Below are positions 1 to 64,000 of a stretch of 64,000 bases of DNA, one piece after another (within the stretch, counting starts at the first letter, position 1; each line of letters begins with the position of its first letter). The notes under the pieces were generated by a model. The model saw only the letters and a program-made list of their open reading frames with translations, was not told the DNA's origin and searched no databases. The position numbers were made by a program, and so were the translations under genes. The stretch comes from Apostichopus japonicus (taxonomy: Eukaryota; Echinodermata; Holothuroidea; Aspidochirotida; Stichopodidae), in the NCBI RefSeq assembly GCF_037975245.1, contig NC_092576.1:28369611-28433610 (forward strand), in the 5' to 3' direction.

Positions 1-989
1 AAGTGTTGGAGGTAAAGACATTTTATATGAAAATTGCGTGTTTTCATGAGATAGTCTACATTCCTTTTCACTTTCATCTAATAACGTGGTTATAGTCTTG
101 GCATTGCAGCAAGTTAACCTAGTCTACTCAACTTAATATGGCAAAAAAAATATGACTAATTGGATGCTTGTGATAGTACACTAGTTCAATGCATCAAAAT
201 ATCTACACAATATTTTTGATTATGTAAGGTAAATTCCCTAAGAAATACTATAGAGTAAATACTAATTTTAAACACACACCGACTAGTTTTTAAATTACGC
301 TGTATCTCGAATTATGGGCATCAAACTATATAGACATTCAGATGCATGATTTTTACAGTTCACCGATGCGCTCTTTGAAAGAAGCAATCAATTTCTTAAA
401 GCAGCTTGTTGAGTCTGTTGGCAATTTTCCAAGCCTGTTGAATATAACTGAAGATCACGTTGCGATTGATCACTCAGTAAATCACCTCGATTTTTCCACC
501 AAATGAATATTCATTTGATAGTAACTATAGAACTTTTATTTAATGTTATCATTATGCCGTCTAGAAAGCTTTCATAGTATCAAAGTAAACACATTTCAAG
601 ACTACATGGGAAACTGAAAGTTGTTTTTTGGAATTTTGCTTCACGTTTTCTTAAATGAAAGGTAGCAATTAGTTAAGTTGATGACGTCTATTTGATACGA
701 GAGTTTTAGCATGAAATAGTATCAAATATTGAAATACCGACTCAAAAGCTGCTTTTAAGGTCACATGAAATTACCTCTTACTTTAAGTTTTTTAAGACCT
801 CACCATAACAACATTTAATTTAGCTATTTATTTATTCAGACGGCCAACCAACGTATTTTGGATCATCGGACCGGTTAAACACACAACATGCATCCAATAT
901 AAAGCATAACGCATATCACCTAGAGTAATATCATTAGAGTATCTGTCACACATAGTACGAAGGATAAACTGATTAAATACATTACTCAC
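1..989 (-). other. Intron 1 of TIMP-like gene 0 (partial)
   Basis: Non-coding sequence between exon 1 of gene 0 and the left edge. It aligns along its length with intron 1 of gene 3 (about 45300-46291) and more weakly with introns 1 of genes 1 and 4. Nothing else is visible in it. Confidence 0.7.
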
Positions 990-1116
990 CATAGTCAGCT
1001 GCACAATATACCTCTTGAGGATGCAGTAGTACACATGTGCAGCACTGTATGTTACGAATGCTGTACATTACAAGTACAACACTCAGTACGCGGGAGAACC
1101 ACATCGCCTTTGGCAT
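990..1116 (-). CDS. TIMP-like gene 0, exon 1 only (partial at left edge)
   Basis: This is the first coding exon of a TIMP-family secreted metalloproteinase inhibitor; the other exons lie left of the window. It starts with ATG at 1116-1114 and ends after 42 codons plus one base, followed by a GTGAGT donor at 989-984. It encodes a hydrophobic signal peptide (about 25 residues) and then the TIMP N-terminal signature CTCVLLHPQEVYC, with cysteines at mature positions 1, 3 and 13. The exon differs from exon 1 of gene 3 (46292-46418) at only two bases; one changes Ser to Tyr in the signal peptide. By comparison with gene 3, exon 2 should lie about 450 bases beyond the left edge. Exon call is firm; whether the complete gene is intact cannot be seen. 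Confidence 0.85.
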
Positions 1117-1310
1117 CTTCTATAACGTCTCAGAGAGATAAATCTACTTATTAATATTTTCGGGCAACTCTAGTCTTGAGTCGTCAGCAAAAACGCATTG
1201 GTTTGCCGCAATCATGCACAAGGTTATTATGTGCCAAAGTACTTGTTCAACAACCGATTAAATTTCTCCCTTACCAGTTAGTGCATATTCTGTTACATAG
1301 AAGAAAAAGA
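1117..1310 (-). promoter_or_regulatory. Conserved 5' flank of TIMP-like gene 0
   Basis: Sequence directly upstream of the start codon that is conserved before all five TIMP-like genes. It includes the block TTTGCTGACGACTCAAGAC (minus strand, 1191-1173), which holds a bZIP-like TGAC..CTCA core. The transcription start was not identified, so this may combine 5' untranslated region and core promoter. Confidence 0.45.
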
Positions 1311-3222
1311 AAACACATCGTATGGCTAGCGAGAAATGAACACAACCTGGGGCTTCATTTGAATTGTTACGACGGTACAGGAAAAAGAAACAAATGTGAT
1401 AAATGTGAAATTCGAAATGAATGCACTAGTAGTTGTGAGGATTCATCCTACATAAGAAAGATCAAAACAAAATATTCGTCCTTATATGTTAGCGTAATAG
1501 CAGGTAGCCTTATTACATGTTGTAGTATCATTGGATCCCCCTCGGTGCATAGCTAAATGTTATATGAGTATATCTCAAGAAAAATTCAAGTAAACGACCG
1601 CAAAAAATACATCTGGATTTTCAGACGAAATACAACAATTATTTTGAAAACTTTGAATCTTAAACGATATACCCAATTATGTTATTAACGTAGATGTTTC
1701 CACTAATTACTAAGTCTATATAATAAAGCTGGATTTTCTATCGATATACCAATTATTTTGATAAACCACACAGCCGCATATATATATACAAATAGATGCA
1801 TACGCAAAAGCCTAAAACTTAGCTATAATGCTCAGTTTCAGTTGGTCAACAGCTCACACACCCATTCTTTTATAAACTCGTACCCCATTGTCATTTGTGC
1901 TCTTGTTTGCGTCTAACTTCACAGGCAAATATTCTGAACTCTCGCGAATGCACGGTTTGGCTCATTGCGCTCTTGTTTCAACACATTTCCTGTATAACCC
2001 TGGCGACAAAAGATTTGCGGGTATATCGAAAACGTTCGAGGCAATAACATCACACCACATATGATAAAGCTCAGCTCCGTTACATTCTAATATACATTTA
2101 TTAAGATGAACACAATCGCCGTCGCGTCTAGGTTTTAAATGGCGATGAAAAATCTAATCGACTATGGACATCAACTGTCATTTTTGTCCTTGCTGAGTTT
2201 AATCCATCCCCCGAAGTGACGGGGGTGGATTAAACTCATCCCCTTGTAGACTTCAAGTTACTCGCCAGCTGGGATGGGTCCTGAGGGAGAACCCCCGGAA
2301 GCTCCGAGAAAATAAGCTCATGTTTAAAGCATATGACTTTCATTAGCATGTCACACCTTTTGATCTAGGATGGGATCTGGGGAGAGCGAGTGGGAACAAC
2401 ACTTCTTGGGGGGGGGGGAATATTTATATTTTTTGCAAAATCATATTGCCAGGTTTTGCAATGTTTTAGGGACCATATGTTACATCCCACCTTGGTGACG
2501 TCAAATGCATTAAAGCTGCAAACCAAACTCAGGCCCAGCTCGTGGCCGGGAACATGGGAGGAGGCCCAAGTCGGAGTCCAGAATGCTATGCGACAATGAA
2601 TGTCCGTCAAGTACCAGCGGTATAGGTTAAATGAACTCGAGCGAGTTGCTCCCGGTGGGGTCTAGGTAGTGGTGCTCAGATGACCTTCAATGAGTTAAGA
2701 CCCTGAACGTTTAAAATTTCCAGTGGCATCAAGGGGCCTAGGTAAGAGCTTTTGTGTTATGTAACAGTGTCCTTGCATTGTTACGTATAATGGCAATGGT
2801 AGCTCTTAGGCATAATGGAGACAAACACTGTATCATACGTAAGGTAGGTATATATTGTAGGTCTACATCTCCAGGAAGCGTCATTGATCACATGCATACA
2901 CATACACAAGAAGAGAATGTCAGGAAAGTTTATTTCATCATATAACATTTTCAAACATAAACAGAAAAGTTACAGCATGAACATAATGTCTGGACATAAT
3001 GAAGAAAGGTAAATTGAGAAGGTATAACCTGACATTAAAGTTAGCTATACCATGGTGACTCATTATATGTTGATTTAGATGTGATCACATGGTCTAAGAT
3101 GGGGCGAAGCGGCTGTCTGAATTGGTCAGCAGACAGCTTGCACAAGGGAGAAAAAGGATTGTTACTTATGATTGAGCAAAAGCACACGTTATATATTCGT
3201 ACTTGACAATCATCTACGAGCT
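1311..3222. other. Intergenic spacer upstream of gene 0
   Basis: No gene is supported here. The part 1311-2180 aligns with 16500-17520 and 46610-47480. The part 2600-3222 aligns with 18635-19260 and 47885-48490. The part between (about 2180-2600) is shared with unit 3 but replaced by unrelated sequence in unit 1, so one of the two is an insertion or replacement. Confidence 0.6.
2195..2237. repeat. Near-perfect hairpin present in copy 1 only
   Basis: Arms GAGTTTAATCCATCCCCCG (2195-2213) and CGGGGGTGGATTAAACTC (2220-2237) are reverse complements apart from one bulged base, with a 6-base loop. In the duplicate at 47487-47504 an unrelated 18-base stretch stands in place of the left arm. Confidence 0.8.
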
Positions 3223-5760
3223 TCTACTAACACAAAGCTCACTTTACTTCCCACATGAACCACCCCTAACTCCCTCCCTCTTTCTCCAGTTTTTGGTACA
3301 TTACCGCCCTTTTGACAAGCTCTGTACCACCTAACCAAATGAATGAAAATATCGCTCTCTCCCACCGCACCAGTACGCGACGCGGAATTGGGTACACCGC
3401 GCCCGGGTACCACAAGATGGGCGAAACAAAAAGATTAATAACGGTGACTTTCCCCAAGATCGAAAGCCAGCAGGTGTCAAAGTTTTTGAGCCTGCTCTCA
3501 AATACCCTAGCCTTCTCGTTGCAGGTGACATCACAATGTGTATCCGTAGCCGAACCATATACCATTAATTTTGATATTCTGATCCTACCAAGACGCACCG
3601 AATGGTAAGTCTTTGTATCTCCAGCTACCAAGGCGAAAGCCCTTTGTTTTGTTCGGATTCAACTTTGCCCGGTAGCTCTCTCAAAGTTAGATAAATTCTG
3701 CGAGAGGGCACGAAAGGAGCCCAGACTCGAAACAACACACGTGACGTCATCTGCATTTTGAACGCATTTCACTTTGGCACCCCTTAGCACAACGAATGGA
3801 ACAAGTCTTTAGTCCCTTTCCAAGCACCGGAAGAGGACTCTCTTAACAAAACACAAAGTAATGGAGACAGAGGGCACCCCTGGTGCACCTCTATCTACAT
3901 TAAAACGCTCTGAACAAATTCCATTTATGATCACAGAACTGAAACTTTCCTGATAAGAAACACATATCCATTTACAAAAATATGGGTGCAACTGAAACGT
4001 CTCCAATACATTCATTAAAAAACCGCGATCCACCATGTTAAAGTCCTTCTGCCGGTCAAGAAAGACCAATGAAGATGACAGATCACGGTCAATAACAAAG
4101 TCGGTCTATAGCGCTTCAAACACAAGTTCTGCTGGATGCAATGACCCTTCACTGCACAAGTCTGGAGATGACCCACAAGATGCGGCATAGCCAGTGCAAG
4201 GCAGTTGCACAAAGCCTTAGCCAGCAAACATTTAACAAGGTAATCGGACGCTCGTTATGATGATCCAAGGGGTCCTCAGACTTGGGAAGCAAAGTAATTA
4301 TGCCAAACGTTGACTTTGGTTTAACAGTCCGTTCAGGAAGGCGTCTTCGAAGACGGCTCTGATGTCGGGTCCTATTATTGCCCAAAAGGTTCGGTAGAAC
4401 TCCCTCGGAAGCCCGTCCGAACCCAGGGACTTGCTATTCTTTATCTTTGAAAGCGCCTTCCAAAGCTCAACAGTGGTTATTCCGCCCACTAACATATCAT
4501 TGACCTCATGGGGAATAGTTTGTGAGATTCCCCTCAATATATCGGCCCGTTCCGACCAGTCGACATTGCCGCGCATAAACAAATTCGAATAATAATCTTT
4601 ATACACGCGGACAATGCCGTGAGGGTCACTAACCACGGTCCTATCAGTAGTGCGCACAGATGGGACGCATCTGTCACCCGCCGATGAGCTAACAAACTGG
4701 TAAAACCTCAGTTAAGGGGGCTCCTTAGCTTTCAATGCTTAGACACGGGCCCTGACGCACCGTGGTAATTTTCATCGAGATAAGTCTGCAAAGCGATGAC
4801 AGCCAAAGAGTCGTCAAACTTCACCTCCGCGCACAGCTTCGATAATTCTTCTCTCCGCCACCGTGCGCTGGTCACACAATATAGAACCGCGTAGCGTTTA
4901 ATGTGGAAGTTGACACCATCCAAACATTAGGATGTAGAGGCAAAGGCCGGCTTGAAAGTTTGCTATCCATTGTACCTGGTTTCGAAACCTTGGCGGAAAT
5001 TTTCCTCGCCTAGTATCTGACATTTAAGTTTCCATAGGCCCCGCCCGATCGGGAAAATAGAAGCCAGATCAAACCGTGCAACCACAGTGTCATGGTCAGC
5101 GAGCGGACAGCTCAGTGTCACGCAACTCGAACATGTAAGACTAACGGGCGCATATGCTCGATTTATTTTCGACACATCTTCCCCATTTGGCCTCACCCAT
5201 GTTATACCCCGTACTACACGGGTGCATATGCCTCAAGACATCAGCTAAAAGGTGTGTGGAAGTGAATCTGTCCAGTTATGTGATCCCAGCGTCGGGACTA
5301 GCAGACACAGAAGCCCCGGATTCTGCCAAGAACCGAGTCTGAGACACAGTTTAAGTCTCCGACCATGACACATGGTGCACTACCAGGAATGAAGGAAGGC
5401 AGCGTGTCAAAAAAGTCTCGTCTATGAGAAGACCGATTGGGAGCATACACAGTACAAAGGGAGATATTACCCTGTGGATACTTGAAAAGAATGCAAAACA
5501 ATCGGCACTCATGGTCCGTCTCCACCCTAGTGGCACAACCCGCCTGACGAGGTGACAGAAGGATGACAGTGCCTCAGGATGAAGACAAAGCAATCGAAGC
5601 ATGCAGCTCACCACCCCACTCATAAGCCCATAGAGGGACATCTTCCAAAATGTGTGTTTCTTGCAGGCAAACGCAGTCGACCTCCATTGACTTGAAAACA
5701 CACTTTCTGCATTCTCACTCCATAAGGTGGATCTGTTATCCTGCATTATTACTTTGCAAC
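3223..5760 (-). mobile_element. LINE-A copy 1, decayed, 3' end deleted (L1/Tx1-like non-LTR retrotransposon)
   Basis: Fragmented reverse-transcriptase element read right to left. Near 5700-5330 are parts of an APE-type endonuclease (a V-Y-A-P-N strand and a G-D-L-N-C active-site block). Near 5190-4970 is its C-terminal part (A-D-H-D followed by G-R-G-L-W-K-L). At 4657-4298 is the linker typical of L1/Tx1 elements (K-S-L-G-S-D-G-L-P-R-E-F-Y). At 4260-3810 come reverse-transcriptase motifs (F-L-D-R-Q-K-D-F-N, then N-G-I-C-S and R-G-A-P). The thumb or C-terminal region follows at 3630-3270. Frames shift repeatedly, so it cannot encode an intact protein. The 3' part present in the copy at 50160-53070 is deleted here. 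Clade placement (L1/Tx1 type) is by motif spacing and is tentative. Confidence 0.85.
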
Positions 5761-6269
5761 ATTACTTTACACAGACTAATATGGAAGTATTAAACTAAAT
5801 AAGGGGCGTGGCTATTTCTCAGCATTTCCAGAGACAGCAATGACACCATATAAGTGGAGCGCAAAAATAAAACAAGCAAGAGAAAAATCTGTCATGAGCC
5901 TTTCAGATCCCGGAAATGAAATTTTCCAGAAATTTCAAGTTGCATAAATCACTCCACTTTGTTCCAGTCATTAGAGGCGAAAAACAAAATCAAAGTTGAT
6001 TCTTAAGTCAGGAGTACAGTACTTTCCACTCTGGTAGCCATTATATGTTTCTGTGTGAAAATAACACTTACTCTTTCAAAAAAACGAAATTCCAATTTAA
6101 AGTCAATTTAAAATATAACATGAATGTATGAAGACTTACAAATGATCTGCCTTTTTGCCGTACAACAAACAGCGCCCCCACATTTTTCAAGGCTTCACTG
6201 TTTAAACACACGGCGAAACACTGCGTCAGCATTTTCCCAGGTCAATTAAATTACATATATATATATATT
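5761..6269. other. Spacer between LINE-A and LINE-B, copy 1
   Basis: AT-rich non-coding sequence that matches 53070-53600. It ends in a short (TA)n run at about 6254-6270. No gene is seen. Confidence 0.5.
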
Positions 6270-6422
6270 ATGGGGAAGTTCAACAATTCTCTTCTCGCTG
6301 GCTCCGATGATACCAATTTAATTACCAAGGATATTTTAGATCTCGCTGACAATTTTAAAAACAAAGACCCTCCTTTTTCGTCTGGACTTTATTAACTATT
6401 CTTGTCGCAAAACCACCATTGT

Positions 6423-6642
6423 GTAGATAGATAGATAGATAGATGATTTATTCAGCCACATGCATAAAAATACAATGGAAATTGTTCAAACACAAGAGCT
6501 CTAAAACAGACATGAAATTGAAAACGCATAACGATGAAACACATATAAAAAGTGATATTGCATGAGTGATAAATACCGGTAAAAACAAGGCTAAAGAAAG
6601 TACAGTAAAAACAAGGCAAAAGAAAGGAGGCATATGTAGAAG
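6423..6642 (-). mobile_element. Short retroposon 3' fragment nested in LINE-B
   Basis: A minus-oriented fragment of about 220 bases interrupts LINE-B. Read on its own strand it ends in GCTGAATAAATCATC followed by a (TATC)n tail (plus strand 6425-6445), as in a 5'-truncated retroposon. The same insertion is in copy 2 (about 53755-53970), so it predates the duplication. Confidence 0.55.
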
Positions 6643-7670
6643 CAGTTGTTAAAGAAAATTTCCTGCCTTGAACAAGCCCATTGGGCCTCCAACTCCTCTG
6701 ATAATTTCATAAAACATTCTTTAACCAGGAATAAACTACACATTTATGATTATAAACTTAGGGGTATTATCATTGGCTCTAGATTAGAGCTATGTGGGTG
6801 GAGAAGGGGGGAAAAAATACCGAGTACTGTTTTGATCTTCAAGAGCGTATTAAATCCTTTAATGTAATTCATAAGCTGAAAACTTATGATTGTTCTTTCA
6901 TCTTTCATGGTCCAGACATTCTCTCCAATTTGCGTCCGTATTATGAATCCCTGTAGTATAGTGAAATGTGTAACCCATCTCTGCTCCTTGACAATCTGCC
7001 TAATGTCAATGTTCTGTCGAATGAAAGTGCTGCCAGTAGTGATGCTAAATTAAGTTCTGACGAGTGTTACTCAGCCTTAAATTCACTTAGTAAAGGTAAG
7101 AGCCCGGCAGCAATGGTTTATCAGTAGACTTTTACATACAAAACAAAAATGGTCAATCATAGCTGATATTGTAACCAATGCCTTGAACTTTGCGTATGAT
7201 ACCTTATTTCTTTCTGAAGCTCGCAGTGTTATTATTAAAAATAGGTTTATTGGAGAGAACATCCGTTGTATGTGAGATTTAGATTAACGTCACTGCCTTT
7301 TGTGTGTATTATTATTATTATTAGATTTTGAAAAGGTCTTTTACCGTCTTGAATGGAACTTTATTTTTGATTGCGTATATTTTTAATTTTTAACAACAGT
7401 TTCATTATATGGAGTCGAAAGTTTTATTCTAACTCCCCAGCCTGTGTTATTAATCATGGCTTTTCTTCGCCATCCTTCAAAATGCCTAGGGGAGTTTGTG
7501 AAGGCTGCCCTCTTAATCTATATATTTTATCATTTGTGTAGTGGCACTTGCTATTAAAATTAGTTCTTCTCGTATATTAAAGGTATTTCTATTTTAGGTA
7601 CTAAGTGTAGACTAATTCAATATGGTGATGACACCTGTATTGTAGTAGAAGATCGTACTTACAACAGCTT

Positions 7671-7945
7671 ATTTATATATAATTATGGGAAATTCAACAT
7701 TTCTCTTCTCGCTGACTCTGATTTTACCAATTCGATTACCAAGCATATTTTAGATCTCGTTGAAAATTTTATAGACAAGACCCTCTTTTTCGTTTGGACT
7801 ATATTGAATATTCTTGTCGCAAAACCACCATTGTGAACAGTGAAAACAAGGCAAAGAAAGGAGGCATATGTGGAAGCAGTAGACTTATTCAATGTGCTGA
7901 TTACATCTATATTGTATTAGATGGTACTGACAACAGCTTAAAGGC
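7671..7945 (+). repeat. Copy 1-specific insertion/duplication inside LINE-B
   Basis: After the Y-G-D-D box, a segment resembling the LINE-B start (about 6270-6410 plus 6600-6635) is followed by a second, diverged version of the polymerase-box region (compare 7607-7670 with 7884-7944). The duplicate at 54930-55010 has only one version, so this is a local insertion with flanking duplication. Confidence 0.6.
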
Positions 7946-9720
7946 CACAGTTGATATTTTGAACATTTAGGGGCTTTCTTCTGGTTTGAGAGTAAATTAT
8001 GACCAGTCTAATATTTTCCCGTTATTTTCCCTTGCTTCTCAGAAACCCCGTGTTTCTTTTTGTGTTGACATTATGTCGTGGTCTTGAGCATCACATTTGA
8101 TAACTGTCATGATAATCTTTTTCGCCTTAATTATTCCCTAAAGTTATCACGTCTAAAATATATTTTAAACCTGTGGTCCGCTCGTGGCCTTACCTCTGTA
8201 GGCAAAATTTAAATCTTCAAATCAGTTTGTCTTCTCGTGCCAGATCCTTACTGATCACCCCGCTCCCTTTATCAACAAGTTAGAAAACTTTTTTTGGCTT
8301 CGCTTGGGGTGGTTAACCTGATCAAGTTAAGCGTAAAACGGTCATTGCTACTAGTCACCCTACTAGTAGTCACCCTACAAACGGTCACCCTACTAGTCTG
8401 GGTGACCTAAGGGCAATCCATATTCATTCTTTTATCCGTAGCTTGAAATGTGTGTGGGTAAGACGATATACTGAACAGGTACATGCAGATGGAAACGTTT
8501 TTCTTGACCTTTTTTTGAACAAATATGGCAAGCATCTTCTTTTTAAATGTAATTATTCTTGTAATGATATTGTTATTCCTAATTCATTTATTAATGATGT
8601 CTGCTCTGTTTGGGCTTATAATAATATTAGACCTGTAGAAAATAATTCACATTCCAAAATTATTTCGAATAACTCCAGTATCAAGGTAAATAATAAGACA
8701 GTGTGTTACAGCTTTATGTATAACAAGGGTGTTATAACCATCAATGATCTGATAGATGACGACTATATACCTTTAAGCTTTGTTAACTTTAAACGTATTT
8801 ATTCTAGAGAAGATTTCCCTTTCACCTTATTTTATGGCCTCATTTCTGCTATCCCCAGGCACTGGAAGAATAACAGGACCCCCACTGTTTCCCATGTTTT
8901 GCATACCACCCCTTTTGACAAGATTCACTGTACTCCTTTCCTCTCCAGGTGTTTTTACAAGAAGTTAGTTAAATCTTTCATTTCTTCTCCCTACTTGTGA
9001 GAATAAATGGACCCGCTCCGGGTTTTTTTATTTAAGTGATGAACAGTGGCAAAATATTTTTTCTTATTCCCTTCCTCTCCTTAAAAGAATCAAAAGTTCA
9101 GTATTTCCAGTTCGTTTTATCTATCGCATCATTCTCACTAATTACCTTCTTCTCCCGTATGCAAATTAAGGATAATGCTCTATGCACATTTTGTAAGAGA
9201 TGTGTAGAGACTATTGATCATCTCTTCTGGGTTTGTAAGATAACCTCCAGCTTTATTCTGCATATGGAGCAATGCATTTTATGGGAACAGTTTGTCTTTT
9301 TCAAAGTACGATCTCTTTTTTGGTTATAATTTCCCATATAATTTATGAATCTTACATCTGAAGTATTATATCTTCAGTAAAATGTTGACCTCGGAGCCTT
9401 TTAGTTTACATCAGTTTCTGGACAAGTTTTAGTTTCTCCTGCAAGTAAAAAAGAACATCGCTAGCGGTGGTAGCACTTAGCAATTTTCTTTCAATGACTA
9501 TGAGAAAGCTTTTTAGAACGGTCCCTTTCTGTTAAATTAATTTGCTCCTTCTCCAATTCCATTGAATTATGTCTATTACATTAAGATCCAGATTATATGT
9601 ATTGTGTTGAAGTAAGAAACAAGACTACTATGTTTGTCACATATGTTTGTGTTATTATGTGACATTGAAAGAAGCAAAAACAGAAAAGAAAAAAGAACTA
9701 TGATTGTTACGCTAAGAGAA

Positions 9721-9819
9721 ATATTATGTTCATTATGTCAAATTAAGAGATATGTGAATATTGATGCATGAAATAAACAAACGAATGATAAACGAGTTGA
9801 GAACTCAAAAAAAAAATGT

Positions 9820-9824
<5 letters not shown>
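9721..9824. other. Short spacer before AT microsatellite
   Basis: Non-coding sequence; nothing recognised. Confidence 0.4.
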
Positions 9825-9885
<61 letters not shown>

Positions 9886-9990
9886 TATATACATATATAT
9901 ATATGTATGTGTATGTGTGTGTATGTATATGTATATATATATATGTATGAAATTTGTTTTTGTAAATTATATATATATGTATATATGTAA

Positions 9991-10040
<50 letters not shown>

Positions 10041-10041
10041 G

Positions 10042-10083
<42 letters not shown>
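9825..10083. repeat. (AT)n/(GTAT)n microsatellite
   Basis: Long AT dinucleotide runs with interspersed TGTATG blocks, containing two copies of the phrase TGAAATTTGTTTTTGTAAATTAT (one at about 9946, one just after at 10087). Matching AT tracts stand at the same position of the unit at about 24780 and 56105. Confidence 0.95.
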
Positions 10084-10089
<6 letters not shown>

Positions 10090-10090
10090 A

Positions 10091-11446
10091 AATTTGTTTT
10101 TGTAAATTATCCGTTAGTATTCCAACTAATATACTCTTCATAAGTAAGTTTTCATGACCAGTATCCATCCCAGAAAGTCGCATCATGTTAATCATTGTTA
10201 ATATCGCTTGAATATCATCTTAACAATTCTATCGTTTCAATGATTCAATGAAGTTGTGTGTCATCATCATTCAAGGGCATGTAAATGTGAATCTGATCCA
10301 AAAACAGTGAACCGCTGTATTTATTAAGCAAGTTTTCTGAAACTTACTCGGCTACTCAGCTTGCAGTCGGACGCAAAAGAATCGATCGATATTGCTCTTG
10401 GAAAATGGTAAATTTCATGAAAGGAAAATAAAGTATCATGAATTTAATTGTGTTTCACCAATGAAGCGTTAGATAGAGATTAGGCCGAGATAGCGGTGGA
10501 GGAGGGGGGCTGTTTCTTTGCCTGAAACGTTCCCGGTTATTTACATAACATTTACAAAACAAAAACCTCTTTGCTTCTCCACCCCACTTGCCTCTTCCCA
10601 TACTTTGGTAATTCTGGTGCAGCTTCTGAAAAGAAAACATGCTCAAAGAAGACACTGAATCATTATTGATTGATTATGCTTTACTTCTACTGTAGTAGTG
10701 AAACATGGAGTGAGAAAAGAAGAAAACTGTTAGCAAACTGCTTATATAATGCAAGAAAAGACCTTTGTAGGTAAATATGAACATTTTTGGGGACTTGACG
10801 TTTCCATGCTACCAGGATATTCTTTAGAGGCCAAATGAAGCGAAAACAAACTAACAAAACATTCCAATACAAAGATGACACGATTTGTTCAAGTTCATCT
10901 GTCCATCTGTCTCTTAATATGTCCTTAGTTTGTTTTAGTTCATTATTTCCAGCAATATCCGCGACACAAAACAGAGAGTTTAAACTGTATAAAAATGGCT
11001 TAACGGTTTGACTCTCTTGAGGGTTATGGCCATACTTTTACCATTACTACACTACAGATCTTGCTAATATGTTCTTACATCTCTCCCATAGTTCTAACAT
11101 TAATGAGTCTGAGGGAGGGTGCGGTTGAAACATTGGTATACAGGTACATTTTCAATTGGTTTTGTGACAGTATCTTATGATACAATATTCGAATTTTGAC
11201 AGAAATTACATGACTTGAAATGATAACAACATAGATATCGCCAATAAAGCATCAGTATATCACTATGTGTGTATGTCACAAGACTTGCAACTAAACGTAA
11301 AGTAACGTTTTAAGACTAATGTTAAACATTAGCAAGATGAAAGCAAATTTAAGCTACCCAACTGAAAGCCAAAAGGAAAGAAAAGCTAAAAGAAAAGAAA
11401 ACTAATTGATACTTTGGGAGCCTCCTTATAGTATCCGCATCATGAC
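10091..11446. other. 3' flank of TIMP-like gene 1
   Basis: Non-coding sequence that aligns with 24895-26384 and 56160-57604, including a C/G-rich patch at about 10495-10510. No gene is seen. A motif around 10990-11070 is present once here but as four tandem copies in unit 3 (41071-41352). Confidence 0.55.
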
Positions 11447-11452
11447 TTTATT
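11447..11452 (-). terminator. AATAAA overlapping the gene 1 stop codon
   Basis: On the minus strand, CAA-TAA-AGT contains a canonical polyadenylation hexamer spanning the stop codon. No other AATAAA was noticed on this strand just downstream. Whether it is used is not known. Confidence 0.4.
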
Positions 11453-14400
11453 GCTGTCTCAAGCACCTCTTGTAGTCTCTCCCTCCGAGCCAGACGCAAA
11501 TCCCTTTCTTGTTCTTGCCGCATCTTGCAAAATCAATTTCACAATTCCCACCATCGCCGTAGCTGCCGAAATTGGCCGATTCCAGTGTACATATTCCTTC
11601 AGTTGAATCACAATAGTCGTATTGCCCGCATATCTGATTACAAGAGAACATCAGTAACTGATTCACGTGTGATTTTATCTCATGACTGCCTGATTATAAC
11701 ATTGAAGTCACACTGTTTACGGACCAGACACATTGCAACAGAAACCCCAAAAGTCAGTCGGCTGAGAAATAAGTTACTGTGGTGTATTTGTGATTTCATT
11801 CCATGATTGCCCGTATATAATGTTTTCTTCGTTCGTGGTGAATTTTAGCCGAGTCGTGTTATATAACACTTCGCAGTATTTAATAATCAATAATCGTTGA
11901 CGTAACCCTACGACAAGGCCTAATGCTTTTGATTACAAACTTACGGAACATTTGTTGCAGTTCTTCTTATACTGACGTTTCAGCCCTTGAGACTGTCGCT
12001 TGGTGATCCGATCAACATTCCTGTAAGATCCGCATGGTTCGAGTGTCAATTGGTCATCCACTACATTGCCTACAAAGATGAGTCAAAAACAGGATTACGT
12101 ATAAGAGTACATCTGACGATAAAATGTACGCACTGATGATAAGGTTAGTAGAGTAGAAAGGAGAGGTACAGCAATATAAAAGGACCTTAAATGGAGCGTC
12201 CAAATTCACGCATATCCAACAATTGTTTGATTTGGGTGAGATTTCTTTTGAACATTTTTCACCTCTACATGCCCGGATATGACACTATCAGGCTTTCCCT
12301 TTATCATCCTGTTGAGGATTTCTTTGGAATGTTCATTATGGTTAGTGTATCTGGAAAGAATCTATATCGTTTTATTTTTCAATTCTTGTCATCCTGCTGG
12401 GAGAATTTTTACCGCATAACCTTTTTATAAACGATTTACTGTACACAATAATTTTAAGTAATATTCTGTCTGCCAAAAATACGCTTATGAACTATTTCCG
12501 ATTGTGTTCACTGTTATTGGCCGGGTTTACATCCCTCTTAACCCCCCCCCCCCCCAAGCTACACCATGGGTTGGCGTCTGCTGGCGATTATTAAGCACAT
12601 AAAGAAGAATATTGGTACTCTGATTGTTCTTTGCGGAATACATCTTCGAGCCCAAGAGTTCAGGGGAACCTTCCTGCCAACACGCTGCAATGTTTCCAGA
12701 GCTAATTGTTGTCTCGTAGCGAGCTCACATTTTAGAGAGGAATATATTTGAAAGCCCCTATAGCTTTAAGGGGCTTGAACTTTTGTTAACCTTGCGTTTT
12801 AGCAACAGGTGACGAAATACATGTTAACCACGTAATCTCAATTGGAAAGAGACTACAGCGTGTGATCTCACAATTTCCAAACGCACATTTTCCTTTTTTT
12901 CTCAAAAAGGTGCGGTATTTCAATACACTATTTAGTGCCACTGCCGGGCGAATATTTTTGGGTTTGTTTTGTATCAGGTACAAATATGGACATTACTGCG
13001 TTTTTCACGTTCCCGGTTAAATCTAACAATATAATTAAATCTAATAACAATTATTGTAACTACGCCTAAAGTCTAACATCAGGACGAACGGAACCGTGTT
13101 TTTCACTCTTACCCATTATAACATAATTCTGATTGATAGAAAGATAGACGTTACAATCAAGCTTTGCATGGTGAGTGACTATGATCTCGACCGTCGTTCC
13201 TTTGGCAGTCAAACCGTTTCTTTTAAAAACCTTCTCAATATCCACGGTGTAGACAATCTTCTTCATTGCGTCAAAACCCACAGCTGAATGTAAACGAAAC
13301 AAGGTAATAAAAAAAAATATTTACTGTAACATAAAGCTGACCTACCTTGCGAAGTTCACACAAATACAGGTCAATGATTGCCTGGGAATAAAGGGGCAGT
13401 TGGTTGGGGATCAAGGTGGTGGACGTATCGCAAGATTGAACAGTGACATAGATATGTGTTATGCAATTCTTCTTATTTTCAATACCGCTGGTTTGATTTT
13501 TTTCTTCTTCTTCATTACGTTATAAACAACCACTAACAGCCGATATACTTATAACATGAATCTTGTCATCCTTGCTGATCAGTCTGATCTCTAATCTTTT
13601 CATGGCAAATTCAGGAAAAGAAGTGAACGTAGATATTTTGGTTTTCTTAAAGGCAGATAACATACATTTTTGTACTTTTGATAACCTATCACGTGACCAA
13701 CTATCAAAATTTAATACCCGAGGAATTTTTGTTGTTGAAATTTAAGCAAGTTTATACTGCGGATAGTTTTGAAGTAGAAGATTCACGTTAACTCAATCTT
13801 TTCTTTTACTGGCGTAGACCACAATGAATATGCTAGTTTGTATCACCAATCCCTTTTTACCATTGTGGTTAACGGTTTAATATTAAGTTTATAGTTTACG
13901 CTTGGTAAGTTATTACATTATTACTCCAAGCCCAATCTATTATTCTGTTAATTTTAGTACACTGTTTACGTTTAGTACACTCTTGAAAAGAAGCCATTAT
14001 GACTTTGCTATTATTATTAATCTTGCAATCCATGTTCAAGCCCTCGCAGAAATGAAACTTTAAAACTTCATACAAATAATATACATGTCAATTGTTGTCG
14101 CTGAATAATGAGAGTGTTTGAGTGGTGTCACTAATAACAATGATGACGAGAGCATCAAATTTATTACCATTTTGAAACAATTGCTTTCTATGTAACTCGC
14201 GAAACTTACATTTTAGAACAGACAACTCTGGAATCAAACAAGATAGTATACAAATTTTATCAACAGAATTGTGTCAACCGCGAATTGTCTTCCTATGTGA
14301 CCACTCGATGACCTTCTTTGTAACATATTGAAGTTTGTAGACGTGTTCTCTAATAAAACTGATTTTTTTGATAGACCACTTACAACGATTGTAAGATTGT

Positions 14401-16319
14401 ATGATGTCATGAATATTTCGCCATATCTCAACTCTACGCAAACGATTTGTCTTTGATACTCACAAGATGAAAAATATGAAAAGTAATCAGCAATGATCCA
14501 TGGTAGGGATTGACTTGGTGGTGGGGATTGACTGAGCTGGTAGTGGTAATGTCGTTCATAGTCTATGAAAGTTTCATCCTTTGCTGTCACTCGGCCTTGT
14601 ATGACTGTGAAAATTTAAAACGTGAAGACTGAGTATTATTTCATGTCTCGACTGAAGTTAAACAAACGGAAAATTACAAGCAAACTGCCTCCACGCCCAA
14701 TAAAACGTTAATATAGGTATCAATTGGCTTGTATCTACTTCGCTAAAGCCTTTTCATCGAGCAAATGTTGAAAATAAAAATGCTTGACAAATAATTACCT
14801 TAGATAACTTTAGAATTTGGATATCAGTTGAACATATTTTCCACCTTTCAACCAGCTGGTTGCGTTGTAGGCTTTAATTAAAGCACCCTCAAATACGTTC
14901 CTACGGAAACGTTTTGGCAATAATGTTGCAGCAGATTTACATTGCCAAATTTGAGTTTCCATACAAACAGATATAAACACTAAGATGAGACCATGACGTG
15001 TTTCCTTTTAAATATAGTAAACACACACTCGGTCTTCTTTACTTATTGCTGAAACATTTTATATTAATGGCAAATTACAAATTAAGTGTGGAAGGTAAAG
15101 ACATTCTCCATGAAGCTTGCGTGCACACGGAATAGTCTATATCATACATCTTTTTTCAGTTTCTTCTAGTAAGGTGGTTCTAGTATGGTGAACTCAATGG
15201 TAAATAATTGAAATAAACAACAGTCAATGCAGCAAGTTCACCCATTTACTCAACTTAAATGAACTACGAGTTATACAAGATGCAAAACAGACTATTTCAT
15301 CTGTTTAAAAACTTTTTTATCTCAAACATATTGACATCACAAAACAGCAAACATCGTTTCTTGAGGTAACAAAATGACAAATGAATGCTTGTAAAATTTC
15401 ATTAGTTAAGTCATCTAAATATCTAAACCATCTCTTAGATTTTGCAAGGTATCTAAGAAATACTCAGGAATATATAAAGTATATATTAATTTTAAACACA
15501 CACCAACTAGTTTTTAAATGATGCTGTATCTCAAATTATGGGCATCAAACTTGATAGACATTCAGATGCATGATTTTTTCATTTTTTATTGATACACCTC
15601 TGTAAAAGAAGACATCAATATCTTAAAGCAGCTTTTTGAGTTTGTTGGCAATTTTCCAAGCCTGTTGAGTATTACTTAAGATAACATTGCGGTTGATCAC
15701 TAAGAAAATCACCTCGATTTTTCCACCAAATGAAAATTCATAGGATAGTTACTATAGAACTTGTATTCAACTTTTATCATTAAACCGTCTAGAAAGCTTT
15801 CATAGTATAAATGAAAACCAATTTAAAGACTAAATGGGAAACTCAAAGTTGTTTTCGTAATTTTGCTTCACATTTTCTTATATGAGAAGTAGCTGTTACG
15901 TTGATGACGTATACTGATATGAGAGTTACAATCAAATGGAATCCAAAATATTGCAATACTTTCAGTGGAGTGTTTTAAGAACTCACAATATGAACTGTTA
16001 GTTTAGCTATTTATTAAGCTACTTTTTCTCTCAATTACTTCAGACAGTCAATCAACGAATTTCAGATTTTCAAACCTGTGATACAGGCACAATGCATCTG
16101 GCAAAAAGCACAACACATATCACCAAAGAAATATAATTAGAATGTCTGTAAAATGTAGTATGGAGGATAAATTGATTTAATACATTACTCACCATAATCA
16201 GATGTACAGTATTCCTCTTGAGGATGCAGTAGTACACATGTGCAGCACTGTATGTTACGAATGCTGGACATTAGAAGTACAACACTCAGTACGCTGGAGA
16301 ACCACATCGCCTTGGACAT
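11448..16319 (-). CDS. TIMP-like metalloproteinase inhibitor, gene 1 (complete, 5 exons, 255 aa)
   Basis: Secreted TIMP-family protein; the family binds metalloproteinase active sites in the extracellular matrix. Exons on the minus strand: 16319-16193, 14604-14464, 13283-13095, 12069-11945, 11633-11448 (stop at 11450-11448). All introns are GT..AG, with phases 1, 1, 1 and 0. Residues 1-25 form a signal peptide ending I-Q-C. Mature C-T-C-V-L-L-H-P-Q-E-E-Y-C follows (residues 26-38), then V-I-Q-G-R-V-T, a long loop with SQSPPPSQS, strand V-Y-T-V-D-I-E-K, the connector cysteine (L-D-C), Y-V-I-M-G-K, and the C-terminal domain from E-P-C-G through N-C-N-K-C to C-V-W-L-G-G. The usual 12 TIMP cysteines are present plus two extra in exon 5 (N-C-E and R-C-L). 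Length is near that of known TIMPs, slightly longer because of exon 2 (47 codons against 37-39 in its neighbours). Exon 5 is almost identical to that of gene 2 apart from a 6-base in-frame deletion. Tensilin-like function is possible but inferred. Confidence 0.88.
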
Positions 16320-16500
16320 CTTCTATAACGTCTCAGAGAACTAAATCTACCTTTTTTGGAATTGTAGTCTTGAGTCGTCAGCAAACACGAAATGGTTTGC
16401 CTCAATCGTGTCCAACGGTATTATGTGGCAAAGTATTTGATCAACAACCGATTCAATTTCTCTCTTTACCAGTAAGTGCCTATTCTTTTACATAGAAGAA
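16320..16500 (-). promoter_or_regulatory. Conserved 5' flank of TIMP-like gene 1
   Basis: Homologous to the flanks of the other array genes. The conserved block TTTGCTGACGACTCAAGAC lies at 16385-16367 (minus strand). Beyond about 180 bases upstream, similarity to other units drops. Confidence 0.45.
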
Positions 16501-18634
16501 GAAAAACACATTCTAGGCTAGCGAGCAATGACAGACCTGGGAATTATGCACACCCTTTCCTCCCTGTGGTGTCATTACATTTTACGACGGTTTTGTGAAT
16601 ATAATAATAATTCTTCCTCATAGACTATCGCAATAGCGGGTAGCCTGACCATTGCCTAAGATGATTGGTTCTTTTACAGACAAATTGTGGTAATCGAATC
16701 ATCTTAGTGCATAGCTGAATGTTAAATGGGTGAAAACTTCAAGTTATCGACAGCAAAAAATGATCATCGATCGATATACCCATTTAATTTGAGAAATCTG
16801 GATTTTCAACCGAAATACTAAATAGTTTGATAAACCTGGAATCTTGAACAATTACCCAATTATGTTATTAACGTGGATGTTTACACCAATTACCCAGTCG
16901 ATATGATACAGCTGGATTTTCTATCGATATACCAATTATTTCGATAAACCTAAATTATAGACTAATATTCCCGGTCCTAGTTGTTTTAATAAGCTTTGAG
17001 TTTGAACGATATATCCAGTTATTAACAAATTTTGGGTTACTAAAGTTAGCCGTCATAGAACAGCCGTTTTTAGCAGTACGCATAGATAGATAGACCGACA
17101 GACCGACAAACAGATAGGTAGAGAGATATTCAGATAGATAGTTAGATAACCCCCCAAAAAACTTAGCTATAATGCTCAGTACCATCTGTTCAATAGCTCA
17201 CACCCCCAATTTGTACACCATTGCCATTGCCATTTGTGCTCTTGTTTGCGTCTAACTTTGCAGAATACAAATACTCTGAACTCTCGCGAATGCATGGTCA
17301 GCTCATGGCGCTCTTGTTGCAACACATTTCCTGTATAACTATGGCAACAGAAGACTTGCGGGTATCTCAACAACGTTCGAGGCAATAACATCAACCACAA
17401 ATGATACGGCTCAGCTCCGTTACATTCTAATATACATTTATTATGATGTAACTAAATCGTCGTCCCGCCTAGGCTTTAAATGGTAATGGAAAATCTAATT
17501 GACTATAGATATCAACTGTAAGCAGAAATCAGTTTGATTATTCAAGTTGCGATAATTACTGATGAACTAAGGCCGCTTTAATTGATCCTTTATTCTGCCC
17601 GTTGCTGTAAAGCAGTGAAAGAAATGACACGAAGTAAAAATACAAATACCATTACATGTGCGCGAATTGTTTGGTAACTTGTTTTTTGCTGCACTATTCT
17701 GCGATCTCTCGAGGCCGAAATTATAACAATGAAGGCATGACAACATTATTTGGAAATATACAATTTTCCAATCCTGATAACATTTGTACCCCGGCTCAAG
17801 TTTTATGTAGAGTCCCTTAAACCATTCCAATGTAAACTTCCATTAGTCAATACTACCTGAATTATTCTTGTCGAAAAATGGCAACATGGCCTTCTTTTAT
17901 AAATTTGTGTACAACCATATGATAGCCTATCGTTCAAAAATCACGCTCCTTACACGGTAAAACAACGTTACCAGTACAATTATGCACAACGAGTAAGGAG
18001 GATACAACTACGAAGTGCAGCCATCTGCAGCCAATCAAATCATGGGAATTTTGGTTATAGTGAAGTAAGAAAAATTTCACAACTTGTTGTTGAAACCTGA
18101 GCAGATGGATTGTACTCAATAATACTTTCAATTTTTGATCATGTTAGCGCAAGAACGATGGCCATTGTGTTTCATTCTTTTCTTCAGAGGCTTGTTTACA
18201 AACGTTATTATATGTATACGCCTGTACACGCCCTGGCTAAAACTACTCAACAACTGAAACATGTTGTATTGCTGACTTGCATAACATGCAAAAAATACCA
18301 TATGCGATACATTTTGATATGTGGGACAAGCATCAGTTACCTAAATAAATTGCTAAAGAGACAAGAAAGAATGTTTAGTTATTCCTCTTCCTTACTTTTT
18401 GGCTTTAAATTCACTTTCAAGGAATATCTGAATGCGGTGGCGACAGCCATGGTGCATGGAGAGGGGGACGTATTTTCCAACATTTTCCATCTTCTTCCCA
18501 TGCGTATGCCCAGACGATTCTTTAAACAACAGTTTCTACGCCAGCTCCTCTACATATGAGAGTAAAAAAAAACAAATTCATCTTTGTACATTCCATTAAA
18601 GGTTCAGGCATTTTATTAAGTCAGTCGGGAACTG
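16501..18634. other. Intergenic spacer upstream of gene 1
   Basis: The part 16501-17520 aligns with units 0 and 3. It includes a short GATA/GACA-rich stretch at about 17083-17150. The part 17520-18634 is not shared with units 0 or 3. It contains a 149-codon open stretch (18110-18559, plus strand) with no recognised motif, which is not called as a gene. Confidence 0.5.
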
Positions 18635-20800
18635 AACGTCCGTCAAGTACCAGCGGCATAGGTTATATCGGCCCGTCTGAGAGCTCCTGGTGGGGTCTAG
18701 GCAGTGGTGCTCCATTTACCTTCCCATGAGTGAAGACCTTGAAAGTTCTGCAAAAAATGCCAGTGGTATCAAGGGGACTAGGTAAGAGCTTTTGTGTTAT
18801 GTACCAGTTTCTATCCTTGCATTGTTACGTATAATGGCAATGGTGGCGCTAAGGCATAGTGGAGACAACTCTGTAATAGGGGAACAGCATACGTAAAGAA
18901 GGTAGATATCGTAGGTCTACATCTCCAGGAAGCGTCGTTGATCACATACACAGGAAGAAAAATAACGAGAATGTCAGGAATGTTAATTTCATCATATACA
19001 ATTTTAAAACATAAACAGAAAAGTGACGACATGAAAATAATGTCTGAACATAATAAATTAGGTAAATTGAGAGGATAAAACCTAAAATAAATGTCAGCTT
19101 TATCATAGTGACTCATTATATGTTGACTTAGATGTAATCACAGGGTCTAAGATGGAGCAAAGGAGCTATCTGAATTGGCCAGCGGACATCAAAAAAGGGA
19201 TTGTTACTAATCAGTGAGCAAATGTACACGTAATTTATTCGTAATTGATAATCTTTACGAGTTCCTACTAAATTTGCTACATAAATGTGACCGCCATGTT
19301 TTCAAATACTTTTAGATACAATTTACACACTACGAAAAAATGCCTAGGTCGAAACCCGCTATATACCTACTACATTTGAAAAAAATACTAATATAATGTC
19401 ATGGCCAATACCAAAAAAAGCTGATACTAAGCATATATATGTCAGACTAATTGTTTGGTAATTTGCTGCCGACCTTTGGTTGAATTTTGCAAAGTTGCCT
19501 CGACACTGTGACGAAGTGTCTTTGACAATGGAGTGCACTTACTACACTTTACAGACGTTGGGCAATCTTTGACCTGACACTTGGGATATGTGTCCGACCA
19601 AAATCGGTAACTGTTTGCCATTGTGGTTGAATATATGCCAACATGCTGAGCTGACTATGTAATTTCTGCACTAGTAATTGGGCTATTTTTCATTAATATC
19701 TAACCAACAGTTCATCAGCAATATATATGTATATGTATCAGGAGTAGGTAAATTATTGTTTATTTAGAACAATATTGTTAGGTAACATGTAGAAGTAATG
19801 TTCTCTAAGAATAACTGTCATATTAATCTTAACGATACCATCCAACATGAGTCTTCTGGATCTTCCGTAAAAACAATATGTAGAACTTTGTTAAACCGAT
19901 CTAAGTGGTCTACACAGTTGCGGCTTTTTAGACGGTTCCATCAAATGACTTCCAATGATGGCACCTAACAACAGGTGCTGCGTAGTTTCCAGTGGTACCT
20001 TCTCATCTGCACTAGCCAATGTTTAAGAAGATATGGATTTTTTTTAAAGGAAACCTGTAAAATTAAAGTGGAAAATATGAATTTTGCGAATTGGCTTGGC
20101 ACTCGTTGTTGGTATTGTACACAATGAGTGCCGATCTTGTCACCTACATGTTAACATGTTAGGTATTATTCAATAAAGACGTTTTGCTTCGCAATCAAAC
20201 AAGGAATGATGACGTCGTTACTAGTTGTGTTAAGTTGTATTTATTGCTAAATAAAAAATCTCGACTCTAAAGTTTAAACCATAAACTAGAAAACGAATCT
20301 GATTAATAAATTTTAATAAAAGTGGTAAGAATACTTTGAGAAACAAACATTGGTGTGGAACTTTTTGTTGGAAGTAAGAAATATCAAACAAAGTATTAAA
20401 GAAAGGGCACGTAATTTACAGCTGGTTTTGCCCATCATGGGTCCATAAAAATTCGTCAGAGGATCATTTGCAGTTGTAATACAATATGTTAGTGTAGTAC
20501 AACACATACAATATATGCTTTATCTGTTTAACCTGGTATTATCAAGAACAATCCAAGAAAGACCAACCTCTACAAATTACTCCTTATAATTAGTGCTGCA
20601 ACCTACTATGCATTTGCTGTGCAACAATATAGATCGCGCAATCATCAGTATATTAGTCAACTTTTGAGTGGGATGAATCACATTTCTCAGAATCATGTAC
20701 GGAATCATCATTGCTGTCAGGAACATCGGGTAGAGGTCCCCAGAAGAAAGTATACGAAAATTGATGTTAGGATGTTATCTGCCTATCTAGACTTGATATA
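18635..20800. repeat. Spacer block shared with units 0 and 3
   Basis: The part 18635-19260 matches 2600-3222 and 47885-48490. The parts 19260-20100 and 20520-20800 match 48490-49740 and 49840-50100. Some stretches (about 20110-20510) have no partner. No coding potential was recognised. Confidence 0.6.
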
Positions 20801-22619
20801 ACCGTGATTGACTTACCTAGATAGTCTCGATCTACCTAGGAATTGACAGTGTAAGGAATAATGTCAAAAACCAAAATTTGCACTGCATACGGTAATCGTG
20901 CACCCGTCCAGCTTATCATAACATAGTGTCGACACTGGGGTAATCAAATCAGAAAACTGCTATAAACTGTGCTCTATTCTAGCATTCTTTCAGAGCGAAT
21001 ACATTGGATCATGGTAGTTGCTATAAATTGAAATATGACAACTTCCTGTGATCTGATGGCCCGCTTTACAAAATCTGTATTACAGAACAAAACATTGTGA
21101 TAAAGGCTAAATACAGAATTCAGACATGAGACATACGAGCACAGTGGTTCTAAAACCAAGGTACATGTGATAACTTGCGATCAAACTGTGACTAACGTGT
21201 CTGTAGGCAAACGCTGCGGATACATTGATCATATTTCACATGCTGCTTGCCTACATTCATTTATGTTTTTCCAACCTTTTTTTGTTTCAAATTTGTCTGT
21301 TAGGCTTACAAAGATGATATGAACAATGAACCTTACAATCCTTTCATTAAGGTATTTCTCGACACCCTATCTATAAGGATCAATTACTGTAACTGTAAGC
21401 CTTGACATCATTTGTTGACAAATAAATGTTTATTACCCTGTTCTGCTCAATGATAAGATCAAAACATCAAACATTTAAAAGCGATGGGTGTTTTGTTTGA
21501 AATGAGTAAAAACAATTTCATTTGCTTTTGCATGTGGTTGAGCTATTCATTGATTTTCACGTTTTAATAAAAAGCGAACTTTTCTTCTCAAGAAAACAAA
21601 AAAAGAAGGAAAAACAAAAAACAAGAAACACTTTGTAATGCCGTCCGAAATGTTTCATCGTTCTGCTTCTTTTTTAATGCATTTGAAGCACGATTCATTT
21701 GGTAGGGCAATATTTGAGTCACTCAAACTTAAGCATAAATGCGTTACCATCAATCTGATCCCTGTCATATTGTTGTGTTTAATATTAAGTCATTAGATAT
21801 TGATTCATTCTTTCTATATAAGTGTGCGGTAAATAGCCTAGTTAATGCAACAGTCAAACTGTGTTTGAAACGAGAAAAATAAAAATAACAAATGTCGCCA
21901 ACTTATTTTCAACCGTGCAAAGTACGATAGTTGCAGATTATAAAACTAATCGGTTTTTTTTATAAACAGCTCCTGCTTTAAACCTTTGGATTTTTCAGAA
22001 AGGCTGAACACCCGCAATTTCCCTTTGGTGAAAGCAGTGATACTGGAGTTATAATTAGGAAGTGTTGCGGTGTAGATAAGAGATAAAAATGAGGGCGCCT
22101 GACAGTTGTTGGAAGCAAAAGCATGGCGACACGCACGCCGAAAGCATAGTTAGTAACCTATATTAATCAGTTCTAAGTTTAATTTCATGTTTTGCAGTTT
22201 ATAAGTGTGATGTCGTACGTGTAACACAAAGAGATTCAAAACCTATGGCTTGTTCTTCTCCATGATATTGTGGTTATAAGGAGTATGAAAGCCAGTAAAA
22301 TAAATGAATTTTTTAAACTAGAACTCATGACTATAAACTGAAGGTTGTTAGAACTAATGCATTCGATATGAAAGATGTAATTAAACTGAAGTGACAGTGT
22401 TCACTGTTATCTTGAATGCACAAAATGGACAAGCATGTATAGCTGATTTGGCTCTGAATAATCTGTCACTAATGAAACTGCACTTCGGCTAATAGTTCGG
22501 TGTTCTAAGTTGTAGGTACTGTTAAGATAAGATAAGTTAAGATTAATCGATAACAGCAAGAAATGTTTACAGAAAAGGATCTGTTCTTTCTTCTCAAATA
22601 TAACGACGTGCACTTACGT
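20801..22619. other. Non-coding unique spacer
   Basis: AT-rich sequence with no partner in the other units and no convincing gene, RNA or transposon boundary. It falls where unit 3 joins directly to LINE-A, so unit 3 probably lost it. Confidence 0.4.
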
Positions 22620-23221
22620 TTCGAATGTACACGTTAACAATCGCCGCACCGCTGCATATGTGGACACCGTAACCACTAGGCCATGGACGCTGATTGTATG
22701 TCCAGAAGTTCGAAACCGGTAAGGAAGGTCGCAATTCCACTGTATGCATTTGTCACCTGTATCGAACAATACTAGTTATGTTTTGGTGACATATTTGCCT
22801 TACTCTAGAGATCAAACATGATTCTAACCAACTCGAAATAATTCGTCATTCCTAAGGTCGGACCTCTAATAATAATAATATTAGGCATTTAGCTACGCTA
22901 ATCATTGTAAACCATATCACAGCGCTTACAAGTTATATCACCCATGCTCAACGATAACCTGTCCCAGAGACAATCCCTCCAGGTGGCAGCAGTTATTTAC
23001 TGCGCCCAATGACAAGTTACCTCACAGGTACCAATTTAACCCCTAAGGAGACAACGTAATGAACTAGGCAGGAATCGAACAAACAATCCTTGGATCACGA
23101 GTCCGACGCCTTAGCCAATTGGCCACTACACTCTAAAGAGATACTTTGAACATACTTTTGTTAATGAAATTAAATCGTAATTAGTTGGAAAATCTGGAAG
23201 AACTTCCAGCCTCCACCGGGA
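22620..23221 (-). repeat. Copy of tRNA-like dispersed repeat (same family as 36079-36500)
   Basis: The part 22640-22866 closely matches 36150-36370, including the phrases GACGCTGATTGTATGT and TTCGAAACCGGTAAGGAAGG. The match resumes after the SINE at 23134 (AAAGAGATACT) and ends with CTTCCAGCCTCCACCGGGA at 23203-23221. The tRNA-like head near 22640 is decayed compared with the copy at 36121. Confidence 0.65.
22866..23133 (-). mobile_element. tRNA-derived SINE
   Basis: Minus-strand element with a tRNA-like head: A-box-like TGGCCAATTGG (23125-23115) and B-box-like GTTCGATTCC (23080-23071). A body of about 190 bases follows, then an (ATT)n tail at 22867-22881. It interrupts the dispersed repeat: the uninterrupted site at about 36365 reads GGATCTCGAAAGAG, while here the site is split with CTCTAA on both sides, which looks like the target duplication. 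Confidence 0.7.
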
Positions 23222-23226
23222 TATAT

Positions 23227-23300
23227 ATTTATAGAGAGAGAGAGATGTAGATAGAGAGGGTGGAAGGGGGAGAGCTGGAGAAAAATATACCCATATATCT
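23227..23300. repeat. Short GA/TA-rich simple repeat
   Basis: AT and GAGA runs between the dispersed repeat and the LINE-A tail. Confidence 0.6.
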
Positions 23301-23309
23301 ATACTGACC

Positions 23310-24775
23310 CGGCCGGTTGGGGTCCTAAACGTCACGGCCGAACGGCACTACCCAACCATCCCTTTCTAACAAACAAAACTCAAGTCAAGAGAGCCAAAAA
23401 ATAAATACGCACAATACGACAACCCCCAACCACCCATCCAACATTCAAAAAACACAAAAGGACAACCAGCACGCAGCAAAACGAACACCCCTACCCAGCA
23501 CACTAGCTTCCGAAAAGGGCAGCCCCAGAAAAATGGCAAAAGTTGCCTTAAACCTGAAGGTAAATGTCACACTTCACCGCCTCCAGGACTGCCAGCCAAC
23601 TGGCAAATTTCCCCTAAAACAATATCGCATATATTCCTCCAACTAAGTTTTTATCAACATAGCACAAGCCCAAATAATACGATGCAACACAGTAACAGAA
23701 CAAACTGGAGGATCTGCCCCTTATAAAACAAAACAAAACCCTGTCCCACCGAACATGAACGGTCTCCCGTTACACGGTCGGTCCAGGTTCAGAACCACTC
23801 CCAAAACTTTAAAACAGAGCAACCATTAAAAAAAAAAACATGAGCGGGACTCTCTAAGCTGTCACAGCCGGTCCTCGGGCACAGTCCATCACCCAATCGC
23901 CAATGATACCTCTTCAGATTGGTCACCATGGCACCGTGTGTAATTCCCCAGGCAAGATCGCGGAGCCTGTACCATTCAGCCTTGAATGCACCGAACGCCA
24001 TACTGCGGCAGAATGACGTCCCTGTACAAATATTGCATTCAAGGCCCTATCCCGCAAGGAGCTGTGAATGAGGGCTGGCCGTGACAGGTCAACAAGGGGC
24101 AACTCAATTAGAGAGGAGCAAATGACACGTACCTTCCTGCTTGGAGTACTCCTATGCGGTTCTCTGTTGCTAACCAGTGCCGAGATTCATCTACTCAAGT
24201 GCTACCCTCCCCAAAAACGTTCAAAATATAAACAAGGCAACCCTGGGTCAGTTAAGGCTACAAACAATTGCTTAAATAACAAAAAGCTCAATTTACTTCC
24301 TAGATGAACCATACCAACCCCCCCCCCCTTGTTCGGATTCAACTTCGCCCCGGTAGCTCTCTCAAAGATAGATAAATCCTGCGAATATCCATAAAGTAAT
24401 GGAGACAGTGGGCCCCCCTGGCGCATCCCCTACTCTACGTTAGAAATCTTTGAACAAAACTCATTTACGATCACCGAACTGAAATTCTGCTGATACAAAA
24501 CAAAAATCATTTACGAAAATTTGGGTGTAACTGAAACTTCTGGAATACATTCATTATAAAAACCGCGATCCCCCATGTCAAAGGCCAACTGCTGGTTAAG
24601 GGACCAATGAACATGGCAGACCATGCCCAATAACAAAGTCGGTCAAGTAGCGCATCAACCACAAGTTCAGCTGGATGCAATTACCCTTCACTGCACAAGT
24701 CTGGAGACTACCCACAAGATAACGGCATAGCCAGTGCAAGGCGGTTGCAGAAACCTTAGCCAGCAACTCAAAAGC
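23310..24775 (-). mobile_element. LINE-A copy 3, 3' portion
   Basis: Minus-strand LINE-A fragment that keeps the 3' end. From right to left: RT region homologous to 3640-4240 (24333-24775, with R-Q-G-G-P-L-S-P-L-L-Y at 24426-24385), an internal deletion, then a zf-RVT-like zinc motif (C-P-R-T-G-C, E-S-P-A-H-V, G-C-S, about 23890-23810) and an untranslated tail ending near 23310. The tail also occurs, in plus orientation, at 38985-39245. It stops at an AT tract where units 0 and 3 continue into LINE-A and LINE-B, which suggests a large deletion here. Confidence 0.75.
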
Positions 24776-24777
24776 AA

Positions 24778-24890
24778 TAAATATATATATATATATATAT
24801 AACTATGTATTAATATATATTAATATATATATATATGTATTAATACATATTCACATTTATAAATATATATTTATATATACATATATGTAT
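24778..24890. repeat. (AT)n microsatellite
   Basis: AT-dinucleotide tract at the same position of the unit as those at 9825 and 56105. Confidence 0.9.
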
Positions 24891-26384
24891 GAAATGAAGT
24901 ATTCCAACGAATATACTCTTCATAAGTAATTTTTTCTGACCCGTATCCATCTCAGAAAGTCGCATCAAATTAATCCTAGTTGAATATCGCTTGAATATCA
25001 TCTTAACAGTTCCATCGTTTCAATGATTCAATTATGCTGTTTGTCATCATCCATTCATGGGCTCGCAAATGTGAATCTGATCCAATAACAGTAAACAGCT
25101 ATATTCATAAAGCAAGTCTTTTCGAAATTTTACTCGGTTACACAGCTTGCAGTCGGACGCAAAAGCAATGTCGGTCGCCGAATTGATCGACAATGCTCAT
25201 AGAAAATGGTAAATTTCATGAAACACAAGTAAAGTACCATAAATGAAGTTTTGTTTCTCCGATTAAGGGTTGGATGGACATAAGGGCGAGATAGCGGTGG
25301 GGGGGGGGGGGGGGCTTGTTTCTTTGCATTAAACGTTCGTTAATATTTACACTTCATACATATGCCCTTTTGTACCTGCTCTGCCCCTCATACAAAATAA
25401 AAACCTCTTTGCTTCTCCACCCCACTTGCCTCTGCCTACACTTTGGTAATTCTGGTGCAGCTTCTGAAACGAAAACATGCTAAAAGAAGACACTGAATCA
25501 TTCCTGATTGATTATGATTTACTTCTACTGTTGTAGTGAAACAAGGGGTGGGAAAAGAAGAAAACTGTTAGCAAACTGCTTGTATAATGCCAAAAAATAC
25601 AATTTTAGGTAAATATGAACATTTTAGGGGACTTGACGTTTCCATGCTACCAGGATATTCTTTAGATGCCAAATGAAGCGGAAACAAACTTACAAAACAT
25701 TCCAATACAAAGATGACTCGATTTGTTCAAGTTAACGATCCGACCATCTATGTCTCTTATGTGTCCTTAGTTTGTTTCAGTTTATAAATTCTAGCAATGT
25801 CCGCCACACAAAACAGACAATTTTAAAAGTAGAAAATGGCTGAAAGGTTTGACTCTCTTCAACGTTATGGCCATAATTTTACAATAACTACACTAAAGAT
25901 CTTGCTAATATGTTCTTACATCTCTGCCATAGCTCTAACATTAATGAGTTTGAAGAAGGGTGCGGTTGACATATTGGTATGTGACAGGTACATTTTCAAT
26001 TGTTTCGAATTTTGACAGAAAAAACATGACTTGAAATGATAACAAGAACAGGTTATTGTAATAAAATTCAGAAGTTTGCTTATTTTTCTGTATTGAACTA
26101 AACGTTAATAACTCGCTCCTATAATTCGTGCAACCAAATTGTTCTTAGCATAGACATCGCCGCTAACGCATCGGTATATCACTAGTTGTGCATGTCACAA
26201 GACTTGGTAAACGTTGCAACTAAAGGACAAGTACCGTTTTAAGGAAAACGTTCAACATTAACAAGATGAAAGCAAATTTAAGCTACCCAACTGAAAACCA
26301 AAAGGAAAGAAAAGCTAAAGAAAAGAAAACTACAGTTTCTAATTTATACTTTTGGTGGCCGCCTTATAGTATCCGCATCATGAC
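24891..26384. other. 3' flank of TIMP-like gene 2
   Basis: Non-coding; aligns with 10100-11446 and 56160-57604. It contains a poly-G run at about 25300-25314. No gene is seen. Confidence 0.55.
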
Positions 26385-26390
26385 TTTATT
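26385..26390 (-). terminator. AATAAA overlapping the gene 2 stop codon
   Basis: Same arrangement as in gene 1: a canonical hexamer spans the TAA stop on the minus strand. Use is unproven. Confidence 0.4.
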
Positions 26391-29300
26391 GCTGTCTCAA
26401 GCACTTCTTGTAGTCTCTCCCTCCGAGCCAGACGCAAATCCCTTTCTTGTTCTTGCCGCATCTTGCAAAATCAATTTCACAATTCCCACCATCGCCGTAG
26501 CTGCCGAAATTGTAGCTGGCCGATTCCAGTGTGCATATTCCTTCAGTTGAATCACAATAGTCGTATTGCCCGCATATCTGATTTGAAGAGAAAATCAGTA
26601 ACTGTGATGTACGTGTGATTTTATTTCATGACTGCCTGAATATAACATTGACGTCACACTGTTTACGGACCAGACACATTGCAACAGAAACCCCAAAAAT
26701 CGATTTGTCATGCGGCTGAGAAATAAGTTACTGTGGTGTATTTGTGATTTCATTCCATGATTGCCCGTATATAATGTTGACGCCGCAATGTTCACTTCGT
26801 TCATGGTATGTTGTAGCCAAGTCGTGATTTGTAACACTCCGCATTATTTAATATTCAATAATCGTCGACGTAACCCTGCGACAAGGCCTAATGCTTTTGA
26901 TTACAAACTTACGGAACATTTATTGCAGTTCTTCCTATACTGACGTTTCAGCCCTTGAAACTGTCGCTGGGTGATCTGATTAACGGTCCTGTAATATCCG
27001 CATACTCCGAGTGTCAACTGGCCATCAACTACATCGCCTATAAAGATGAGCCAAAAACATGATTACGTATAAGAGCACATCTGACGATAAAATGTACATA
27101 CTGATGTTAGGTATTAAGGAAAAAATAAATCCTAGGTCACAAAGTATTATTATGATTATATACACCAACCTTCAAAACCTTTCTTAGCCACCCTATACAC
27201 TCCTGGGTTATGTTTAGTTATATTTGAATTATAGGTCACATATTCCTTCATCATGAAATTAAAATATTTAAAACCGTGCGTAGAGAAAAGGGTTCAGATG
27301 TGGGAGTCGCACGTTGCTTTTTAAGAACCGTTTAACTGTTAAATGTATTACCGGTTACAGTTTGTGTAATGTAGTATGTAGTTATATCCACATCATATTA
27401 CTTTAAACATTTGCTTCCATGCCTCTTTGTCTTAAGAGTAACTACTTACTTCCTGTTCATGACTTATTCACCCTACACCCACATCATATTCGTAGAAGCC
27501 CCCTTTGTCTTAATTCCATGAAATACTCATGCGTAAACACAGATGACAACCTGTTGCATCTCATGTGTATTACAAATTTGGTTAGTCATAGTCATCTCCT
27601 ATGTGCCTTAGTAATTATAAGTAAGACCAAGAGTTTATGTCACAGAGAGGTTATCGCCCACTCACAGGAAGTTGTAATGACTTAAATACTGTAGTTTTTT
27701 AATATGTAGAAGACTAAGATTCCAGACTTCAGAGAGTGTACTTCAGATACACTCCAGCAATAAAGCTCATATTCTACAATTACATCTATGTCTGGAGTTT
27801 CTCTTTGTTTGTTGTTCATTATTTAATAACGGAGCCCAAAGTAAATGAGCCGGAGCACACCCCAACGTAACATTTGTTTAACTAAAAGAAAGAACCCTCT
27901 GACGCTCACAATTGGACTATTTTGTAAGAAGAGTAGAAAGAAGCGGTGCAGCAATATAAAACGACCCTAAAAGGAGTGTCCAAATTCACACACACACAAC
28001 AATTGTTACATTTGGGTGAAATTTCTTGTGTACATTTTGCACCTCTACATGCCCGGATATGACACTATCAGGCTTTCCCTTCATCATTTTGAGGACAGGT
28101 TTTCCCTGTTTCCTTTTTGATGATTATTTTGGAATGTCCATTTTGGTCAGTATATATGGAAAGAATCTTAATGTTTTTTATTTATTTTTCAATTCTTGTC
28201 ATCCTGCTGGGAGCAGTTTTACCGCATAAGCATGTTATCAATAATTCACTGTACACAATGATGTTAAGTAATATTCTGTCTGCCAATAATAATTTAATTC
28301 AACCAACATCAGTCATGACAATTTGTTCAATTATTACAGATGTTTACTCAAACGCTTATGTACTATTTCCGATTGTGTTCACTGTAATTGGCTGGGTTTA
28401 CAGCCCCCTCCTATACCCCCTCCCCAAACTACACCATGGATTGGCGTCTGCTAGCGAATATTCAGCACAGAAAGAAGAATATTTATACTCTTATTGTTCT
28501 TTGCGGAATACATCTCCGAGCCCAATGGTTAAGGGGGAACCCTCCTTCCAACACGCTGCAACGTTTCCAGAACTGCTTGTTGTCTCGTAGCGAGCTCAAA
28601 TTTCAGAGAGGAATATATTTGAAAGCCCCTATAGCTGTAAGGTGCCTATACTTTTGTTAACCTTACGTTTTAGCACCAGGTGACGAAACACAGGTCAATC
28701 ACGTAATCTCAAAGTATGTCAATTGAAACGAAACCACAGCATGTGATGTCACAATTTTCAAACGCACATTTTCCTTTTATCCCAACAAGGTGCGGTATTT
28801 CATTACACTATTTAGTGTCACTGCAGGGCGAAATACTATTGGGTTTGTTTTGTATTACGTACATTAGGTACATTATGTACATTAATGTTGATTTAATGTC
28901 ACTGTTTAATCTAACAATATAATTCAATCTAATAACAATTATTGTAACTACGCCTGAAATAAAACTTTCAAGACGTTCTACCACCAGGCAACGAAAGACA
29001 GGCCAACCACGTAATCTCAAAGTATTCTCGTTAGCACAAAACCACAGCATGTGGTGTCACAACTTCAACACGGTCGTTTTCCTTTTATACCAAATGTATG
29101 CGTAGTTCATTACACTATTTAGGGTCACAACCGGGCAAATATTATTGGGTTTGTTTTGTAGCTCGTACAAATATGGGTATTAATGTTGTTTTAGTGTCAC
29201 TGTTTATTCTTAAAATATTCAATATTGATACAAATATTGCAGCCACTCCTATTGAGGAGAAAGGAACCGTGTTTTTCACTCTTACCCATTATCACATAAT

Positions 29301-32300
29301 TCTGATTGACACTAAGTCTGACGTTGCAATAAAGAAATGCTCCTTGGAGACTGACTATGATCTCGACCGTCGTTCCCGTGGCAGTTAAACCGTTCCTTTT
29401 ATAACTCTTTTCAATATCCACGGTGTACACAGTCTTACGTATGGCGTCAAAACCGACAGCTGATTGTAAAAGAAAGAAGGTAGTAAAATTAATATACTGT
29501 AACAGAAAGCTGACAGTCCTTGTCAATTTTACGCAATTACAAGTCAATAATTGCATGGGAAAAGGACGTAAGAGGGGCAGTTGGTTGGGGATCATGTGTG
29601 GTGAACTTATCGCAAGATTGAACAGTGGCCTAGATAAGTGTTATGCAATTCTTCTTATTTTCAATTTCCGCAGGTTTATTTATTCTTTTTCTTCTTCTCG
29701 TTATAAACAACCGCTAACAGCCGATGTACTTATAACATGAATCTTGTCAACCATGCTGATCAGTCTGATCTATAATCTTTTCATAGCAAATTCAGGAAAA
29801 GAAGTGAAGGTAGATGATTTGGTTTTCTTAAAGGGAGATAACATTTACTTTGGCTCTTTTGGTAACCAATCAGGTGACCAACTTTCACAATTGAGTACCA
29901 GAGGATTTTTGTCTTTTTGAATATAAAGCAAGTTGATAACTTCGCATATTTTTGAAGTAGAACATCGACGTTAACTCAGTCTTCACTTTTTCTTGCGTAG
30001 AAAACATAATAAGCTAGTTTTGTATCATCAATTTCCCTTTACTTTTGTGGTTAACGATTTAATATTAAGTTTGAAGGTTTACGCTTGGTACGATGTAACA
30101 TTATTACTACTTGCCCAAGCTTTTATATGTTGATTTTAGTACACTTTTTACGTTTAGTACACTCTTGGAAAGGAGGCATTATGATTTTGCTATTATTAAT
30201 AATCTCGCAAAAGCGTTGAATTGTGTTTGACAATCCATGTACGACCGAGACCGTTCAAGCCTTCAAACTTTAACACTTGATACAAATAAATAGACATGTA
30301 AAGAATAGTCGCTGAATACTGAGAGTGTTTGAATGGTTGTAATGATAACAACGATGATGAGAGCATCAAATTTGTTACCATTCACAAACGATTGCTTTCT
30401 TTAAACCTGGCCAAACTTACAGTTAGCAGAACAGACGAGTCTGGTTGTGAATCAAAAACTGAAAGAATGCACTGAACTCTTGGGAACGTCGTGCTAACTA
30501 ACATAACCACTAATGTTAATTTCGTTTAGCATTATATTTTATCACACATAAAATTTACATCCTCTCTGAAGTTATCTAAAATGAACGAAATAGTATACAA
30601 ATATTTATCAACAGAAATGTGCCAACCGCGAATTACATTCCTTTGTGACAACTCGATAACCTTTCAGGGGCGTAGCGAAGGGGTTTTTGTTGGAGGGTGT
30701 GGAGAATTTGATTTGCCGACGGATCTGGAAGTGGTGACTGAAATGGGGGAGGGGTCTAAGGGGAGGGGGTGTCTCCAGGTGCGTATCCAGGGGGGGGGCG
30801 TTGGGGGCGCGCGCCCCCCGGGTAAGGAAAAGAGGAGAGAAAAATAGAGAAGGAAAAAGGGAAAAGGAGGGGGGAAAAAGAAAAGGAGGAGAGGAAGGAA
30901 GGGGAAAGAAAAAGAAAAAAGAGAGAAAAAGGAAAAAAGGAGGGAGTAGAAGATGGTCAAGACCTCGGGAAGAGAAAGAGTAACAGTCATAGTTAAAGCG
31001 CTCATCCCTATAATAAACACAGGGTAGCCAGTGACAGATCAAGGATTACGGAGGGGGTGTGCGCCTCACCCTACCCCTTACCATGGTCGGCGATCCTGGG
31101 GGGGGGGAAGGGGGATACATCCCCCCATGAAAATGGGTGGAGGGGATGTAATACACCATATCCCGCCCCCACCAAATGCCAGGGATAAGAATATTTTCAT
31201 GCCTACATTTATGCATCATCGTGAATGTACAGCTCTTTTTTAGCTTCATTTCTCGCCTACCATAAACGCAGGGCGATCTTTTCAAATAAACCGTCTTTAT
31301 AAAGCAAGAATAGTTGACTGTAGGCTTCATTGGCCCTATAACAACAAAATGTATTATTGCGCCCACGGTATTGATATAGTACATATGCACCCTAATAGTA
31401 TTCATATAGGCCCTATAGTAAGTAGGCCTACACACGTATATGTTCCCTCGAATAGCTGAGAATCTCATGTTACCAGGGTAATGCTTAATACACGTTTCAC
31501 CTGGATGCCCTAGCAATCGGTACCTAGGAATGTAACTATGTGTAATTGTGTTTTGCATGTGTATAGGCCTATAATAGCCTGAATGAGGCCATTTTCTTCA
31601 TCGAATAATATAAAAGAGCTCTCAAACATTCTAACTTAGCGCCTGAAACAAGATTGACAGGGGCAATTTTCCCAAAATAACACCCGAAATTACAAAAAAA
31701 AGTATTTTGGATCCTGATTATGAGATATTTCGGACATGATATCCCTATTTTAAAGTTGGGTATATGCCGCTTGGAAACCTCGGGAAGTGCCGTTTCCGGC
31801 CATCTAGAGGGTTTGTAAATCCCAAAATTTTCTTGTACGCTTCGCGCCAACACATGGTGGCGCTACGCTTAGATAGTCAACAAGGTCATATCCCCCCCAC
31901 TCGAAAGTACGGATCGCCGCCCATGCCCCTTACACCGACAACTCCATTTTTGACGTTTCCATTTTTCCTCTCTCACTAATGTATCTATATAAATACTATA
32001 TATGGTCTATCATAACGCGTGTGTGTGTGTATGGACGCCTTAAACAATTGTGCTATATGGAACCAACTGTGGCTGGTCTTGAAATCGACCGAGTCGTCGG
32101 GGTACATGACGCATTTCGGGAAGGGGGCGACCGCCCCCCCCCCCCCCCGAGCAAATTTTCTTTATGACATCGCTAGTAATTTCAAAATAGACAATGCTTA
32201 GATGCAACTTACAAGGCCTGGGAAGTGTCATTTCCAGCGATCTGGGAGGCATTTTCCGCCAAAATTTTTCTTGTACGCTTCGCGCCAACTCATGGTGGCG

Positions 32301-35300
32301 CTTCGCTTAGATAGTTTGCCTACAGGCTTCGCCCTTCCCTTGGCAATTACTCGCTACACGCCTGTTCGAATTTGTAAAGCAAAGAGCAGATATAACATCA
32401 TATCAGTGAGCATTGAAATGCATGTTCCACGATGAACAGCCTCAAAAACTGTCTATGTGTGTAGTTAAAGGCGTATGAGCCCAATTGGATTTGGGGGCTG
32501 TAATGACTTGCCCGAAAAAAAAGCCAAAATTTTTCGCGCGCGTTCAACATATCAATGCCAATATCATATAAGCAAGCAGCGGTCATTACAGTGCATATCA
32601 TCGTGTACCTTACGGTCCGTGAAAGTTGCACAGTATACCGCTGGATGCTATGTAAACAACCAAATGTCTTAAGTAGATGGAGAAAAATCATACAGATCCA
32701 TTTATGTCAAAACTCTCTTTTACAGTAGTAATGTCGGCCAAGCTTAGAACTTTATTTTAATTACCAAGGAGATCATTTTTAAGCTATTCATTGCTATTTA
32801 TATTTCTTTCAGTAGGTGCCCGAAAAAGATGGGGAAAAATTTGGTTGCGGGTGGGGGGAGGGGGGCTGCAGCCACCGCCTCCTACGGGACCTACGCCTAT
32901 GTGTGTAGTGTTCGGTTTCGATATACCTGATATCGGAAATATCTGCTATTTTTCATTTCCTTCAACCAAGTTTTATAATAGCAATTATAAGAGGTTTTAA
33001 TATTTCTACACCAATAAATTAACTGTATCTGAATTTTCGAAAATTTCCTCACCAACCTCCTTCATCATACTTTCCTCTACTCGTGCAACTTTGACCTGTC
33101 TGTTAGGGGCTCAAGGAGGTTTTTCTATATTGCTTTTCTATAGATTGAATTTTGTGCAACATTATGGGTATGTTTTGAAGTGATTTTATTCACGAGAAAT
33201 GTGAATTTTCAAATTCTCAACAAATAATGGGCTTAAAACATTGAAAAGTGGGGCTTTCGGATATTGTGGGCCGTGACGTAGAATCACCTACAAAAGCAAT
33301 GATCCACAGGACATGCAATCAGGTCGAACATGATGTGTGACTGGTGACAATCTGCAAAATGGTTATGGATGGAAAAAACTTTTTGGAAACACTTGGTTCT
33401 CAGGCAAAAGTGTACATCTGGTTGGTCATTTTCAAGCCCGAGAAGTGCTATTTCCGGTGATCTGGGGGGTATTCAAAACCAGAAATTTTCTTGTACGCTG
33501 CGCGCCAACCGATGGTGGCGCTCCGCTTAGATAGTAATTCGCGCCCCCCGGGTTAGAAAATCCTGGAAACGCGCCTGGTCTCCCTCCCCTTTGGAAAATT
33601 TTTAGTTTTGAAACGTCCTTAGATGCAATCTGGTGCATATTTTAAGCAAAATTTGATTTGCCGTCGGATCTGGCAGTGGTGACTGAAATGGGGGAGGGGT
33701 TTAAGGGGAGGGGGTGTCCCCCTCCCCTTTGGAAAATTTTTAGTTTTGAAACGTCCTTAGATGCAATCTGGTGCATATTTTAAGTCAAATTTGATTTGCC
33801 GTCGGATCTGGAAGTGGTGACTGAAATGGGGGAGGGGTCTAAGGGTAGGGGGTCTAACCCTCCCCCTTTGGAAAATTTTTAGTTTTGAAACGTCCTTAGA
33901 TGCAATCTGGTGAATATTTTAAGTCAAATTTGGCACGGAAGAAGCTCCCGTTCTCCTTTTCTCTATTCAGCTTTCCTTCTTTCTTCCCCTTCCCCTTCCG
34001 CTCTCTTCACCTTTTCTCCTTTTGCCGACAGACCCAAAATTTGCCGACAGCGACCAAATTATTGGGGGGCGGGTGTGACACCCCCCACACCCCCCGCTCG
34101 CTACGCCCCTGTAACCTTTCTGTAACACATTGACGTTTATAGGCGTGTTCTCTTATTACTATTTCTTTCAAAGACCAAATACTAACAATGATCGTAAGAT
34201 TTCATAAAAATGTCATGAATATTTCGACATATCTCAACTCGGCGCAAACGATTGGTCTTTGATACTCACAAGATGGAAAATAGTCATCAAAGAAGGATGG
34301 TAGGTTACTCTCCTGATACTGGTAATCTCCTTCGTTTTCTATGAAAGTTACGTCTTCTGCTGTCACTCGGCCTTGTATGACTGTGAAAATTGAAACGTAA
34401 AGACTGAGTATTATTTTATCTTTCGACTGAAGTTAAACAAACGCAAAATGGCAGGCAGAATTCTCCCACGCTCAATACAACTTTATGATAGGTACCACTT
34501 GACAAAGGGCTTTTTATCGAGCTAACATAAAAAAACGCTTGACAAATTACAATCTAAGGTAACGTTAGAATAACGTTTTGCACTAACGTTACTTTGCCAA
34601 ATTTGAGTTCAATATAAACAATATAAACACTTATACATATAGTTGACACACAATTGGTCTTCTTTACTTATCGCTGAAGGTTAATGTAATATGGAAAATT
34701 ACAAATTAAGTGCTGGAGGTAAAGAAATTTTCCATGAAGCTCGCGTGCACACGGAATAGTCTATACAATACATCTTTTTTACTCGGTTTCTTTTAGTAAG
34801 TGGTTTTAGTATGGTGAACTCAATGGCGAATAGTTGGAATATTCCACCAAATGAAGCTTAAAAGGATTGTAATTATAGAACTTGTATTCAACTTTTTTTC
34901 ATTAAACCGTCCAGAAAGCTTTCATAGTATAAATGTAAACATATTTAAAGACTAAATAGGACACTAAAATGTTTTCATAATTTTGACATTTTCTTAAATA
35001 AATGGTAGCTTGTTTATTTGATGACGTCTACTGATATGAGACTTTAGAATAAAATAGTATCCAAAATTAGCAATGTCAACTCAAAATCTGCTTTTAAAGG
35101 TCCCATAAAATACCCCTTACTTTAAGTGTTTTAAGACCTTACAATATTAACGGTTATTTTAGCTATTTACAAACCTATTGTTTCTTGCAATTAATTTAGC
35201 TATTTATTTATTCAGACGGTGAATCATCGAATTTAGAATTTCCGGAACAGTTATACACACAACATGCATCCAACATAAAGCATAACACATATCACTCAAA

Positions 35301-35487
35301 GAAATATTATTGGCATTTCTGACACGTAGTATGAACGATAAAGTGATGAAATGCATTGCTCACCATAATCAGCTGCACAATATTCCTCTTGAGGATGCAG
35401 TTGTTCACATGAGCAGCACTGTATGTTACGAATGCTGGACATTACAAGTACAACACTCAGTACATGGGAGAACCACATCGTTGGCAT
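26386..35487 (-). CDS. TIMP-like metalloproteinase inhibitor, gene 2 (complete, 5 exons, 247 aa)
   Basis: Secreted TIMP-family protein. Exons on the minus strand: 35487-35364, 34380-34270, 29459-29268, 27037-26913, 26577-26386 (stop 26388-26386). The frame is open throughout. The signal peptide is one residue shorter than in its paralogs (begins M-P-T-M-W-F-S). The mature start is C-S-C-E-Q-L-H-P-Q-E-E-Y-C, so mature positions 2 and 4 are Ser and Glu rather than Thr and Val. Exon 2 encodes V-I-Q-G-R-V-T-A-E-D and an acidic/aromatic loop ending D-D-Y-F-P-S. Exon 3 carries V-Y-T-V-D-I-E-K and Y-V-I-M-G-K; exons 4-5 the cysteine-rich C-terminal domain with 14 cysteines in all. Exon 4 resembles gene 3 (G-V-C-G-Y-Y-R-T-V) but exon 5 is nearly identical to gene 1, so the gene is a mosaic. 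Intron 2 (4.8 kb) and intron 3 (2.2 kb) carry transposon insertions that leave the splice sites intact. Confidence 0.87.
27365..27872 (+). mobile_element. Solo LTR in intron 3 of gene 2
   Basis: 508-base segment absent from the same intron of genes 1, 3 and 4. It begins TGTAATG and ends CGTAACA (imperfect inverted ends of TG..CA type), and is flanked by TTTG at 27361-27364 and 27873-27876. It contains a polyadenylation-type AATAAA at about 27760. No internal coding part of a retrotransposon is present. Strand is assigned from the hexamer. Confidence 0.72.
28673..29235. repeat. Tandem pair of a ~300-bp intron 3 block in gene 2
   Basis: The block starting near 28673 (ACCAGGTGACGAAACACAGG) is repeated from about 28978 (ACCAGGCAACGAAAGACAGG). 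The first copy resembles intron 3 of gene 1 (12800-13080), the second resembles intron 3 of gene 3 (43572-43830). Other genes have one copy. Confidence 0.7.
30776..33577. mobile_element. Second transposon nested in the hAT-type element
   Basis: The inverted ends CAGGTGCGTATCCAG (30776) and CTGGAAACGCGCCTG (ending 33577) match apart from two bases, and GTCTC flanks both sides. Sequence left (30690-30775) and right (from 33578) of it belongs to the outer element's tandem unit, so this is an insertion into that unit. Inside are three diverged copies of a ~95-base motif containing TTCTTGTACGCTTCGCGCC (31781-31877, 32220-32315, 33440-33535). No coding region was recognised, and the superfamily is not assigned. 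Confidence 0.6.
33578..33935. repeat. ~139-bp tandem repeats inside the hAT-type element
   Basis: The phrase TTGGAAAATTTTTAGTTTTG recurs at about 33591, 33729 and 33868, within units that also contain GATTTGCCGTCGGATCTGG. One further partial unit is at 30690-30775, left of the nested element. Confidence 0.85.
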
Positions 35488-35680
35488 TTTCTATAACGTC
35501 TCAGAGAATTAAATCTACTGTTTTGGGAACTCTAGTCTTGATTCGTCAGCAAACACGAAATGGTTGCCTCAATCGTGTACAAGGTTATTATGTGCCAAAG
35601 TACCTGTTCAACTACCGATTAAATTTCTCTCTTTACCAGTAAGTGCCTATTCTGTTACATAGAAGAAGAAAAACATTATA
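35488..35680 (-). promoter_or_regulatory. Conserved 5' flank of TIMP-like gene 2
   Basis: Homologous to the other array promoters. The conserved block is at 35553-35535 and reads TTTGCTGACGAATCAAGAC, one base different from the rest, which breaks the CTCA half of the bZIP-like core. Confidence 0.42.
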
Positions 35681-35949
35681 CGGTTAGCGAGAAATGACAG
35701 ACCTGGTAACACACTCTTTCTTCATGTGGTCAATTTAGTCAATTGTTAAAACGGTTGTGTGAGTATAATAGCTCAGTTTCAGCTGAAGCATCAAGGGTAA
35801 TGAAAATAAACGAATGTAACAGATGAACAACAACTCAAAGTGAATGCACTAGTTGTAAGGGCACATTCTACATCCAAAAATAAAAAGAAACCAATTCTTC
35901 CTCGTAGGCTAGCGCAATAGCGGGTAGCCTAATCACATGTTCTAGGATG
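35681..35949. other. Upstream spacer of gene 2
   Basis: Non-coding; aligns with 16500-16680 and partly with 1310-1520. Similarity ends at the AT tract. Confidence 0.45.
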
Positions 35950-35952
35950 TTC

Positions 35953-35983
<31 letters not shown>

Positions 35984-36047
35984 CTATATACATATATCTC
36001 TCTATATGTATATGTATATCTCTCTCTATATATATATATAGATATTA

Positions 36048-36080
<33 letters not shown>
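35950..36080. repeat. (TA)n/(TATC)n microsatellite
   Basis: AT dinucleotide and TATCTC simple repeats. Confidence 0.9.
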
Positions 36081-36081
<1 letters not shown>

Positions 36082-36120
36082 TAATGAGTTGGAATATCAA
36101 GAACAATGAAAAAACTTCCA

Positions 36121-36191
36121 GCCTCCACCGGGATTCGAACCCGGGCCTCCCGCTCTGTACGCGGACACCCTAACCACTAGGCTATGAACGC
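36121..36191 (-). tRNA. tRNA-like sequence, probably a SINE head or tRNA pseudogene
   Basis: Minus-strand 71-base sequence with an A box (TAGCCTAGTGG), a 5-bp anticodon stem (TCCGC/GCGGG) around loop GTACAGA, and a perfect T arm (CCGGG-TTCGAAT-CCCGG) with B box. A T6 run follows at 36114-36109, as in a Pol III terminator. The acceptor stem is imperfect (one mismatch and one wobble), and the implied anticodon ACA would be unusual. A decayed relative at 22640 argues for a repeat rather than a cellular tRNA gene. Confidence 0.4.
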
Positions 36192-36408
36192 TGATTGTAT
36201 GTTCAGAGGTTCGAAACCGGTAAGGAAGGTCGCAATTCCACTGTAGGCGTTTGTCACCTGTATCAAACAATACCAGTTCTGTTTTTGGTGACATTTTTTG
36301 CCTTACTCTAGAGATCAAACATGATGCTCACCAACTCGAAGTCATTTGTGATTCCTAAAGCCGGATCTCGAAAGAGATACTATGAACAGACGTAATGACA
36401 AAGGCAAA

Positions 36409-36412
<4 letters not shown>

Positions 36413-36470
<58 letters not shown>
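36413..36470. repeat. (AT)n microsatellite
   Basis: Uninterrupted AT dinucleotides. Confidence 0.95.
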
Positions 36471-36477
<7 letters not shown>

Positions 36478-36500
36478 GTCGTAATGAGTTGGAAGTGAAG

Positions 36501-38360
36501 GGGTGCTCCACATCAAAACAATAGATATTATTTGCAAAAGCAGATTTCGGTCGTTTTACACTTTGTAGTCACATACAGCTATATACTTGAAAGATGACAT
36601 CATAATTATGTACTCCAAGTCAGACCGATATTACAAGACACGATCGAATAGTTGGTACCCAAGTTTAGTTGTAGTCAAACATGATTGTTTGACTTAGCAT
36701 AGCTCCATATTATGCAATGATAGAGACAAGCTTCTGAACACATCGATCTCTGTTCACACTACGTACGATAAACGACACAAAACTATGTACTTATATCATC
36801 CCGTTCTCTATACGTACGATACCATACCATACGATAAAACTGAGCGAAATTCGACAGTTGTTATTATTGCCCAATCAGAACCATGATATTGAATACTAAC
36901 ATAATACCCGTATGTCTTTATCGAGCTCTAGTACGCGCTGTCTGCAATATTACTTTCTTTACTTCAATATAGTGAGCCAGCCCACAGCGATTTCCCCTTT
37001 GTAGAGCTAAGCTTCAAACACTCAATTTTATCGAAGTTCTTTTACACATCGTACAGTTGCCGACATAATGCATCTTTCAAAGACCTTGTTATGGTGTCGT
37101 AACATATCGTTTAGTATCATACAAAGAACACACGGCGCTTTAGTGTAGAATTAATGAATAGTATCTTGCACTTTTAAATGATGAGAAAGATCAGACAATT
37201 GATTGAATAATAATAATAATAAAACGAATCAACAAAAGTCAAGAAACAGAAATAAAGTAACCTCAAGTTTCGTTCTAAGAATATGACTGCCTGATTCAGT
37301 TATAAAAAGATAACGCTTGATTCGTTTCGTTTTCATTTTCCTCGGTGAAAAGCATCCAAAAAAAAACTGATTAAAATCCCGATGTAAAAGATTGTGGGTA
37401 TAGCTTAAAATTTGATAATGCCAAGAAAATGCTCAATTGATTTGCATGGTTTTGGGATTAGTTTACAGATAACAAAGTTCGGAAAATCTCAAGTGCAGTT
37501 CTCGTACCAAAAACAAATGCAATTATGATGGCTCAATTTGACCATAAAGAAATTTCGAAATTAACGTTTCATCCTCAGCTCTAATTATATAAAAGAAACA
37601 CAGCAGGAACCAGTATATTTTTAAGGTCTCAGACTCGTTATCCTTAATGCTTCACTTAAATGGGATCATAATCTTTGATAAAGAGCTGTGTATTGTTCAA
37701 TGTATCAGAAGGAAACTTGCAAACGACAGTTTGTGAAAACCTTGTGATGTACTTTACACGATGGACACGTATTTTAATCCACGAATAAAGATATTTACCT
37801 TCACAAAGTGTCCAGTACGTATAAATATCCCTATCGCCATGCTATTTACGTAGACATATGTGATTACGTCTAGGATGCTACGTGTTCAGGCATTGTTGTT
37901 TTTTAACAATACAGATCTACACATATAGCCAAAATATATATACATCGTGTTACATCAGTTTTCTGTACCTCTAATGCTGCCAGTACCGTCGGCGATTATG
38001 ATTATTGTGATTTTAAACTTGTAACAACATTTCTTCACTGGCAGCCATGTCGTCTTTCTCCCGTCGGTCGATCACCGTCAGCTTGCTATCTAGATTCTCG
38101 GGAAGAGCAGCGTCTTTTATAAACTGATACATAGTTCGAAAGCGATATTTGTGTTACACCCGAGCTTAGTGATCAAGTGGGTACATTTAAAAGGAATAAT
38201 TAATACAAGTGGCTGCTCGATCCTATATGTTTATTGCCCGTGTACATGCAATTTGTAATAGCATGATATGGTTTCAGCAAGTCAGAGGGAGGTACATATG
38301 ACATTAGAATAAAGATACTTTGCCCTTGAGCATTGACAAAGAAAACACCATAGGATTATG
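36501..38360. other. Unique non-coding spacer
   Basis: No match to other units was noticed and no convincing gene or element. Simple (ATA)n occurs at about 37207-37221. Confidence 0.4.
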
Positions 38361-38364
38361 AACA

Positions 38365-40110
38365 CAAAACTTTGTCTAAAAATGGCATTGAGACAAGCAA
38401 GACAATTTTCACATGACTTTTTAGTTTCCATTGTTTCCATAAAATCGTTTAAAGGTGAAACTGAATACTTCTCATGTAAAGCAAACTGAGCTGTATTCTT
38501 CAGTGCTATTTGAATGTCCAGGCGACGAAATATTTAAGCAAACACAGAGATGGGAGCACGATGATAAAGTTCTGAATACAGGAAGAGCAAATACTGGAAA
38601 ACTTCCTGGCAAAGTCATGAGTTTAATCACGAACTATTCTAAAGTTTAACTAACGTTTCTTATTCACACTAAAGAATATTCCAGTGTTTCCGAAACTCTG
38701 AACGGTGGACTTAATTGCTGATGGTCACAGGTATGTTTGTCATCATTATCTCGTTATTTAATGGAGACGATCTAATAGCAAAAACTAATTTAGGAAGTTG
38801 TACAGCATTCTAATTTTATATGGTTTGCTTGATTTCATAAATATGAAAATAGCACAGTATCAAACTTGCAACATATACCTATTCTTTCTTAAAGTTATGT
38901 TTTTCTTACCTTGGGAACTGTTGTTCAATATTTAGTTGGTCTAAATTTTTACTAGTCGAGTGTGATGGTATCATCAAAACACTATATTTTCGCCGTTTAT
39001 CTGGGGCTGCCTTTTTTGGACGGTGGTGTGCTGGGGAGGGGTTTTTCGTTTCGCTGCGTGCTGGTCGTCTTTTTGTGGTTTTTTGAATGTTTGGGGGGTT
39101 GGGCGTTTTGCGTCTGCAGGTCGACGGGCGTATGTTTTATTGGCTCGCTTCACCTGAGTTTCGTTTGTCAGAATGGGATGGTTCGGTAGTGCCGTTTGGC
39201 CGTGCCGTTTTGTATCCCACATGGCGGGTCACGTAAAAAGCACACTCTAACAAGTATAATATGATCATGTTCGTATTTAAGATGCAACGTACAGCCTCAA
39301 CTGTTCCAACCAGCTGTTAAACTCCTCACTGTATTCTAGTAACTTTGCTTTTTCCAAAAAGCGTGTCGTTTACTTTATTTATTGCTTAAATAATTTAACA
39401 ACTAATACGAAGATATGAAGTGCAGTTTGAATGTGCTCAAGGCGGTTTCATCCTTAAATATTTTACTATGGTTTATTTTTGAACCGAACCAACCACGGAG
39501 TTTTCCATTTAGTCATATATTGTATCATACCTCATTCACTTTTCTTGCACACAATAAAATTCAAGAAGGCAATACACGTTTGCTGTATTTAGTTAACAGT
39601 ATATCGAGTAACTGTTAAACTGTCAAGTTTGTCTAAAAATGGCATTGAGACAGGCAAGACAATTTTCACATGACTCTTTAGTTAACATTGTTTCGACAAA
39701 AGCATTTAAAGGTGAAACTAAATACTTCTCATGTGTAGCAAACTGAGCTGTATTCTTCAGTGCTAATAGAATGTCCAGGTGATGATATATTTAAGAAAAC
39801 ACAGAGATGGAAGCACGATGATAAAGTTCTGAATACAAGAAGAGCAAATACTGGAAAACTCCCTGGCAAAGTCATAAGTTTATCCACGAATTATTCTATA
39901 GGTATAGCTAACGTTTCTTATCTCATCAGTATCTCGTTATTTGAATGGAGACGATCTAATAACAAAAACTAATTTAGGAAGTTGTTGATCTTTCTAATTT
40001 AATATGGTTTGCTATATCTCATTAATATAAAAATAGCACAGTATCAAAATTGCAACATATGCCATTTGTTTCTTAAATTATTTGATTGTTCCCTTGGAAA
40101 CTGTTCTTCA
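38365..40110. repeat. Pair of ~500-bp direct repeats
   Basis: The part 38365-38935 (from TTTGTCTAAAAATGGCATTG) is repeated at 39629-40110 with roughly 90% identity by eye. An unrelated ~700-base stretch lies between and holds a LINE-A tail. Open stretches in both repeats are short and not conserved in frame. Confidence 0.75.
38985..39245 (+). mobile_element. LINE-A 3' tail, 5'-truncated copy
   Basis: Matches, in opposite orientation, the LINE-A tail at 23310-23500: shared blocks GCTGCGTGCTGGT and GGTAGTGCCGTT. It is G/T-rich unlike its surroundings and carries only untranslated 3' sequence. Confidence 0.65.
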
Positions 40111-41736
40111 ATATTTAGTATTTGGGAAAGAGCTTTTACACTATCACAATGTTTAATATAATAAGTACACGTACTCACACGTAAATGGGCATGCCATGCA
40201 ATGAAAGCCGGTTTAGACCTCGTGAACGTGGTTGTAAAGTATTCACAATTCACAGAGGTTGATATTGTTTAATTTACATCAGAATTTCAGTTTTGCACGT
40301 TTTAATTTTACATAAGTAAATAACTGAGTGCTGCAGTCGCTTTATAGTGAACGTTCACTATATTTTGTAAAACAGCAGCCGAAGTTAATGAAAAACAAAG
40401 AGGTTACTACTATGTTATTTTACACTGCCCTTAAAAATAGTTTATGTACAACACTGGTCAATTTCATGAAACATGTTTCATGAATTAAATTTGTATTTAC
40501 CAATGAAGCTTTGGGTAGATCAGGGCCAAAGACGGACGTGTTTCTCTGCCTTAAATGTTCCCCGTGATTTACACTACATACATGAGTGTGTTTGCAATTC
40601 TGGTGCATCTACTGATACCAAAACATGCTAAGAGAAGACATTGACTCATCATAGATTGTGTATGCTTTACTTCTGTAGTTTATATCATTTCTTAGTAACC
40701 GTTACTTTAATTACAAAGTCTTTTCCTATGTACCAGTGAGAAAAGAAGAAAAAATGTTAGCAAGCTGCTTATCTAATGCCAAAAAAACATGACAATGTTA
40801 TAGGATTTAACTTTGCGATGCTAGCAGGATCATCTTTAGAGGCTACTGAAACGAAAATAAACAAATAAAACATTAATATACACAGATGATCTGACCGTTT
40901 GACCAAGTTAACGGTCTGCCTATCTATGTTTCTTGATGTGTTCTTAGCTTGATTCATTTTAGGTCGCCTCTGAAGGAGATCCTAATAGGACCGATACATC
41001 CGTCTCTCTAACTTCAACATAATTTCTAGCTATATCCGAGACACAAAATAGACAGCTATAAATGTAGAAAAATGGTTGAAGTTGACGCTCTGGAAGGTAA
41101 TGGCTAAACTTTCATTATAACTACACTAAGGATCTAGAAAATAGCTGAAAGGTTAACAATACGGAACGTTATAGCCATACTTTTATTGTAACTACACTAA
41201 AGATCGAGAAAATGGTTGAAAGGTTAACACTCTGGAAGGTTATGGCCATTGTGTTATTATAACTTCACAATAGATCTAGCAATTAGCTGAAAAGTTGACA
41301 CTTTGGAACGTTATGGCAATACTTTTACCATAACTACACTAAAGATCTTGCTTATATATTCTTACTACCATAGCTCTTACATGAATGAGCCCGAGGGAAT
41401 GTGTGGCCTAAACTTCGGTATGTGACAGATACATTTTCAATCGTTTTTTTTGGACAGTATCTAGTGATAAAAGATTCTAATTTTAAAAGAATAATAGAGT
41501 CTATAACAAAACCATATACTAGTAATAAAATTCAGAAGGTTGCTATTGAACTGGCCGTGTTTTTCTATATTAACCTAAACGGTAATAACTCGCTACTATA
41601 ATACGGTTTTAAGGAAATGTTGAACAATAACAAGATCAAGGCAAATTTAAGCTTCCCAAATAAAATCAAAAAGAAAAGAAAACTACAATGTGTAATTGAT
41701 ACTTTTGGGAGCCGCCTATAGTATCCGCATCATGAC
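40111..41736. other. 3' flank of TIMP-like gene 3
   Basis: Non-coding; from about 40440 it aligns, diverged, with the 3' flanks of genes 1, 2 and 4. No gene is seen. Confidence 0.5.
41071..41352. repeat. Four tandem ~70-bp repeats
   Basis: Units start at about 41071, 41139, 41211 and 41281. Each has AATNGNTGAAA...GGAANGTTATGGC...AACTACACTAAAGATC-type sequence. Units 1, 2 and 4 of the array have a single copy (for example 10994-11065), so this is a unit 3-specific amplification. Confidence 0.8.
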
Positions 41737-41742
41737 TTTAAT
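41737..41742 (-). terminator. ATTAAA overlapping the gene 3 stop codon
   Basis: The common variant hexamer ATTAAA spans the stop codon on the minus strand, at the same place as in genes 1, 2 and 4. Confidence 0.35.
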
Positions 41743-44700
41743 GATTTCTCAAGCACCTTCTGTAGTCTTTTCCTCCGAGCCAGTCGCAAATGCCTCCCTT
41801 GTTCTTGCCGCATCTTGCAAAATCAATTTCACAGTACCGACTATAGAAGTGGTCAAAATCCAGTGTACAAATTCCTTTAGTTTTATCACAGTAGTCGTAT
41901 CGCCCGCATATCTGATTTGAAGAAAAAGCAAATACAAAAATATGTAAATATAAATTGTTGGTTTTGCGACTAAGTAAACAGGTACTGTGATTAACTTGTA
42001 AATTTATTCCATGTCTGCCTGAATATAATATTGACGTCACACTGTTTACGAACCAGACACATTTTGTAACAGAAACCCCCATATTCGATTTGTTATACGA
42101 CTGAGAAATAAGTTACTGCGATGTACAAGTGATTTCATTCCATGTTTACCCGTATAATATTGTTGAGGTCGCACTTTCTACATCGTTCATGGTAAGTTTC
42201 AGCCGAGTCTTGATTTTAAACACGCAGTATTTAATAATCAACATCGTCGACGTAACCCTATGACAAGGTCTCATGCTTTTGATAACAAACTTACTGAACA
42301 TTCATTGCAGTTCTTCCTATACTGACGTTTCAGCCCTTTAAACTGTCGCTTGGTGATCTGATTAACGGTCCTGTAATATCCGCATACTCCGAGTGTCAAC
42401 TGGTCATTAATCACATCGCCTATAAAGATGAGCCAAAAACATGGTTACGTATAAGAGCACATCTCACGATATAATGTACATACTGATGTAAGGTATTAAA
42501 GAAAAAATAAATGCTAGGTCACAAAGAATTATTACTATAAGTATATACACCAAAGCTTCATAACCTTTCTTAGTCACCCTATACACTCCTGGGTTATGTT
42601 TAGTTATATTTTAATTATACGTCACATATTCCTTCATCATGAAATTATCATATTTAAAACCGTGCGTAGAGAAATGGTTTCAGATGGGGGAGTCGTACTT
42701 TGCTTTTTAACAATCGTTAAACTGTTAAATTTATGACCGCTTACCTTTTGTTTGAATGAACCATCTTACGCTCACAATTATACTATTTTGTTAGAAGAGT
42801 AGAAAGGAGCGGTGCAGCAATGTAAAAGGACCCTCGGGGTGTCCAAATTCAAACACACACAACAATTGTTGGATTTGGGTGACATTTCATTTGTACATTT
42901 TGCACCTCAACATGCCCGGATATGACACTATCAGGCTTTCCGTTAATCCTTTTTAGGACAGGCTTTCCCTGTGTCCTATAGAGGATTTCTTTTAAATGTC
43001 CATTTATGGCCAGTATAACTGGAAAAATGTTAAGTGTGTTTATTTATTTTTCGATTTTTGTCACCCTGCTGGAAGCGGTTGTACCGCATAAGCATGTTAT
43101 AAATGAATGTACCGTACCCAACGATTCTAATTAATACCCAATGCGGGCCAAAAATAATTAAATTTAACCAACATCAGTGACAATTTGTCCTATAATAACA
43201 GATGTATACTCAAGCGCTTTTGAAATATTTTTTTATGTTTAATTTTATTGGCTGTGTTTAAGGCCCCCGCTCCCCTACCCTTGCTCCCTCCCCGAGTACA
43301 TCATTTCGTGGTGTCTGCTAACGATTATTATGCAGAGAAAGAATATATTTGTTTTCTTTTTGTTCTTTTCAGAATACATCTTAGAGCCCTTAATGGTGTC
43401 CAGGAGCATCCCTCCTTCCCAGTAGCTGCAAGGTATCCAGACCTGTTTGTTGTCTCGTAGCGAGTTCAAAGCAGAAAACCACATCTCAGAGATAATTTAA
43501 ATTTCAATGGAGTGTATTTGAAAGTCCCTGTATTCTCCAGGGACTGATATATCGTAAACCTAACGTTCTAACCACCAGGCAACGAAAGACAGTTCAACCA
43601 CGTAATCTCAAAGTATTCTCGTTCGCACGAAACCACATCATGTGATGTCGCAACTTCCACACGGTCATTTTCCTTTTATACCAAATATGTGCGGTATTTC
43701 ATTTCATTACCGGGCATATGTTATTGGGTTTTTTTGTATAACGTACAAATATGAGCATTACTGTTGTTTTAGTGTCACTGTTTATTCTAACAATATTCAA
43801 TATATATATGTAAATATTGTAGCCACTCCTATTGAGGAGAAAGGAACCGTGTTTTTCACTCTTACCCATTATCACATAACTGTAATTGGTAGCAAGTCCG
43901 ACGAAGCAATCAAGCCCTATACTGTCAGTGACTATCTCGACTGTCGTTCCCTTGGCAGTCAATCCGTTTCTTTTATAACTCTTTTCGATATCCACGGTGT
44001 AGACAATCTTCTTTGCGTTAGGTGCTGATAGTTAGAAAGACAATGCAGTAAAAAGACTATGCTGTAAAATAATTTTAATCTACCTTGCCAAGTTTACGCA
44101 AATACAGGTCGATGATTGCTTGGGAAAAGGACGAGGGAGGAGCAGCTGGTTGGGAATCATGCGTGGTGGACGTATCGCAAGATTAAACAGTGGCATAGAT
44201 AAGTGTTTTTCAATTCTTCTTATTCCCAACACCGCCGGTCTGATTGATTTCTTTTTCTTATTTTTGTTTTAAACAAGCCACTAACAACCGGTGTACTTAT
44301 CACATTAATCTTGTCAACATTGCTGATCATTTTTATATCTTATCTTGCCATGGAAAATTCAGGAGAATAAGTAAACGTAGAGAATTCGGTTTTCTTAAAG
44401 GGAGATAAACAAATTATTTTGGTACATTTGTTAACCAATCACGTGACCAATTATCACAATTGAGTGCCCGAGAATTGTTTTATTTTTATTTAAACAAGTT
44501 GATACGGCGCATATTTTGGAAGGAGAATATTCACGCTTACTCAATCTTAACTTTATATGGCGTATTAAAAATCAATGAATATGCTAGTTTTGTATCACCA
44601 ATCCCACTTCACCATTGCTGTAAACTGTTTTGCAGTAAGTGTATAGGTTTACACTTGGTAAGTTATTTTTAAGAATCTTTAGAAATGTCATGAATTTTTC

Positions 44701-46418
44701 GTCTTATTTCAACACTATACATAATAAGCTGTCTTTGATACTCACGAGCTGTAAGATATATCTGCGGTGGCAGGGTAGTTGTACTTTGCTGATACTGGTA
44801 ATCTCTTTCGTAGTTTATGAAAGTGACATCTCCTGCTGTCACTCGGCCTCGTATGACTGTAAAATTAAGTGTTATTTTATCTTTCGACTGAGATAGCACA
44901 AAAGTAAAAACTACATGCAAAATGCTTCCATGTCCAATGCACTTTACTATAGGTATCAATTGACTTTTATCTATTTCGCTAAGGGCTTTTCATTGCACAA
45001 TTGTCCGGAAAAACAAGTGTTTGACACATAATAATCCTAGACAACTTTAGAGAAATTCGGATATTGGATATCAGTTGGACATGATTTTTTCAACCAGCTG
45101 ATTGGGTTGTAGGCTATCAATCACTCTCAAATTTGAGATTCCATACAAACAGATATCAACACTTAGATGAGATATGACGTCTTTCCTATTACATATAGTC
45201 AACACACAAACTCGCTCTACTTTACACCTGCAAATATAGCAGATATTCCTATCGCCAAAGGTTTACATTAAGGTAAGTAACAAATTAAGAGTTGGAGTAA
45301 AGACATTGTTTTATGAAAATTGCGTGTTTTCATGGGATAGTCTACATCCCTTTTCACTGTCATCTAATAAGATGGTTATAGTATAGTGAATTCAGTGGTG
45401 ATGTTGAAATCAGCACTTGGCAATGCAGCAGGTTTCCCCATTCTACTCAACTTAATATGACAAAAAATATGACTAATTGGATGCTTGTGATAGTATCAAA
45501 ATATCTAAACAATATTTTTGATTATGTAAGGTAAATTCCCTAAGAGATACTATACAGTAAATACTTATTTGAAACACACACCGACTAGTTTTTAAATTAC
45601 GCTGTACCTCGAATTATGGGCATCAAACTTTATAGACATTCAGATGCATGATTTTAACAGCTGACTGATGCGCTCTTTGAAAGAAGCCATCAATTTCTTA
45701 AAGCAGCTTGTTGAGTCTGTTGGCAATTTTCCAAGCCTGTTGAATATTACTGAAGATCACGTTGCGATTGTTCACTCAGTAAATCACCTCGATTTTTCCA
45801 CCAAATGAATATTCATTTGATAGTAACTATAGAACTTTTATTTAATGTTGTCATTATGCCGTCTAGAAAGCTTTCATAGTAGCAAAGTAAACACATTTCA
45901 AGACTACATGGGAAACTGAAAGTTGTTTTTTGGAATTTTGCTTCACGTTTTCTTAAATGAAAGGTAGCAATTAGTTAAGTTGATGACGTCTATTTGATAC
46001 GAGAGTTTTAGCATGAAATAGTATCAAATATTGAAATACCGACTCAAAAGCTGCCTTTAAGGTCACATGAAATTACCTCTTACTTTAAGTCTTTTAAGAC
46101 CTCACCATAACAACATTTAATTTAGCTATTTATTTATTCAGACGGCCAATCAACGTATTTTGGATCATCGGACCGGTTAAACACACAACATGCATCCAAT
46201 ATAAAGCATAACGCATATCACCTAGAGTAATATCATTAGAGTATCTGTCACACATAGTACGAAGGATAAACTGATTAAATACATTACTCACCATAGTCAG
46301 CTGCACAATATACCTCTTGAGGATGCAGTAGTACACATGTGCAGCACTGTATGTTACGAATGCTGGACATAACAAGTACAACACTCAGTACGCGGGAGAA
46401 CCACATCGCCTTTGGCAT
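41738..46418 (-). CDS. TIMP-like metalloproteinase inhibitor, gene 3 (complete, 5 exons, 237 aa)
   Basis: Secreted TIMP-family protein, the shortest of the array. Exons on the minus strand: 46418-46292, 44856-44746, 44024-43848, 42419-42295, 41911-41738 (stop 41740-41738). Phases and GT..AG sites match its paralogs. The mature start C-T-C-V-L-L-H-P-Q-E-V-Y-C equals that of gene 0. Exon 2 encodes V-I-R-G-R-V-T-A-G-D and a Thr/Gln/Pro loop (Q-Q-S-T-T-T-L-P-P-Q). Exon 3 lacks the V-G-F-D start seen in the others and is four to five codons shorter. It keeps V-Y-T-V-D-I-E-K, L-D-C and Y-V-I-M-G-K. Exon 5 is the most diverged (D-F-D-H-F-Y-S-R-Y replaces the Gly-rich loop) but keeps all seven cysteines. 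Cysteine total is 14. Exon 1, intron 1 and the upstream spacer are nearly identical to gene 0. Confidence 0.87.
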
Positions 46419-46612
46419 CTTCTATAACGTCTCAGAGAGATAAATCTACTTATTAATATTTTCGGGCAACTCTAGTCTTGAGTCGTCAGCAAAAACGCAT
46501 TGGTTTGCCGCAATCATGCACAAGGTTATTATGTGCCAAAGTACTTGTTCAACATCCGATTAAATTTCTCCCTTACCAGTTAGTGCATATTCTGTTACAT
46601 AGAAGAAAAAGA
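46419..46612 (-). promoter_or_regulatory. Conserved 5' flank of TIMP-like gene 3
   Basis: Nearly identical to 1117-1310. The conserved TTTGCTGACGACTCAAGAC block lies at 46493-46475. Confidence 0.45.
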
Positions 46613-48490
46613 AAACACATCGTATGGCTAGCCAGAAATGAACACAACCTGGGGCTTCATTTGAATTGTTACGACGGTACAGGAAAAATAAATAAATGTG
46701 ATAAATGTGAAACTCGAAGTGAATGCACTAGTAGTTGTGAGGATTCATCCTACATAAGAAAGATCAAAACAAACTATTCGTCCTTATATGTTAACGTAAT
46801 AACAGGTAGCCTAATTACATGTTGTAGTATCATTGGACCCCCCTCGGTGCATAGCTAAACGTTATATGAGTATATCTTAGGAATAATTCAAGAAAACGAC
46901 CGCAAAAAATACATCTGGATTTTCAGACGAAATACAACAATTATTTTGAAAACTTTGAATCTTGAACGATATACCCAATTATGTTATTAACGTAGATTAC
47001 TAAGTCCATATAATAAAGCTGGATTTTCTATCGATATACCAATTACTTTGATAAACCGCACAGCCGCATATATATACAAATAGATGCATACGCAAAAGCC
47101 TAAAACTTAGCTATAATGCTCAGTTTCAGTTGGTCAACAGCTCACACCCCCATTATTTTATAAACTCGTACCCCATTGTCATTTGTGCTCTTGTTTGCGT
47201 CTGACTTCACAGAGTACAAATATTCTGAACTCTCGCGAATGCACAGTTTGGCTAATGGCGCTCTCGTTTCAACACATTTCCTGTATAACCCTGGCGACAA
47301 AAGATTTTGCGGGTATATCGACAACGTTCGAGGCAATAACATCAACCACATATGATACAGCTCAGCTCCGTTACATTCTAATATACATTTATTAAGATGA
47401 ACAAAATCGCCGTCGCGTCTAGGTTTTAAATGGTGATGAAAAATCTAATCGACTATGGACATCAACTGTCATTTTTGTCGTTGCTGTCTTCATCGGCGGT
47501 GCGGAAGTGACGGGGGGGGGGTGGATTAAACTCATCCCCTTGTGGACTCCAAGTTACTCGCCAGCTGGGATGGGTCCTGAGGGAGAACCCCCGGAAGCTC
47601 CGAGAAAATAAGCTCATGTTTAAAGCATATGACTTTCATTAGCATGTCACACCTTTTGATCTAGGATGGGATCCGGGGAGAGCGAGTAGGAACAACACTT
47701 CTTGGGGGGGGGGGAATATTTATATTTTTTGCAAAATCATATTGCCAGGTTTTGCAATGTTTTAGGGACCATATGTTACATCCCACCTTGGTGACGTCAA
47801 ATGCATTAAAGCTGCAAACCAAACTCAGGCCCAGTTCGTGGCCGGGAACATGGGAGGAGGTCCAAGTCGGAGTCCAGAATGCTATGCGGTATAGGTTCTA
47901 TGAACTCGACCGAGTTGCTCCCGGTGGGGTCTAGGTAGTGGTGCTCAGATGACCTTCAACGAGTTAAGACCCTGAACGTTTAAAATTTCCAGTGGCATCA
48001 AGGGGCCTATGTAAGAGCTTTTGTGTTATGTAACAGTTTCCCTGCATTGTTACGTATAATGGCAATGATAGCGCTTAGGCATAATGGAGACAAACACTGT
48101 ATCATACGTAAGGTAGGTATATATTGTAGGTCTACATCTCCAGGAAGCGTCATTGATCACATGCATACACATACACAAGAAGAGAATGTCAGGAAAGTTT
48201 ATTTCATCATATAACATTTTCAAACATAAACAGAAAAGTTACAGCATGAACATAATGTCTGAACATAATGAAGAAAGGTAAATTGAGAAGGTATAACCTG
48301 ACATTAAAGTTAGCTATATCATAGTGACTCATTATATGTTGATTTAGATGTGATCACATGGTCTAAGATGGGGCGAAGCGGCTGTCTGAATTGGTCAGCA
48401 GACATCTTGCACAAGGTAGAAAAAGGATTGTTACTTATGATTGAGCAAAAGCACACGTTATATATTCGTACTTGACAATCATCTACGAGT
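46613..48490. other. Intergenic spacer upstream of gene 3
   Basis: Counterpart of 1311-3214. At 47487-47504 it carries an 18-base sequence in place of the left hairpin arm of copy 1. It is slightly shorter near 47885, where about 20 bases seen at 2590 are missing. No gene. Confidence 0.55.
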
Positions 48491-50159
48491 TCCTACTAAA
48501 TGTGAGACATAACTGTGACCGCCAGATTTGCAAATACTTGTAGATATTCGGCCAGTGATACAGTTTTCACACTACGAAAAAAGCCTTGGACGATACCGGC
48601 TATATACCTACTACATTTATAAAAATACTAATATAATATCATGGCCAATACCAAAAAAAGAGCTAATACTGAGCATTTAAATGTCAGAATAATTGTTTGG
48701 TCATTTGCTGCTCAACTTTGGTTGAATTTTGCAAAGTTGCCTCGACACTGTGACGAAATGTCTTTGACAATGGAGTGTACTTACTACACTTTACAAACGT
48801 TGGGCAATTTTTGACCTGACACTTGGGATATGTGTCCGACCAAAATCGGTAACTGTTTGCCAATTTTAGCTGAATATGCCAACATGCTGGGCTGAATATG
48901 TAATTTATGCACTAGTTATTGGGTTAAGTTTCATTAATATCTAACCAACAGTTCATCAGATATATATCATCAGTAACTGTCATATGAGAATAACATTAGT
49001 TGCAGAGAAAGTAGATTAAGATAAAGACAATGATTTCCCGTCGAGAGTAAACATAAAACAGTAGTGAATACAAACAAAACAATACAATAAGCATGCAATT
49101 AGTGAACAACTACGAGAGAAAAAAAAACTAAATAAGCAGAACCAGAAGAGTAACAGAAGCAGCACAGATACTGCAAGTGACATATCACACACTGTGGCCA
49201 GATCGCTTTGCACGTGTATTGCCTCGGGTAAGAAAGAATTACGGAACCTGGACGTTTTAGTATGGGGCACGATAAAACTATAAAAAGGGTGTGTGATCTC
49301 CTTTTATATTATTTAGCTTCTTCATCAGACTCTCCTCATATATGGATGAGAGTGGCGGAAGGCTTGAACCAATTCAGCGTTCAGCTAACTTCCGAACACG
49401 TGCCAGCTATGCCCTGTACTTCTTCGGCACACTGCAGAAGAATACAATACGTTGATGTGTCAAACTACAAACTGATATGTCATTAATATAAGAATAACAT
49501 CCAACTTGAGTCTTCTGGATCTATGTAGAACTTTTTTAAACCGATCTAAATGGTCTACACAGTTACGGATTTTAGACGGTTCCATCAAATGACTTCCAAT
49601 GATGGTACCTAACAACAGGTACTGCGTAGTTTCCAGTTGTCTCTTCTCATCTGCACTAGCCATTGCTTCAGAAGGTATGGATTTTTGAAAGGAAACCTGT
49701 TAAAATTAAAGTGGGAAATATGTCTTTTGAGAATTGGCTTGGCAGAAGTTGTCTGTATTTGTGTAGTTGATGTGAATTAACATCTCGGCTATAAATTTTT
49801 AACCATGTTAGTGTAGTACAACACGTACAAGATATGCTTCGTCTGTTTAACCTGTTATTATCAAGAACACAATGTCAACTAGTTACTAACCCCCCAAAAT
49901 ACCAACTTCTACAAATTACTCCTTATAATTCGTGCTGCAACCTACTATGTATTTGCTGTGCAACAGTATAGATCGCGCAATCATCAGTATATAGGTCGAT
50001 CAAATTTCTCAGAATTCTGTACATAATCATTGCTGTCAGTAACATCGGGTAGAGGTCCCCCAAGAATGTATACGAAAGGTGACGTTAGGCTGCTAACTAC
50101 CATGTGGTGCGTTGTAGCTTTAGTTAGTCGTACTTTGCTTTCAGCAGCTCTTAAACCTA
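48491..50159. other. Spacer shared with unit 1, deleted from unit 0
   Basis: Non-coding; matches 19260-20100 and 20520-20800. It joins LINE-A at about 50160, where unit 1 has a further 3 kb (20800-23870). Confidence 0.5.
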
Positions 50160-53070
50160 TCTATCCTTGGGCACAGTCCATCACCCAATTGTCAATGATA
50201 CCTTTTTAGATTGGTCAAGCAATTTGCGCAATTCTCCAGGCAAGATCACGGAGCCTGCAACCATTCAGCCTTGAACACACCGAATGCCCTACTTCGGCAG
50301 AATGACGTCCCTGTACAAATATCGCATTCAAGGCCCATATCCCGCAAGGAACTGTGAACGAGGGCTGGCCGTGACAGGTTAACAGGGGGCAACTCATTAA
50401 GAGCGAAGTAAATGACACGCACCACCCTGCTTGGTACTATGCGGTTCTCTGTTGCTAAACAGCGCCGGGACCCATCGACGCACTTGCAACCCGCCCCCAA
50501 AACGTTCCAAATATGAACAGGGCAACCCTGGGCCAGTTACCGCTACAAACTATTGCTTAAATAACACAAAGCTCACTTTACTTCCCACATGAACCACCCT
50601 AACTCCCTCCCTCTTTCTTCAGTTTTTGGTACATTACCGCCCTTTTGACAAGCTCTGTACCACCTAACCAAATGAATGAAAATATCGCTCTCTCCCACCG
50701 CACCAGTACGCGACGCGGAATTGGGTACACCGCGCCCGGGTACTACACGATGGGCGAAACAAAAAGATTAATAACGGTGTCTTTCCCCAAGATCGAAAGC
50801 CAGCAGGTGCCAAAGGTTTTGATCCTGCTCTCAAATACCCCAGCCTTCTCGTTGCAGGTGACATCACAATGTGTATCCGTAGCCGAACCATATACCATTA
50901 ATTTTGATATTCTGATCCTACCAAGACGCACCGAATGGTAAGTCTTTGTATCTTCAGCTACCAAGGCGAAAGCCCTTTGTTTTGTTCGGATTCAACTTTG
51001 CCCGGTAGCTCTCTGAAAGTTAGATAAATTCTGCGAGAGGGCACGAAAGGAGCCCAGACTCGAAACAACACACGTGACGTCATCTGCATTTGAACGCATT
51101 TCACTTTGGCATTCCTTAGCACAACGAATGGAACAAGTCTTTAGTCCCTTTCCAAGCACCGGAAGAGGACTCTCTTAACAAAACACAAAGTAATGGAGAC
51201 AGAGGGCACCCCTGATGCACCTCTATCTACATTAAAACGCTATGAACAAATTCCATTTATGATCACAGAACTGAAACTTTCCTGATAAGAAACACATATC
51301 CATTTACAAAAATATGGGTGCAAGTGAAACGTCTCCAATACATTCATTAAAAAACCGCGTTCCACCATGTTAAAGTCCTTCTGCCGGTCAAGAGAGACCA
51401 ATGAAGATGACAGATCACGGTCAATAACAAAGTCGGTCTATAGCGCTTCAAACACAAGTTCTACTGGATGCAATGACCCTTCACTGCACAAGTCTGGAGA
51501 TGACCCACAAGATGCGGCATAGCCAGTGCAAGGCAGTTGCACAAAGCCTTAGCCAGCAAACATTTAACAAGGTAATCGAACGCTCGTTATGATGATCCAA
51601 GGGGTCCTCAGACTTGGGAAGCAAAGTAATTATGCCAAACGTTGACTTTGGTTTGACAGTCCGTTCAGGAAGGCGTCTTTGACTACGGCTCTGATGTCAG
51701 GTCCTATTATTGCCCAAAAGGTTCGGTAGAACTCCCTCGGAAGCCCTTCCGAACCCAGGGACTTGCTATTCTTTATCTTTGAAAGCGCCTTCCAAAGCTC
51801 AACAGTGGTTATTCCGCCCCCTAACATATCATTGACCTCATGGGGAATAGTTTGTGAGATTCCCCTCAATATATCGGCCTGTTCCGACCATTCGACATTG
51901 CCACGCATAAACAAATTCGAATAATAATCTTTATACACGACAATGCCGTGAGGGTCACTGACCACGGTCCTATCAGTAGTGCGCACAGATGGGACGCATC
52001 TGTCACCCGCCGTTGAGCTAACAAACTGGTAAAACCTCAGTTAAGGGCGCTCCTTAGCTTTCAATACCTAGACACAGCCCTGACGCACCGTGGTAATTTT
52101 CATCGTGATAAGTCTGCAAAGCGATGACAGCCAAAGAGTCGTCAAACTTCACCTCCGCGCACAGCTTTGATAATTCTTCTCTCCGCCACCGTGCGCGGGT
52201 CACACAATATTTAACCGCGTAGCGTTTAATGTGGAAGTTGACACCATCCCAACATTAGGATGTAGAGGCAAAGGCCGGCTTGAAAGTTTGCTATCCATTG
52301 TACCTGGTTTCGAAACCTTGGCGGAACTTTTCCTCGCCTAGTATCTGACATTTAAGTTTCCATAGGCCCCGCCCGATCGGGAAAATGGAAGTCAAATCAA
52401 ACCGTGCTACCACAGTGTCATGGTCAGCGAGCGGACAGCTCAGTGTCACGCAACTCGAACATGTAAGACTAACGGGCGCATATGCTCGATTTATTTTCGA
52501 CACATCTTCCCCATTTGGCCTCACCCATGTTATACCCCGTACTACACGGGTGCATATGCCTCAAGACATCAGCTAAAAGGTGTGTGGAAGTGAATCTGTC
52601 CAGTTATGTGATCCCAGCGTCGGGACTAGCAGACACAGAAGCCCCGGATTCTGCCAAGAACTGACTCTGAGACACAGTTTAAGTCTCCGACCATGACACA
52701 TGGTGCACTACCAGGAATGAAGGAAAGCAGCGTGTCAAAAAAGTCTCGTCTATGAGAAGACCGATTGGGAGCATACACAGTACAAAGGGAGATATTACCC
52801 TGTGGATACTTGTAAAGAATGCAAAACAATCGGCCCTCGTGATCCGTCTCCACCCTAGTGCCACAACCCGCCTGACGAGGTGACAGAAGGATGATAGTGC
52901 CACAGGATGAAGCAATCGAAGCATGCAGCTCACCACCCCACTCATAAGCCCATAGAGGGACATCTTCCAAAATGTGTGTTTCTTGCAGGCAAACGCAGTC
53001 GACCTCCATTGACTTGAAATCACACTTTCTGCATTCTCACTCCATAAGGTGGATCTGTTATCCTGCATTA
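50160..53070 (-). mobile_element. LINE-A copy 2, decayed
   Basis: Fullest LINE-A copy in the window, read right to left. At 53009-52626 is an APE endonuclease fragment with the L-Q-E-T-H catalytic glutamate motif, V-Y-A-P-N and G-D-L-N-C. At 52524-52291 is the domain end with G-R-G-L-W-K-L. At 51986-51630 is the linker with L-P-R-E-F-Y. At about 51600-51100 are RT motifs, and at 50964-50640 the thumb region. A 3' part homologous to 23871-24300 runs to 50165; the final tail is missing. Frames are broken in several places. Confidence 0.85.
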
Positions 53071-53599
53071 TTACTTTGCAACATTACTTTACACAGACTA
53101 ATATGGAAGTATTAAACTAAATTAGGGGCGTGGCTTTTTCTCAGCATTTCCAGAGACAGCGATGACACCATATAAGTGGAGCGCAAAAATAAAACAAGCA
53201 AGAGAAGAGTCTGCCATGAGCCTTTCAGATCCCGGAAATGTAATTTTCCAGAAATTTCAAGTTGCATAAAACACTCCACTTTGTTCCAGTCATTAGAGGC
53301 GAAAAACAAAATCAAAGTTGATTCTTAAGTCAGGAGTATAGTACTTTCCACTCTGGTAGCCATTATATGTTTCTGTGTGAAAATAACACCTACTCTTTCA
53401 AAAAAACGAAATTCCAATTTAAAGTCAATTTAAAATATAACATGAATGTATGAAGACTTACAAATGATCAGCCTTTTGCCGTACAACAAACAGCGCCCCC
53501 ACATTTTTCAAGGCTTCACTGTTTAAACACACGGCGAAACACTGCGTCAGCATTTTCCCAGGTCAATTTAATTACATAAATATATATATATATATATAT
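53071..53599. other. Spacer between LINE-A and LINE-B, copy 2
   Basis: Matches 5761-6269 and ends in a slightly longer (TA)n run. No gene. Confidence 0.5.
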
Positions 53600-56095
53600 T
53601 ATGGGGAAGTTCAACAATTCTCTTCTCACTGGCTCCGATGATATCAATTTAATTACCAAGGATATTTTAGATCTCGCTGACAATTTTAAAGACAAAGACC
53701 CTCCTTTTTCGTCTGGACTTTATTTACTATTCTTGTCGCAAAACCACCATTGTGTAGATAGATAGATAGATGATTTATTCAGCCACATGCATAAAAATAC
53801 AATGGAAATTGTTCAAACACAAGAGCTCTAAAACAGACATGAAATTGAAAACGCATAACGATGAAACACATATAAAAAGTGATATTGCATGAGTAATAAA
53901 TACCGGTAAAAACAAGGCTAAAGAAAGTACAGTAAAAACAAGGCAAAAGAAAGGAGGCATATGTAGAAGCAGTTGTTAAAGAAAATTTCCTGCTTTGAAC
54001 AAGCCCATTGGGCCTCCAACTCCTCTGATAATTTCATTAAACATTCTTTGGCCAGGAATAAACTACACATTTATGATTATAAACTTAGGGGTATTATCAT
54101 TGGATCTAGACTAGAGCTATGTGGGTGGAGAAGGGGGAAAGAATACCGAGTACTGTTTTCATCTTCAAAAGCGTATTAAATCCTTTAATGTAATTTATAA
54201 GCTGAAAACTTATGATTGTTCTTTCATCTTTCATGGTCCAGACATTCTCTCCAATTTGCGTCCGTATTATGAATCCCTGTAGTATAGTGAAATGTGTAAC
54301 CCATCTCTGCTCCTTGACAATCTGCCTAATGTCAATGTTCTGTCGAATGAAAGTGCTGCCAGTAGTGATGGTAAATTAAGTTCTGGCGAGTGTTACTCAG
54401 CCTTAAATTCACTTAGTAAAGGTAAGAGCCCGGCAGCAATGGTTTATCAGTAGACTTTTACATACAAAACAAAAATGGTCAATCATAGCTGATATTGTAA
54501 CCAATGCCTTGAACTTTGCGTATGATACCTTATTTCTTTCTGAAGCTCGCAGTGTTATTATTAAAAATAGGTTTATTGGAGAGAACATCCGTTGTATGTG
54601 AGATTTAGATTAACGTCACTGCTTTTTGTGTGTATTATTATTATTATTAGATTTTGAAAAGGTCTTTTACCGTCTTGAATGGAACTTTATTTTTGATTGC
54701 GTATATTTTTAATTTTTAACAACAATTTCAATAGATAGATTCGAACGTTTTATTCTAACTCTCCAGCCTGTGTTATTAATCATGGCTTTTCTTCTCCATC
54801 CTTCAAACTTTCTAGGGGAGTTTGTGAAGGCTGCCATCTTACTCCATATATTTTATCATTTGTGTAGAGGCACTTGCTATCTCGTATATTACGGTATATT
54901 ATAGGTATTTCTATTCTAGGACTAAGTGTAGACTAATTCAATATGGTAATGACACCTGCATTTTATTATTATAGTACTTACAACAGCCTTCAGGCCACAG
55001 TTGATATTCTGAAAAGTTTGTAGCTTTCTTGTGGTTTGAGAGTAAATTATGACCAGTCTAATATTTTCCCGTTAGGTCCCCTTTCTTCTAGGAAACACAG
55101 TGTTTTTCTTTTTGTTGACATTTAATCCTGTCACGGTCTTGAGCACCACATTTGATAACTGTCGTGATCTCTTTTTTGCCTTAATTATCCTCCAAAGTTA
55201 TCCCGTTTAAAATAAATGTTTAAACCTATGGTCCGCTCGTGGTCTAAACCCTGTAGGCAAAATTAAAATCTCCAAATCAGTTTGTCGTCTCGTTCCAAAT
55301 CCTTACTGTTCACCCGCTCCCTTTATCAAAGGGTTAGAGAACTTATTCTTTCTGTTCCTTTGGGGTGGTTAACTCGATCAAATTCAGCGTAGTACGCTCA
55401 TTGCCCCTACGAGTTTGGGTGACCCAAGGGGCCATCCATATTCATTCTTTTATCCGTAGCTTGAAATGTGTGTGGGTAAGACCGTATATCGAACAGGTAC
55501 ATGCAGATTGGAAACGTTTTTCGTTACCTTAAATTTAACAAATATGGCAAGAATCTTCTTTTTAAATGTCAGTATTCTTGTGATGATATTCTTATTCCTA
55601 ATTCATTTATTAATGATATCTACTCTGCTTGGGCTTATAATAATTTTAGACCTGTATAAAATAATCCACATTCCGAAATTATTAGGAATAACTCCAGTAT
55701 AAAGGAAAATAGTCAGACAGTGTGTTACAGCTTTATGTATCACAAGGGTGTTATAACCATCAATGATCTGTTAGATGACGACTAGATACCTTTAAACTTT
55801 GTAAACTTTAAACGTATTCATTCTATAGAAGTTTTCCCTTTCACCTTTTTAATGGCCTTATTTCTTCTATCCCCGGGCACTGGAATAATAACAGGACCCC
55901 CACTGTTTCCCATGTTTTGCATACCAACCCTTTTGACAAGATTTAACTTAATTTCTTCCTCTACTTGTTTGAATGAATGTACCGGTGATTTTGATTTAAG
56001 TGATGAAAAGTGGCGAAATATTCGTCTCATTCCTTTTCTCTCCTTAAAAATATACTTAAATATTTATATATTTATATGTTTCGCATACCATCCGT
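53600..56095 (+). mobile_element. LINE-B copy 2, decayed, 3' end deleted
   Basis: Counterpart of 6270-9060 with the same nested minus-strand retroposon fragment at about 53755-53970. Motifs are the same but the polymerase box is further damaged (Y-G-N-D-T near 54953). The zf-RVT-like 3' segment of copy 1 is missing, and the sequence runs into an AT tract at 56105. Confidence 0.8.
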
Positions 56096-56104
56096 TTTGA
56101 CAAG

Positions 56105-56135
56105 ATAGATATATATATATATATATATATATATG
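56105..56135. repeat. (AT)n microsatellite
   Basis: AT dinucleotides followed by GTAGGTATAAATTT and the unit-typical TTTTTGTAAATTATCC. Confidence 0.9.
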
Positions 56136-57604
56136 TAGGTATAAATTTATTTTTTGTAAATTATCCGTAAGGATTCCAACTAATATACTCTTCATAAGTA
56201 GGTTTTTTTTTCTGATCAGTAACCATCCCAGAAAGTCGAATCGAATTAATCATTGTTGAATATCGCTTGTATATCATCTTAACAATTTCATCGTTTCAAT
56301 GATTTGGTTTGTCATCATCATGCAGGCGAATTTAAGTGTAAATCTGATCCAATAACAGTGAACAGCTGTATTTATAAAGCAAGTTTTCCGAAACTTTTCT
56401 CGGCTACTCAGCTTGCAGTCGGACGCAAAATCCAAGTCGGTCGCCGAATCGATCGACATTTCTCTTGACAAATGGTAAATGTACAACTCAATGGTCAATA
56501 TCATGAAACAAATTTAGAGTATTATAAACTAATTTGTGTTCCACCGATGATGCGTTGGATATATTAGGGCAAGATAGCGGGGGGGGGGGGAGGTGATGGG
56601 GTGAGCTTTTTTCTTTGCCCCTCATACAACCATACTAATCCTTACCACTTGCCTCTCTTCTTACTTTGGTAATTCTGGTGCAGCTACTGATAAGAAAACA
56701 CTCTAAAAGAAGACACTGTATCATCCTTGATTGATTATGCTTTACTTCTACTGTAATAGTGAAAAAGGGGTGAACAAAAAGAAGAAAACTGTTAGCAAAC
56801 TGCTTGTTTAATGCCAAAAAATACCTTTGTAGGTAAATATGAACATTTAGGAGACTTGACGTTTCATGCTACCAGGATATTCTTTAGAGGCCAAATGAAG
56901 CGAAGATAAACTTACAAAACATTCCAATACAAAGATGACTCGACTTGTTCAACTTAACGATCTGTTCATGTGTGTCTCTTAATGTGTCCTTAGTTTGTTT
57001 CAGTTCATAATTTCTAGCAATGTCCGCGACACAAAACAGACAGTTATGAAATTAGAAAAATGGCTGAAAGGTTTGACACTCTTGAACGTTATGGCCAAAC
57101 TTTTACCATAACTACACTAAAGAATTTGCTTATATCTTCTAACATCTCATCCCATAGCTTGTACATGAATTAGTCTGAGGAAATGTGTGGTGTATGCATT
57201 GGTTTGTGACAGGTTCATTTTCAATCGGTGACAGTATCAAGTGATGCAACATTCGAATTTTTACAGAAATAACATGACTTGAAATTATTACAATAACAGA
57301 TCAATTTAGAAGTTTGCCGTTGAAATAGCCGTGATTTCTGTACTGACCTAAACGTTAATCACTCGTTACTATAATTCGTGCAATCGACTACCGTTATCAT
57401 GCATAGTACTACTAACGCATCGGTATGCCACTGGTTGTGCATGTGATATGACTTAACGTCATAAACTAAACGTAAAGTACCATTTAAGGAAAAATGTTGA
57501 ACATTAACAAGATTAACAAGCAAATTTAAGCTACCCAATTTAAAGCTTAACTACAATTTCTAATTGCTACTTTGGGAGCTGCCCTATAGTATCCGCATCA
57601 TGAC
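56136..57604. other. 3' flank of TIMP-like gene 4
   Basis: Aligns with 10090-11446 and 24895-26384; poly-G at about 56580-56591. No gene. Confidence 0.55.
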
Positions 57605-57610
57605 TTTAAT
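57605..57610 (-). terminator. ATTAAA overlapping the gene 4 stop codon
   Basis: Variant hexamer over the stop codon, same position as in the other complete genes. Confidence 0.35.
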
Positions 57611-60600
57611 ACTGTCCCAAGCACCTCCTGTAGTCTTCTCCTCCGAGCCAGGCGCAAAACCCTTTCCTTGTCTTACCGCATCTTGCAAAATCAATTTCAC
57701 AATTCCCACCATCGCCGTAGAAGCCGAAATTGTAGCTGGCCGATCCAAATGTACATATTCCTTCAGTTGAATCACAATAGTCCCATTGCCCGCATATCTG
57801 ATTTGAAGAGAAAATCAGTAACTGTGATGTACGTGTGATTTTATTTCATTACTGCCTGAATAAAACATTATCGTCACACTGTTAACAGACCAGACACATT
57901 GCAACAGAAACCCCCAAAATCGATTTGTTATGCGGCTGAGACATATGTTACTCTGACGTACTGGTGATTTCATTCCATGATTGCCCGTATATAATGTTGA
58001 CGTCGCACTGTTTACCTCGTTCATTGTAAATTTTAGCCGAGTCCTGATTTGTAACACTTTTCGGTATTTAATAATCCACATCGTCGATGTAATCCTACGG
58101 CAAGGCCTCATACTTTGATAACAAACTTACGGAACATTCCCTGCAGTTCCTCCTATACTGACGTTTCAGCCCAAAAAACTGTCGCATGGTGATCCAAACA
58201 AGATCCCTGTAAGATCCGCATGGTTCGAGAGTCAATTCGCCATTAACTACATTGCCTATGGAGATGAGCCACAAAAATGGAAATTAGATATTAGAGCACA
58301 TCTGACGTACGTACTTGTTATTATAGGTCAACATTTTCTTATCATGAACTTATAATGTTTACAATCAAGGAAGTGCGCAGAGAAAAACGCTCAGAAAGAG
58401 GAGCCACACCTGGCATTTTAAGAACCGTTTAAATGTTAAAAGAATCAATGTAAAGTTAATTAACCGTCTAACGCTTATAGTTGGACTATTTTGTAAGTAG
58501 AGAATAAAGGAGCGGTGATATAAAAGGACCCTCAAAATTAGTATCCAAATTCAGCCACACCCAACAATTGTTGGATTTGGGTGAAATTTCTTTTCAACAT
58601 TTGGCACCTCTACATGTCCGACACTATGACACTATCAGGATTTCCCTAAATCATTTGGAGGACGGGCTTTCCCTGCTTCCTGTTGGGGATTTCTTTTGAA
58701 AGTATTTTTTGGTCAGTAAATCTGGAAAGAATCTTAAATGTTTATTTCATTTTTCGATTCCTGTCATCCTGTTTTGAACAAGGCGCAACCCCCTCTTTTG
58801 GTCGTAGAAAAAGATTAAGATGTTAAGTTATACATAACTGGGTTCCCTCCTTTTGAAATATTTGGAAAATGGAGACCGCTTCGATGTACAATGGTGCTAT
58901 ATTTTCAATTGTTGAAACCATTTATGAAGATATTTCGGTTGTTATTGTTGCACCGCATAAACATGTAATACATTCTTATACTGGACATAATGATTTTAAG
59001 TATTAATGTGTCAGCCAAAAATTGGTAAATTTGACCAACATCGGTGACAGTTTGTTCTAAATTACATAATGTATACTCATGCGATAATGAACTATTTCCG
59101 ATTATGTTCACTGATTGTTATTGGCTGGGATTACAAACCCCCTCTTACCACCTCTCCGAGCTACATCATGTGTTGGCGTCTGCTAGCAATTATTAAGCAC
59201 ATAAAGACAAATATTTGTACTGTTATTGTTCTTTGCAGAATACATCTCCGACCTATAGCGGTGTCCAGGGGAATCCCACCTTCCCATGAGTTGGAACGTG
59301 TCCAGATCTGCTTGTTGTCTCGTAGCGAGTTCAAAGCAGAAAACAACATCCCAGAGAGGATTTGAATTTCAATGGATTGTATATAAAAGCCCCTGTAGGT
59401 TCCTGTCACTGATATTTCGTTCCGTTTACCTTACGGTCTACCACCAGGTAACGAATGACAGGTCAATCACGTAAATCTCAAAAGTAAATTTGATGGCACG
59501 AAACATGTGATATCACAGTTTTTGCACACTCATATACCAAATGAGTGCGATATTTATTACACTATTAGGGTCACTACCTGGTGAATACTATTGAGTTTGT
59601 TTTGTATCACGTGCAAGTATGTACGGTCCCTGTTTAAATTTACAATAATATTAAATCTAATAACAATTATTGCTACTACGCATAAAGTCAAACATGAGGA
59701 CGAACGGAACCGTGTTTTTCACTCTTACCCATTATAACATAACTCTGATTGATATAAAGATCGACGGTGCAAGCAACCCTTGCTTCATGAGTGACTATGA
59801 TCTCGACCGTCTTTCCCTTGTGAGTCAAATAGTTTCTTTTATATCTCTTCTCAATATCCACGGTGTAGACAATCTTCTTCGTTGCGTCAAAACCGACAGC
59901 TAATTGTAAAAGAAACCAAAAAGAAAAGAAAATAATATACAGTGACATCAATCTGACCTACCTTGCCATGTTTAGGCAAATACAGGTCAATTCTTGCAAT
60001 GGTTAAAGGAAGTTAAAGGGGCAATTGGTTGGGGATCGAGGTGGTGGACGTATCGCAAGATTGAACAGTGGCATAGATGAGTTTTGTGCAATTCTTCTCA
60101 TTTTCAATACCGCTGGTTTGATTTCTTTCTTCTTCTTTTTGTTATAAACAACCACTCACAGCCGATGTACTTATAACATTAGTCTCGTCATCCTTGCTGA
60201 TCATTTTAATCCCCAATCTTTTCATTATCAATTCAGGAGATAAGTAAACTTAGAGAAATCGGTCTTTGATATTATTGAGATCAAATTTATTTAAGCACTT
60301 TTGACTATTAAGTGACCAACTATCACAATTGAGTGACCGAGAATTTTAAAGTTAAGCAAGATGATACTGTGCGCATATTTTTAAAGGAGAATCTTTAAGT
60401 TGACTCAATCTTTACTTTTTTCTGGCGTATTAAAAATCAATGCATATGCAAGCTTTGTATCACCAAACCCTCTTTACTATTGTGGTGAACGGTTTAATAT
60501 TAAGTTTTTAGGTTAACGCTTGGTAAGTTGTAGCATTATTACTCCAAGCCTAAACTATTAATCTGTTAATTTTAGTACACTGTTCACGTTTAATACACTC

Positions 60601-63600
60601 TGAAAAGGAGTCATTATGATTTTGCTATTATTATTAATCTCGCAAAAGCGCTCAATCGTATTTGAGAAACCATGTACGATCGAGACCGTTCAAGCCCTTG
60701 CAGAAATAAAACTATAACACTTTATGCAAGTAAATAATCATGTAAAGTATTGTCGCTGAATACTGAGAGTATTTGAATGGTTTCAATTATAACAATGATG
60801 ATACGAGAATCAAATTCGTTATCATTTTCAAACGAAGGCTTTCTCTATAACTGGCCAAACTTACATTTAGCGGAACAGACGAGTCTGGCTGTGAATCAAA
60901 CACTGAAAGAATGCATTGACCTCTTGGGAACCTCGTGCTAACTAAATATGATATCTCATCGTTAACATCATCTCTGACGTTTTTTTTTTACCTTCAAATT
61001 AACCGATCAGTATACGAACATTTATCATCAGAAATGTGTCAACCGCGAATTGCATTCCTTTGTGACGACTTGCTAACATTTCTGTAAAACCTTGACGTTT
61101 GTAGGCGTGTTTCTGTTACATACTTATTTGTTAGATAGATCAAATATTAACGATGATCGCAAGATTTCATCAAGACTTTAGACATGTCATGAGTATTTCA
61201 GCATATCTCAACTCTACCCAGAACGTCTTTGATACTCACAAAATGGAAAATAGTCACCAATGGGTGATGGTCGGTAACTGTGGCTTTCCTTAAAAAGGGA
61301 TTCTCCATCGGAGGGTATGATAGTTACATCTTTTGCTGTCACTTGGCCTTGTATGGCTGTGAAAATAAGTATTATATCATCTATCGACTGAAATTATACA
61401 AACGGAAAAATTACATGCCCAACGATTCCATGCCCATCGAATCTTTAATTATAGGTAGCAGTTGATATTTATCTTCTTCGCTAAGGCCCTTTTTTTATAT
61501 CAAGAAATGTCCGAAAATGAGAAATGCTTGACAAATAGTAATCTTAGATAACTTTAGAGACATTCGGATATTGGATAACAGTTGGACATGTTTGGTTCGA
61601 CCTTTCAACATGCTGCTTGCGTTGTTGACTTGTGTAGTAACATTTATTTTGTGAGTTTCCGTAGTGTTGTATGTTACGTAGTATTTGGTGTAACTTTGTT
61701 TGGCCATACTTCAAATTGTTCAGATTCAGCTGCTTATTTATTGGTCGACGTTTGAACGAAGTCATTGCGTGATTGGCTTGTTGAACTTTCGTGATTTTGT
61801 GTTACGTTATAGTCCTCTTCAGTGTCCATTTGGTATATAATTATATATACATACTCGGCGCACACGAATAAAATGGACTTCTGGCGTTGGTTGCGTCTAC
61901 TAGTATATTTTACATGCCAGATATTTAGCCATCTGAAATTACTTGTATCTTGTGAAATGGTTAGAAAGTAATGCTGTTTGTAATAGGGACCAGCTGAAGT
62001 GTTTTTTATTTCATTTTCTTGACGTTAAAGGGCTAAAGGAGGTACGTTATTGCCTATACATTAAATGCTTTCTTTGTGTGTCTTTGCTGGTTGACGTTTG
62101 TGCAAAAGTGAAATTTGTCTAGCTTTATATGTCCCCAAAACAAACTATAAAATGATACATTTTTGTTTAATGTACTGTAAGTGTTCTATTTTTGTATTTC
62201 GATAGTTTTACGGAGCAATGGAGTCTGTGCGTCTGCGAATCAAATAATTGCGGTGACTCCGATTTCTGTATACTCGTCCTTATTTTCGTTATCCCACGAC
62301 GGTTACAGCTTGTATTTAAGCACCATCAGAAACGTTTCCACAGAAACGTTCTTGCACTAACGTTGTAGCAGGTTCACTTTGCAAAATTTGAGATCCCATG
62401 CAAAAATATATCAACAAGAGGATGATACCGTGAAGTTTCCTTTTACATATAGTTAACACACACTCGGTCTTTTGTATTTATCTATGAAGGTTTATATTAA
62501 AGTTAATTACAAACTAAGTGTTACAGGTATAGAAAATCTCCATGAAACTCGCATTCACAAAATATAGTCTACGTCACACATCCCTTTTCAGTTTATTCTT
62601 GTAAGGTGGTTCTAGTATAGTGAATTCATAGGTGAATAGTTGAAGTCAACACTTGTTAATGCCGCAAGTGACTCTAGTCTACTCAAGTTAATATGACCAA
62701 AATATGACTAACTGAATGCTTGCGATAGTTCATTAGTTCAATGCATAAAAATATGAAAACCATTTCTTTGATTCTGTAAGGTAAAATCTCTAAGAAATAC
62801 TGTACAGTATATACTCATTTTGAGCACACCAACTAGTTTTTAAATTATGCTGTTTTTCAAATTATGAGCATCAAACTTTATAGACATTCAGATGCATGAT
62901 TTTTTTTAATATTTTATTGATACACCTCTTTAAAAGAAGACATCAATATCTTAAAGCAGCTTTTTTATATTGTTGGCAATTTTACAAGTATTACTTAAGA
63001 TAACACTGCGATTGATCACTAAGTAAATGACCTCGAATTTTCCACCAAATGAAGATTCATAGGATAGTAATTATAGGACTTGTATTCAACTATTATCATT
63101 AAACCGTCCAGAAAGCTTTCATAGTATAAATGCAAACCCATTTAAAAACTAAATGGGGAAACTCAAAGTTTTTATCGTAAGTTTGCTTCACATTTTCTTA
63201 AATGAGAAGTAGCTATTACGTTGATGACGTATACTTTTATAAGAGTTTACAATAAAATGGAATGTTTTAAGAACTCACAACATGAACGGTTAGTTTAGCT
63301 ATTTATTTAAGCTACTTTTTCTCTCAATTACTTCAGACGGTCAATCAACGAATTTCAGATTTTCAAACCTGTGATACAGGCACAATGCATCTAGCAAAAA
63401 GCACAACACATATCACCAAAGAAATATAATTAGAATGTCTGTAAAATGTAGTATGGAGGATAAATTGATTTATATAATATATTACTCACCATAATCAGAT
63501 GTACAGTATTCCTTTTGAGGATGCACATCTGCACATATGCAGCACTGTATGTTACGAATGCTGGACATTAGAAGTACAACACTCAGTACGCGGGAGAACC

Positions 63601-63616
63601 ACATTGCCTTGGACAT
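57606..63616 (-). CDS. TIMP-like metalloproteinase inhibitor, gene 4 (complete, 5 exons, 249 aa)
   Basis: Secreted TIMP-family protein. Exons on the minus strand: 63616-63490, 61356-61240, 59899-59711, 58255-58131, 57797-57606 (stop 57608-57606), open throughout with the same phases as its paralogs. The mature start is C-I-C-A-D-V-H-P-Q-K-E-Y-C: bulky Ile at mature position 2 and Ala at 4, unlike genes 0, 1 and 3 (Thr, Val) or gene 2 (Ser, Glu). Exon 2 begins A-I-Q-G-Q-V-T rather than V-I-Q-G-R-V-T and ends G-D-Y-F-P-F. Exon 3 has V-Y-T-V-D-I-E-K, connector cysteine in V-A-C-T-V, and Y-V-I-M-G-K. The C-terminal domain keeps the shared extra cysteine pair. Overall nearest to gene 1 in exons 1, 3 and 4, but clearly diverged, so an older copy. 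Confidence 0.87.
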
Positions 63617-63760
63617 CTTCTATAACGTCTCAGAGAATTAAATCTACTTTTTTTGGAGTTCTAGTCTTGAGTCGTCAGCAAACACGAAATGGCTTGCTTC
63701 AAACATGCACGCGGTTATTATGCGCCACAGAATTTGGTCAACAACCGATTACATAAATGA
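63617..63760 (-). promoter_or_regulatory. Conserved 5' flank of TIMP-like gene 4
   Basis: Carries the TTTGCTGACGACTCAAGAC block at 63682-63664. Similarity to the other flanks fades near 63760. Confidence 0.45.
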
Positions 63761-64000
63761 AAGAAAAACATTCTGTGGCTAGCGAGAAAAAAATTGGTAA
63801 ATATACACAACCTTTCGTTTTGCGGTTTCATGTTAACTGTAACTACGGTCATGTGAGTATAACAAACTGTTTCAGCCTCAAACACAATGGCAAATGGAAA
63901 TAAACAACTTTTACGGTGAATAACAACCCAAAAGGAAAGTGAAAGGATTAGGTATCTGTTACCGATAAGTGTATATTCCGTCACAAAGAAAACAGACTGC
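63761..64000. other. Upstream spacer of gene 4 (right edge)
   Basis: Non-coding; weakly similar to 16500-16650 and 35680-35900. Nothing else seen. Confidence 0.4.

Follow-up and report, generated by a model that had tools for sequence, protein, structure and literature searches.

The window analyzed here is a 64,000-nucleotide (nt) stretch of the Apostichopus japonicus genome. Five TIMP genes start in it, every one on the minus strand (Table 1), and the motif C-x-C-x-x-x-H-P-Q-x-x-Y-C is found on this strand at positions 63541, 46343, 35415, 16244, and 1041. A sequence-only reading of the window had described at least five same-strand, possibly tensilin-like TIMP genes with this mature motif, four of them complete and open over five exons with common phases. 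It ran from the end of gene E exon 1 (position 990) to the start codon of gene A (position 63616). All five copies with the motif are present, and genes A to D are complete within the window, each with five exons in a single open frame and a protein of 231 to 249 aa. All 20 exons were open, all 16 introns were GT-AG, and the exon-end phases were 1,1,1,0.

The array extends beyond the five genes to a total of eight (A to H; C16:28.281-28.433 Mb). Genes outside the window were located with patterns derived from A to D, and matches to exons 1, 3, 4, and 5 were obtained in eight places each across this region. The remainder of gene E and the three genes beyond the window are likewise complete; the models are intact in all eight genes, with open frames and 32 of 32 introns GT-AG. 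Splice junctions were derived from sequence alone, and signal peptides and the mature start were predicted by eye. An alternative exon-2 donor slightly upstream (weak GT sites in a YQYQ region) was dropped; A to D have a strong GTGAGT donor, which is also present in E to H as found with a pattern requiring it.

Table 1. Features of the TIMP array and of the duplicated block, in window positions. Gene models and tips are predicted.
Feature	Position	Strand	Remarks
Left copy of duplicated block, part in window	97..8925		continues left of window
Right copy of duplicated block, matching part	45416..55943		
TIMP gene A, complete	57606..63616	-	model; Pfam TIMP 2e-16; 243 aa; tip CICADVHPQ
Gene A exons	63616-63490, 61356-61240, 59899-59729, 58255-58131, 57797-57606	-	
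Gene A mature residues 1-9	63515..63541	-	predicted protease-binding tip
TIMP gene B, complete	41738..46418	-	model; Pfam TIMP 1.8e-20; 231 aa; tip CTCVLLHPQ
Gene B exons	46418-46292, 44856-44746, 44024-43866, 42419-42295, 41911-41738	-	
Gene B mature residues 1-9	46317..46343	-	
TIMP gene C, complete	26386..35487	-	model; Pfam TIMP 2.7e-21; 241 aa; tip CSCEQLHPQ
Gene C exons	35487-35364, 34380-34270, 29459-29286, 27037-26913, 26577-26386	-	
Gene C mature residues 1-9	35389..35415	-	
TIMP gene D, complete	11448..16319	-	model; Pfam TIMP 2.1e-19; 249 aa; tip CTCVLLHPQ
Gene D exons	16319-16193, 14604-14464, 13283-13113, 12069-11945, 11633-11448	-	
Gene D mature residues 1-9	16218..16244	-	nucleotides identical to B and E
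TIMP gene E, exon 1 alone in window	990..1116	-	exons 2-5 left of window, locus L031
Gene E mature residues 1-9	1015..1041	-	

Whole proteins A to D were scanned against Pfam. The TIMP profile (PF00965) matched all four with 60.8 to 76.6 bits against a curated cut-off of 23.1 (E values 2e-16 to 2.7e-21). The alignment covered profile positions 2-183 of 183 as one stretch in three proteins; in the fourth it fell into two stretches, the better one covering positions 37-183. These E values and the profile coverage show that the family matches are not due to chance. An NTR profile matched three of the four proteins. Protein D additionally matched PDB chains of TIMP-1, -2, and -3, with residues 26-54 aligned to residues 1-29 of TIMP-1 chains and residues 99-185 to residues 37-121 of TIMP-3. 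Each of the eight array proteins contains 15 cysteines, of which 12 are canonical as mapped via the PDB alignment of protein D; the three extra ones are located at position -1 and at the positions equal to D residues 219 and 245. C-x-C followed by HPQ was found at the predicted mature N terminus in all five window copies and in all eight array proteins, in which C1, C3, and HPQ are invariant. The TIMP assignment of the sequence-only reading was thus borne out by both profiles, the PDB matches, and the canonical cysteines. Judged by sequence, the array proteins look like ordinary TIMP-family members, which would be metalloproteinase inhibitors by family. The cysteine at -1 directly precedes the predicted mature Cys1 in all eight proteins, and signal-peptide cleavage before it would block the inhibitory N terminus.

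Three tips are present in the array: CTCVLL, CSCEQL, and CICADV. Gene D has the tip of B and E, and the rest of D resembles G and H. Residue 2, which is Thr or Ser in vertebrate TIMPs, is Ile in three of the eight copies (A, G, and H), and this Ile counts against an inhibitory function. The mean dN/dS of the whole protein was 0.75 over 28 pairs; relaxed constraint could likewise raise this ratio. Pooled over mature residues 1-9 and left uncorrected, pN was 0.176 and pS was 0.027, with pN exceeding pS in 99.3% of 300 codon resamples, in a test that comprises nine codons only and nonindependent pairs and that followed on variation already noticed. The pN excess was weak over mature residues 1-25 (77% of resamples), and pN exceeded pS in only 5-17% of resamples for the signal peptide, AB loop, core, and C-terminal domain. 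Between-copy difference was 0.46 at TIMP residues 1-5 and 66-70 versus 0.21 at the mature residues outside the AB loop (permutation 0.0017). Divergence among the copies concentrates on residues that contact the protease in known TIMPs.

We read the array, from its sequence, as secreted MMP inhibitors that may be diversifying in target range. With a probability of roughly 0.8, the window contains most of an intact eight-gene tandem TIMP array encoding secreted two-domain inhibitors, a tip-diversified panel for the animal's own metalloproteinases. The analysis shows the family, the array with its intact frames, the pattern of duplication, and the sites at which the copies diverge most. That the proteins are secreted, chelate zinc, and have diversified in their targets, and what they do biologically, is what we infer. 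As in known TIMPs, the predicted mature N-terminal Cys would chelate the catalytic zinc of a metalloproteinase, and residues 2-5 together with the loop before the fourth Cys would lie along the active-site cleft. The array probably grew by tandem and block duplication, and the strongest divergence of its copies then fell on the protease-contacting tip and the AB loop, apparently aided by short gene conversion. Given divergence at these two places, the most likely use would be as a set of inhibitors, differing in which of the animal's own metalloproteinases they target, that act in matrix remodeling. Sea cucumbers can regrow organs and can reversibly soften and stiffen their collagenous tissue, processes in which metalloproteinases and their inhibitors are suspected participants. 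The sequence-only reading had linked the array expansion with animals that control such tissue fast, and the host is an animal with mutable collagenous tissue; a role of the array in fast control of stiffness would be hypothetical. Natural variation among the paralogues at the protease-contacting tip makes them well suited to testing how TIMP tips determine target range.

A more far-reaching proposal, which we regard as tentative, is that the array serves to diversify protease inhibitors in the germ line: neighboring copies would swap a 12-base stretch of the zinc-site tip through short gene conversion, and selection would maintain its diversity. If so, one locus would yield inhibitors with different metalloproteinase targets. 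For TIMP combined with gene conversion, the open-licence literature contained one match only, which was unrelated.

It is rather unlikely that the copies no longer inhibit metalloproteinases, being either redundant duplicates whose constraint has relaxed or TIMPs engaged in metalloproteinase-independent signaling. The whole-protein dN/dS is high, some known TIMP-like proteins of echinoderms lack the C-x-C or HPQ features, and the cysteine at -1 could block the N terminus; however, the frames of all eight genes and the ends of all 32 introns are intact, neither HPQ nor the cysteines vary, and an excess of pN over pS is seen at the tip and is lacking in the core and the C-terminal domain.

A three-gene block of approximately 45 kb appears to be duplicated, with B, C, and D in one copy and E, F, and G in the other. 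The left and right copies matched in four main pieces with 82.7-96.6% identity. Alignment around exon 1 shows one difference between C and F (498 bases) and five between B and E (501 bases), which could mean that, for part of the array, two haplotypes were set in tandem during assembly and no true block duplication took place. We consider such an artifact improbable, since D and G have unlike tips and show 25 differences in 490 bases, the window is free of any N, and the assembly that is the likely source was built from long reads and has a contig N50 of 17.2 Mb. Moreover, intron 2 of gene C carries a 2.8-kb insertion that is absent from F, although haplotypes may also differ in this way.

In contrast to the TIMP assignment, the tensilin link of the sequence-only reading was not supported. 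Tensilin (C. frondosa, H. forskali, and A. japonicus) is likewise a holothurian TIMP-domain protein, and the host belongs to the sole class with tensilins (PMC8467561). The published tensilin mark, two residues between the first cysteines (PMC8467561), is contained in the array as the C-x-x-C register of its C-C-x-C. As C-C-x-C is present in all eight proteins, both N-terminal registers are available, the effective one depending on signal-peptide cleavage, and the mark cannot decide. For fibril aggregation, H. forskali tensilin needs a basic and then acidic C-terminal stretch (PMC10053443). None of the eight array proteins has such a tail; they stop 15 aa past the last canonical Cys. The survey points to more convincing tensilin candidates on another part of the genome, at C20:27.95-27.97 Mb, which represent tensilin here and were picked by motif and tail, not by match to a published tensilin sequence. 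Candidate L036 (C20:27.97 Mb) combines C-A-D-C with a charged tail and lacks the AB-loop intron of the array; the basic-then-acidic tail was also seen in the genes of L035 and L037. In a tree with long branches, the array fell outside the branch of the candidates, and a forced clade of the array with two of them, a group named post hoc after the tree had been seen, was rejected (AU p=0.0004). Tail, gene structure, and tree speak against a tensilin identity, and it is improbable that the array encodes tensilins or tensilin-like proteins that, controlled by nerves, stiffen tissue by cross-bridging collagen fibrils.

That TIMPs have expanded in holothurians is established knowledge. Echinoderm and holothurian TIMPs (Clouse 2015, PMC4807446; Dolmatov 2021, PMC8467561) are likewise secreted NTR/TIMP proteins with C-x-C and HPQ, exist in many copies, and vary at residue 2 within a species, as in the array. 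Compared with them, the array shows a genomic layout, eight intact genes with block duplication, together with Cys at -1 in all eight and divergence centered on the protease-contacting tip. No published account of this array was found among the open-licence papers listed, judged mostly by listing. Vertebrate TIMP-1 to TIMP-4 share with the array five exons (PMC10755359), the full-length profile match, and the 12 canonical cysteines, whereas the array has two further cysteines (D 219 and 245), a longer, length-variable AB loop, and Ile2 in three copies. Five exons are also found in 132 of 142 molluscan TIMP genes, and bivalve TIMP arrays (Pteria penguin, 28 genes) likewise expanded by tandem duplication, in a different phylum (PMC10755359).

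Counts from transcripts, as quoted in PMC10053443, range from 2 to 45 TIMP genes per echinoderm species, and those of up to 45 may be overestimates caused by splice isoforms (PMC10755359). Echinoderm genomes in the latter study have 7-11 TIMPs each, whereas at least 28 separate TIMP loci, eight of them fully modeled, were detected in the A. japonicus genome used here, which argues that large TIMP repertoires are real in this species. Left out of this count were C4:26.07 Mb (E 0.058, two stops), C20:20.86 (one stop), C20:33.19 (stops), C19:0.32 (E 9.9), and exon-1-like matches on C21 (E 0.004, one stop), C5, and C1 (both E about 1). Among the other long open reading frames of the window, one of the ten scanned (of 41 listed) gave a Pfam match, an Exo_endo_phos fragment.

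A six-frame scan of the window found the TIMP motif five times, always on the minus strand, in agreement with the sequence-only reading, which had placed five same-strand TIMP genes at 990..63616 and described four as complete over five exons. Exon chains built from reading frames and splice sites bore this out: in genes A-D, all 20 exons were open, all 16 introns were GT-AG, the exon-end phases were 1,1,1,0 in every model, and the proteins were 231-249 aa long. Only exon 1 of the fifth copy, gene E, lies inside the window. In a Pfam search, the four window proteins matched TIMP at 2e-16, 1.8e-20, 2.7e-21, and 2.1e-19, and three of them also matched NTR. A PDB search aligned residues 26-54 of protein D with TIMP-1 residues 1-29 and its residues 99-185 with TIMP-3 37-121. 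Given these matches and alignments, the predicted array proteins' membership in the TIMP family is not in doubt, and they are probably secreted metalloproteinase inhibitors.

The genome was then searched with the array exons. On contig C16, which carries the window at 28369611-28433610, there were eight places for exon 1 and eight each for exons 3, 4, and 5, all between 28.281 and 28.433 Mb. Genes E, F, G, and H, which are not wholly inside the window, are also complete. The array is real, intact, larger than the sequence-only reading stated, and of a known family. Exon-1 spacing was 45.3 kb for B-E, 46.4 kb for C-F, and 44.9 kb for D-G, and the paired proteins were 94%, 100% (rounded), and 93% identical, respectively. 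Together with a self-comparison of the window, these values read as the duplication of a three-gene block (B, C, D and E, F, G). A degenerate element, present in two copies, apparently moved along with the block; judged by eye, its frames resemble retroelement reverse transcriptase and endonuclease. Intron 2 of gene C holds a 2.8-kb insertion that is missing from its near-identical partner F and adjoins a 138-base tandem repeat.

The part that merits follow-up is the diversification of the tip, the predicted mature N-terminal residues 1-9 expected to contact the protease. Three tips were found: CTCVLL in B, D, and E; CSCEQL in C and F; and CICADV in A, G, and H. Nei-Gojobori means over the 28 gene pairs were dN 0.149 and dS 0.198 for the whole protein and dN 0.125 and dS 0.070 for mature residues 1-25. 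At residues 1-9, pooled uncorrected differences per site were 0.176 (nonsynonymous) versus 0.027 (synonymous), a divergence statistic that, like the others here, is overly favourable because the tip variation was noticed ahead of testing. Nonsynonymous exceeded synonymous differences in 99.3% of 300 codon resamples at residues 1-9, in 77% at residues 1-25, and in 5-17% in the signal, AB loop, core, and C-terminal domain. TIMP residues 1-5 and 66-70, which we take to be the protease-contacting edge, differed by 0.46 versus 0.21 for mature residues outside the AB loop (permutation 0.0017) and 0.25 for all mature residues (0.0099); with cysteines excluded, the permutation value was 1 in 100,000. 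The AB loop was about as variable as this edge (0.41). In secreted vertebrate TIMPs, Cys1 sits on the catalytic zinc and residue 2 is directed into the specificity pocket. Differences at residues 2, 4, 5, and 6 should, by this analogy, give the copies differing ranges of protease targets.

The block partners D and G show 25 differences across the 490 bases aligned around exon 1, and six of these fall in the 12 bases that encode the tip (permutation 0.002). The D-H differences cluster there likewise (0.00065). Over these 12 bases, D shares its sequence with B and E, and G and H share theirs with A. The simplest reading of this pattern would be a short gene conversion, in either direction; convergence or old variation may also account for it.

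All eight array genes encode C-C-x-C, with an additional cysteine directly ahead of mature Cys1, so that both the C-x-x-C register of tensilin and the C-x-C register of TIMPs are contained. This cysteine was not seen in the five other genes examined that have split exons at the AB loop (C20:6.184 Mb, one on C8, and C16:41.84, 43.81, and 44.30 Mb). The -3,-1 rule, which we assume holds for the array signal peptides, favours cleavage between the two cysteines; such a cut, yielding the normal TIMP C-x-C, appears the likelier.

The suggested link of the array to tensilin was not borne out: none of the eight array proteins has the charged C-terminal tail, and gene structure and tree disagree with it. 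According to PMC8467561, tensilin is marked by two residues separating the first cysteines; PMC10053443 describes a basic, then acidic C-terminus, whose loss abolishes fibril aggregation. L036 (C20:27.97 Mb) has C-A-D-C ahead of YRYHPQ and a basic-then-acidic C-terminal end. Charged tails also occur in L035 (C20:27.95 Mb) and in a gene at C20:6.45 Mb. L035 and L036 both have TIMP-type exons and the basic-acidic tail; C-x-x-C was seen in L036, and a search for exon 1 of L035 did not find it. By these motifs, the two loci are the best tensilin candidates seen in the present genome. The segments flanking the AB loop lie in a single exon in L036 versus separate exons in the array.

In a 26-row tree, with tensilin rows picked by motif and some rows partial or on long branches, six of 23 inner branches were starred and 10 were open; the C20 loci at 6.323, 6.391, and 6.418 Mb were left out. 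The 13 split-exon genes (eight array genes and the five others) are set apart from the remaining rows by a branch supported at 91/94, too low for the program to star it. Both tensilin candidates group with four C20 genes (93/85), and a fifth joins at 88/61. Forcing the array and the candidates into one clade, a group named only after tree inspection, cost 34 log-likelihood units (AU p=0.0004).

Further TIMP loci were sought by Pfam and protein searches of the genome. Including the array, the total is at least 28, or at least 29 with one weak locus; these are lower bounds that exclude weak stop-containing matches and, outside the array, count loci by search match and not gene-by-gene intact frames. 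A second, more divergent cluster of 14-15 loci lies on C20, with eight genes that have a candidate exon uniting the segments flanking the AB loop.

Locations of window features and of TIMP loci outside the array
Feature	Location	Remark
Gene E, exon 1	window 1116-990	
Degenerate element, two copies	window 3228-7668 and 50562-54987	96.6% identical
Frame of degenerate element	window 52629-53036	Pfam Exo_endo_phos, 5.7e-06
Frames of degenerate element	window 4301-4711 and 3269-3658	no match in Pfam search
Insertion, gene C intron 2	window about 30776-33577	
Frames wholly/partly inside gene C insertion	window 30611-31045 and 31049-31597 (minus)	no match in Pfam search
TIMP cluster	C20:6.16-6.53 Mb	14 loci and one weak
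Weak TIMP locus	C20:6.323 Mb	E 0.21
Two TIMP loci	C20:27.95-27.97 Mb	
Three TIMP loci	C16:41.84, 43.81, 44.30 Mb	
One TIMP locus	C8	

PMC10755359 gives 7-11 TIMPs in its echinoderm genomes and 28 for the largest animal repertoire it covers, and no mention of A. japonicus was found among its listed passages; PMC10053443 quotes 2-45 TIMPs per species. TIMP transcripts are described as numerous in holothuroids in PMC4807446. The TIMP loci of the present genome outnumber the 17 MMPs counted in A. japonicus in PMC8467561.
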